Notes under the pieces: generated by a model
The model's database searches: none
The model's input: only the letters and a program-made list of their open reading frames with translations
Told to the model about the DNA's origin: nothing
IMG/VR virus record: IMGVR_UViG_3300045927_000077
Location: 1 to 35,566 of that record
DNA length: 35,566 nt
Strand: one strand, 5' to 3'
From: a virus
Shown: positions 1 to 35,566 of the stretch, one piece after another
Position numbering within the stretch: the first letter of the stretch is position 1
Layout of the letters: the number at the start of each line of letters is the position of its first letter
Made by a program: the position numbers and the translations under genes

Positions 1-338
1 CTCGCCGGCAAAAATCGTTTTGAATTTTTTGGGTCCCCCCCGTTCCAAGGATGGGTGGGCGATAACGGTTGTCCGCTCACATCACAACCGAATTGATTTT
101 CGTTTTTGCTTTCTTGTTTGTGAATGATCGAATGACAAGAGCGGCACAGCACAACAAGGTTGAGTGGTTCGAGGAACAATGCAGGCGCACGACTGACATA
201 CTTGCGATGGTGAATGATTGCGTTAGGTAGATCGTTGAACAGTGACACGCCACACCGCACACACTGATAGCCACCATCATGCAAGGCTTGGATGCGCACG
301 CGATTACGCCATGCGCGTAAGTCGTAAAGCTTCGATAT
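1..338 (-). CDS. HNH endonuclease, C-terminus cut by window edge
   Basis: Reading leftward, the frame gives a short HNH nuclease: N-terminal SKLYDLRAWRNRVR, a first zinc pair CVRC, the HH core (AIIHHRKYV), then LNLVVLCRSCHSIIH with the second Cys pair, and a closing PLSPTHPWN block typical of phage HNH proteins. The frame is still open at base 1, so the end is missing. Such enzymes commonly sit beside the small terminase and take part in DNA packaging at cos. That fits the terminase at the other end of the window. The start is odd: a strong GGAGG (344-348) lies 5 nt before an ATA codon at 338, exactly where ATG is expected. The nearest standard alternatives are TTG at 350, without a ribosome site, or GTG at 299, which would remove the conserved N-terminus. 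Family is clear; the start is uncertain. Confidence 0.85.
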   Translation of the reverse strand, partial: MSKLYDLRAWRNRVRIQALHDGGYQCVRCGVSLFNDLPNAIIHHRKYVSRAPALFLEPLNLVVLCRSCHSIIHKQESKNENQFGCDVSGQPLSPTHPWNGGDPKNSKRFLPA

Positions 339-348
339 ATTTTCCTCC

Positions 349-387
349 AAAAGAAAACGCGCCCGTGAGGCGTGACGCCGGGCGCGT
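349..387 (-). terminator. Rho-independent terminator before the HNH gene
   Basis: On the minus strand ACGCGCCCG (387-379) pairs perfectly with CGGGCGCGT (365-357). The 13-nt loop itself contains GGCGT-ACGCC symmetry. A TTTTCTTTT tract follows. It lies between the DUF6362-like gene and the HNH gene, so it would attenuate leftward transcription into HNH and terminase. The HNH ribosome site starts immediately after the T tract. Confidence 0.8.
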
Positions 388-443
388 TGCTCCTACCTAA
401 ACCAATGGAGTGGTTCGCTTAGTACACCAAGTTCGCGGGAATT

Positions 444-938
444 TCAAGATACTGCAATTTCCTCAGCCACAAGCGACTTGGCGATGATGTAGGAACCCAC
501 CGAAACATGCTTGTAAAAGCTAGTTTTGGCCCATCGGCGCGCCTGCAGCACGCGCGCCACCGGATAATTCCAGGCGGTAGCCTTGGCCCAATGCAGCAAA
601 CACAACCGTTCAAGATCGTGCCGGGATAAAAACAAATTCAGCCAGCCGAACGCTTGCTCCATGCGTTCAATCTCTGCCGCGTAAACCGGCGATCGCGCGT
701 TGGCCCACAATTCCAAAACCTGTTCGGATGCGAGCTCGCCACGGTGAACCATGTCGGAAAATTCCGGCGACACTGGCGGCCATAGCGTGGCCATCGGATC
801 TCGCCCGCGCTTGTTCGGCAAGCGCCGTTCGATGCGGAACGCTTCCACCATCCGCAGGCGAACCCAATCCGGTGTCCAGCGTTGCGGCGTGCGCGAGCGC
901 AACAGCGTGTCAATCGCGATGGTGGATAGGCGGGTCAT
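444..938 (-). CDS. DUF6362-like protein, possible regulator
   Basis: A 164-aa protein resembling the DUF6362 family of alphaproteobacterial phages: an RWTPDWVRLRMVEAFR block, the conserved TLWPPVSPEF motif, then a helical region (IERMEQAFGWLNLFL, LLHWAKATAWNYPVA) and a C-terminal helix-turn-helix-like segment (LQARRWAKTSFYKHV). In layout this resembles small sigma-region-4 or antiterminator-type regulators, so late-gene control is a reasonable inference but not shown. The ATG at 938 overlaps the preceding stop as ATGA. An upstream in-frame ATG at 977 would overlap that gene by 43 bases and is less likely. A strong terminator follows. Confidence 0.75.
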   Translation of the reverse strand: MTRLSTIAIDTLLRSRTPQRWTPDWVRLRMVEAFRIERRLPNKRGRDPMATLWPPVSPEFSDMVHRGELASEQVLELWANARSPVYAAEIERMEQAFGWLNLFLSRHDLERLCLLHWAKATAWNYPVARVLQARRWAKTSFYKHVSVGSYIIAKSLVAEEIAVS

Positions 939-1537
939 TTGGCAAACCATTGCACCGCGTTTCCGGCGCCACGCCAAGCTTCCTCAACGTCAAATGATCG
1001 AAGCGCTTTGATGTGGTGATCGCCATCGTGATGGCCACCAATGCGATATTCATAACTGCCGTAATGCGCATGAAAATCAAACCGCTGCGGATGATAGCCT
1101 TGGCGCAAAATAGCCAGATCGCAGCCGTTGCCCCAAGCCTCCCGCAAAAATGCACCAAGCAAAACTTCGTCGTCGATTATGTGTGGGTAAGCGCCGACAA
1201 CCAGAACTTCAGGCATCGCTTGCAAGTTTAAATCAATTTCCAAATCGTCTTTGGCCGCGCCATCGATCACCCGCCAACATTTTTCCAGATCGTTGCATCT
1301 GTCGATCATTCGCCGCATCGTTTCGTGATCGTTATCATTGATCCAACACAACGGCTTGACCTCAATCAGCACTAAGTGCGACTGACCGATCAGCGCAAAA
1401 TCCGGTATCCAGCCGGAAAAATCCACCGGCTCATAAATCCAACGCCAGCCGGCCAAATCAAAAAACGCGGCCCATCGCGCTTCAAGTCGCGAGCGAAATT
1501 GCGTACCAGAAAACATTGTGGGAATTGCGTGGTTCAT
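935..1537 (-). CDS. PD-(D/E)XK nuclease-like protein
   Basis: A 200-aa protein whose first 65 residues carry a restriction-endonuclease fold signature: FRSRLEARWAAFF (Glu19), YEPVDFSGWIPDFAL (Asp46) and LVLIEVKPL (Glu59-x-Lys61). This is the E-D-ExK metal-binding set of the superfamily. The rest is helical without a recognised domain. The C-terminus is His-rich (GGHHDGDHH). It probably cuts or processes DNA during replication or recombination; the substrate cannot be read from sequence. The start overlaps the upstream stop as ATGA, and its own stop overlaps the next start the same way, so the three genes are translationally coupled. Confidence 0.8.
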   Translation of the reverse strand: MNHAIPTMFSGTQFRSRLEARWAAFFDLAGWRWIYEPVDFSGWIPDFALIGQSHLVLIEVKPLCWINDNDHETMRRMIDRCNDLEKCWRVIDGAAKDDLEIDLNLQAMPEVLVVGAYPHIIDDEVLLGAFLREAWGNGCDLAILRQGYHPQRFDFHAHYGSYEYRIGGHHDGDHHIKALRSFDVEEAWRGAGNAVQWFAK

Positions 1538-2256
1538 TCAGAACCACCAAGAACGCGCTTGAGCGATATCATTGCTGACACGCAGCCAGTGCCCGGCGAT
1601 CGCAATTCGGCCGCCGTGGCGCGTTCAACAAATTTTGGATAACGGCCGAAAACGTCTAGCGCTTCGGCAAAAAAATCCGCGCCAAATTTTTCCGCAAGAT
1701 CGTGCTGCCACGCAGATCGTGCGAGTTGGTGCTTGTTCGTTTTTGTTTGGGAATGAAGTTCGGCATCTTGTCGCAACCGTTGTGATTTGTCCACATCGGT
1801 TGGCCCTACTAGATCAGAAGGGATTATTAATTGTTTAACTACTTGGGATGCATATGCATGTGTTGCCCTCTGTAACTTCAAAGGGTTAGACCCCGAGCGC
1901 TGGACCCTGCAAAGTTCCGAGTTATCCTCAGAATTTTTTTCTGTAAGCCATCGCACATCGGCCGCAAGCGTTTTGATTTTTGACAAGCGCGAGCGCTTCG
2001 CTAATTCCAGATCAACCCGCTTGTGCAACCAACCGTGATGAAAAAATGCTTGCAGCCGTGGCCGCATCCGGCCCCATTGGCCGCCGCGTGGTATTTTTGC
2101 AATCCGGCGCAACGCCTCGCTATTTTCCGGCAATTTGCCGTTCATCCAATAGGAGAACAGCAACAACAAATAAGCACCGTGTTCCTGCGTGCTTAAATGT
2201 TCGGTATCCGCTAGGTAAGCCGGCACATTGAGCGGAAAAATGATGCGCTTGGGCAT
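1534..2256 (-). CDS. DUF1376 (YdaU-like) replication-type protein
   Basis: A 240-aa protein. The N-terminal ~90 residues match DUF1376: FPLNVPAYLADTEHLSTQEH, GAYLLLLFSYWMNGKLP, ALRRIAKIP, and HKRVDLELAK. DUF1376 proteins are found in phage and prophage replication modules and are thought to act with the host replisome in place of a phage initiator. The middle (about residues 105-165) is polar and of unusual base composition: 1800-1930 is AT-richer, with codons the neighbours avoid. This suggests a variable linker. The C-terminal ~60 residues may form a second small domain (FGADFFAEALDVFGRYP). ATG 2256 follows GGGG. No helicase or polymerase is encoded here, so host replication is implied. Confidence 0.8.
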   Translation of the reverse strand: MPKRIIFPLNVPAYLADTEHLSTQEHGAYLLLLFSYWMNGKLPENSEALRRIAKIPRGGQWGRMRPRLQAFFHHGWLHKRVDLELAKRSRLSKIKTLAADVRWLTEKNSEDNSELCRVQRSGSNPLKLQRATHAYASQVVKQLIIPSDLVGPTDVDKSQRLRQDAELHSQTKTNKHQLARSAWQHDLAEKFGADFFAEALDVFGRYPKFVERATAAELRSPGTGCVSAMISLKRVLGGSE

Positions 2257-2260
2257 GACG

Positions 2261-2704
2261 TCACCCCAACCGCACGTTGGCCGGGATCACACCCCAAGGC
2301 GTGAGCGCCTTGAACGCATCGCCAAAATCACTCGTGCAAAGGTAGCCAAAGCCGGCCGCCATCAAGTGCGCGGCAATGTCGGCTTGCTCGGCCGATAGCC
2401 GGCCGGAATGGGATTTGAGTTCCAGGAACGCAACGAAGCCACCGGCCAGCGTGCGCATGTCGGCGCGGCGCACCAGCATGAAATCCGGCCAACCCTTGGT
2501 CACCCCCATGCGTTTAAGCTTGGAAGCCGTGGCCGGATCGCGCTTCTCGCCAAACGGCAAGTGCGTATAACGCCAGTTAGGGCAACAATGCTGGCTTAAT
2601 AATTCCGCAACTTGGCAATGTAATTTGTACTCGGTAGCCTTCAAGCCAATCCGGCCATGCGGCGCCCAACCGCAAAGGTCAACAGCACTGACGCGGGCCA
2701 CCAT
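2261..2704 (-). CDS. VRR-NUC domain nuclease
   Basis: A 147-aa stand-alone VRR-NUC protein. Visible residues are Glu25 (KATEYKLH), GWPDF with Asp74, FLELKSHSGRLSAEQ with Glu95-x-Lys97 and Gln107. This is the PD-(D/E)XK core plus the family's G-x-LS-x-x-Q signature. Stand-alone VRR-NUCs occur widely in phages next to replication genes and act on branched or flap DNA in characterised relatives; the activity here is inferred. The ATG at 2704 follows directly on the upstream TAG. The family homology begins around residue 23, so a shorter form is possible, but there is no in-frame ATG there. Confidence 0.85.
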   Translation of the reverse strand: MVARVSAVDLCGWAPHGRIGLKATEYKLHCQVAELLSQHCCPNWRYTHLPFGEKRDPATASKLKRMGVTKGWPDFMLVRRADMRTLAGGFVAFLELKSHSGRLSAEQADIAAHLMAAGFGYLCTSDFGDAFKALTPWGVIPANVRLG

Positions 2705-2941
2705 CTAGGCCACCCGGCGGTCAAACTTGAACAACCGTAATGGAATTTCGAAACCGCGTTCCGCCAAAACTTTCCGCACATCGGGAAAAGCAGATGCCGG
2801 AAACCGGGCGCCGCGGTTACGATACTTGGAAAGCTGTTGCGGTGTCCGGCCAAGCAAACGCGCCGCATTCGAGTTGCCGCCTAGCGCGGTCACCGCTTCG
2901 TCAAACGTCCGAATTTTTTGCAGGGGAAGCGTGCTGCCCAT
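2705..2941 (-). CDS. Cro/YdaS-like helix-turn-helix regulator
   Basis: A 78-aa protein built around a phage HTH: TFDEAVTALGGNSNAARLL then GRTPQQLSKYRNRG (recognition helix) and RFPASAFPDVRKVLAERG. This is the Cro/YdaS pattern, in which a helix pair is followed by an arginine-rich turn and an ER-G-F-x-I-P end. The ATG at 2941 has GGAG 9 nt upstream; an in-frame ATG at 3019 would run into the divergent control region. It is the first gene of the leftward unit and divergent from the XRE repressor at 3035, the classical geometry of a lysis-lysogeny switch. Which of the pair acts as Cro and which as CI is inferred from orientation only. Confidence 0.75.
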   Translation of the reverse strand: MGSTLPLQKIRTFDEAVTALGGNSNAARLLGRTPQQLSKYRNRGARFPASAFPDVRKVLAERGFEIPLRLFKFDRRVA

Positions 2942-3034
2942 GGGAAGGCACTCCACAAACGCAACAGCTTCCCAAGCAGCACGCGCGCGCAATCTAACTT
3001 TGCCGATCGAACAACGCAAGCGAATGGAATTGCA
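2942..3034. promoter_or_regulatory. Divergent control region of the lysogeny switch
   Basis: This 93-base gap lies between two divergently transcribed HTH regulators and must hold promoters and operators for both. I see no convincing -35/-10 pair. A weak dyad, GCAA-7nt-TTGC (2989-3003), and a run of alternating CG (2981-2990) are the only visible structure. The Cro-like gene's GGAG lies at its edge near 2951. The assignment rests on gene context. Confidence 0.5.
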
Positions 3035-3352
3035 ATGCCGCCGAAAGTGAAGTTGGCCCGATCAGTCAGGCCGGTGCGCGTGCCGGCAACGGTGTCGATC
3101 GCCGCGCAAGGCCAGCGCATCGGCATGTTGCGTGAAATCCTGGACTGGTCGAACAAGGAAATGGCGGTGCGAACCGGAATACCGGAACCGTCGCTAAGCC
3201 AATTTATTTACGGCCGGAAAAAATCAATTCATTCGCTGGATATTTACCGGATCGCCGCCGCCACCGGCACCGATGCCAATTTTATAATTTACGGAAACAC
3301 TAAGTGCCTTACCGTACTTTGGCGCAAACGGATCAGGAAATTCGCCCGCTAG
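3035..3352 (+). CDS. XRE-family HTH repressor (CI-like)
   Basis: A 105-aa protein with a basic N-terminus and one XRE domain at about residues 25-85: GMLREILDWSNKEMAVRTG, IPEPSLSQFIYGRKK (recognition helix) and HSLDIYRIAAATGTDANFI ending in IYGN, where many small phage repressors have WLLYGD. No peptidase or multimerisation domain follows, so it is a minimal repressor. I chose ATG 3035, where family homology starts soon after; a longer frame to 2918 would read through the opposite gene's start and control region. It ends four bases into a convergent small gene. It is the likely maintenance repressor of the prophage. Confidence 0.75.
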   Translation: MPPKVKLARSVRPVRVPATVSIAAQGQRIGMLREILDWSNKEMAVRTGIPEPSLSQFIYGRKKSIHSLDIYRIAAATGTDANFIIYGNTKCLTVLWRKRIRKFAR

Positions 3353-3516
3353 GCGGCATCGTCGTCATCATCGTCCGGCGGCTGATTGTCGTCCACTTCC
3401 AACAACTTATAAAATTCGATGTATTTGAGGACACGGCGCCAGTCGTGTTCGTCCTCCGGCAAGTTTGGCACGATGTGCATGGCAATTTGTTTCAGATCGT
3501 ATTTTCGCATCGCCAT
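3349..3516 (-). CDS. Small acidic-tailed hypothetical protein
   Basis: A 55-aa ORF, MAMRKYDLKQIAMHIV onward, with a helical body (DEHDWRRVLKYIEFYKLLEV) and a striking terminal run of six Asp (PPDDDDDDAA). The ATG at 3516 is preceded by AAGGAAAAATTAAA, a fair ribosome site. The frame stays open upstream to 3768, but that part reads as non-coding. It converges on the XRE repressor with a 4-base overlap. Function is unknown; the polyaspartate end could mimic nucleic acid or stabilise, but that is speculation. Confidence 0.6.
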   Translation of the reverse strand: MAMRKYDLKQIAMHIVPNLPEDEHDWRRVLKYIEFYKLLEVDDNQPPDDDDDDAA

Positions 3517-3530
3517 TTTAATTTTTCCTT

Positions 3531-3713
3531 TTAGGCAAAAATCATCTTTGCTTCCCGGACAATAATACCACCGCGCGCCCCAAGTTCCAAGGTCACACAA
3601 AAGTCCGGGTTGGCGCCGGTGGCGGTGCATATCGGGCAATGTTGCCAGTGCGGCAAAATACAAGTTGCCGCCGTGGCGAAATGCGCAAAGGCTGGCGCGC
3701 TTTCCGAAACCAA
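3531..3713 (-). CDS. Possible small cysteine-rich protein
   Basis: The minus frame ending at 3531 encodes a protein-like sequence with a candidate zinc site (TCILPHWQHCPICTATG, then NPDFC) and an ordered end (LELGARGGIIVREAKMIFA). Codon use (ACC GCC ACC GGC) is like the phage's. Its stop is followed closely by the ribosome site of the 3516 gene. No ATG is well placed: TTG at 3713 gives 60 aa, and longer frames overlap the divergent gene at 3732. The opposite strand has its own cysteine-containing frame ending in ATGA at 3732, so which strand is coding is not settled. Confidence 0.4.
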   Translation of the reverse strand: MVSESAPAFAHFATAATCILPHWQHCPICTATGANPDFCVTLELGARGGIIVREAKMIFA

Positions 3714-3731
3714 GGGCGACAAGGTTCGGAA

Positions 3732-3962
3732 ATGACAGTGCCAACAACTTGGACTTACCAACGCGCATCGGTGCCGCGCATGGCGGAAGCCTTGAACCGC
3801 GATGCCGAAAACCTGCGAAACCGCGTGCAATGCCGGCAACTGCTTGGCTATGCCGGTTGGAACGATGACGCCATCACCAAGCATTTAACCGAAGCGATGC
3901 ACTTGGCGCGCGGCATGCGCGCCGCCGAAATCAACGACTGGGTTCGAAAGCAGGCGAAATGA
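3732..3962 (+). CDS. Small helical hypothetical protein
   Basis: A 76-aa ORF starting MTVPTTWTYQRASVPRMAE, mostly helical and rich in Arg and Ala (ALNRDAENLRNRVQCRQLL, then ITKHLTEAMHLARGMRAAE). No family is recognised. The stop overlaps the YqaJ start as ATGA, so it is coupled to the recombination genes and is probably the first gene of that operon. The ATG at 3732 overlaps the TGA of a short upstream plus-strand frame, which could mean yet another coupled gene or be chance. Earlier in-frame ATGs (3639, 3681) are unlikely. Confidence 0.6.
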   Translation: MTVPTTWTYQRASVPRMAEALNRDAENLRNRVQCRQLLGYAGWNDDAITKHLTEAMHLARGMRAAEINDWVRKQAK

Positions 3963-4879
3963 GCGAACACCACAAGCCGAAAAACCGCGCCGATTGGTGG
4001 GCGTTACGCAAGCAAGACGTGACGGCATCGCGGATCGGCGCACTAGTCACGAACCATCCGTATTGTTCGGCCTATGGCCTATGGGCGGAAAAGACCGGGC
4101 GCCTGGTCAGTGATGCCGATGACGATAGCCCGGCCAAGCGCCGCGGCCGCTTGCTTGAAAACGTCGCCGCCGACATGGCGGCCGATGAAATGCCGGATGC
4201 CAAGGTGTGTAAGAACGGCTTGGAATACTACCGCGATGGCACGCTGAAAATCGGCGCCACGCCGGATTTGTTCGTGGATCATCCCGAACGCGGGCCGGGT
4301 GTGGTCGAGCTCAAAAACATCGAACCATCGATTTACAAAACCAAATGGCTTGACGGCGAACCGCCGCTTTGGATCGGCTTGCAATGCTTGACCGCGGCCA
4401 AGTTGGTCGGCGCCGAATGGGCGGCGATCGGCGCGTTGCGGGTCGGCTATGGCGTGCACTTCGATATCGTGCCGGTGCCGCTGCACGCCGGCGCGTGGCA
4501 AGCCCTGCAGGATGCGGCTGGCGCGTTCTGGCAATCGGTCATCACCGACACGCCGCCGGCGCCGGACTATGCGCGCGATCATGAAATCATCAAGCAGCTA
4601 AACCAGTTTTCCGAACCGTTCACGCTGGACTTGTCGGACGACAAAGAATTCTTGATCGGTGTCACCGAACGCGAGCGCATCAAAAAGTTGGTTACCGAAT
4701 ACGGCCACCAATTGGATCGGCTGGACGGCATGATCAGGCACCGCGCCGGCACCGCGGAAGCCATCACCGTTGGCGATTTCCGCGTCACCCTGAAAACCCA
4801 AGACGTGGCCGGCTACATGGTGCAACCGCGCAAACAACGCCCAATCCGAATTTACAAGCGCAAGGCCAACGCGGCATGA
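3959..4879 (+). CDS. YqaJ-family viral exonuclease
   Basis: A 306-aa phage recombination exonuclease (lambda Exo/YqaJ fold). Motifs in order: WWALRKQDVTASRIGALV (W..R...TAS), LWAEKTGRL, RRGRLLEN with Glu67, GATPDLFV with Asp103, GVVELKN with Glu117-x-Lys119, and LQCLTAAKLVGAEWA, the conserved Gln helix. All metal-binding residues are present. The family degrades one strand of dsDNA ends to load an annealase, and a RecT gene follows after one small gene, making a two-component recombination system. The C-terminal ~100 residues (ERERIKKLVTEYGHQLDRLD) form the usual helical extension. Start and stop both use ATGA overlaps. Confidence 0.92.
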   Translation: MSEHHKPKNRADWWALRKQDVTASRIGALVTNHPYCSAYGLWAEKTGRLVSDADDDSPAKRRGRLLENVAADMAADEMPDAKVCKNGLEYYRDGTLKIGATPDLFVDHPERGPGVVELKNIEPSIYKTKWLDGEPPLWIGLQCLTAAKLVGAEWAAIGALRVGYGVHFDIVPVPLHAGAWQALQDAAGAFWQSVITDTPPAPDYARDHEIIKQLNQFSEPFTLDLSDDKEFLIGVTERERIKKLVTEYGHQLDRLDGMIRHRAGTAEAITVGDFRVTLKTQDVAGYMVQPRKQRPIRIYKRKANAA

Positions 4880-5112
4880 CCCACCACACCGACAACGTGA
4901 TTGAACTTAGCCACTTGGCCGAAATGATCGATATGGCGGAAGCATTGGTGGCGCGCATTCGCACCGGCCAAACGCTGGCGTTCGCCCTGGTCAAACACCA
5001 ACGCGATGGCACTACGCACCAATACGCCAGCAAGGCGCCGAACTATCACATGATCCATTCCGGTGTCGCGATCCTCGCCCACCGGCTAGCCGCCATGGGG
5101 AATTTCAAATGA
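4876..5112 (+). CDS. Small protein between exonuclease and RecT
   Basis: A 78-aa ORF with ATGA overlaps at both ends, so it is tightly coupled to YqaJ upstream and RecT downstream. It has a helical N-terminus (VIELSHLAEMIDMAEALVARI) and a His-containing second half (HQYASKAPNYHMIHSGVAIL). No family is recognised. Position suggests an accessory factor of the recombination pair, for example a bridging or modulating subunit, but nothing in the sequence proves it. Confidence 0.7.
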   Translation: MTHHTDNVIELSHLAEMIDMAEALVARIRTGQTLAFALVKHQRDGTTHQYASKAPNYHMIHSGVAILAHRLAAMGNFK

Positions 5113-6170
5113 ACGTGGCCCAAGACATGATCGAATTCCAACACGGATTGGAAAAGCGCACGCCGGAATACGCCAAGGTTTTGCCAAGCAACATCACGCC
5201 GGCGCATTTCCAGCGGGTCGCCACCACCGCGGTAACGCTCAATCCCAAGCTTTTGAATTGCGAACGGCTATCGCTTTGGGTTGCGTTGATGAAAAGCGCG
5301 CAAGACGGATTGTTGCCGGATGGCCGCGAAGCCGTGATCAAGGTTTACAAGGACAAGGCCGGCTATGAACGGATGGTTGGCGGCATCCGCAAGCTGGTCC
5401 AGCAATCCGGCGAGATCACCCGGTTTGAACAAACCGTGGTGCATTCCAATGATCGGTTTGAGTACCGGCTAGGCGATCAGCCGCGCATCGAGCACGCGCC
5501 GGCGATCGAGGATCGCGGCAAGCCGATCCTGGTCTATTCGATCGCACAATTTCCCGATGGCACGCTGAGCCGGGAAGTGATGACGGTCGCGGAAGTTGAA
5601 GGTATCCGCGCCATGTCGCCGGCATCCGATGGCCCGGCGTGGTCGCATCATTGGGGCGAAATGGCGCGCAAAACCGTAGCCAAGCGCCACGCAAAAATTC
5701 TGCCCATGTCCAGCGAAGCCCGCGCCGTGATCGATCGCGACAATGAACCGTTTGAGTTTCCGGCCCTTGCGGCGCCTCCCAAGCAGCACGCGCCGGAACA
5801 AAGCCGCCCGCGTCTAGCCGATCAGTTTGACGCCTTGGGGGAATACAGCGAACCCAACGAGCCCAAGCCGGAAACCGAAAAGCGAACACGCGGGCGGCCG
5901 CGTAAGGTCAACCTAAAACCCGGTGCGTCCACGGACGATTGGGAACCACCGCCGCCAAAAACGATCGATGAAATACCGGGAAGCGAACCGACGATGTTTG
6001 AAACGGTGTTGCAAGAAACCGAACAAACGGAAGCATTCGAAACGCCCGATTACGAGCAAGGCCGCAAGGATGCGATGGCCGGCCGCCTCGAATGCTTGAA
6101 CGCCGATATCAAAGCCGCGCCGTACCGTTACCGGGAATGGCAACGCGGTTTCAACAGCGTGAAAAAATGA
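5109..6170 (+). CDS. recT: RecT single-strand annealing protein with unusual C-terminal tail
   Basis: A 353-aa protein. Residues 1-205 match RecT: LLNCERLSLWVALMKSAQDG, LLPDGREAVIKVYKD, VGGIRKLVQQSGEI, an IEHAP-type strand, and WGEMARKTVAKRHAKILP. RecT proteins anneal complementary single strands produced by the partner exonuclease. After a Pro/Glu-rich linker there is an AT-hook-like RTRGRPRKV at about residues 258-266, a second acidic linker, and a 40-residue C-terminal unit (YEQGRKDAMAGRLEC, then APYRYREWQRGFNS). That unit has the G..A..G ... P..Y...W..GF pattern of Rmf/CrpP-like small basic domains. The usual RecT is about 270-330 aa, so the tail is extra. The family call is firm; the tail assignment is by eye. 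Confidence 0.9.
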   Translation: MNVAQDMIEFQHGLEKRTPEYAKVLPSNITPAHFQRVATTAVTLNPKLLNCERLSLWVALMKSAQDGLLPDGREAVIKVYKDKAGYERMVGGIRKLVQQSGEITRFEQTVVHSNDRFEYRLGDQPRIEHAPAIEDRGKPILVYSIAQFPDGTLSREVMTVAEVEGIRAMSPASDGPAWSHHWGEMARKTVAKRHAKILPMSSEARAVIDRDNEPFEFPALAAPPKQHAPEQSRPRLADQFDALGEYSEPNEPKPETEKRTRGRPRKVNLKPGASTDDWEPPPPKTIDEIPGSEPTMFETVLQETEQTEAFETPDYEQGRKDAMAGRLECLNADIKAAPYRYREWQRGFNSVKK

Positions 6171-6421
6171 CCAGTCACCTAACCACCACGGATGAGGACT
6201 TGGACCGCATGGTGCGGCGGACCATTCCAGGGATGGCGCATTGGGCGGGATCGGGACCGCGCGGCAAATCGTGTGGCCAGTGCCAACACTTCGTTGAAAT
6301 GTCGATTGGCGTTGGCCGTTCAACACGGTGCCACCGCTACGAAACGATGACGGGCCAACAGGGCACCAAGAAAATTCCGGTGAAAACGCCGGCCTGCAAA
6401 TACTTTGAAGCGAAGCGTTAG
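6167..6421 (+). CDS. Small cysteine-rich (zinc-binding-like) protein
   Basis: An 84-aa ORF, ATG at 6167 overlapping the RecT stop as ATGA. It has a CGQCQHF pair, a TRCHRYE cysteine and a terminal ACKYFE, giving four cysteines spaced like a small zinc ribbon. Comparable proteins with a CxxC...C...CKYF pattern are frequent in alphaproteobacterial phages next to recombination genes. No function is established from sequence. It is the last gene of the YqaJ-RecT operon before a minus-strand ORF. Confidence 0.75.
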   Translation: MTSHLTTTDEDLDRMVRRTIPGMAHWAGSGPRGKSCGQCQHFVEMSIGVGRSTRCHRYETMTGQQGTKKIPVKTPACKYFEAKR

Positions 6422-6427
6422 GCGCCA

Positions 6428-6586
6428 CTAGTTCTTTCGGTTAGTCCAGCCGCGGGACAAGGTAGCCGTTAAACCAAGGATGCGATGCGAACGCGATGGT
6501 TCCCAAAACGCATTCAGGCCATCGCGATAGTCAAAGCCCGTTAGTGGCGTCACGGGGTAACCGGGCCAATCCATCAATTCCCGCAT
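6428..6586 (-). CDS. Possible small hypothetical protein on the opposite strand
   Basis: A 52-aa minus ORF fills the only gap in the plus-strand early block. ATG 6586 is preceded by GGAAACAAA. The product (RELMDWPGYPVTPL, then FDYRDGLNAFWEPS, ending SRGWTNRKN) is protein-like, with aromatic residues and standard codons. It is convergent with the cysteine-rich gene and divergent from the gene at 6612. No family is recognised. If it is not real, 6422-6611 is a 190-base gap holding only the ribosome site (AGGAG) of the next gene and presumably its promoter. Confidence 0.45.
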   Translation of the reverse strand: MRELMDWPGYPVTPLTGFDYRDGLNAFWEPSRSHRILGLTATLSRGWTNRKN

Positions 6587-6611
6587 TTTGTTTCCATAGG
6601 AGTGTTGCACC

Positions 6612-7355
6612 ATGACGTTACCCGCGCCCACACCGGCCAACATGACTACCTTTCGCGCGATAAAGGCCAAGCGCATTCGCGAGTTGATGGTTGAATGGGC
6701 TGAAAATTCAATTCAGCTAGGAATTGAATTGAAGGCGGCGCGCGATAGTTTTCCAAGCTTGCAGGAAACACTCACAAAGGGATTGCGGTCACGTCGTAAT
6801 TGGAAAGGGCGGCCAGGTTGGGAAAAATGGTTGAAGGCTGAAACCGGCTTAACGCTGGCCCGCGCGGCAACCTACATCCGTATTGGTGATCGCTTCGCTA
6901 ATAAGGCCGTGCGCGGTTTTGTACCAGTCAACATTTTAAAAATCTTGACGTTTGCCAGCACGCCAAAGTCGGCCGTCGATGAAATCATTGAGCGCACCAA
7001 TGCGGGCGAGCGTTTTAAGGACAAAACAGCCAAGGCCATCATCGACAAACACCGGCCATCACCCGCCAAGGCAAACGAAATCGCGCGGAAAACCGGCAAG
7101 CCGCAACTTGCTAGTGACGGTTTCTTATACCTTGGCGCCAGCCAAGAAAGCGTGAAGGAAGCCGCCGAACGCCGCACCGTGATTTACGCCGTGCGCCGCG
7201 CCATTGAAACGCTGGCCGGTGTTGAAATTACGCCAAACCAACTCATTGAATGGGCATTACCACATCAACTTTGGAACAAAAAAGAAGAAGCCGAAATAGA
7301 CGATGCCGCGCGGTGGTTGAATGCTTTGAAGGCGGCATGGAGCGTTCGCAAATGA
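6612..7355 (+). CDS. DUF3102-like DNA-associated protein
   Basis: A 247-aa protein. ATG 6612 has AGGAG 9 nt upstream. Residues 25-115 resemble DUF3102-type proteins: MVEWAENSIQLGIELKAARD, then GRPGWEKWLKAETGLTLAR with AATYIRIGDRF, an HTH-like stretch, and FVPVNILKILTFASTPKSAV. Relatives often sit near ParB-like or replication genes and are presumed to bind DNA. The C-terminal third (ERRTVIYAVRRAIETLAG) is a separate helical part without an assignment. It opens a new coupled gene group; the stop overlaps the next ATG. Confidence 0.55.
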   Translation: MTLPAPTPANMTTFRAIKAKRIRELMVEWAENSIQLGIELKAARDSFPSLQETLTKGLRSRRNWKGRPGWEKWLKAETGLTLARAATYIRIGDRFANKAVRGFVPVNILKILTFASTPKSAVDEIIERTNAGERFKDKTAKAIIDKHRPSPAKANEIARKTGKPQLASDGFLYLGASQESVKEAAERRTVIYAVRRAIETLAGVEITPNQLIEWALPHQLWNKKEEAEIDDAARWLNALKAAWSVRK

Positions 7356-7849
7356 CCGCGCCACAACTCATTGAGTGCGTGCGGTCAGTTTTGAAACTGC
7401 AACGCCGCACCGGACAAACAACCAAAAACGGCGCCGTGATTTTGGCTATGAAGAAAATCGAGGACAAAGGCGGGCCAACCAAATTCGGCATCGGCGCGGC
7501 GGCCATGCGCATGGCGCTACATCACATTATTGGAACTGAGGTAACCCGCCAATTCAAGGCGCCGCTCTCCGAACATGCCGCCGAATATGTTTTGCCGAAA
7601 AGCGCGCCGGCCGAGATTGTTGCGGCATTCGGCAAAATTCCGGAATGGATCGCGATCGATGAAGGAGGCGATGCGCTTTGGATTTATGCGCTGAAAGCCC
7701 GCCCCGAACATTGGTTAGCAAACGCACGCTTGAAGGATCGCAAAGCGCAACAAACCATCGCCAAAGCAAACTTCAGCATGGACATTGCGCGGCTACTTAT
7801 GGCGCACGGTTATTCATCATTGGGATCGCTATTCGCAACAAAGGCGTGA
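7352..7849 (+). CDS. Hypothetical protein
   Basis: A 165-aa protein coupled to the previous gene by ATGA at 7352. The N-terminus is basic and helical (LIECVRSVLKLQRRTGQTT), followed by an Ala/Met-rich stretch (GIGAAAMRMALHHIIG) and a C-terminal part with tryptophans (EWIAIDEGGDALWIYALKA). No known motif is visible. The frame extends upstream to 7250 but that portion overlaps the previous gene. The role is unknown, within an early accessory block. Confidence 0.65.
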   Translation: MTAPQLIECVRSVLKLQRRTGQTTKNGAVILAMKKIEDKGGPTKFGIGAAAMRMALHHIIGTEVTRQFKAPLSEHAAEYVLPKSAPAEIVAAFGKIPEWIAIDEGGDALWIYALKARPEHWLANARLKDRKAQQTIAKANFSMDIARLLMAHGYSSLGSLFATKA

Positions 7850-7854
7850 GTGTT

Positions 7855-8316
7855 ATGGAAATGTATCAAGTGGATTTCCAAGCGCATTTCCAGAACGTAG
7901 CCGATATTGGCACGATGTTGGTGTGTGCTTCCGGGCAAGATGCCGCCGGCGATGTGGTGTTGGCGTGGTTGGATTTGCCGCGCTCCAAAACAATCTTGAA
8001 GGTAACGCGGGTCAAACCAAGTATTTACCAACTCCAGCGCCGCAGCGTTTCCAAATACACAGAAAACGCAAGCGTGCGCGTAACCCACCGTGAGCCACCG
8101 CCGCCGCTAAACAAATTCAATATTTCGATTTCGGCGGTTGTAACCGGTCATTCCGAACAACACGCTTTGCGAAAGGTCGGTGGTTCGGTGCTGGCGCGCG
8201 TTGGAGCTCCACACTCCAAGCCGCCGGTGGCGCTGGCGATTGAATGCAACTTGGTTGAACCGCAACGAAAATTGAAAGTGCTTGAACAAGTGGAACTTTA
8301 CAAAGCGCGCATTTAG
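7855..8316 (+). CDS. Hypothetical protein
   Basis: A 153-aa protein starting MEMYQVDFQAHFQNVADIG, 5 bases after the previous stop. It looks mainly beta (FNISISAVVTGHSEQHA, VALAIECNLVEPQ) and contains a PPPPL turn near the middle. No transmembrane segment, cysteine cluster or enzyme motif is visible, and no family is recognised. It is followed by an ideal AGGAGG site for the next gene. Confidence 0.65.
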   Translation: MEMYQVDFQAHFQNVADIGTMLVCASGQDAAGDVVLAWLDLPRSKTILKVTRVKPSIYQLQRRSVSKYTENASVRVTHREPPPPLNKFNISISAVVTGHSEQHALRKVGGSVLARVGAPHSKPPVALAIECNLVEPQRKLKVLEQVELYKARI

Positions 8317-8327
8317 GAGGTCGCACC

Positions 8328-8705
8328 ATGACAAACACCGACACCAACGGAAATGGAAATGGATTGCCGCCCGAACGCGCCGCACTGGCGGAAGCAAGCG
8401 GCAAGGCGTTCGCCTTGCAGTATCAAACCGTGGCGCATGAACGCGATGACCTGGCCGCGCAATTGGCCAAGGTGAAAACCGATTTGGCGCTTGCGATGGT
8501 CGCCAACGAAGCGATGAAATCCGAAATCACGCGCATGGAAAGCCGCATGAATGACTTAACGGCGGTGCGTGACGAAGCCGTGGCCTATCGCGCCCACTAT
8601 GAAGCTTGGTTTTCGCAACTTGACGCACAATGCCGCGCGTTCAAGCCGCCGGCGGTGCCGTTGATCCGCGACATTCAGAGCGACAACGATAGCGGCATGG
8701 GTTGA
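8328..8705 (+). CDS. Coiled-coil hypothetical protein
   Basis: A 125-aa protein with an Asn/Gly-rich N-terminus (TDTNGNGNG) followed by a long heptad-patterned helix at about residues 25-90 (ERDDLAAQLAKVKTDLALAM, SEITRMESRMNDLTAVRDEA). It ends in a Pro-containing tail. ATG 8328 is preceded by AGGAGG, the best ribosome site in the early block, suggesting abundant expression. The coiled coil implies oligomerisation. No specific function is recognised. Confidence 0.65.
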   Translation: MTNTDTNGNGNGLPPERAALAEASGKAFALQYQTVAHERDDLAAQLAKVKTDLALAMVANEAMKSEITRMESRMNDLTAVRDEAVAYRAHYEAWFSQLDAQCRAFKPPAVPLIRDIQSDNDSGMG

Positions 8706-8708
8706 TCC

Positions 8709-8906
8709 ATGTGGCTTTCCGACGAAGAAGCCAGGCACCAATTTTGTCCGTTGTTGTTGGCCGCGCCAAAAATTGAACGTCCGGAATGCCGGGCTTCTGA
8801 TTGCATGATGTGGCGTAGCAAAAAGTTTTGGCACGCCGGCGAACATCGCTTTCTTGGCCACTGTGGCTTGGCCAACGAACCAGATGAAAACCTGGATTTT
8901 TTTTGA
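8709..8906 (+). CDS. Small cysteine-containing protein
   Basis: A 65-aa ORF with four Cys (FCPLLL, PECRASDCMMW, GHCGLANEP) arranged like short phage proteins that bind a metal and end in a CGLA-x-EP motif. It starts 3 bases after the previous stop, and its TGA overlaps the ATG of the next gene. Function is unknown. Confidence 0.6.
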   Translation: MWLSDEEARHQFCPLLLAAPKIERPECRASDCMMWRSKKFWHAGEHRFLGHCGLANEPDENLDFF

Positions 8907-9418
8907 TGCGCCCCGCATTGGCCATTGCGGCGCTTGTCTTGTTGGCCGGCCCGGCATGGTCGGCCGATCGATGCTTGTCCAAATCGGAAGCGCGCAAGCT
9001 ATGGCCCGATCGGCATTTGTATTGGATCAATCTTGGCGGCCAACGCTGTTGGACAAACCGCCGAGGCGGCCGGCGCGCGGCGGTGGTGCGGGTTACACCA
9101 TTACGCGGAACTCAGGACACACCATCGCCGCCGCCGCTGCCGTTCATCCTGCCGCCGGCCGATATCGCCACCGCACCACCGCCGCGCCTTGCCATGTCCG
9201 ATCGGTGGGAATGGATGATGGAAGCCCGCGCGGCGCTGCACGATGAAGCCGAACCGCCAGCGCCACCGCCCGGCCCGATCTATTCCACGTTTGCCGGCGC
9301 CGAGCCGGACGTGTGGCCGGCGCCGCCTAGCAATAGCGATGCCGCCTGGATGGTGCTTTTGTTCGGCTTGGCCGCGGTGGAAGCCGTGCTGTTTTGGAAG
9401 GTTGTGCAGCAAAAGTAG
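8906..9418 (+). CDS. Exported proline-rich protein with C-terminal membrane anchor
   Basis: A 170-aa protein with a clear Sec signal peptide (RPALAIAALVLLAGPAWSA, cleavage after WSA-D). A short conserved domain follows (RCLSKSEARKLWPDRHLYWI ... GGQRCW) with two cysteines, likely disulfide-linked. Then come long Pro-rich stretches (PPPLPFILPPAD, PPAPPPGP) and a terminal transmembrane helix (AAWMVLLFGLAAVEAVLFW). The layout suggests a periplasmic domain tethered to the inner membrane by a flexible spacer. Short CLSK..AR..WP..HLYW proteins recur in rhizobial genomes and prophages, usually unannotated. A superinfection-exclusion or envelope role is possible given its place next to the integration genes. 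The start ATG 8906 shares a base with the previous TGA; TTG at 8903 is an alternative. Confidence 0.7.
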   Translation: MRPALAIAALVLLAGPAWSADRCLSKSEARKLWPDRHLYWINLGGQRCWTNRRGGRRAAVVRVTPLRGTQDTPSPPPLPFILPPADIATAPPPRLAMSDRWEWMMEARAALHDEAEPPAPPPGPIYSTFAGAEPDVWPAPPSNSDAAWMVLLFGLAAVEAVLFWKVVQQK

Positions 9419-9422
9419 GGTG

Positions 9423-9437
9423 TTGCCATTTTGGCAA
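9423..9437. promoter_or_regulatory. Perfect 6-bp inverted repeat before the integration genes
   Basis: TTGCCA-TTT-TGGCAA lies between the stop of the membrane-anchored protein and the start of the RQRD-type ORF. Its symmetry and position suit an operator or recombination-factor site. It could also be a weak hairpin, but there is no T tract. Confidence 0.35.
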
Positions 9438-9451
9438 ATCAGATAAACATC

Positions 9452-9670
9452 ATGCCGCGTGGCCCGTGCAACTTCCGACAACGCGACCTTGAAGCAACCA
9501 TTAGGGCGTTGCTGGCCGTTGGCGTGCCGCGTGAACACGTGCGGGTTGAATTTGGCAAGGATGGCAAGCCGATTGTTTCCAGTAGTCCGCCAATTCAACC
9601 GGCCCAACCAACGGGGAAAGCATCGGCATGGCTACCAAAGCAAAAGCCAAAAACCTACCGTGGCGCGTAA
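9452..9670 (+). CDS. Short RQRD-type ORF preceding the integrase (excisionase candidate)
   Basis: A 72-aa protein, MPRGPCNFRQRDLEATIRAL then GVPREHVRVEFGKDGKPIV. This FRQRD...A..A.GV..V.V..DGK.IV pattern belongs to small ORFs found directly before tyrosine integrases across rhizobial phages and islands. Its last 43 bases overlap the integrase. It may be a recombination directionality factor, but it lacks the classic winged-helix excisionase motif. I chose ATG 9452 because homology begins there; TTG 9431 lies upstream inside the palindrome region. Confidence 0.6.
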   Translation: MPRGPCNFRQRDLEATIRALLAVGVPREHVRVEFGKDGKPIVSSSPPIQPAQPTGKASAWLPKQKPKTYRGA

Positions 9671-10773
9671 ATGGGATTGTCGATCGGTACGGTGCGGTTC
9701 GCTATTACTTCCGCTTGCCCGGCCAAAAGCCGGTGCGGCTACCGGACAACCCGCGTTCGCTGGAATTTTTGAAGGCGTATGAAATCGCCCGCGGCCGGTT
9801 GGCCGAATTGCCGGCGCCCAAACGAAAGCCGATCGGCGCCGCCCGCGTGGCGGCCGGTTCGTTGTCGGATACCATCGTCAAGTTCTACGCCGGGGAAGCC
9901 TTCACCACGCTTGGCGCCGCACATCAAAACCGCCACCGCCAAGTGCTAGAAAAATTCCGCACCGAAATCACGGAAGATGACGTGCCGCGCGGCGAAGCCA
10001 ACTTGGTTGAGCTAACCCGGCCGTTCGTGCGGCAATGCCTTGGCTTCATCGAAAGCTATCACCGCCGCCGCCATCTGTTGAATGCGTTGCGGGCGTTGTG
10101 CGCGTTCGCCGTTGACGAAACCATGATCGATGCCAACCCGTGCGATGGCATCCGGCTTGGCAAGAAACCCAAGACGGAAGGCTTTGCAACGTGGCCGGCG
10201 GAAGCGATTGACCGCTACCGCGCGCATTGGCCGATCGGCACCATGCAAAGGCTGGCGTTGGAAGTTCTGTTTAACACCGCGTTGCGGCGTTCCGATGCGG
10301 TGCGGCTTGGTCCCGAACATATCCGCGCCGGCAAATTTTCCATTCAACCGATCAAGACCAAGAACACTACCGGCGTTTGGGTCACCGCGCCGATCCATGA
10401 AGATTTGCAAGCCGCGATTGATGCCATGCCGGCGGCCGGCGCAACGTTCCTGCAAACCTCATTCGGCAAGCCATTCACCGTGGCCGGGTTTGGCAATTGG
10501 TTCCGCGATCAAGTTGACGCCGCCGGCTTGCACGGGCTTTCGGCGCATGGCGTGCGCAAGGGAAGCCTTACCGAATTGGCCATGCGCGGCGCCAACGCCA
10601 ACACGTTGATGGCATTCGGTGGTCACACCGACATTCGCGAAGCGCAAATCTATACCGCCGCCGCCGATCGCGTTCGGCTAGGTGCGGAAGCCGCGCGGTT
10701 GATGGCCAACAATCCGCAAAAAGTTACAAACTTTGAGCGTGCGCGCCGTTTGAAAGTTACAAACTCCAAGTAA
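9628..10773 (+). CDS. int: Tyrosine-type phage integrase
   Basis: A 381-aa integrase with an intact catalytic set: Arg220 (NTALRRSDAVRL), Lys243 or Lys245 (IKTKNT), His307 and Arg310 (SAHGVRKG), His333 (GGHTDIREA) and nucleophile Tyr342 (QIYTAA). The N-terminal ~75 residues form a small basic domain fitting arm-site binding (RYYFRLPGQKPVRLP). Residues ~80-175 form the core-binding SAM-like domain. The C-terminus carries two copies of KVTN (QKVTNF, LKVTNSK). They are encoded by two copies of the DNA repeat AAAGTTACAAAC, so the gene end doubles as part of attP. The enzyme should integrate and, with a partner, excise the prophage. A tRNA-like core follows 20 bases after the stop. Confidence 0.93.
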   Translation: MATKAKAKNLPWRVNGIVDRYGAVRYYFRLPGQKPVRLPDNPRSLEFLKAYEIARGRLAELPAPKRKPIGAARVAAGSLSDTIVKFYAGEAFTTLGAAHQNRHRQVLEKFRTEITEDDVPRGEANLVELTRPFVRQCLGFIESYHRRRHLLNALRALCAFAVDETMIDANPCDGIRLGKKPKTEGFATWPAEAIDRYRAHWPIGTMQRLALEVLFNTALRRSDAVRLGPEHIRAGKFSIQPIKTKNTTGVWVTAPIHEDLQAAIDAMPAAGATFLQTSFGKPFTVAGFGNWFRDQVDAAGLHGLSAHGVRKGSLTELAMRGANANTLMAFGGHTDIREAQIYTAAADRVRLGAEAARLMANNPQKVTNFERARRLKVTNSK

Positions 10774-10904
10774 GTCAATCACTTAGAAGGCCATTGGCGG
10801 GAGCGACGGAAAGCCTAGTAGAAAGCAAAATCAATGGCTTGCGACTTACAAACAAAACAAAACGCGCACTGAATGGATTAGACAATTTGCCGAAAGTTAC
10901 AACC
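10720..10904 (+). other. Putative attP: tRNA-like core flanked by four arm-type repeats
   Basis: Directly downstream of and partly inside the integrase gene are four same-direction copies of one motif: AAAGTTACAAAC at 10720 and 10753 (exact), GACTTACAAAC at 10843 (partial) and AAAGTTACAACC at 10893. Between the second and third copies sits TGGCGGGAGCGACGG (10795-10809). Its complement, CCGTCGCTCCCGCCA, reads like the T-stem edge, acceptor stem and CCA of a tRNA 3' end. Two arm sites on each side of a tRNA-like core is the expected architecture for a tyrosine integrase attP. The remaining sequence to 11016 shows no convincing gene. Confidence 0.6.
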
Positions 10905-11016
10905 TTTTTTCGGCAGAAAAACGCGGCGGTGTACCCACAGCGCCGCGCTAGGTGGTCGGTCGCGATCCTAACACCATCGCGGCCGGCCGCCTCAAAACGA
11001 AAGGCGTTAACAGCCA

Positions 11017-11166
11017 ATGAGCCGAGATCGTCCGCCGCCGCAGCGACCGGGCTACCGATGGGAATGGCGTGATGGATGCCGCTGTGAGTTCTGCTTGTGG
11101 AAGGGCAACTGCCGTGGCGAGAATACGCCGCACTGGATCGAAGTGAAGGACATTATCAGCCAATGA
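11017..11166 (+). CDS. Very small cysteine-rich protein (accessory)
   Basis: A 49-aa ORF reads MSRDRPPPQRPGYRWEWRDG then CRCEFCLWKGNCRG and a short helical end. Four Cys within 12 residues suggest a zinc knuckle. Its TGA overlaps the next ATG (ATGA), and both genes share the same bases, CAGCC, just before their starts. A weak AAAGG lies 12 nt upstream. It sits just after attP, where cargo genes are often carried. Not recognised. Confidence 0.5.
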   Translation: MSRDRPPPQRPGYRWEWRDGCRCEFCLWKGNCRGENTPHWIEVKDIISQ

Positions 11167-11381
11167 GGGAACCAACTTGCAAGCTCTGCAATGACACTGG
11201 CGAACAGCGGTATTGGGAAGGCCGATGGCGCGACGAGCGGGCAGAGAACGAGCGGTTACGGGCGGACTGTCGCCGCCTCGTTGCTCACTGGAACGAGTTT
11301 GGACCAGAGCACGGGTTCGAGGAATTGATCGAGGGCGTTAGCCGGCGCCTTAATGGTGAGTCCGAGAAACAGCCATCATAG
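11163..11381 (+). CDS. Small coiled-coil protein with Cys pair (accessory)
   Basis: A 72-aa protein: an N-terminal CKLCNDTG pair (half of a zinc-ribbon or DnaJ-type CxxCxGxG motif), a charged helix (RDERAENERLRADCRRLVAH) and an acidic end (EELIEGVSRRLNGE). Codon use departs from the rest of the phage: GAG and CGG dominate, where neighbours use GAA and CGC. One of only two GANTC sites I found in the window is here (11358). This points to recent acquisition. It is coupled to the 49-aa gene as a two-gene cargo unit. Function is unknown. Confidence 0.6.
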   Translation: MREPTCKLCNDTGEQRYWEGRWRDERAENERLRADCRRLVAHWNEFGPEHGFEELIEGVSRRLNGESEKQPS

Positions 11382-11625
11382 AAAAAATGATTTGCGCAAC
11401 TTTGTTTCTTTTTTCGTCCAACGTTCATCGTGCTTTCTAAAAATGCGAAGTTTGAAACCGCGCGCGCCGCTTCAATGTTCATCGCGTTAGAACGCCACCA
11501 AACTTTGCGCGGCGTTCGTTTGATCCAATGTTGATGCGGCTTGCGCAAAGCAAACCGCGCCGATTTGCAAAATCCGAAAAACCGGTTTGCTAACCTTGCT
11601 TGGTCAACAGCAAGGCGAGGCCAAC
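11382..11625. repeat. Non-coding gap with three imperfect direct repeats at ~53-bp spacing
   Basis: No ORF is supported here. Three copies of a 12-base motif occur in one orientation: CAACGTTCATCG (11419), CAATGTTCATCG (11473) and CAATGTTGATGC (11526), spaced 54 and 53 bases, close to five helical turns. Between them recur short GCGCAAA/TTTGCGC elements, including the dyad CTTTGCGC...GCGCAAAG around 11504-11550. A GAAAAAA...TTTTTTC arrangement at 11381-11415 could act as a terminator for the cargo genes. The pattern suits protein-binding iterons of an origin, a partition site or an operator array. Confidence 0.5.
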
Positions 11626-11823
11626 ATGGTTTGCGATATTTATTTTCACGATGAAGCGCCGCGGATCGGATGCGGCTGGCGCCGCTGCATCATCAAGATC
11701 GGATCGGTTTGGACGGTGATCACCGAAAAGGCAACCGGCAAGCGTGTCCGGCTAACAACCGCATCCGTGATCTGCCTGCAAGTCAAACGCGCTGAACACT
11801 CAGAGCCGCCGCCAAGTTTGTAG
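11626..11823 (+). CDS. Small beta-rich hypothetical protein
   Basis: A 65-aa ORF with ATG 11626 preceded by AAGGCGAGG. The sequence (VCDIYFHDEAPRIG, CIIKIGSVWTVITEK, TTASVICLQVKRAE) predicts a small beta fold with three cysteines. It is the last plus-strand gene and overlaps the end of a convergent membrane-peptide gene by 24 bases. No family is recognised. The repeat array just upstream may control it. Confidence 0.55.
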   Translation: MVCDIYFHDEAPRIGCGWRRCIIKIGSVWTVITEKATGKRVRLTTASVICLQVKRAEHSEPPPSL

Positions 11824-11907
11824 CTTTCGCAGAATAAAATAAGCCACCACACCAAAAACGGCGATTTCCGCCAACGCGATCGCCAGCACAAGTAGGGTTT
11901 CGTTCAT
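11800..11907 (-). CDS. 35-aa single-span membrane peptide
   Basis: MNETLLVLAIALAEIAVFGV then VAYFILRKLQTWRRL: one hydrophobic helix followed by a basic tail, which places the C-terminus in the cytoplasm. ATG 11907 follows GCGGAA. It is the last gene of the long leftward unit, two genes after the endolysin, so it may belong to the lysis cassette (holin or holin-inhibitor size). The 3' end overlaps the convergent plus gene. The call rests on hydrophobicity and position. Confidence 0.5.
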   Translation of the reverse strand: MNETLLVLAIALAEIAVFGVVAYFILRKLQTWRRL

Positions 11908-11921
11908 TTCCGCGCTGAACA

Positions 11922-12143
11922 CTAACGGATGACGGCAATGGGCATGGGCAACCCGAACAACAACGCCACTAACATATAAAGCCCGACCAGCGCAACGATG
12001 CCGATATAAAGTTTTTGCACCACATCGGGGACCGGGAAGCCGATCCAATTGCAAAACCACAGGATGATTGCGCCCACCAAAAGAAAGATCGCAACCACGA
12101 TTGCGACATTGATCAAGCCAAGAATGATGCCAGCAAGTGACAT
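11922..12143 (-). CDS. Small two-span membrane protein
   Basis: A 73-aa protein with two long hydrophobic segments, LINVAIVVAIFLLVGAIIL and LYIGIVALVGLYMLVALLFG, joined by a short NWIGFPVPDVVQK loop. A GGGAGGAAACC ribosome site precedes ATG 12143, 13 bases after the endolysin stop. Two spans and this position are compatible with a class II-type holin, but an upstream single-span protein is an equal candidate. Similar short membrane proteins of unknown role are common in rhizobial prophages. Confidence 0.65.
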   Translation of the reverse strand: MSLAGIILGLINVAIVVAIFLLVGAIILWFCNWIGFPVPDVVQKLYIGIVALVGLYMLVALLFGLPMPIAVIR

Positions 12144-12156
12144 GGTTTCCTCCCGA

Positions 12157-12792
12157 TTACGTGCTTAGCCAGCCTTCATCGTAAGGCACGCCGGCCCAAT
12201 CGGCGGCCAGTTGTTGGGCCGTGCCATCGTAGGCGTTCAAGTCCACCGGCGGTTCGATGCCGATCACTTCGCCCTGGTCGGTGTATTGCCAGCCCCACCA
12301 CTTCGACCAGCCCGGCGGCAAAGTTGGCTGTTCGGCATTGGTGTAGTGCGCCAGCCAAAGCCGATAGCGCGATAGCCGTTCGTTCGGCTTGCCGTTCAAG
12401 GCTTCCTTCAAGACGTGGCCGGAATACAGAACCGGCGAACGTTCCAACACTTGGCCAACGCCTTCCATCCATTGCGCGGCATCATCGGCGGACACGCCGG
12501 CATCTTCCCAATCAAGCGCGAACAGTGTGAAATCATCGGCCACTTCCACGCATTGGGTTAGAAAAAAATCCACTTGTTGTTCGATGTTGCCGGGCCGGAT
12601 GAAATGATAAAGCCCCCATTTCATGCCGGCTTCTTTGGCTAGGTGAAAGCGCGCGGCAACCTTGTCGTCAACGTAGCCGGTGCCTTCGGTGCATTTGTGG
12701 ATCACGCCAACGATGCCGGCTTCCTTCGCCGGCACCAACGATTGCGGGATTGTGTTCCAGTGCGATAGGTCGATGAAGGCTGGTTTGAGCAT
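12157..12792 (-). CDS. GH25 lysozyme (endolysin)
   Basis: A 211-aa protein spanning a full glycoside hydrolase family 25 domain: FIDLSHWN with Asp8, GVIHKCTEGTGYVD, WGLYHFIRPG, FALDWED with Asp94 and Glu96 (the family's DxE), YSGHVLKEAL, LWLAHYTN, and a closing WGWQYTDQGEVIGI / DLNAYDG block. GH25 enzymes cleave the beta-1,4 MurNAc-GlcNAc bond of peptidoglycan. There is no signal peptide and no wall-binding domain, so it needs a holin to reach the wall. I chose ATG 12792, directly before the fold's first strand. Confidence 0.92.
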   Translation of the reverse strand: MLKPAFIDLSHWNTIPQSLVPAKEAGIVGVIHKCTEGTGYVDDKVAARFHLAKEAGMKWGLYHFIRPGNIEQQVDFFLTQCVEVADDFTLFALDWEDAGVSADDAAQWMEGVGQVLERSPVLYSGHVLKEALNGKPNERLSRYRLWLAHYTNAEQPTLPPGWSKWWGWQYTDQGEVIGIEPPVDLNAYDGTAQQLAADWAGVPYDEGWLST

Positions 12793-12797
12793 TGGCG

Positions 12798-13031
12798 CTA
12801 TTCCTGTTTTTGCTGTTGGTAGTGCGGCACGCATGCGCGCATTAAGTCGCGCATGTTTTCGTGGCTTTGCGCCATGATTTCATGCAGGAACCAAAGTGCG
12901 GCACTAATGCCGATGACGTTGAGAATGACGATGCCAAGCAACCACGGTTGTTGCTGCAAGCCGGCCACAACATCTTCCGCAACTTGCCCGGCCGCTTGCA
13001 CGCTTGATTGAGGACGATTTTCGTTCGGCAT
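12798..13031 (-). CDS. Single-span membrane protein, holin candidate
   Basis: A 77-aa protein: a polar Gln-rich N-terminus (QSSVQAAGQVAEDVVAGLQ), one transmembrane helix (WLLGIVILNVIGISAALWFL) and a charged helical C-terminus (MAQSHENMRDLMRACVPHY). ATG 13031 follows GGAGAATAAAAA. It ends 5 bases before the endolysin start, the usual holin place. The topology is unlike lambda S but similar to small proteins next to endolysins in alphaproteobacterial phages. Holin function is inferred. Confidence 0.6.
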   Translation of the reverse strand: MPNENRPQSSVQAAGQVAEDVVAGLQQQPWLLGIVILNVIGISAALWFLHEIMAQSHENMRDLMRACVPHYQQQKQE

Positions 13032-13042
13032 TTTTTATTCTC

Positions 13043-13366
13043 CTAACATTGCGGGTTCCATTTCAGTGCGGCGTTGCGTGACCGCAAGTACGCATCAATT
13101 CCAAGCCGCATCCCGCGCGCCGCCCTTTCCGGTTGTTGCGTGTGATCGCGCATCCAGGTTGCCCATAGGGCTTCCAAGTGATTTTCCAAAGCATCGTTCA
13201 AGCCGTGCAGCATCATCTTCCGCACTTGCTCGCGGGTTTCATCATCCATGCAAAAATCTTCCGGCAAAAACTTATCGTTATCCAAAAACGGTGGCCCCAA
13301 TGGTTGCGAACGCGGTTCGGTGCAACAGGTCAGCACCGCGGCAAGCAACAGCGTGGCCGGTTTCAT
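13043..13366 (-). CDS. Putative lipoprotein
   Basis: A 107-aa protein starting MKPATLLLAAVLTCC, a short signal peptide ending in two cysteines, resembling a lipobox although the -1 residue is Thr rather than Gly/Ala. The mature part is helical and acidic (FCMDDETREQVRKMMLHGL, LENHLEALWATWM), with a terminal Cys. It lies in the lysis block and could be an outer-membrane spanin-like or exclusion lipoprotein. No paired inner-membrane spanin is seen. The start overlaps the upstream stop as ATGA. Confidence 0.6.
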   Translation of the reverse strand: MKPATLLLAAVLTCCTEPRSQPLGPPFLDNDKFLPEDFCMDDETREQVRKMMLHGLNDALENHLEALWATWMRDHTQQPERAARGMRLGIDAYLRSRNAALKWNPQC

Positions 13367-13674
13367 ACCGGCGCCCGGCAAGCGATATGCGACCAAAGCG
13401 AAAGCGTGTTGCTAAGCGATGTGGTGGCTACCGCCTGCAGGCGGTAGCGCACGCCCAGCAACAAGCCGCCAACCCGGTGTGACGTGGTAGGCGTGGTGTT
13501 GACCGGCGAACCCAACAGCCGGGTTGCGGCATTGGCATCGCTGCCGCGCACCACCGAACACGTCCAGGCCGCGCCGGTGATGGTTTCGCCGTCCTGCAAA
13601 TCGCAGGAAAAATCAAAGCTGTAAACTTCGCTTTCGCCGGGGTCGCCGGCGGTGAAATCCTGTCCCGCGTACAT
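13363..13674 (-). CDS. Virion-associated hypothetical protein (beta fold)
   Basis: A 103-aa, beta-rich protein: MYAGQDFTAGDPGESEVYSF, then DGETITGAAWTCSVVRGSD, SHRVGGLLLGVRYRLQAVAT and SLSNTLSLWSHIACR. Small proteins with this W-x-C, GVRYRLQ and LWSH pattern are found after fibre genes in rhizobial and Bradyrhizobium phages. They look like immunoglobulin-like structural domains. It is placed directly downstream of the repeat-rich fibre gene, with an AAGGTGG ribosome site inside that gene's end. Confidence 0.6.
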   Translation of the reverse strand: MYAGQDFTAGDPGESEVYSFDFSCDLQDGETITGAAWTCSVVRGSDANAATRLLGSPVNTTPTTSHRVGGLLLGVRYRLQAVATTSLSNTLSLWSHIACRAPV

Positions 13675-13676
13675 GG

Positions 13677-15455
13677 CTAGGCCACCTTTCGAATTCGGGT
13701 TGATCCTGTTGCGGTGCGGCGCCGGTCACACGTTCCGGCCGATCGGCCGCGGCCGGCGCCCGCGGTGGTGCGGGTCCGATCGGTGCCGTTGGTCAGGTCG
13801 CGAATGCGGCAAACGCCTAGCGTGTTATCCGGGTCGGCAATCACCGCGCCTTCAAGGATCGCCACGCCGGCGGCCGATGCGGTGCCAAACCCGGTGGCGG
13901 TGCCGATCGAACCGGCGGCGGTTTGGCTTGCCGCCGCCGCGGTGCCGGTGCCTACCGCGGTACCGGCGCCGGCCACAAACACCACCGCCGCGCCGGTCGC
14001 ATTGGCCGTGGCTTGGCCCGTGGCCGCGCCGGCGACCGCTACGATGCGCGCGCCGGCCGCGTTGGCAGTACCCAAGCCCGCGGCGCTCGCCGCCGCACCG
14101 GTGATCGCCGTAGCACTAGCGGCGGCCGTTCCTTGGCCGCTCGCGCTGCCGCTGGCGGCCGCCCTAGCCGCGCCGGTGGCCGATGCCGTGCCGGTGCCTA
14201 CCGCGCTACCAGCGCCCGCGCTTACGCCCGTGCTGGCGGACGTGGCGGCCGCTGTACCGGTGCCGGTGGCGGTGGCGGATGCCGCCCGGATGGCGGTGGC
14301 GCCGGCCGATGCGGTTCCGCTGCCGGTGGCGGTGCCAGCCGTTGCGGCAATGGCGCCGGATGCGGCGGAAGCCGTCCCGGTGCCGGTTGCGCTGCCGCTG
14401 CCGGCGCTTATGCCAGTGCTGGATGATCCAGCCGCGGCGGTGCCGGTCCCGGTTGCCGAACCGGACGCACTGAAAATTCCGGTGGCGCCGGCGGATGCCG
14501 TTCCGGTGCCGGTCGCGCTGCCGGCGCTCGCCTTAGTGCTCGAGCTCGCCGCCGCGGCGGTGCCATTGCCGGTGGCGGTGGCCGCCGTGCCGATAACCGT
14601 ATTGCTCGCCGCCGCCGCGGTGCCGGCGCCGGATGCGGTGCCGGCCACCGCGTTGATCGAACCGCCGGCCGCTGCCGCCGTGCCGGTGCCGGTGGCGGTG
14701 GCCGCGCTGCCATCGGATGCCACCGAAACGATTTCGACATTGAACCACGAAACGATAATCCGCACTTTGGCCGCGGTGGCGGCTTCGCCGGTGGCGGCGG
14801 CCGTGCCGGTGGCGGTGGTGGTGGCGGCCACCGCGTTGATCGAACCGCCGCCGGCCGCCGCGATGCCATCGCCGTCCGCGGTGCCGGATGCCTGCCGCAC
14901 TTCGGCGCTGAACGTGACGTTTTCCGCGATGTTGAAAAAGCTATCGCCGGTGGTGGCGTCCGCCGTGTTGAAGGTCAGCGTGCAAGTGCGGCCGCCGCCC
15001 ATCGTGCCAAAATTGGTGATGTAGAATTTCACCATCAACCGATCGCCGGCCGCGAATGCGGTATCGGTGACGTTGCCGGCTAGCGTGACTTCGGCCGGGC
15101 CGGGCGATGTGAATTCGGCGCCAAGGCTGAATGGCCCGCCGCCGAGTTCGGTTTCGGTGCCGGCCGCGGTGCGCTTGAACACCCGGAAGCGCCCGGTGGC
15201 GTTGGCTTGCGCCGCGCTTTCGCCAGCCCAAATCGAAATATCGGTGGCGGTTAAAGTGAAGCCGGCCGCCAATGGTGGCGATACCCATTGGATCGCGGCG
15301 CCGCCCGCCGTCTTAGTCCATTGAATTTCGGTGCCGCTGGCGGTGGTGTTGACAACCGCGGTGTCGGATGCCGCGCCGGCGGCAATCAACATGTCGTAGT
15401 AATTGGCGCCGATGCCGTTGGCTTGCGTGTTGCGCAAGAACAACTTGGTTGCCAT
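13677..15455 (-). CDS. Tail fibre-like protein with Ala/Gly/Thr repeats
   Basis: A 592-aa protein. Residues 1-180 form a conserved phage domain (ATKLFLRNTQANGIGANYYD, GTEIQWTKTAGGAAIQW, RFRVFKRTAAGTETELGGG, TCTLTFNTADATTGDSFF) seen in many siphovirus structural proteins. Residues ~205-536 hold about 15 copies of a 17-20 residue unit with core ATGTGTA followed by Ser/Ala-rich spacer. The last ~55 residues turn Arg-rich. The repeat composition (Gly at alternating positions, no charge) suits a beta-solenoid or triple-stranded fibre shaft. The gene starts within the upstream stop (TAATG). It sits at the distal end of the tail gene cluster. Confidence 0.7.
   Translation of the reverse strand: MATKLFLRNTQANGIGANYYDMLIAAGAASDTAVVNTTASGTEIQWTKTAGGAAIQWVSPPLAAGFTLTATDISIWAGESAAQANATGRFRVFKRTAAGTETELGGGPFSLGAEFTSPGPAEVTLAGNVTDTAFAAGDRLMVKFYITNFGTMGGGRTCTLTFNTADATTGDSFFNIAENVTFSAEVRQASGTADGDGIAAAGGGSINAVAATTTATGTAAATGEAATAAKVRIIVSWFNVEIVSVASDGSAATATGTGTAAAAGGSINAVAGTASGAGTAAAASNTVIGTAATATGNGTAAAASSSTKASAGSATGTGTASAGATGIFSASGSATGTGTAAAGSSSTGISAGSGSATGTGTASAASGAIAATAGTATGSGTASAGATAIRAASATATGTGTAAATSASTGVSAGAGSAVGTGTASATGAARAAASGSASGQGTAAASATAITGAAASAAGLGTANAAGARIVAVAGAATGQATANATGAAVVFVAGAGTAVGTGTAAAASQTAAGSIGTATGFGTASAAGVAILEGAVIADPDNTLGVCRIRDLTNGTDRTRTTAGAGRGRSAGTCDRRRTATGSTRIRKVA
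13850..14845 (-). repeat. Coding minisatellite of ~51-60 bp units
   Basis: The DNA of the repeat half of the 592-aa protein is internally repetitive: on the plus strand GCCGGTGCCGGT-type blocks recur every ~51-60 bases. As a side effect every reading frame on both strands is open, including a 436-codon antisense frame. About 15 degenerate units can be counted at protein level. Three more units lie in the neighbouring gene (about 15868-16033), and one at the end of the tail-tip gene (about 20553-20600). Confidence 0.7.
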
Positions 15456-16093
15456 TAGGCAGCTTCTTTCTTGAACCGGTAACGGATTTTCACCGGCGGA
15501 TCGGCGCCCGATATCGGGTTGGAAATCGGGAAGCGATAAACGTTGCCTTGGTTGTCATCGAATTCGGCAAACAGATTGTTGAAGTTGGCGATGGCGTCAT
15601 ATTGCGGCGTGGTCAGGGTTTGCACCGCATCGGTGAACGTGGCGGCAATGTTGGTGTGGTTCCAGGCAACAATTTCGGTGGCGCCTTCGAACAGCCGCAC
15701 GGTCAAATCCGCATTGGTGCCGGTCACGTCCGGCGATTTCACATAGTTGGTATCGTTCAAGGTGGTTTCATCGATCGATTGGTAAATGTTGCTGGCGCCG
15801 CCGGCTTGATCGGTCCAGCCGTCCGTTGCGGTGTCGCCATCCGGCCGCAAGTAAATGATCGCGGCGCCAATCGCCGCGGCGGTGCCGGTGCCGGTCGCTG
15901 CGCCGGCCGCGCTGAAAATCGCGGTGGCATTGGTGGCGGCCGCGGTGCCGGTTCCCGTTGCCGTTGCCGCAACCGCCTTGATCGCACCGGATGCCGCCGC
16001 GGCAGCGCCCGATCCAACTGCGGTGGCGGCCGCTTCGGCAAAGACTTGACCGGCAACGCCGCCGATCGGCTTGCCGATAAATCCGCCGATCAT
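15455..16093 (-). CDS. Tail fibre-associated protein with short repeat segment
   Basis: A 212-aa protein in two parts. Residues 1-75 begin with a Gly-rich segment (MIGGFIGKPIGGVAGQVFA) and three copies of the Ala/Gly/Thr unit found in the next gene (ATATGTGTAAATN, GAATGTGTAAAIG). Residues 80-212 form a beta-rich domain (YLRPDGDTATDGWTDQAGG, IYQSIDETTLNDTNYV, GTNADLTVRLFEGATEI) that recurs in phage tail proteins. The shared repeat suggests that the two proteins stack or co-assemble. The C-terminus is basic (IRYRFKKEAA). Confidence 0.65.
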   Translation of the reverse strand: MIGGFIGKPIGGVAGQVFAEAAATAVGSGAAAAASGAIKAVAATATGTGTAAATNATAIFSAAGAATGTGTAAAIGAAIIYLRPDGDTATDGWTDQAGGASNIYQSIDETTLNDTNYVKSPDVTGTNADLTVRLFEGATEIVAWNHTNIAATFTDAVQTLTTPQYDAIANFNNLFAEFDDNQGNVYRFPISNPISGADPPVKIRYRFKKEAA

Positions 16094-16125
16094 GGCGTGG
16101 TCCGGTTATGGTGCTGGTTTGGCCG

Positions 16126-16488
16126 CTATCCGCCGCCGCCGGTGGCTTTGCCTTGCACCGCCGTAATCATCGGCACTGGCGGGTTATCGATATCCACTTG
16201 CCGCTCATCATCGGCCACCTTGTTTATCAATTGCAAAATTTGCTGGCCGGTCGCGGTCAGGCCGCCCGCCACATAGGTTTTGGTTTTGATTTGGTCAGAC
16301 GTGCGCCGCGTTGGCGGAATGCTGGTTTTGTCGCGCGCCAAGATTTGTTGTGTGGTGGTATCCTTGGCGCGCACTTCACGATGGAAAACCAACTGTTGCA
16401 ACAAGTCATCATCAATAAACACTTCGGCACGCCAGCAACGATCGGATTTTTGCGTGGTAACCGTGCTTGTGCCTTGGTCAATTGCCAT
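16126..16488 (-). CDS. Hypothetical tail-region protein
   Basis: A 120-aa protein: MAIDQGTSTVTTQKSDRC, then EVFIDDDLLQQLVFHREVRA, YVAGGLTATGQQILQLINKV and a Gly-rich end (GKATGGGG). ATG 16488 follows GAGGGGCAAGC. It lies between two structural genes and is presumably a minor virion or assembly protein. No family is recognised. Confidence 0.55.
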   Translation of the reverse strand: MAIDQGTSTVTTQKSDRCWRAEVFIDDDLLQQLVFHREVRAKDTTTQQILARDKTSIPPTRRTSDQIKTKTYVAGGLTATGQQILQLINKVADDERQVDIDNPPVPMITAVQGKATGGGG

Positions 16489-16500
16489 TGCTTGCCCCTC

Positions 16501-17340
16501 CTATGTCAGTGTCAGGTTTGCCGATCGCACCACGCCATCGCTACCTTTATATTTGATGGTTAGTTGCGTGTTGCTTGTCGCCTGAAACATCATTTGGCCA
16601 ATGGCCAATGGCGTGGCCGATGCCGCCACGGCAACAGACATTTCACCGTTAACGCTCAGCGGACCGCATATCATCTGCCCGGTGGCGCGGATGATTTGCA
16701 ACGCAAGATAATTCCCCGCGCCGTCATTGCGTACCGCATACAATCGCATATCCTGGCCATCATATGCGGTTGGGCCGCCGGATGACGCACCGAGATAGCC
16801 AAACGACCATCGGTAAACGCCATTATCCTTGTAATCCAGAAAATTATCGCTACTGGACAAATCGTTCATAACAATACGGCCACCGCTGACGTTCAAGCCG
16901 CCGCCGACATTAAGCGCGCCTTGGATGCCGGCGCCGCCCGTGCCAACCGTCAACGCACCGGTGGTGGTGCTTGTGCTTGGGGTCGTGTTGCTGATCGCCA
17001 CCGGGCCGGCAACCGTGCCGCCTTCGGTGGTGAATTGTTTTCCCGCCGGCACATCGTTGGTAACGTCTTTCAATCCGGCGGTGAAGTTGACCGCGGCGCC
17101 GGCGTTCGATGACGCCAACACCGTGTCACGGACCAACGTTGTGGCATTCGACATATGGCCGGTGCCGCGTTCCCATTCCGCGGCGGTTTGGCTGGAAACA
17201 AAATAATCAAAAACGTTTGTGGTTGTGCCGGTGCCGAACGCGGTGGAAAACGATCGCTTGCCGTTGACCGCGGCCACCGTCAAGTTGCCGATGCCGGTTG
17301 ATGTGGTGGTTTGGTGAACAAGATCGGACGGCGCCGGCAT
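16501..17340 (-). CDS. Tail fibre/receptor-binding-like protein
   Basis: A 279-aa protein. The N-terminal ~100 residues carry a widespread phage motif (DLVHQTTTSTGIGNLTVAAV, AFGTGTTTNVFDYFVSS, AEWERGTGHMS, LVRDTVLASSNAGAAVNFTA) that usually forms the head of fibre proteins. The centre is a Gly/Thr/Asn-rich beta-stack (GALTVGTGGAGIQGALNVGG). The C-terminal part looks like a compact beta-domain (YKDNGVYRWSFGYLGASSG) ending in GVVRSANLTL, a common phage fibre end. Host attachment or fibre scaffolding is inferred. Confidence 0.7.
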   Translation of the reverse strand: MPAPSDLVHQTTTSTGIGNLTVAAVNGKRSFSTAFGTGTTTNVFDYFVSSQTAAEWERGTGHMSNATTLVRDTVLASSNAGAAVNFTAGLKDVTNDVPAGKQFTTEGGTVAGPVAISNTTPSTSTTTGALTVGTGGAGIQGALNVGGGLNVSGGRIVMNDLSSSDNFLDYKDNGVYRWSFGYLGASSGGPTAYDGQDMRLYAVRNDGAGNYLALQIIRATGQMICGPLSVNGEMSVAVAASATPLAIGQMMFQATSNTQLTIKYKGSDGVVRSANLTLT

Positions 17341-17342
17341 CG

Positions 17343-17801
17343 CTATTTTCCAAGCAATTTTCGGATGGCATCTTTTCGCGCTTGCTGGATGTGGGCGCCA
17401 AGCACCGCCGGTTCACGATCGCCGTTGGCGAAACAATCCTCCGCCGCATCCATCATGGCGCGTTGAATGATCGGCGCCACTTGCCGGCCAAGCGCCGATC
17501 GGCCAACAACCGCAATCCCGCACGCTTCCACGATGCGCGGATACATGCGTTCGGCGCGTGGCTTCAAGCGGTCCGGCAATTGTGACGGATAGCCGTTATC
17601 GATCAGCCACCGGTGCGAATAGGCGCGCAAGCGCAAGTTCAAGCAATCCATTTGCGTGCGCGACATATGGATTGAAATCAACGCTTCGCGGTCGCTGGTC
17701 GGTTGCGGCAAGTGTGGCGCGATGTACTTCCATAGCCGGCGAACGCCCGCCGTGTCACATTCAATGAGACAGCGGGTCATTTCGTCGGAATGTTTGGCCA
17801 C
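17343..17801 (-). CDS. Hypothetical protein in tail cluster
   Basis: A 152-aa helical, Arg-rich protein: DTAGVRRLWKYIAPHLPQP, ALISIHMSRTQMDCLNLRLR, YSHRWLIDNGYPSQLPDRLK. It looks soluble, without virion repeats, and resembles conserved unassigned proteins in rhizobial tail modules; a non-structural assembly role is possible. It starts at GTG 17801, whose first base is the last base of the upstream TAG (TAGTG). ATG at residue 8 is an alternative. Confidence 0.6.
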   Translation of the reverse strand: MAKHSDEMTRCLIECDTAGVRRLWKYIAPHLPQPTSDREALISIHMSRTQMDCLNLRLRAYSHRWLIDNGYPSQLPDRLKPRAERMYPRIVEACGIAVVGRSALGRQVAPIIQRAMMDAAEDCFANGDREPAVLGAHIQQARKDAIRKLLGK

Positions 17802-18232
17802 TAGTCAAACGTGATGGTGGTTGACGGATGCGCCAGCAATCGCGGCGTGATGCCGGACGCGCCGATCGCGATCGGTGGCGACACGCCACCGGATAGCAAG
17901 ATCGGTTGCGCCGCCGCGCCGGTGTGGCCGGTTGAAAAATTAGTGATGGTGGTTCCCGATCCGCCCGATGCCGGGAAATCAATATTGGCCGCCGGCCCGG
18001 TTATGCCGTTCGATGGCGCAACCCACCCGCCGGTGGTACGCGCCACGCTCACCCGCGCATAGCTAGCGTAACCGGCTTCGGACGTGGCCATAGTGCCGGC
18101 GTCCGCCGGATCGGCGGTATGCAGCGCCACCGAAATGTTGGTTTCGCCGGTGCTGGTCGCGTAGTCAGTCCACGAAGTGGCGCGGAAGATCAGATTAACG
18201 ATTGCATCCTCAGTCGTGTTGCCGATGGTCAT
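17801..18232 (-). CDS. Phage tail fibre protein (small, beta-rich)
   Basis: A 143-aa protein matching small tail-fibre proteins common in phages: NISVALHTADPADAGTMATS, EAGYASYARVSVARTTGGW, PAANIDFPASGGSGTTITNF, then PILLSGGVSPPIAIGASGIT and a LLAHPSTTITFD end. The HTADP...YARV signature is the identifying part. ATG 18232 follows AGGACAAGCT. Longer in-frame starts up to 18385 would overlap the tailspike gene and lack homology. Confidence 0.75.
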   Translation of the reverse strand: MTIGNTTEDAIVNLIFRATSWTDYATSTGETNISVALHTADPADAGTMATSEAGYASYARVSVARTTGGWVAPSNGITGPAANIDFPASGGSGTTITNFSTGHTGAAAQPILLSGGVSPPIAIGASGITPRLLAHPSTTITFD

Positions 18233-18257
18233 AGCTTGTCCTTTCTGCTTGTGAAAT

Positions 18258-20537
18258 TCACGCAAGGCACCGGTAATAAACGGCGATGCCTGCGCTGGCG
18301 GCGGCGGCGCCAGCCGCATCCAACATTCGCACCTTGAAGCTGGTGGCCCCGATTGAATGGGCGTAAGCCACGAACGTTGCGCCATTCCCGGCCAAGTTTG
18401 TAATCAACACGTTTGATGGTGTTGCGTTGAGTCCGTGATTGATCAGCATATCACCGCTGGCGTCAGTCAGGCCGTCGACACGCTCCTCGCTAAAAGTACA
18501 GTCAACGGTTCCAGCCTTGAATGCGCCGCTGGTATCAAACCTTGGCCTAGGCCCGATATAAGCCGTGCTGCCTACGACACACTGAATATGAGTGTCGCCA
18601 CCGGCGGCCTGGTTGCATAAGATTGAATAGAATTGATCGATCCGCAGTAGGTTATTGAATCCACCGACATAGTTATTGTCAACCGGCGACCCCGCCGTTG
18701 TGAGTGATCCAATCCGAATATCGCAGCTATCCGACAAAATGGTGATGCCACACGGCATCGATGGAGGGACGCTTGCCGTTGTGGCTCCATAACCGATCAA
18801 GGAATTGATGTGACCGAGACAACCATTGGCCCCAAGCTGAATGTAGATCGCCGCGCCGCCATAGTCGCAGGCCACGCTTCCCATCTGGAAGTTGCCGCAA
18901 GTGCCGCCCGGCAAGATGCCATTATTAGGCGACTGGAATATAAAAATTCCCATCTGGTAGGCGTAAGTAAAAATCCTATCAATCTGCGGAAGATCAACGC
19001 GGCCAAGTTGAATTCCATTGCCGTGCGCCAGTGTATAATCGTAAACTTCTGCGGATTGCCGCCAGATCGGATGGAAGTGGATGAAATCCAGCCTCGCAAC
19101 GTCGTAGCAATAATCAATCCGAATTCCGACTGTCAGCGGTTGCCCATAGATCCGGTGAAAATGAATGCGCCCGGTCGGATGGTTGTTCGAAGTCGTGCAG
19201 ATAATGCCAAGCGATGGATTTAGAAGCGTGATGCTATCTACAAAAACATCATTGCAGGCGTTGAAATAAAAATCCCATGAGAAAGAGCTGGGCGTAAACG
19301 GCGTGCCATCCGGTTCCGGTTGATTTCGGAACGTGCCGAAGTCGCTGATATTCCTAAAGCCGTTGGGGAATGTAATGGCAGCATCATCGGCAACAAACCC
19401 AACCCCGGCGTGGTCAAGATGAACCCACGTCCCCTGTTCAACGGTTGGATTGTTGCCCGCCGAAGACCAAATGATGGGCATCCCTGAACCGGCGATGCGG
19501 GCATACTGCGGAAGGCTAATCGTGGTTGTCAGCCGGTGGATGCCGAAAGTCAGCTTGACGGGTTTATTCTGCGCGCTGCCTACGTTAATGGCGGCCTGAA
19601 GCGCAACGGTGTCGTCTGCGATGCCGTCCGCTTTCGCGCCGAGCATCTGGGGGACAATAGAAAGTTCGGCCAATTCCCACCACGCGCCATCGGCCGATTG
19701 AAACTTGCCGGCGTGCGTTGGTTCGCTGACAACCTTTTTGTAAAGCGCCGCGCCACCGTCGCCGTGCGTGGCGTAGCCTTGCACTTGAACGTAAGTGCGC
19801 GCCACGGGGATGGTTGCGGCGATGGCAAAGGCGCGGCTTGGCATCATCGGCACGTCGCCGGCGCCTTCCACCGCGGCTTGGTCGGCCGCCTCAATCGCCA
19901 GATCGCGCGCCGCTTCGGCGGCCGCTTGCGCATCCTCCGCCGCGGCCTGGATGGCGGCCGATGCTTGATCGGTCAGCAACCGGAAAAACGGATTTTGCAC
20001 AAAGCCGATTACCGCCATGCCGGCGATCAAGCTGCCCGGCGCAACGTTGCTGCCGCTGGCGGTGATGATGGTAAGCGCCGCACCGCCGTTAAATGAGATT
20101 GTAGTCGGCGGGCCGGTGTTGGTTTCGTTGACGATGAACACAACCAACTTATCATTGCCAACCGGCAATTCCGACGTGGCAACAATGGCGGCCGCGGTGC
20201 CGGCGCCGGCATCAAATGCCCGGATAAAATTATATGGCAGATCGCCAACCCGCGACCATGAGCCGGTGCCGCTGCCGCCAGTCTTTTTATAAATGCCGTT
20301 GTTGGCCACGCCATCGGCAATCACCCAAGCCATCGTATTAGCGGCGTGCGCCAGATCGGCATTAAGCAAAGCAACCGTGAAATAAATCAAACCGCCGTTG
20401 GCGCCGCCGGCGTCATAGAATAATTCCATCGGCCGCAACAGGTCGCGGATATCTTTTTTGAACGGCTTGTGCGCGCCCGAACCCGGCACGCCGTCAACTT
20501 CAAAGTCGCGCCATACCGTATCGACGTTTTCAACCAT
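18258..20537 (-). CDS. Tailspike with pectate-lyase-like beta-helix
   Basis: A 759-aa protein. Residues 1-40 form a tail-binding head (TVWRDFEVDGVPGSGAHKP, FKKDIRDLL). A beta domain follows to ~190, then an Ala-rich coiled coil at about 195-230 (SAAIQAAAEDAQAAAEAARD). From ~300 comes a parallel beta-helix that opens with the classic LGAKADGIADDTVALQAAIN (pectate lyase 3 type). The last ~90 residues form a C-terminal domain ending HGLNATPSNVLITNL / FKVRMLDAAG. Such spikes bind or degrade surface polysaccharide. Codon use in the beta-helix part (18.4-19.5 kb) is noticeably more AT-rich than the head part. One of only two GANTC sites I found in the window is at 18429, suggesting module exchange. 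Confidence 0.85.
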   Translation of the reverse strand: MVENVDTVWRDFEVDGVPGSGAHKPFKKDIRDLLRPMELFYDAGGANGGLIYFTVALLNADLAHAANTMAWVIADGVANNGIYKKTGGSGTGSWSRVGDLPYNFIRAFDAGAGTAAAIVATSELPVGNDKLVVFIVNETNTGPPTTISFNGGAALTIITASGSNVAPGSLIAGMAVIGFVQNPFFRLLTDQASAAIQAAAEDAQAAAEAARDLAIEAADQAAVEGAGDVPMMPSRAFAIAATIPVARTYVQVQGYATHGDGGAALYKKVVSEPTHAGKFQSADGAWWELAELSIVPQMLGAKADGIADDTVALQAAINVGSAQNKPVKLTFGIHRLTTTISLPQYARIAGSGMPIIWSSAGNNPTVEQGTWVHLDHAGVGFVADDAAITFPNGFRNISDFGTFRNQPEPDGTPFTPSSFSWDFYFNACNDVFVDSITLLNPSLGIICTTSNNHPTGRIHFHRIYGQPLTVGIRIDYCYDVARLDFIHFHPIWRQSAEVYDYTLAHGNGIQLGRVDLPQIDRIFTYAYQMGIFIFQSPNNGILPGGTCGNFQMGSVACDYGGAAIYIQLGANGCLGHINSLIGYGATTASVPPSMPCGITILSDSCDIRIGSLTTAGSPVDNNYVGGFNNLLRIDQFYSILCNQAAGGDTHIQCVVGSTAYIGPRPRFDTSGAFKAGTVDCTFSEERVDGLTDASGDMLINHGLNATPSNVLITNLAGNGATFVAYAHSIGATSFKVRMLDAAGAAAASAGIAVYYRCLA

Positions 20538-20549
20538 GTGAATTTCCCC

Positions 20550-22580
20550 TTAAACCGTGGTGCCAGTTGCCGCCGCGGTACCGTGGCCGGCCGATCGTGC
20601 GGCCGCATAGCCAAAGCCGGGCAAGACAACGAACGTGGTTGACCAATCCGAAAGCGTGCCGGCCGCGCCATACGATGCCACTTCAAATTCAACCGTGGCG
20701 CCAACTTCAAACGCAACCAAAACGGTGGTTTGCAACCGATCGCCGTCAATGGTGGGCGTGGTTACCGGTTGTTCGATCCAACTGCCACCGTTGATGCGAT
20801 AGCGAACCCGGAATGCCAGATCGGGCCGGCCCGGATCGTCCCAGGACACATTGAAATATCCGGCTTCGGCGGTTGTAACTGGACTTGCCGCCACATGACG
20901 CGGCACCGGCAAGGCTTGCGGCGGCAACACCAACATCGATGCCGGGATATAGCCTTCCTCCGCGGTGTTCCATTCGTCCATCGCCGGATCGGCCACGACG
21001 AAATCAAACCGGCATTGCCGGTTGGCCAAGTCGGTTTCGCGCCGGCGCAATTCGATCGCGGCGCCGGCCAATTCGGGAATGAGCGGATAATTGATCGTCA
21101 CGTAACGATGGCCGGCCGCGATCATGCCGCCCAAGTTGGTGGTGACGGTGCCGCGGATCGCGTTGGAACGAAGGAAAATCCGCTTGGCCAGTCGGCGCAA
21201 CTGGGTTGGCGATTGCACCGATGCCGGGCCGAACGTTTGGGTACGCGCCTTGCCGCGGTTCAGGATCGCGGCGTCGTCGCGCCACGCTTCCAAGGCTTGC
21301 GCGGTGTATTTGTGGCCCGGCGATGTGAACGAAAGCGTTAGTTCATCAACCTTCTGTTCGTCCGGCACGCCATAGTCAATTTCCACCGATTGGATGATGG
21401 ATTGATCCAGCATCACCGCCGGCGGATCAACTTGGCCAACCCGCAATGCCAAGGCGCCGTCGCCGTCGATCGAAACCCAACCATCACATGCGCCAAGGAT
21501 TTGGCCCAGGACTTCGGTCGGTTCGGTTTCAAACTTGAACCACGGATTGGATGCGTAGCGCGCTTCAAAGGCACCATCGCCGCGTTGCACCGCTTCATCG
21601 CACTTGGCGGCTTGCGCGGTCAGCATCGCAAGCGCCGGCGTTATCAGCCGATCGATGGGCAAGCCCATGCCGTGGTCTTGTGACGTTAGATAGGTGACGG
21701 CTTGCAACACCGGGTTTTTCCAAACCGCAACCCAAAAGCGCGCATCAACACCGGGCGTTTCGCCGCTGTTTTCCTGCACGCAAAGCCACAACATGCCGCC
21801 GCCGCCGGGCGTGCCAACGCCGGGAATTACAACGCCGCCCCACAACACGCGATCGCCGGCGTTGTAATCGGCGCCACTATCCCATTGCGGATAGCTCCAC
21901 CACGTATCGGGGTTGTTCGGGTCTTGGCCGGCGCGGAAATCCCAGCACGGCAGAAACACCGCCGCGCTTGGCTTCGGCAAGCCGTGCGGAAAGAACGTTT
22001 GGAATTGCGCTTGCGGCGTGGCAACGGAAACCAACACCAATTGAACCACGCGGGCGCCGCGATGGTCCGGCGTCCAAATCGTGGCAAATAAACTGTTGGT
22101 GAAGGCTTGGCCATCGCGGTAGCCAACGCCGCCTTGCACATAACAAAACGGAAACGGAAAGCACTGGCCGCTTGACGTGTTCACCACAACCGCTTCGTCA
22201 TCGATATAAACTTGCTTGAAGCCGCCGGTTGGCCCTTGGCACAGCGCCAGAATGTCATACGAATAGGCGCCGTTCGCTTCATAGCAAACATAGTTGCCGG
22301 CCACGCGCACTTCGCCATAGCCAACGATGCGCGGCGGAATGGTTTGCCGCAACGGGATGGTGCCTTGTTCGGCTTTCGGTGCGCCGGGTTGCAAGGCGTA
22401 GTTCAACGCCACCGTGCCGGCAATCACGGTGGCCGCCGCCAATACGGTGGCGACATTGCCAACGGTGAAGGTTAAACCGCCAACCGCCAATTCAGTGCCG
22501 GCGGTAATCAACGCACCGCCGCCCAACAGTTCGCCAATCCCGGCCACAAAGATCGGGGTCAGGATTGGATCGTTTTGCAC
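20550..22580 (-). CDS. Tail tip/host-specificity protein
   Basis: A protein of about 676 aa. It has an N-terminal hydrophobic Gly/Ala stretch (GELLGGGALITAGTELAVGG, VLAAATVIAGTVALNYALQ) typical of tail-tip proteins, then a conserved middle: IPLRQTIPPRIVGYGEVRVA, CYEANGAYSYDILALCQGP, DILTSQDHGMGLP-type residues (YLTSQDHGMGLPIDRLI), and CDGWVSIDGDGALALRVG. Near the end is a fibronectin III-like domain (AGYFNVSWDDPGRPDLAFRV). The extreme C-terminus, SAGHGTAAATGTTV, is one copy of the fibre repeat found in two later genes. GTG 22580 with GGGAAG upstream is the likelier start; ATG 22622 overlaps the upstream gene by 64 bases. Confidence 0.8.
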   Translation of the reverse strand: MQNDPILTPIFVAGIGELLGGGALITAGTELAVGGLTFTVGNVATVLAAATVIAGTVALNYALQPGAPKAEQGTIPLRQTIPPRIVGYGEVRVAGNYVCYEANGAYSYDILALCQGPTGGFKQVYIDDEAVVVNTSSGQCFPFPFCYVQGGVGYRDGQAFTNSLFATIWTPDHRGARVVQLVLVSVATPQAQFQTFFPHGLPKPSAAVFLPCWDFRAGQDPNNPDTWWSYPQWDSGADYNAGDRVLWGGVVIPGVGTPGGGGMLWLCVQENSGETPGVDARFWVAVWKNPVLQAVTYLTSQDHGMGLPIDRLITPALAMLTAQAAKCDEAVQRGDGAFEARYASNPWFKFETEPTEVLGQILGACDGWVSIDGDGALALRVGQVDPPAVMLDQSIIQSVEIDYGVPDEQKVDELTLSFTSPGHKYTAQALEAWRDDAAILNRGKARTQTFGPASVQSPTQLRRLAKRIFLRSNAIRGTVTTNLGGMIAAGHRYVTINYPLIPELAGAAIELRRRETDLANRQCRFDFVVADPAMDEWNTAEEGYIPASMLVLPPQALPVPRHVAASPVTTAEAGYFNVSWDDPGRPDLAFRVRYRINGGSWIEQPVTTPTIDGDRLQTTVLVAFEVGATVEFEVASYGAAGTLSDWSTTFVVLPGFGYAAARSAGHGTAAATGTTV

Positions 22581-23020
22581 TTCACTTCCCAAGCCGTGAC
22601 CAGCGGAAACCGATCGAAGCAAAGCGCCCGGATCGATCGCGCAACGAACACCGGCCGTTCATCCATCATCGATGGCGCGGCACAAATGCCGGCCACCACG
22701 CCAACCACCGGCATCCGGTCGCATCGCGACACCGGCACCGAAATAATCCCAACGTCACCGCGTTGTGGCGATTGCGTGCGCTCAAAGTCGGCATCCATCG
22801 CTTCGCCAATGATCGGCATGAAGCCGCCGCCGTCATTGATCACCGCGCGCCATTCGTCGGCATCGTTGCCGCGGCCGCGCCAGCCTTCCGCCGGATCAAC
22901 GCCGGTGGCGCATTCAACCCAATCGGCAACCCACAAAGCACAATTCACGCTTGCCCAATCCCAGCGGCGTTGCCGCGCATCGGCCAAAAACAAATCCAAG
23001 GCGTCTAGGTCGGCGGCCAT
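22559..23020 (-). CDS. DUF6950/NlpC-P60-like tail assembly protein
   Basis: A 153-aa protein with WDWASVNCALWVADWVECAT; Cys27 is in the position of the papain-like nucleophile, followed by TGVDPAEGWRG, and the SPQRGDVGIIS / CDRMPVVGVVAGICA strands. The pattern fits DUF6950, a tail-gene family related to NlpC/P60 peptidases (lambda K-like position, just before the tail tip). A cell-wall cutting or tail-assembly role is inferred. A clear catalytic His is not obvious, so it may be structural. The start overlaps the previous gene by 16 bases. Confidence 0.7.
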   Translation of the reverse strand: MAADLDALDLFLADARQRRWDWASVNCALWVADWVECATGVDPAEGWRGRGNDADEWRAVINDGGGFMPIIGEAMDADFERTQSPQRGDVGIISVPVSRCDRMPVVGVVAGICAAPSMMDERPVFVARSIRALCFDRFPLVTAWEVKCKTIQS

Positions 23021-23640
23021 CGCTTTTCGGCGCCTTGATGATAAAGCCCAACCCGTTCACAGAACCGATCGGGCGCCAGTGCCGGGTTGAGTTCGGCCGC
23101 GCGCCGGCGTTGGTCCGGATCGGTCATGAACGACAAGCCGGCGCGGCGCCGCCCGGTCATCCAGTCGCCGCACGATAGCGTCAGCGTTGCGGTTCCCGGA
23201 TCGGTGGCGGCACCGCCGGCGCTGTGCGCGGCTCGGATCAGATCGGCAAAGCCGAACCATTCCCAATGAATTGGCCCCACCAATTGCCAAGCGTAATCCA
23301 TCGCCGCCCATCCGGCATAAACCGGCCGGCCCTGGATCGCGGCTTGTTGTCCGGCAATGCTTGGCGCGATTTCGGCAAACACGCTTTGCGGAATGCCGGA
23401 CAAACCGAATTCAACCCGATCGGCAGTGCCGTCGAACAAGTGTGAGAACGATGGCAAATCCAACAATTCGCCGGCGCCGCGGTAGGTCGCGCCGGTAGCA
23501 TCAACCGTGTTGGCGCCAGGCCGGATCGCGCCAACGCCAAGCCACAGCCGCACCGGTTGATCGCACGCCAGATGAAAGAACAAGCCAAGCCGTGGCAGGC
23601 CGGAACCAAGCCACATGAATTCCGCCGGGTTCAGTGTCAT
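23005..23640 (-). CDS. Tail assembly protein (DUF2163-like position)
   Basis: A 211-aa protein: VRLWLGVGAIRPGANTVDAT, GATYRGAGELLDLPSFSHLF, ADRVEFGLSGIPQSVFAEIA, then WQLVGPIHWEWFGFADLIR and a C-terminal ALAPDRFCERVGLYHQGAEK part. The order DUF2460/2163-like, NlpC-like, tip protein is the gene-transfer-agent-type tail module, and this protein fits the middle slot. It is probably a distal tail or hub-associated component. The ATG at 23640 overlaps the upstream stop (ATGA). Confidence 0.65.
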   Translation of the reverse strand: MTLNPAEFMWLGSGLPRLGLFFHLACDQPVRLWLGVGAIRPGANTVDATGATYRGAGELLDLPSFSHLFDGTADRVEFGLSGIPQSVFAEIAPSIAGQQAAIQGRPVYAGWAAMDYAWQLVGPIHWEWFGFADLIRAAHSAGGAATDPGTATLTLSCGDWMTGRRRAGLSFMTDPDQRRRAAELNPALAPDRFCERVGLYHQGAEKRWPPT

Positions 23641-24350
23641 GCCAACGGCATAAAGCTTTCGATGAATTGCAGGGTCGGCCGGCCGAACCGCCGCATCTGC
23701 AATTCAAGCGATGCCGGCGCGGCGAGCTGCATCACGCAACGCGGTTCGTTGAAGTCGGCCGCCGTGCCGGCGTTGATAGCTTCGCGCAACGGCGGTTCAA
23801 TCTGCACGCTGTAATAACCCGGCGTTGCGGTTTCCGTAATCCCAACCACGCGATAAAACCGCCAACCCATATTCGGATGCTCGATCGAAAACAATTCGCC
23901 GCCAACGAATGGCCCCGACATAAGCACATGCAAGGTTATGGTGGTGGCACGGAGCGGCGCCGCCGCGCTTATGTTGGCATCCACCGAATAATGTTGATGG
24001 TACAGCGCATCATCGGAAAATGGCGTGTCATCCGGCGAATGCGGAACGTCAATATGATCGATGGCCGCCGGATCATCCTCCGGTATGGGCGCGTAATTGT
24101 GATTACAGATCGGCACGATGATTGGCCGCGCGCCTTCGGCCAACAGCGCAAGGAACATTTCAAACCGCCGCACCAAGTAAGATTTATTGATGACGATTGA
24201 TTGCAAGCCATACGCCCACAACCCGCCGCCATCGGCGCGCGATGCGGTGACAACGCCGGATGCGGTGCGGCCGCCGGTTCGCACCGCGCCAACCAAGCGC
24301 GGCCGTTCGGTGACGGTTTCGCGCAACAAGTCATGCGGAAATTCCAACAC
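23637..24350 (-). CDS. Distal tail protein
   Basis: A 237-aa protein beginning at GTG 24350, with GGGAA upstream (LEFPHDLLRETVTERPRLVG). The body contains WAYGLQSIVINKSYLVRRFE, MSGPFVGGELFSIEHPNMGW, RFYRVVGITETATPGYYSVQ and IEPPLREAINAGTAADF, a beta pattern like distal tail/DUF2460-type proteins. The end (RRFGRPTLQFIESFMPL) is typical of this slot in rhizobial phages. It follows the tape measure and would cap the tube near the tip. Confidence 0.65.
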   Translation of the reverse strand: MLEFPHDLLRETVTERPRLVGAVRTGGRTASGVVTASRADGGGLWAYGLQSIVINKSYLVRRFEMFLALLAEGARPIIVPICNHNYAPIPEDDPAAIDHIDVPHSPDDTPFSDDALYHQHYSVDANISAAAPLRATTITLHVLMSGPFVGGELFSIEHPNMGWRFYRVVGITETATPGYYSVQIEPPLREAINAGTAADFNEPRCVMQLAAPASLELQMRRFGRPTLQFIESFMPLA

Positions 24351-24353
24351 CGG

Positions 24354-26036
24354 TCACGTTCCCAACATTGCAAAACGCGCTTGCCGCGCCGGCGCCGCCC
24401 GCGCAATGTCGCGCGCCAAGCGGCGATTGTTTTCCGCAATGATGGAGCGAAACGCGCCTTCGCTCATAGTTGATCCGCGCGCATCGATATTGGTGATTGG
24501 CGCAAACGTGTTACCACCGGCGCCGCCCTTGGTCACGCTGTTAGGTAACACCATGCCGCCAGCGTTCGGCACAAACAATTCCGGCCCGCGTTCGCCTACC
24601 ACATAGGCTTGGCCGCCACGCACCGGCCCGCCGGCTTGGCGGCCGAACAGTTTAAGCAATGGCGATGGCCCGCCGCCGGCCGTTGGATTGAAAAACATTC
24701 CAAACGCTTGGTTGATGGCGGATCGCGCCAACGTCTTGCTAAGATCGCGCAACACGTCATTCAACTTTTTGCCTTCCAAAATACTATCGGCAAAGGCATT
24801 CGAAAGCGCCGAACCCAATTCGCGCGATGCGCTGGCCAAGCGGCCATATAGTTCCTTTTGCACCGCCAGATTTTGCGCCGCCTGCCCGGCCAACTGAATT
24901 TGTTTTTTGCGTTCCTCCGTCAACGCTTGTTCGGTGGTCAAGCCTTGCCGCCGCGCGGCTTCCTCCAACAATGCGGTTTGCTTCAAGGCTTCCCGTTCGC
25001 CAGCGGTTTTGCCAACCGCTTCGCCTTCCGCCTGTATCAACAGCAAATGTTTGGAAAGCTGGTCATCAAACCGCAACAGCCAATCAAACCCTTCCTGGAT
25101 CGGCTTCGCCCAATTAACGCCCGATGCGCGCTTGTTGACTTCGATGGGCAACCGGTTGGCATCGTCCAGCGCCTTTTTGATCAACAGGTGTGCCTTTTCG
25201 AAATTAGTCGCCATGTTTTTGGTGAAGTCCGCCAATGGCCCGCCAACCGTTGCCGCCTGAATGGCGCCGGCGATGCGCGCCAACATGTCAAAAACCTTTT
25301 CGAATGCCGGCAACACTTCCGCAACCAACCGCGTCCCCCAACCGGACATTGCCGCGGATACGTCAATAAACATCTGCTTTAGCTTTTCCGAGTGCTGCAC
25401 CAAGCGGCGCATTTCGGGTTCAATGTTTTTTGCTTCGTCCTTCATCTTGCGGAAATGTTCCGGCCCTTCGCCCAACACTTTCACCCATTGTTCGGTCAGG
25501 CCGAACATTTTGGCGATTTCAATTTTCTCAAATTCCGAACCGGCCCGGCTCATCAACGTGGCGGCAATTTCCAATCCCTTGTTGACGTCAACCACAAGGC
25601 CGTTTTGTTCTTTGTACTTGATGTTGTTTTGATCGAGAAATTCGGAAAGCCGCGTGGTGTGGCGGTTCATTTCGTCCATCTTGGCGGCCGCCGTGTCCAA
25701 TCCCTTGAACATTTCGTCATCGCCAATGCCGGCCGATCGCGTGGTGAACCCAATGCGTTGAATGGTTTGCAGATCAAGCCCGGTTTTGCGCGCGGCATCG
25801 CCAAGCGCAATCATTTGATTGAACGCCTTGGTTATTTGTTCGACAACTTCCTTCATCGCCGCTTCGATCAGCTTGACGGTGCCAACACCGATCGCGCTGC
25901 CGATCGCGATTTGCGAAGTCTTGGTTTCAATGTTTTTAATTTCGCGTTCGGCAATCAACCCGGCTTCCTTCAATTGCTTTTCGAATTGATCCAGCCGCGC
26001 CGAAATGGCGACAATCAGTTGCGGCGTATCAGCCAT
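24354..26036 (-). CDS. Tail tape measure protein
   Basis: A 560-aa, largely helical protein: an N-terminal coiled coil (RLDQFEKQLKEAGLIAEREI), a hydrophobic centre (VLPAFEKVFDMLARIAGAIQ), a charged helical part (EEAARRQGLTTEQALTEER) and the lambda-H-type C-terminal motif GGPVRGGQAYVVGERGPELF with VPNAGGMVLP. Tape measure length sets tail length. By the usual scaling of roughly 0.15 nm per residue this would give a tail near 80-90 nm. ATG 26036 lies inside the end of the frameshifted chaperone gene, as in lambda, with GGAAAATAA upstream. Confidence 0.9.
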   Translation of the reverse strand: MADTPQLIVAISARLDQFEKQLKEAGLIAEREIKNIETKTSQIAIGSAIGVGTVKLIEAAMKEVVEQITKAFNQMIALGDAARKTGLDLQTIQRIGFTTRSAGIGDDEMFKGLDTAAAKMDEMNRHTTRLSEFLDQNNIKYKEQNGLVVDVNKGLEIAATLMSRAGSEFEKIEIAKMFGLTEQWVKVLGEGPEHFRKMKDEAKNIEPEMRRLVQHSEKLKQMFIDVSAAMSGWGTRLVAEVLPAFEKVFDMLARIAGAIQAATVGGPLADFTKNMATNFEKAHLLIKKALDDANRLPIEVNKRASGVNWAKPIQEGFDWLLRFDDQLSKHLLLIQAEGEAVGKTAGEREALKQTALLEEAARRQGLTTEQALTEERKKQIQLAGQAAQNLAVQKELYGRLASASRELGSALSNAFADSILEGKKLNDVLRDLSKTLARSAINQAFGMFFNPTAGGGPSPLLKLFGRQAGGPVRGGQAYVVGERGPELFVPNAGGMVLPNSVTKGGAGGNTFAPITNIDARGSTMSEGAFRSIIAENNRRLARDIARAAPARQARFAMLGT

Positions 26037-26609
26037 TTATTTTCCGCGCTTCAATGATGGCTTGGCGTTGCGCATCGCGTTCCAACATGCGGTCGAATTC
26101 ATCCGGCGTTATGCCCCTTGGCCGTTCGGCTTCATCGCTGCCGTGGCATCGGTTCCAGCCGTCAACGGCGGCCGCGAATTCCCAAAGGCTGGCGCGGTTG
26201 AGTTGGTCGATTGACCATCCAATGGCCGCGGCGTTTCCGATGATGGTTGACCATCGGAATGGTTTGGGGTCGCCGCTTGGTTTTTTTTTAAGTCGTCATC
26301 CGCCGGCGGAAATAGCGCCGCGGTCAGGACCGACAGCGCCGCCGGCGTGTTGGGCAACACGTTCGGCGGATAGCAATAGCGGGCAACCTTGGCCAACGCC
26401 TTGGTTGGGTCCATACCGCCACCGATCAGAGCAAGCCGAATGGTGTGGATGATATCGTCCGTCCAGGGTCCGCCGCGCATGAGGCGTTGCAGAATTTCCA
26501 CCGCCGGCGCGTTGCGCAAGCTTTCCAATTCGCGCAATTCCCCGATCGCCAAGCGAAAGCGATATTCGCCATCACCCCATTGCAGCGTGATCGAACCGTC
26601 ACCACTCAC
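26029..26609 (-). CDS. Frameshifted tail assembly chaperone (G-T-like fusion)
   Basis: Reading the first 109 codons from GTG 26609, slipping back one base on an A9 run (26289-26281), then continuing in the -1 frame gives a 193-aa protein. The new frame encodes KPFRWSTIIGNAAAIGWSID, RASLWEFAAAVDGWNRCHG and GITPDEFDRMLERDAQRQA. This is clearly protein-like and corresponds to the downstream half of siphovirus tail chaperones (LWEFAAAVDGWNR type). The TGA at 26031-26029 lies just inside the tape measure start. In lambda the equivalent fusion gpGT binds the tape measure and recruits tube subunits. The unshifted product ends at 26109. Confidence 0.75.
26109..26609 (-). CDS. Tail assembly chaperone, unshifted form (GTA gp10-like)
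   Basis: A 166-aa protein from GTG 26609, overlapping the tail tube stop as GTGA. Residues 1-105 match GTA-gp10-type chaperones: ITLQWGDGEYRFRLAIGELR, ELESLRNAPAVEILQRLM, WTDDIIHTIRLALIGGGMDP. After the A-rich codons (LKKN) the sequence becomes low-complexity (Ser/Thr/Pro/Asn), as expected of the short non-shifted tail. Chaperones of this kind keep tape measure and tube protein soluble and are made in excess over the frameshifted form. Confidence 0.75.
   Translation of the reverse strand: MSGDGSITLQWGDGEYRFRLAIGELRELESLRNAPAVEILQRLMRGGPWTDDIIHTIRLALIGGGMDPTKALAKVARYCYPPNVLPNTPAALSVLTAALFPPADDDLKKNQAATPNHSDGQPSSETPRPLDGQSTNSTAPAFGNSRPPLTAGTDATAAMKPNGQGA
26237..26291 (-). promoter_or_regulatory. 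Programmed -1 frameshift signal
   Basis: On the minus strand TTA is followed by AAA AAA AAC, a run of nine A (26289-26281) containing the slippery heptamer A AAA AAA. After 23 bases there is an 8-bp stem with one G-T pair and a 5-nt loop, CCGATGGT-CAACC-ATCATCGG (26257-26237), a possible stimulator. It sits exactly where the two halves of the tail chaperone change frame. Confidence 0.7.
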
Positions 26610-27058
26610 GGGTTAGGTACCCAAGTCACCGCGCCATCGCTGGCCATCGTCACCGCAACGCCGACTTTGCTGCCCTGTTCGGCGGTGACGTTGAAACCCG
26701 GCAACAAAAATTTGCCGGTCCACTTGCCGCCCAACGCGGCGTTCGGTGCGTCAACGTCAAGCTGCACTTCGACGTTGATCGATGCGGTGCTTTCGTTGAA
26801 CGCTATCCAGGTATCCAAGTCGCCCATTGACAGGATACCCTCGCCGGAAATTTCCGCCGACATGACGGTGACCGCGCGTTCCGCCCACGCCGGCGCTTCC
26901 GGGTCGTCGCAATCCGGCACCGCGATATCGTTCATTTCCTTTGTGAAGTTGATGCCCTTGGAATTCAGGCCGCACGGCGCGGTGAACACTTCGGGCGAAC
27001 CGCCATCGCCAAGCTTGATAAGAAATTGGCTTGACCGGCTAGTGATAGGCTTGGCCAT
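26606..27058 (-). CDS. Major tail (tube) protein
   Basis: A 150-aa protein with tube-protein features: MAKPITSRSSQFLIKLGDGG, FTAPCGLNSKGINFTKEMND, IAVPDCDDPEAPAWAERAV, a central GILSMGDLDTWIAFN and a beta-rich end (KWTGKFLLPGFNVTAEQGS). Size, position before the chaperone and the CDDPEAPAWAER-type motif match rhizobial siphovirus and GTA tail tubes. A terminator-like hairpin lies directly upstream, and GGAG 9 nt before ATG 27058 gives strong initiation. Confidence 0.85.
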   Translation of the reverse strand: MAKPITSRSSQFLIKLGDGGSPEVFTAPCGLNSKGINFTKEMNDIAVPDCDDPEAPAWAERAVTVMSAEISGEGILSMGDLDTWIAFNESTASINVEVQLDVDAPNAALGGKWTGKFLLPGFNVTAEQGSKVGVAVTMASDGAVTWVPNP

Positions 27059-27074
27059 CGTTGATCACTCCATG

Positions 27075-27098
27075 AAAAAACCCGCCGTGCGGCGGGCT
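27075..27098 (-). terminator. Rho-independent terminator upstream of the tail tube gene
   Basis: On the minus strand CCCGCCG-CA-CGGCGGG (27096-27081) forms a perfect GC-rich hairpin with a minimal loop, followed by TTTTTTC (27080-27074). It lies in the 69-base gap between the tail completion gene and the tail tube gene, in the middle of the late unit. It would reduce read-through from head to tail genes or mark an RNA 3' end. Confidence 0.8.
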
Positions 27099-27127
27099 TC
27101 AAAGTCGTTGGCCACTTTGGTTTCGCT

Positions 27128-27541
27128 TTAGATCGGTTCACAGTTGGCGCGCACGGTGATGACCGCGTGCGCGGTGATGCCGTCCGGGTCGCGCAAATAT
27201 TGGGTTCGTTCGATTGTCATTTCGACAAGCCGTTGCGGTGTGTCCAGCGTTAGCGGCGCTTCATCCAGTGCGGCGGCCACCGCCACGCCCAGGCGCTTCA
27301 CCGCAACCGTATCCGGCCCGGCCGCCCATCCGTCCAGCGTGACAAACACCGAACCGCCATCAATGCAATCACCCACATCGGGCAACAGATCGAACGGGCC
27401 AAACGAAACGTAAGGCTTGGTAGCGTTCTGCGGCACCGCGTCATAAATCCGGCCGGCAACGATGGCGTTCACGCCGGCATCGGCTTTCAATGCGGCCACG
27501 ATGGCTTTCTGAATTTCAAGGGACGGATCGGCCAGGCTCAT
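27128..27541 (-). CDS. Tail completion protein (DUF3168)
   Basis: A 137-aa protein: EIQKAIVAALKADAGVNAIV, AGRIYDAVPQNATKPYVSFG, DGGSVFVTLDGWAAGPDTVA, and TPQRLVEMTIERTQYLRDPD with an HAVITVRANCE end. This is the DUF3168 pattern. The family sits between neck proteins and tube protein and helps to terminate or join the tail. ATG 27541 overlaps the stop of a 28-aa peptide gene (ATGA). TTG 27547 is an alternative start. Confidence 0.8.
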   Translation of the reverse strand: MSLADPSLEIQKAIVAALKADAGVNAIVAGRIYDAVPQNATKPYVSFGPFDLLPDVGDCIDGGSVFVTLDGWAAGPDTVAVKRLGVAVAAALDEAPLTLDTPQRLVEMTIERTQYLRDPDGITAHAVITVRANCEPI

Positions 27542-27624
27542 GGCCAACCCAACATGAACGCCAACACCGCAACCACCACCAGCAACACCACCACCGCCAA
27601 TGCCGTTTGCCGGTTAAGCGTCAT
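27538..27624 (-). CDS. 28-aa membrane peptide in the neck gene cluster
   Basis: A very short ORF reads MTLNRQTALAVVVLLVVVAV then LAFMLGWP: a single hydrophobic helix with a basic N-terminus. Both ends overlap neighbours by ATGA (upstream stop 27623-27621, downstream start 27541), exactly the pattern of the real genes here, and AAAGGGCGG lies just upstream of the ATG. Its function is unknown. A membrane peptide among head-tail joining genes is unexpected; it might be an accessory lysis or membrane-targeting factor. Confidence 0.55.
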   Translation of the reverse strand: MTLNRQTALAVVVLLVVVAVLAFMLGWP

Positions 27625-28034
27625 GGTCCGCCCTTTAGCGACACCAATTTATTGATGGCGGCCACCGCTTCGGCTTTGATGGCGCGGCGGATGCCGGCGC
27701 GCTTCTGCCGATAGGTCGGCCAAAAGAACGGCCGCGCCGCCATCTTTTCGGTGCCGAATTCGTTGGCCAAGGCGTAGTCATACGGCCCGGCCGGCGCCGG
27801 GTGCGTGGTGGTGTCGCCGCCGGCCCGCACCACCGCGCGCAACGGCGATCGGCTGGATGGTTCAACCCGGATCGAACGCCACAACGTGGCTTCCTTGCGC
27901 GGTACGGTGATGCGCATCGCTTCGGCCAATTCGTGCGCCTGCCGGAAAATTTCGGCACGGACTTGCGCCCGCGTGACTTCCGGCAATGCCGCCAACACCC
28001 GTTGGAATTTGCTAACCGATTGGTTGGTGGCCAT
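27621..28034 (-). CDS. HK97 gp10-like neck/tail completion protein
   Basis: A 137-aa protein: FQRVLAALPEVTRAQVRAEI, HELAEAMRITVPRKEATLWR, SIRVEPSSRSPLRAVVRAGG, PYDYALANEFGTEKMAARPF, FWPTYRQKRAGIRRAIK. The YALANEFGT...ARPFFWP motif is diagnostic of the HK97 gp10/tail completion family. It joins head to tail. The start uses TAATG overlap with the previous gene; the end overlaps the 28-aa peptide gene. Confidence 0.85.
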   Translation of the reverse strand: MATNQSVSKFQRVLAALPEVTRAQVRAEIFRQAHELAEAMRITVPRKEATLWRSIRVEPSSRSPLRAVVRAGGDTTTHPAPAGPYDYALANEFGTEKMAARPFFWPTYRQKRAGIRRAIKAEAVAAINKLVSLKGGP

Positions 28035-28375
28035 TAGCGGAAGATCACCAACTGAAACGCGCGATCGGCCGCTTGGTTGATCGGATAGTCGGCCGCGCCG
28101 GATCGGATTTTCAGGAAGCCTTCGCGCAAGCTTGCGCCGCTGCCATCAACCAACACCACGCGATCGGGATACATCGGCACCAACAATTCGCCGGCCACCG
28201 TCCAAATATCGCGGAATTCGGCCGGCGTGTCGGACGGCGCCAGTTGGAAACTGACATTGGCCGGCGTCCAGTCCGCCGGCATCCGAAACCGTAACAGCGT
28301 ACCGCTTGATATGTCAGCCGCATCGGAAAGCGATTGGCCGGCCGGGATGGTCACGGTAGCTACGGTGATCGGCAT
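28034..28375 (-). CDS. Minor structural protein, beta-rich
   Basis: A 113-aa protein: MPITVATVTIPAGQSLSDAA, LRFRMPADWTPANVSFQLAP, PAEFRDIWTVAGELLVPMYP and IRSGAADYPINQAADRAFQL. It is beta-sandwich-like in composition. Similar proteins occur between head-closure and gp10-like genes in rhizobial phages, and a capsid or neck decoration role is a fair guess. No named family is certain. Confidence 0.6.
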   Translation of the reverse strand: MPITVATVTIPAGQSLSDAADISSGTLLRFRMPADWTPANVSFQLAPSDTPAEFRDIWTVAGELLVPMYPDRVVLVDGSGASLREGFLKIRSGAADYPINQAADRAFQLVIFR

Positions 28376-28378
28376 GGA

Positions 28379-28729
28379 TCAAACCGCCACGCCGGCTTCC
28401 GCCAGCATGTCCATAAACTTGCCGCGCTCCACCGTGCCTTGGTACGGATCAACCGCGGTGCGAATGTTGTATTCCGTGCCATCCATCATGTTGGTTACCT
28501 TCCAATCGGTGCGGATTTGCGCGGTGTCGGGCGATCGGCGCACCCGGATCACCACCGGTTGGCGGCCGGCCAAGCGCGCGGCTTCGATGGTTTCGCCGCC
28601 AAGCCGCGGCGTGATGTTGCCCCACACCGTGAAGCGATCCAGCCAACCGGTGGAAACATTGCCATATTCATCCTCAACATCATCGCGCTGCGAAAATTTC
28701 ACGCGGTAACGCAGATCGCCGGCGGTCAT
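28379..28729 (-). CDS. Head-tail adaptor (head closure) protein
   Basis: A 116-aa protein: MTAGDLRYRVKFSQRDDVED, YGNVSTGWLDRFTVWGNITP, RLGGETIEAARLAGRQPVVI, VRRSPDTAQIRTDWKVTNMM and YNIRTAVDP. This LR..V.F.....D.YGN...GW......W..I.P..G.E...A.R..G..P pattern identifies the SPP1 gp16/HK97-type head closure family. It plugs the connector and presents the tail interface. The ATG overlaps the upstream stop (ATGA). Confidence 0.85.
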   Translation of the reverse strand: MTAGDLRYRVKFSQRDDVEDEYGNVSTGWLDRFTVWGNITPRLGGETIEAARLAGRQPVVIRVRRSPDTAQIRTDWKVTNMMDGTEYNIRTAVDPYQGTVERGKFMDMLAEAGVAV

Positions 28730-28953
28730 CGTTGAAACGGCCGCGGCTTCCAGACGTGCGCGGCATCAACCGGCGCTTGCCCGGTCAACAATTCAACGTG
28801 CGCCGGATATACGATATCGCCGGCATCGGCGCGCTGGATCGCCAGCGCCGCGGCATCGATCACATGCAAGTAGGTAACGCCGGCTTTGAACCGCACGGTG
28901 ATCTTGCGGTGCGGCCGGTAGTCATAATCGCGGGTCAGGTAAACGGTTTTCAT
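28726..28953 (-). CDS. Small hypothetical protein, neck region
   Basis: A 75-aa protein starting MKTVYLTRDYDYRPHRKITV, then FKAGVTYLHVIDAAALAIQR and HVELLTGQAP. It looks like a small beta-barrel-type protein. ATG 28953 overlaps the connector gene's stop and its own stop overlaps the head closure start. Short KTVYLTRDYDY-like proteins at this place are known in related phages without assigned function. Confidence 0.7.
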   Translation of the reverse strand: MKTVYLTRDYDYRPHRKITVRFKAGVTYLHVIDAAALAIQRADAGDIVYPAHVELLTGQAPVDAAHVWKPRPFQR

Positions 28954-29534
28954 GCGCGCGGCGTCCACCACGTTGCATTTACCTTCAAATCCGGTGCCAC
29001 GTATTCGCGGCCGGGTATGAGTATCTCCCTGTGTTCAAAAAGATGAGCGGCGTGGCGCAACACCACGTCAAGCACATCGGGCGGCAACCGCGCCGCCGCG
29101 GTATCGGGCGGTGGCGGCATTTGCGCGCCACACGTCAACGTCAATGCCAAGTTGATGACGTGGGCGCCAACCAACACTTGCAACGGAACGCCGTGGATAC
29201 TGTCCCACTTCATCGCCACGGAATAGTTGGCCGCCACATCGGCCGGCGGCTCGCCGCCGGTTGCGGTCAAGCTTTGCACCGGCCGCACCGGAATGTTGGC
29301 CGCGCCATCGATAAATTCCGATGACAACGGCAACCACTCAATCACCGTAGGGTTTAAACACACTTCGTTGACCGCCTGAAAATTTCCGATCGCGCGTTGC
29401 ACCGCGTAGCGCACCGCTTCATCCTCGGCATTGTGGTCAACCCGCATATGCTGCTTAGCCAGCACCAACAGCGCATCCGGCAAGGCATCGATGTTTTCCG
29501 ACACCACCAAATGACGCGCCGGCTTCCAAGTCAT
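28950..29534 (-). CDS. Head-tail connector protein (gp6/gp15-like)
   Basis: A 194-aa protein. The first ~100 residues match the connector family: LVLAKQHMRVDHNAEDEAVR, YAVQRAIGNFQAVNEVCLNP and PVRPVQSLTATGG. The latter part (INLALTLTCGAQMPP, LPPDVLDVVLRHAAHLFEHR) supplies the C-terminal helices with the usual hydrophobic LRHAAHLFEHRE. It forms a ring below the portal. Coupled at both ends by ATGA. Confidence 0.8.
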   Translation of the reverse strand: MTWKPARHLVVSENIDALPDALLVLAKQHMRVDHNAEDEAVRYAVQRAIGNFQAVNEVCLNPTVIEWLPLSSEFIDGAANIPVRPVQSLTATGGEPPADVAANYSVAMKWDSIHGVPLQVLVGAHVINLALTLTCGAQMPPPPDTAAARLPPDVLDVVLRHAAHLFEHREILIPGREYVAPDLKVNATWWTPRA

Positions 29535-30175
29535 GCCGCCGCCGCTTCGGTGACGAATTCAAACGTTTTGATTTCGCCGCTGGTGAACTCAACAATCAAG
29601 TGGCCGTGTTCAACCGTCATGTCGGCAATGCCGATGCCCGCCGGGCCGGCCGGCCCCCGCTCGCCGCGTTCGCCCCGATCGCCCTGCCGGCCCGGCTTGC
29701 CGCGTTGGACGATTTGCATCCAAGCGTTATCGCTGCCCGGCAACTCGCCGGGATTGTCTTTTGTCGCCGCCCAGGCGCCGCCATCGTGCGCCACCACATC
29801 GTTGGTCGCGTAGGTTTCTTTTGGGTCATAGGCGCGGCGAAACCGCCACGGAGCGAGTGGTGAACCCGCTGGCCCCGCCGCGCCCGGTTCACCGGGATCG
29901 CCCTTTTCGCCCGGCGGGCCAACATTGCCGGGCGGGCCGGGCAATCCCGGTTCGCCATCCTTCAAATCCATATCCTTGATCAGCGCCGCCACGTGATCGC
30001 GCATCTTGTGTTCAAGTTCTAAAAACCGAACGCCGATCACGTTGCCGTATTCGTCAATCCGTTCACGCTGCCGCGCCACGTCCGCCGACAAGGCATGATC
30101 AGCGGCAAGCCGCGCCGCGCGTTCCTCCCCGATCACGTCACCAATCGCGGCGATCAATTCATGCGGCGCGTTCAT
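29531..30175 (-). CDS. Collagen-like virion protein
   Basis: A 214-aa protein with a helical N-terminus (IGEERAARLAADHALSADVA) and two Gly-X-Y collagen-like segments, DGEPGLPGPPGNVGPPGEKG continuing to GPAGSP (residues ~73-105) and KPGRQGDRGERGERGPAGPA (~160-180). Between them is a compact Trp-rich module (WRFRRAYDPKETYATNDVVA, DNAWMQIVQRG) like carbohydrate-binding/5_12-type domains. It ends in a beta-strand domain (MTVEHGHLIVEFTSGEIKTF). Such trimeric collagen-like proteins form phage fibres or appendages. Its place between portal and connector genes hints at a head or neck appendage. The start overlaps the portal gene by 17 bases. Confidence 0.8.
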   Translation of the reverse strand: MNAPHELIAAIGDVIGEERAARLAADHALSADVARQRERIDEYGNVIGVRFLELEHKMRDHVAALIKDMDLKDGEPGLPGPPGNVGPPGEKGDPGEPGAAGPAGSPLAPWRFRRAYDPKETYATNDVVAHDGGAWAATKDNPGELPGSDNAWMQIVQRGKPGRQGDRGERGERGPAGPAGIGIADMTVEHGHLIVEFTSGEIKTFEFVTEAAAA

Positions 30176-31559
30176 ATTGCCTCACAGCTTTTCGCAATTG
30201 ATAAGCCAGCACGGCACGGCTTTCCTCACGCTCGCGGTCATCCGGTGCGGGCGCTGGCGCCGGCGTTGGCTTGCTTGGTTCGGTGACCGCGGAGAGCGGC
30301 AACAACTGTTGTTGCACCCGCGGTTCATCGCCGGCTTGCACCGGCGGCAAGCCTTCCAATTCGCGCGCTTCGTTCGGCGCAAAAATGCCGCCCTGCACGC
30401 CGCGCACTTCGGCTTCAATGCGTTCCTTGAAATTAGTGCGCAACAGGGTTTTCACATCAAGTTCGCACCACTCCCGGCCGGCCGGCACCACGTCCAGCGC
30501 AAAGAACGCATCAAACGATTTTTCGATATGGTTGATCAGCCAACCCAAGCCAGCCGCCAGCCATTCTTGCATTTGCGCTTCGGCGGATTTCACGGTGCCG
30601 CCATCGGCTAGGCCAACGATCATCGGCGGCACGCCGAACACCGCGGCCACCGCGCGATCGGACAATTTCAACTGTTCGACAATTTGGGCGTCAACGTTGG
30701 ACACCGACACCGGGTTGAATTTCAAGCCGCGGGTCAGGATCGGCACGCCGCCAGCGTTCATGCCTTGCGCGTGTTCGTTCCAAAGCGCACGCATTTCATC
30801 CACTTGCGCCTTGGTCAAGACTAGATCGGTTTGCAGCACGCCGGACGGCCGCGACATGTTGTTGGCGAATGTGGTGGCCGATTTGTTGATGGCGAGCCGC
30901 GCCGCCAATTCCGGCGCCAAGGCTTGCAACCACGTCACGCCAACCAACGGATGGCGCGGCGTTTTTAGTTTGATGTGCAGCACATCGCGGGCCGGCACGA
31001 TCAGCGAACGCGAACCGAACATTTCGAAATTCTGCAACGGCGGTTCGGTGATTTCGTAGAACACTTCCCGCGTGGATTGGCCAACCACGGTGGCTTCGCG
31101 CACCGAACATTGCCGCGGATCGGTCCAGTGTAGAGCGGTGATTTCGTTGCGATCGTTTCTGGCCGCCAGCGAATACGAATTTCCGTTGTAGAGCAGCGAT
31201 GAAATCACATGCACCAAAAAGTCGGATGGCGTCTGGTAGGAATTCGGCACCCGCAACACCCGCGACAAGGCGGATGAATTGACGACTTCGCTGCCGCCGG
31301 TTTCCTTTTCGCGCATGTGGTAGCCGGGCAATTGCGCGATGGCGCGCACGTAAGCCCACACGCAAGCTTCCACGATCGAACAACCCGGATACGGCAACGG
31401 GTCGTAGTCCAGTTGCCAGAAATTCCAGAATTGCCCCCATTCGTGCGGCAACCAGCCATCGCGCAAATGGTACGGGCCGGCGTGATAGTTGCCCTCGCCG
31501 GCCGGGTTAATTTTCTGGCGCGATGTGAACGCCCGCGCCAGATTGGCTAACACGCCCAT
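30159..31559 (-). CDS. Portal protein (HK97 family)
   Basis: A 466-aa portal. Landmarks: CVWAYVRAIAQLPGYHMREK, LRVPNSYQTPSDFLVHVISS, LLYNGNSYSLAARNDRNEIT, DVLHIKLKTPRHPLVGVTWL, FANNMSRPSGVLQTDLVLTK and LSDRAVAAVFGVPPMIVGLA, then FAPNEARELEGLPPVQAGDE. All belong to the HK97-type portal, the dodecameric channel for DNA entry. The C-terminal tail is Pro/charged and variable. It lies downstream of the capsid gene, whereas the common order is terminase, portal, protease, capsid. Confidence 0.93.
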   Translation of the reverse strand: MGVLANLARAFTSRQKINPAGEGNYHAGPYHLRDGWLPHEWGQFWNFWQLDYDPLPYPGCSIVEACVWAYVRAIAQLPGYHMREKETGGSEVVNSSALSRVLRVPNSYQTPSDFLVHVISSLLYNGNSYSLAARNDRNEITALHWTDPRQCSVREATVVGQSTREVFYEITEPPLQNFEMFGSRSLIVPARDVLHIKLKTPRHPLVGVTWLQALAPELAARLAINKSATTFANNMSRPSGVLQTDLVLTKAQVDEMRALWNEHAQGMNAGGVPILTRGLKFNPVSVSNVDAQIVEQLKLSDRAVAAVFGVPPMIVGLADGGTVKSAEAQMQEWLAAGLGWLINHIEKSFDAFFALDVVPAGREWCELDVKTLLRTNFKERIEAEVRGVQGGIFAPNEARELEGLPPVQAGDEPRVQQQLLPLSAVTEPSKPTPAPAPAPDDREREESRAVLAYQLRKAVRQYERAA

Positions 31560-31562
31560 CGG

Positions 31563-31880
31563 CTATTCGCCGCGCTTGACGTTCCGGGTTTTGTACTTGC
31601 CGCCTTCATCGCCCGGCGTCATGTCGCGGGTTTCGTCCTCCGGCTCGCCGCGCAATTTGTTGGCCGCCTTTTCCGCCGCTTCCAGCGCCTTGTTGCGTTC
31701 CTCCGGTGTCGGTTCTTTGGGCGGTTCGTCGGCCACCGGCGCGTCCGGGTCAACCGCCCAACCGTCCGCGATGGCTTGCTTGGCTTCCGCCGGCGATACC
31801 GTCAACCGCTGCCCGGCGTATGGTCCCAACGTGCAATAGATGCTGGTTGGCTCGTTGTGGTCTTTGGTTTCCTTGGCCAT
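31563..31880 (-). CDS. Small acidic protein between capsid and portal
   Basis: A 105-aa protein: SIYCTLGPYAGQRLTVSPAE and AKQAIADGWAVDPDAPV form a small N-terminal domain resembling rho-/FI-like phage capsid accessory motifs. The C-terminal half is highly charged and low-complexity (EPPKEPTPEERNKALEAAEK). ATG 31880 follows AGGAAAACC. Accessory head proteins such as head-tail joining or decoration factors often have this build. The frame extends upstream through an Arg-rich stretch that is probably untranslated. Confidence 0.65.
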   Translation of the reverse strand: MAKETKDHNEPTSIYCTLGPYAGQRLTVSPAEAKQAIADGWAVDPDAPVADEPPKEPTPEERNKALEAAEKAANKLRGEPEDETRDMTPGDEGGKYKTRNVKRGE

Positions 31881-31904
31881 TGGTTTTCCTCGTTTCTGAC
31901 GTTT

Positions 31905-31928
31905 CGCCGGCGGCCGTCGCCGCCGGCG
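31905..31928 (-). other. Strong RNA stem-loop after the capsid gene
   Basis: A perfect 9-bp stem, CGCCGGCGG-(6 nt)-CCGCCGGCG, lies in the 82-base gap between the capsid stop and the next gene. There is no T tract, so it is not a standard terminator. It could block 3' exonucleases and stabilise the capsid part of the transcript. Confidence 0.6.
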
Positions 31929-31962
31929 CCGCGCTTGGCGCTTTGCTTTGCGCTTTGGTTTT

Positions 31963-33906
31963 CTACCAGCCAACCGATGCAATGGTTTGCACCATCCCGG
32001 TTCGCCGCATGATCCAAGTCACGTAAAGCGACATGCGGATGGCAACGCTGTCAGTCTGGAACAGCGAACGCGCCGGCGCCGCAACCGTGGCCGGCGAGCC
32101 CACCGTGCCGATCGCCAACGGCGTGGTGTCCTCTTCGTGGATGGTCGCCTCGGTCGAAACCGCAAAGCGCGGCGTGTCGCCGGTTGCGGTGACGAAGTCG
32201 GCGGCATCGATCGCGATGATGCGGCCGGCGGTTACGGTTTGACTGACGATGAAGCGCGCGTTCATCTTGGCGCCCGCCGCTTCCACGCTGCCAAACACGA
32301 AATCGCCGGTGGTGGTCTGCACCAAGCCAAGCGACAGTGCTTGTGCCGGGTTGATCAGCATCACGATGTTGCGGCCGCCGCCGGCGGCCAGGATCGCGGC
32401 CACAAGCTGTTTCAAGTCCGCGATCATCTTTTCCGCCGCGGTGCCGCTCGCCGTTGCGGTCAGCGGCGTGACGCCGTTGAGCAACCCGGCCGGCCGCACG
32501 CCGGTTGACTTGGCGGTGGCATCGATCAGGAACGTGTCAAGCTGTTCGGACGTGTCGTCCGTCATCGCTTGCCGGATGATGCCTTCAATTGCCGGCGATG
32601 AATAAAGCGCCATTTCCTCCGTGAAAGTGGAAATTACCGCCAGTTTGTAGGGTTCCAGCGTGACGGTTGACAGGCTGGCTTTCTTGACCGGCTTGGCGCC
32701 GCCTTCCGCAACCCACGCGCCGGTTATCTTGCTGGTCGTGGTCCGCGTTGGGATTTTGATTGAGTTGATGCCGTTGCCGAAGCTTAGCCGCTGGCCGGCG
32801 TTGGAAAGTGGGCCATAGATCGAACTTGCCAACAGCCGATCCATGAACGAAACATTGGCGGAAGTCACCAATTCGGCCGCCCAACCCGCCACCGTGGTTT
32901 GCGCCGGGTTGACCGCGGCGCGCAACACCACGTTCATGGCTTCATCGTTGAGATGCCGGCCGCGATCGTATTCGCGCGCAATCTTTTCGATCGGTTCGCG
33001 AAGCGATTGCGCGGACGTCCAGATCGCCAACGAGCGGAACAGGTGTTCGTGCGGTTCAATCTGCTTTTTCGGCACCGCGAACACTTGCGGCTTGGCCGGC
33101 GGCAGAATTTCGCCGGATTTGGCCGGCGGTTCGTTGCCGTTGATCGGCGGCATGATCGCGCGCTCGGCACGCTGCAGGCGTTCAACGTCCTTTTGCGCGA
33201 CTTCGATTTCATCCGGCAAGGCGCCGAATTGAGTTTGTTCCTCCTCGTCCAATTCGTCTTTCTTGGACAAGTCGGCAAGCCGATCGCGCATTGCGGTGAC
33301 CCGCTGTTGCGCGGCGGTAATCTTTTGTGAAAGCGTCATCGGAACCGCCTTTAGTTGGCGGTGGGTTTCGGCTGACACGCCGGCGGCCGCGGCTGTTCGT
33401 TCAAGGCGTTCGATGGCGGACACGCCCAACACCTTGGCGACAACATCACGCGGAAATTGTTTGGCGATCGCCAACGCATTGGCGTTGGCCGGCACACTGA
33501 CAAGCGAGCATTCCAGCAATTCGCTTTGCACGAACCGGTAGCCGTTTTCGTTCTTGCCTAGCGGTTCGATTTTTTTCGGCTGGAAGCCAACCGACACCGC
33601 GCGCAAGATGCCTTGCCGCACCAGTGCGCGCACCATGTTGACGATCGGCGTATCCGGGTCGCGTTCGGCCAGATCGAGCCGGCCGACAAGGCGGCCGTTC
33701 TCAATTCGCACATCGCGCCAGGTGCCGATCACCGCGTTGCGTTCGTGGTTGAACAGCGCAATGGGGTTGCGATCGGGCGCAAAGTTTTTCAAATCCCATC
33801 CGGTTTGATCGATCACATCGCCGCACCGATCCACCGATGCATCGGACATGACGAATTCCAGCGGATCGCCACCGGGCGGTGGCGCCGCGCGTTCGTGGTA
33901 TTTCAT
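31963..33906 (-). CDS. Prohead protease-scaffold-major capsid fusion
   Basis: A 647-aa polyprotein. Residues 1-160 are an S78-type prohead protease: PLEFVMSDASVDRCGDVIDQ, IALFNHERNAVIGTW with His54, LRAVSVGFQP and the ELLECSLVSVPANANALA signature. Residues ~190-250 form a coiled-coil delta/scaffold part (ALPDEIEVAQKDVERLQRAE). From ~290 onward an HK97-fold capsid follows (GPLSNAGQRLSFGNGINSIK, IPTRTTTSKITGAWVAEGG, FTEEMALYSSPAIEGIIRQA, MLINPAQALSLGL). An in-frame ATG at 33339 (residue 190) has AAAGGCGG seven bases upstream, so a 458-aa capsid precursor could also be made alone. ATG 33906 is preceded by GGAAAATCC. The protease would cut the fusion during maturation. Confidence 0.9.
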   Translation of the reverse strand: MKYHERAAPPPGGDPLEFVMSDASVDRCGDVIDQTGWDLKNFAPDRNPIALFNHERNAVIGTWRDVRIENGRLVGRLDLAERDPDTPIVNMVRALVRQGILRAVSVGFQPKKIEPLGKNENGYRFVQSELLECSLVSVPANANALAIAKQFPRDVVAKVLGVSAIERLERTAAAAGVSAETHRQLKAVPMTLSQKITAAQQRVTAMRDRLADLSKKDELDEEEQTQFGALPDEIEVAQKDVERLQRAERAIMPPINGNEPPAKSGEILPPAKPQVFAVPKKQIEPHEHLFRSLAIWTSAQSLREPIEKIAREYDRGRHLNDEAMNVVLRAAVNPAQTTVAGWAAELVTSANVSFMDRLLASSIYGPLSNAGQRLSFGNGINSIKIPTRTTTSKITGAWVAEGGAKPVKKASLSTVTLEPYKLAVISTFTEEMALYSSPAIEGIIRQAMTDDTSEQLDTFLIDATAKSTGVRPAGLLNGVTPLTATASGTAAEKMIADLKQLVAAILAAGGGRNIVMLINPAQALSLGLVQTTTGDFVFGSVEAAGAKMNARFIVSQTVTAGRIIAIDAADFVTATGDTPRFAVSTEATIHEEDTTPLAIGTVGSPATVAAPARSLFQTDSVAIRMSLYVTWIMRRTGMVQTIASVGW

Positions 33907-33921
33907 GGCTGGATTTTCCGT

Positions 33922-35541
33922 CTAGGCGATCAACGCCGCGGTTTCGATTGGCGTTTGGCCCGATACCTTCAAGCCGCCGATCGCCATCAAGGCGGCCACC
34001 GCCAAGTCAATTCGGCCGTACAGCCGGCGCTTTTCCGGCTTGCGGTTTTGTGCCGGCGCGCCGGGCGCATGAACCAACGTGGTGTTGGCGATGCACCAGC
34101 GCAACACCGGATGCGCACCGTGAACAATCCGGCTTTCGGTGGCCGCCACTTCGAACGCCGCCACCGCAGGTGAGAACGATTTCCAGCCCTGCACGAACGG
34201 CACCAACGGCAACACCGCGCCAAGCTTGTCGAGGTGTTGGCGCAAAGCATTAATGTTCCAACTATCGTAGGCGATCGAAACAAGGTCCATGCCTTCAACC
34301 GCCTGCAAAATATCCGATAACACATAGGCGTAATCGATCGCCAAGCCGGGCGTGGCGCGCAAGAAACCCTGGCGGTGCCAAACGTCGTACGGCGCGCCAT
34401 CGCGCGCGGTGCGTAGCGCCAAGGTTTTTTCCGGTGTCCATGCCAGCGGCTTCAAATGCATCCGGCCGCGGTCATCCTCCGCCGCCAGCACGAACGCGGT
34501 CAGATCGAGCCGCGCCGACAGGTCCAGCCCGCCGAACACCGGCCGGCCATCGGTGAATATGGTTTCGTCCACCGCTTCGTTGCCAAGCGCCCAAACGGTC
34601 GGCGTGCAAAGCAATTCGGCTTGCGCGGCGATGCGCTGGTTGCAGCGCAAATTGCGGAACGCGCTTTCCGCCGATGGCAACCGCCGCGCTTGCTTGGCTT
34701 CGTTGAAAATCGATTTTGCATCGAGGAAAATGCCAAGCGCCGGATTGCACGCCCGGATCACCGCTTCATCGAACACGTCCGCCTCAGCCGGCGCGCAAAC
34801 CAAATCCACCACCACGCTTGGGTCATTGCTGGCCAGGCCGTCATCGATCAACTGGCTTAGCGGGTGTTCGTCATCCTCGGCTTGGGTTGAAAGCACAATG
34901 CCCAAGGTGCGCTTGCGCTTGCCGCTTCCGGTGATCAGCGCATCCAGCAAGCGCCGATCGTTGGTGCGCGCCAATTCGTCATAACCCCAAAATGACGGTG
35001 CCAAACCGTGGCCGGCTTTGTGGTCGGCCGAAAGCGCCTCATAGCGCGAACCGATGCCCGGCCCGCTGATAACTTCAATCATGCGCCGTTGGCTACCGCG
35101 CCGGATATAAACCGCGGCGCCCAATTCATCCACCGCGGCAATCACCGCGCTCATTTCCTCAAAAATGATCGCCGCCTGTTGCCGATCAACGCCGGCCGAA
35201 TAACACTCGCCGCGCGGTTCGGCTTCCGGCCCCAACAAGTGGCACAACATCAAGCCGGCAACCAAGCCGGTTTTGCCGTTGCCGCGCGGTTCGGAATGCA
35301 CCGCCAAGCGAACATCGGTGGCACCATAAACACGTTCGATGAATTGCCGTTGGTTCGGCAACAACTTGAATTTGCGGCCGATCAAGATGCCTTTGGTGAT
35401 CGGTAAAAATTCAAGAAAAGCGATCACGCGATCAGCACGCGACAATCCTTTTTTTTGCCACGGCAATTTTCGCTTGCGTTTGCCGTTCAATCGAAGTGCA
35501 GCTTCGCGCTGCAATCGTGTTGAATTAGCGGTGCCGGTCAT
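33922..35541 (-). CDS. terL: Terminase large subunit
   Basis: A 539-aa packaging motor. ATPase part: a variant Walker A PRGNGKT at residues 85-91 (after LAVHSEP), Walker B SFWGYDELART with Asp188-Glu189, and the coupling motif GIVLSTQAEDD (~214-224). Nuclease part: GGLDLSARLDLTAFVLA with Asp340, a second acidic site in SIAYDSWN, and YGRIDLAVAALMAIGG near the C-terminus. It belongs to the HK97-like/Terminase_1 type. It cuts and pumps DNA into the prohead through the portal. The start ATG overlaps the TGA of the frame that enters from the right edge. Confidence 0.93.
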   Translation of the reverse strand: MTGTANSTRLQREAALRLNGKRKRKLPWQKKGLSRADRVIAFLEFLPITKGILIGRKFKLLPNQRQFIERVYGATDVRLAVHSEPRGNGKTGLVAGLMLCHLLGPEAEPRGECYSAGVDRQQAAIIFEEMSAVIAAVDELGAAVYIRRGSQRRMIEVISGPGIGSRYEALSADHKAGHGLAPSFWGYDELARTNDRRLLDALITGSGKRKRTLGIVLSTQAEDDEHPLSQLIDDGLASNDPSVVVDLVCAPAEADVFDEAVIRACNPALGIFLDAKSIFNEAKQARRLPSAESAFRNLRCNQRIAAQAELLCTPTVWALGNEAVDETIFTDGRPVFGGLDLSARLDLTAFVLAAEDDRGRMHLKPLAWTPEKTLALRTARDGAPYDVWHRQGFLRATPGLAIDYAYVLSDILQAVEGMDLVSIAYDSWNINALRQHLDKLGAVLPLVPFVQGWKSFSPAVAAFEVAATESRIVHGAHPVLRWCIANTTLVHAPGAPAQNRKPEKRRLYGRIDLAVAALMAIGGLKVSGQTPIETAALIA

Positions 35542-35566
35542 TCGATGCTTAAGGGCTCTTTTTGAC
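35538..35566 (-). CDS. 3' end of an upstream gene, possibly small terminase
   Basis: A minus-strand frame open at the window edge ends in ...KEPLSIE and a TGA that overlaps the large terminase ATG (ATGA), the joint used by most genes here. Only nine codons are visible, so the product cannot be identified. The small terminase subunit is the expected neighbour and is otherwise missing from the window. Confidence 0.4.

What the first reader, a model, noticed from the sequence alone, without database searches (positions are those of the whole stretch)
1..35566. Near-total absence of GANTC sites
Reading the whole plus strand for GAATC, GATTC, GACTC and GAGTC (the site is palindromic, so one strand suffices) I found only two, GAGTC at 11358 and at 18429. 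Roughly 130 would be expected for 35.5 kb at ~60% GC, while GATC, EcoRI-type GAATTC and near-misses such as AAATC or CAGTC are frequent. GANTC is the target of the alphaproteobacterial cell-cycle methylase CcrM and of HinfI-type enzymes. Such depletion implies long selection against the site, either to escape restriction or to avoid CcrM-linked methylation effects on phage replication or transcription. Both surviving sites fall in stretches of foreign codon use (cargo gene and tailspike beta-helix).
Basis: partly seen in the sequence, partly recalled or inferred. Interest (0 to 1): 0.8.

Follow-up and report, generated by a model that had tools for sequence, protein, structure and literature searches.

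The report
Phage genome purged of GANTC sites
A soil phage that probably infects alphaproteobacteria has lost almost every copy of one five-letter DNA word, GANTC, and related phages with the same kind of tail have done so repeatedly, as expected if something in their shared hosts punishes that word; the general phenomenon is known, and the cause is not settled.

Summary
The expectation is 130 by base composition, 74 by a Markov model, and 38 in 36 genes when protein and codon usage are held fixed (observed 2 there). GANTC is the most depleted of 255 palindromes tested. Selection is ongoing: relative L110 carries 1,994 substitutions, should have gained about 20 sites, and has none. The record is a temperate HK97-type siphophage (integrase, RecE/RecT). 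An alphaproteobacterial host is inferred, not identified. Cultured alphaproteobacterial phages and sampled host DNA show only the usual 2-6-fold depletion, with or without a phage GANTC methylase. Among 142 related contigs depletion is two-state, changed at least 8 times on a portal tree, and follows the tail module more than head genes. That points to a host-borne pressure. Two relatives deplete GAWTC but not GASTC, which fits restriction-type specificity better than CcrM alone. Most likely this is escape from a GANTC/GAWTC-cutting defence in certain CcrM-bearing hosts; a CcrM/GcrA-linked cost remains a strong rival. The pelagiphage precedent (PMC9516812) makes this a new member of a known kind.

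The parts
1..35566 (.). Temperate HK97-type siphophage genome almost devoid of GANTC; right end probably a physical (cos-type) end
   Evidence: 3 GANTC vs 74-130 expected; protein families; two independent assemblies end at the same base
11358..11362 (+). Surviving site GAGTC, in a 94-aa ORF (11097-11381) of no known family
18429..18433 (+). Surviving site GAGTC in the C-terminal part of the tailspike gene
18657..18661 (+).
18258..20537 (-). Tailspike/tail fibre with pectin-lyase-like domain; N-terminal 329 residues shared with G006, C-terminal part not
   Evidence: PHROG and Pfam hits; blastp ranges
20550..30175 (-). Tail module: central tail fibre J, tip proteins, tape measure 24354-26036, tail and head-tail connector genes; similarity in this module tracks GANTC depletion among relatives
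30159..31559 (-). Portal protein (0 GANTC in all 17 extreme relatives vs 36.1 expected)
31963..33906 (-). Major capsid protein fused to prohead protease
33922..35541 (-). Terminase large subunit, HK97 type (0 GANTC in 15 extreme relatives vs 55.2 expected)
3..350 (-). HNH endonuclease at the left end, cut by the record end
3959..6170 (+). RecE-like exonuclease (3959-4879) and RecT annealing protein (5109-6170)
9628..10773 (+). Tyrosine integrase: marks the phage as temperate; relatives lie in GcrA-bearing genomes
12157..12834 (-). GH25 endolysin

Best explanation
The phage lineage has been purged of GANTC (above all GAWTC) by purifying selection imposed by its hosts. The hosts are most likely certain CcrM/GcrA-bearing alphaproteobacteria that also carry an activity which cuts unmethylated GANTC or GAWTC (HinfI- or TfiI-like specificity), with the host's own DNA shielded by methylation. 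Each new site in any gene lowers the chance that incoming or freshly replicated phage DNA survives, so new sites do not persist and sites remain mainly in freshly imported segments. Shown: motif-exact depletion, ongoing purifying selection, a two-state distribution among relatives, repeated gain or loss, and linkage to the tail module. Inferred: an alphaproteobacterial host, and cleavage as the cost.
For: Codon-preserving test 2 vs 38; lowest of 255 palindromes. About 20 and 11 new sites expected from the substitutions in L110 and L196, none seen. Homologous terminase and portal genes: 0 vs 91 expected in extreme relatives, 74% and 94% retained in ordinary ones. Two-state distribution over 142 contigs; at least 8 changes of state on the portal tree. 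Depletion follows the tail module: 33 of 40 contigs with a window-type tail protein are extreme vs 9 of 26 with a similar portal. GAWTC-only depletion in G009 and G664. Near-complete elimination is typical of orthodox Type II sites (PMC6286503).
Against: No host and no cutting enzyme identified. CcrM is described as an orphan methylase in all alphaproteobacteria (PMC3973325). Site elimination is notably rarer in temperate phages (PMC6286503). Five contigs with the window-type tail keep sites (0.40-0.85: L260, L272, L274, L282, L009). Contigs are not independent and many come from a few metagenomes.
Confidence: 0.5

Rival explanations
1. CcrM/GcrA-linked cost without cutting. GANTC in phage DNA becomes hemi- or fully methylated by the cell-cycle methylase and attracts GcrA and RNA polymerase, or ties up CcrM, disturbing phage transcription or replication; a counterpart of GATC loss in enterobacteriophages under Dam.
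For: Alphaproteobacterial setting and GcrA-like genes in several relatives. Other alphaproteobacterial phages encode their own GANTC methylases (PMC5537653). A prophage operon in Brevundimonas depends on GcrA (PMC7987155). Dam/GATC parallel (references in PMC5014478).
Against: Fifteen cultured alphaproteobacterial phages and many relatives keep sites (0.2-0.6), GcrA-carrying relatives included (G005, G666, G668). Sites are lost inside genes everywhere, not just near promoters. GAWTC-only loss in G009 and G664 does not fit an enzyme indifferent to N. CcrM marks do not guide mismatch repair in Caulobacter (PMC3973325), so the MutH-type cost known for GATC is unlikely.
Confidence: 0.35
2. The phage itself deploys a GANTC-directed nuclease against host DNA or rival phages and spares itself by lacking the site.
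For: HNH and VRR-NUC proteins are present.
Against: Neither is confined to extreme relatives: HNH also in G004, G664, G666 and G669; VRR-NUC in G004 and G665. No nuclease shared only by extreme phages was found.
Confidence: 0.05
3. Composition, codon usage or mutation bias, without selection on the word.
For: Codon usage does lower the expectation from 130 to about 40-75; hosts and cultured phages are also 2-6-fold low.
Against: Codon- and protein-preserving shuffles never fall below 24. One-mismatch words such as AANTC and GANTT are frequent. Homologous genes in relatives keep the sites. Random placement of the observed substitutions would create about 20 sites.
Confidence: 0.03

Closest known systems
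GANTC-depleted pelagiphages and a SAR11 provirus (Seong et al. 2022, PMC9516812)
   Same: Phages of CcrM-bearing alphaproteobacteria (here inferred) that clearly lack GANTC, with about half of the relatives depleted; cause unresolved.
   Different: Here temperate HK97-type phages from metagenomes with high-GC genomes, tested with codon-preserving and homologous-gene controls; depletion changes repeatedly within one family and follows the tail module; some relatives lose GAWTC only.
Restriction-site elimination in phages of Type II R-M hosts (Rusinov et al. 2018, PMC6286503)
   Same: Observed/expected below 0.1 for one exact Type II recognition word.
   Different: The phage has an integrase, whereas elimination is notably rarer in temperate phages; the host and its enzyme are unknown, and CcrM has no described nuclease partner.
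GATC (Dam site) counterselection in enterobacteriophages (McClelland 1984; Deschavanne and Radman 1991, cited in PMC5014478)
   Same: Phage loss of the site of an orphan regulatory adenine methylase of the host.
   Different: CcrM marks are not used for mismatch repair in Caulobacter (PMC3973325), so the mechanism proposed for GATC does not carry over.
Alphaproteobacterial phages with CcrM-like methylases (phiLM21 and relatives, PMC5537653)
   Same: Also a phage adaptation to the GANTC site in alphaproteobacteria.
   Different: The window has no such methylase, and carrying one does not go with a different GANTC density in the cultured panel.

Membership tests
Type II restriction-site elimination in phages | Observed/expected below 0.1 for a known Type II site | tested here: met
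   GANTC 0.04 (Markov) and 0.05 (codon shuffle); GAWTC 0.03
Type II restriction-site elimination in phages | Depletion specific to the recognition word | tested here: met
   Lowest of 255 palindromes and of 256 XYNZW words
Type II restriction-site elimination in phages | Host carries the cognate restriction enzyme | not testable with these tools
   Host not identified
Type II restriction-site elimination in phages | Usually a non-temperate phage (a tendency, not a requirement) | tested here: not met
   Integrase at 9628-10773
GANTC-depleted phages of CcrM-bearing alphaproteobacteria | GANTC depleted well below host and sister phages | tested here: met
   0.02 vs 0.16-0.41 in sampled genomes and 0.2-0.8 in sister phages
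GANTC-depleted phages of CcrM-bearing alphaproteobacteria | Host is a CcrM-bearing alphaproteobacterium | tested here: inconclusive
   Indirect: integrase relatives in GcrA genomes, GcrA-like genes in sister phages
GANTC-depleted phages of CcrM-bearing alphaproteobacteria | Depleted phages cluster by phylogeny | tested here: met
   Clustered (0 of 500 shuffles as low) but with at least 8 changes on the portal tree
Phages carrying a CcrM-like GANTC methylase | Phage-encoded GANTC methyltransferase | tested here: not met
   No PF01555, no phiLM21-type methylase, no D/N/S-PP-Y/F/W ORF of 120 aa or more in the window

The most novel reading that the evidence does not exclude
Certain alphaproteobacteria use the cell-cycle mark of CcrM as the self-mark of an unrecognised GANTC/GAWTC-cutting immunity, so that a regulatory methylase doubles as the modification half of a restriction system, and phages that enter by one tail type are forced to drop the word.
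Probability: 0.2. Interest if true: 0.85.

Novelty: new member of a known kind. Interest (0 to 1): 0.45.

Why it matters
It offers a natural experiment inside one phage family: relatives with similar head genes either keep or eliminate GANTC, and the state follows the tail and so, by inference, the host. That makes the open question raised for pelagiphages testable: whether GANTC loss is restriction escape or a CcrM/GcrA effect. The GAWTC-only cases point to which enzyme specificity to look for, and GANTC density could serve as a marker of host group.

Tried and rejected
1) Either-or idea (phages carry a GANTC methylase or drop the site): rejected. Cultured phages with the methylase (0.30-0.55) and without it (0.22-0.59) do not differ, and the relatives read in full carry no phiLM21-type methylase. 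2) Phage GcrA as the cause: GcrA-like genes occur in extreme (G007, G008, G009) and ordinary (G005, G666, G668, G669) relatives alike. 3) Phage nuclease unique to extreme phages: none found. 4) Host identification by terminase, integrase and tail protein in whole genomes: only distant prophages, with normal GANTC where read. 5) CtrA boxes TTAA-N7-TTAA in the window: none. 6) GGNCC looks low under codon shuffle (0.46) but not under the Markov model (0.88), so it was put down to codon-context effects. 7) DNA matches in cultured phages for the first 25 kb: none. 9) No HinfI-like enzyme was searched for in hosts, because no reference sequence or family was at hand.

Full report
WHAT WAS CHECKED. 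An exact scan gives three GANTC sites in 35,566 bases: GAGTC 11358, GAGTC 18429, GAATC 18657. Base composition predicts 130, a maximum-order Markov model 74. A shuffle that keeps every protein and its codon usage predicts 38.1 +/- 5.1 in 36 genes, with 2 observed and no shuffle of 500 below 24. Among 255 gapped and ungapped palindromes GANTC is the most depleted (3 vs 73), and among all 256 XYNZW words it is lowest (0.04, next 0.53). GATC, GAATTC, GANNTC and GANNNTC are not comparably affected.

WHAT THE WINDOW IS. A virus record whose first 25 kb has no DNA match in cultured phages. It has a terminase, portal and protease-capsid fusion of HK97 type, tape measure, tail fibres, GH25 endolysin, RecE/RecT, a tyrosine integrase, and an HNH protein at the left end. 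Its right end coincides with the ends of two independent assemblies of the same phage, about 25 bases from the terminase start; several other relatives' contigs end at similar distances. The end is therefore probably a cos end and the record nearly complete. No DNA methyltransferase, CcrM or GcrA gene was found in it.

HOST. Not identified. The five best integrase relatives in a phylum-wide sample all lie in genomes with GcrA, the partner of CcrM. Seven of 17 virus records of the phage family that were searched encode a GcrA-like protein, as phiCbK does (PMC3556154). This supports an alphaproteobacterial host; nothing shows it to be a rhizobium.

BASELINE. Alphaproteobacterial genomes hold on average at least two-fold fewer GANTC than composition predicts (PMC3973325). 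Sampled host DNA here gives 0.16-0.41 and fifteen cultured alphaproteobacterial phages 0.22-0.59, with or without their own GANTC methylase. The window at 0.02 lies roughly ten-fold or more below both.

SELECTION IS ONGOING. L110 differs from the window by 1,994 substitutions in 11,972 aligned bases. If these were placed at random among sites of the same base and codon position, 19.8 new GANTC would be expected; none is present. For L196 the figures are 10.6 and none. In terminase and portal genes of the extreme relatives there are 0 GANTC against 91 expected under codon shuffle, while the same genes in ordinary relatives keep 74% and 94%.

DISTRIBUTION. Over 142 non-redundant related contigs the ratio to base composition is two-state: 32 contigs below 0.05, ten between 0.1 and 0.2, and the main body at 0.4-0.8. 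On the portal tree well-supported branches force at least eight changes of the extreme state, so it was gained or lost repeatedly within one family. Short contigs make some individual ratios noisy.

TAIL LINK. Relatives with equally similar head genes but no window-type tail genes (G003, G004, G005, G664) have ratios 0.18-0.79. Relatives sharing 3-10 of 11 tail genes (G006-G009, L110, L160) have 0.00-0.09; G665 and G666, with weaker tail matches, have 0.45 and 0.55. From this I predicted that contigs fetched by a tail protein would be extreme. With the 27128-27547 protein as query, 33 of 40 contigs at 58% identity or more have ratios below 0.1 (median 0.04), against 9 of 26 for portals of the same similarity (Fisher p 1.7e-4). 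The contigs are not independent, many come from a few metagenomes, and five of the forty stand clearly apart (0.40-0.85). Tail proteins set host range, so the simplest reading is a host-borne pressure.

WHICH PRESSURE. Extreme phages lose GAWTC more than GASTC (19 of 600 versus 35 of 224 Markov-expected). Under codon shuffle G007 and G008 lose both; G009 and the partly depleted G664 lose GAWTC (0.05, 0.16) but keep GASTC at 0.33 and 0.44, close to the 0.39-0.76 of ordinary relatives; the window stands at 1 of 36.9 and 2 of 11.2. CcrM acts on all GANTC, whereas GAWTC is a known restriction specificity (TfiI, own knowledge). This leans towards cleavage, but CcrM is described as having no nuclease partner in alphaproteobacteria (PMC3973325), and site elimination is notably rarer in temperate phages (PMC6286503). 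The CcrM/GcrA rival therefore keeps about a third of the weight.

SURVIVORS. Two of the three remaining sites lie in the C-terminal part of the tailspike. The depleted relative G006 matches only the first 329 residues and G007 only a short middle stretch, so this part is not shared. This fits recent import, but two sites are too few for a test.

KNOWN OR NEW. GANTC depletion has been reported in about half of 33 pelagiphages and in a SAR11 proviral region, with the mechanism left open (PMC9516812), and elimination of restriction sites by phages is a known strategy (PMC6286503). This is a new, controlled member of a known kind. What is added: the two-state behaviour inside one family, the tail link and the GAWTC/GASTC split.

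Noticed in passing
window 13677-15455 (-): A 74% GC gene for a 592-aa Ala/Gly/Thr-rich protein made of ATGTGTA-like repeats, with a non-repeat start; no Pfam or PHROG family. An overlapping plus-strand frame 13714-15024 is its probable mirror artefact.
   Followed up: partly
L228-L231; G005:8634-9101, G007:29388-29720, G008:23977-24360, G009:36726-37163, G516:C454:23102-23593: GcrA-like proteins (PF07750), homologues of the CcrM-dependent transcription factor, are common in this temperate phage family (7 of 17 virus records searched); the window lacks one.
   Followed up: partly
L260, L272, L274, L282, L009: Contigs with the window-type tail protein that nevertheless keep GANTC (0.40-0.85); possible recent host changes or recent tail swaps.
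   Followed up: no
G009 and G664 (L045-L047, L232-L233): GAWTC depleted (0.05 and 0.16) while GASTC stays near the family baseline; a different specificity from G007 and G008, which lose both.
   Followed up: partly
G008:24402-25622 (L031): An SPPY-type N6/N4 methyltransferase (PF01555) in a GANTC-depleted relative; the motif differs from the DPPY of CcrM-type enzymes.
   Followed up: no
starts of L003, L005, L010, L015, L017, L018, L021: Contig ends just upstream of the terminase share a TTTT..CACGC-like sequence, probably the cos end of this phage family; the window's own end reads differently.
   Followed up: no
window, whole: TCGNCGA occurs once against 14.3 expected by the Markov model, the second most depleted palindrome; could be chance among 255 tests or a second avoided site.
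   Followed up: no
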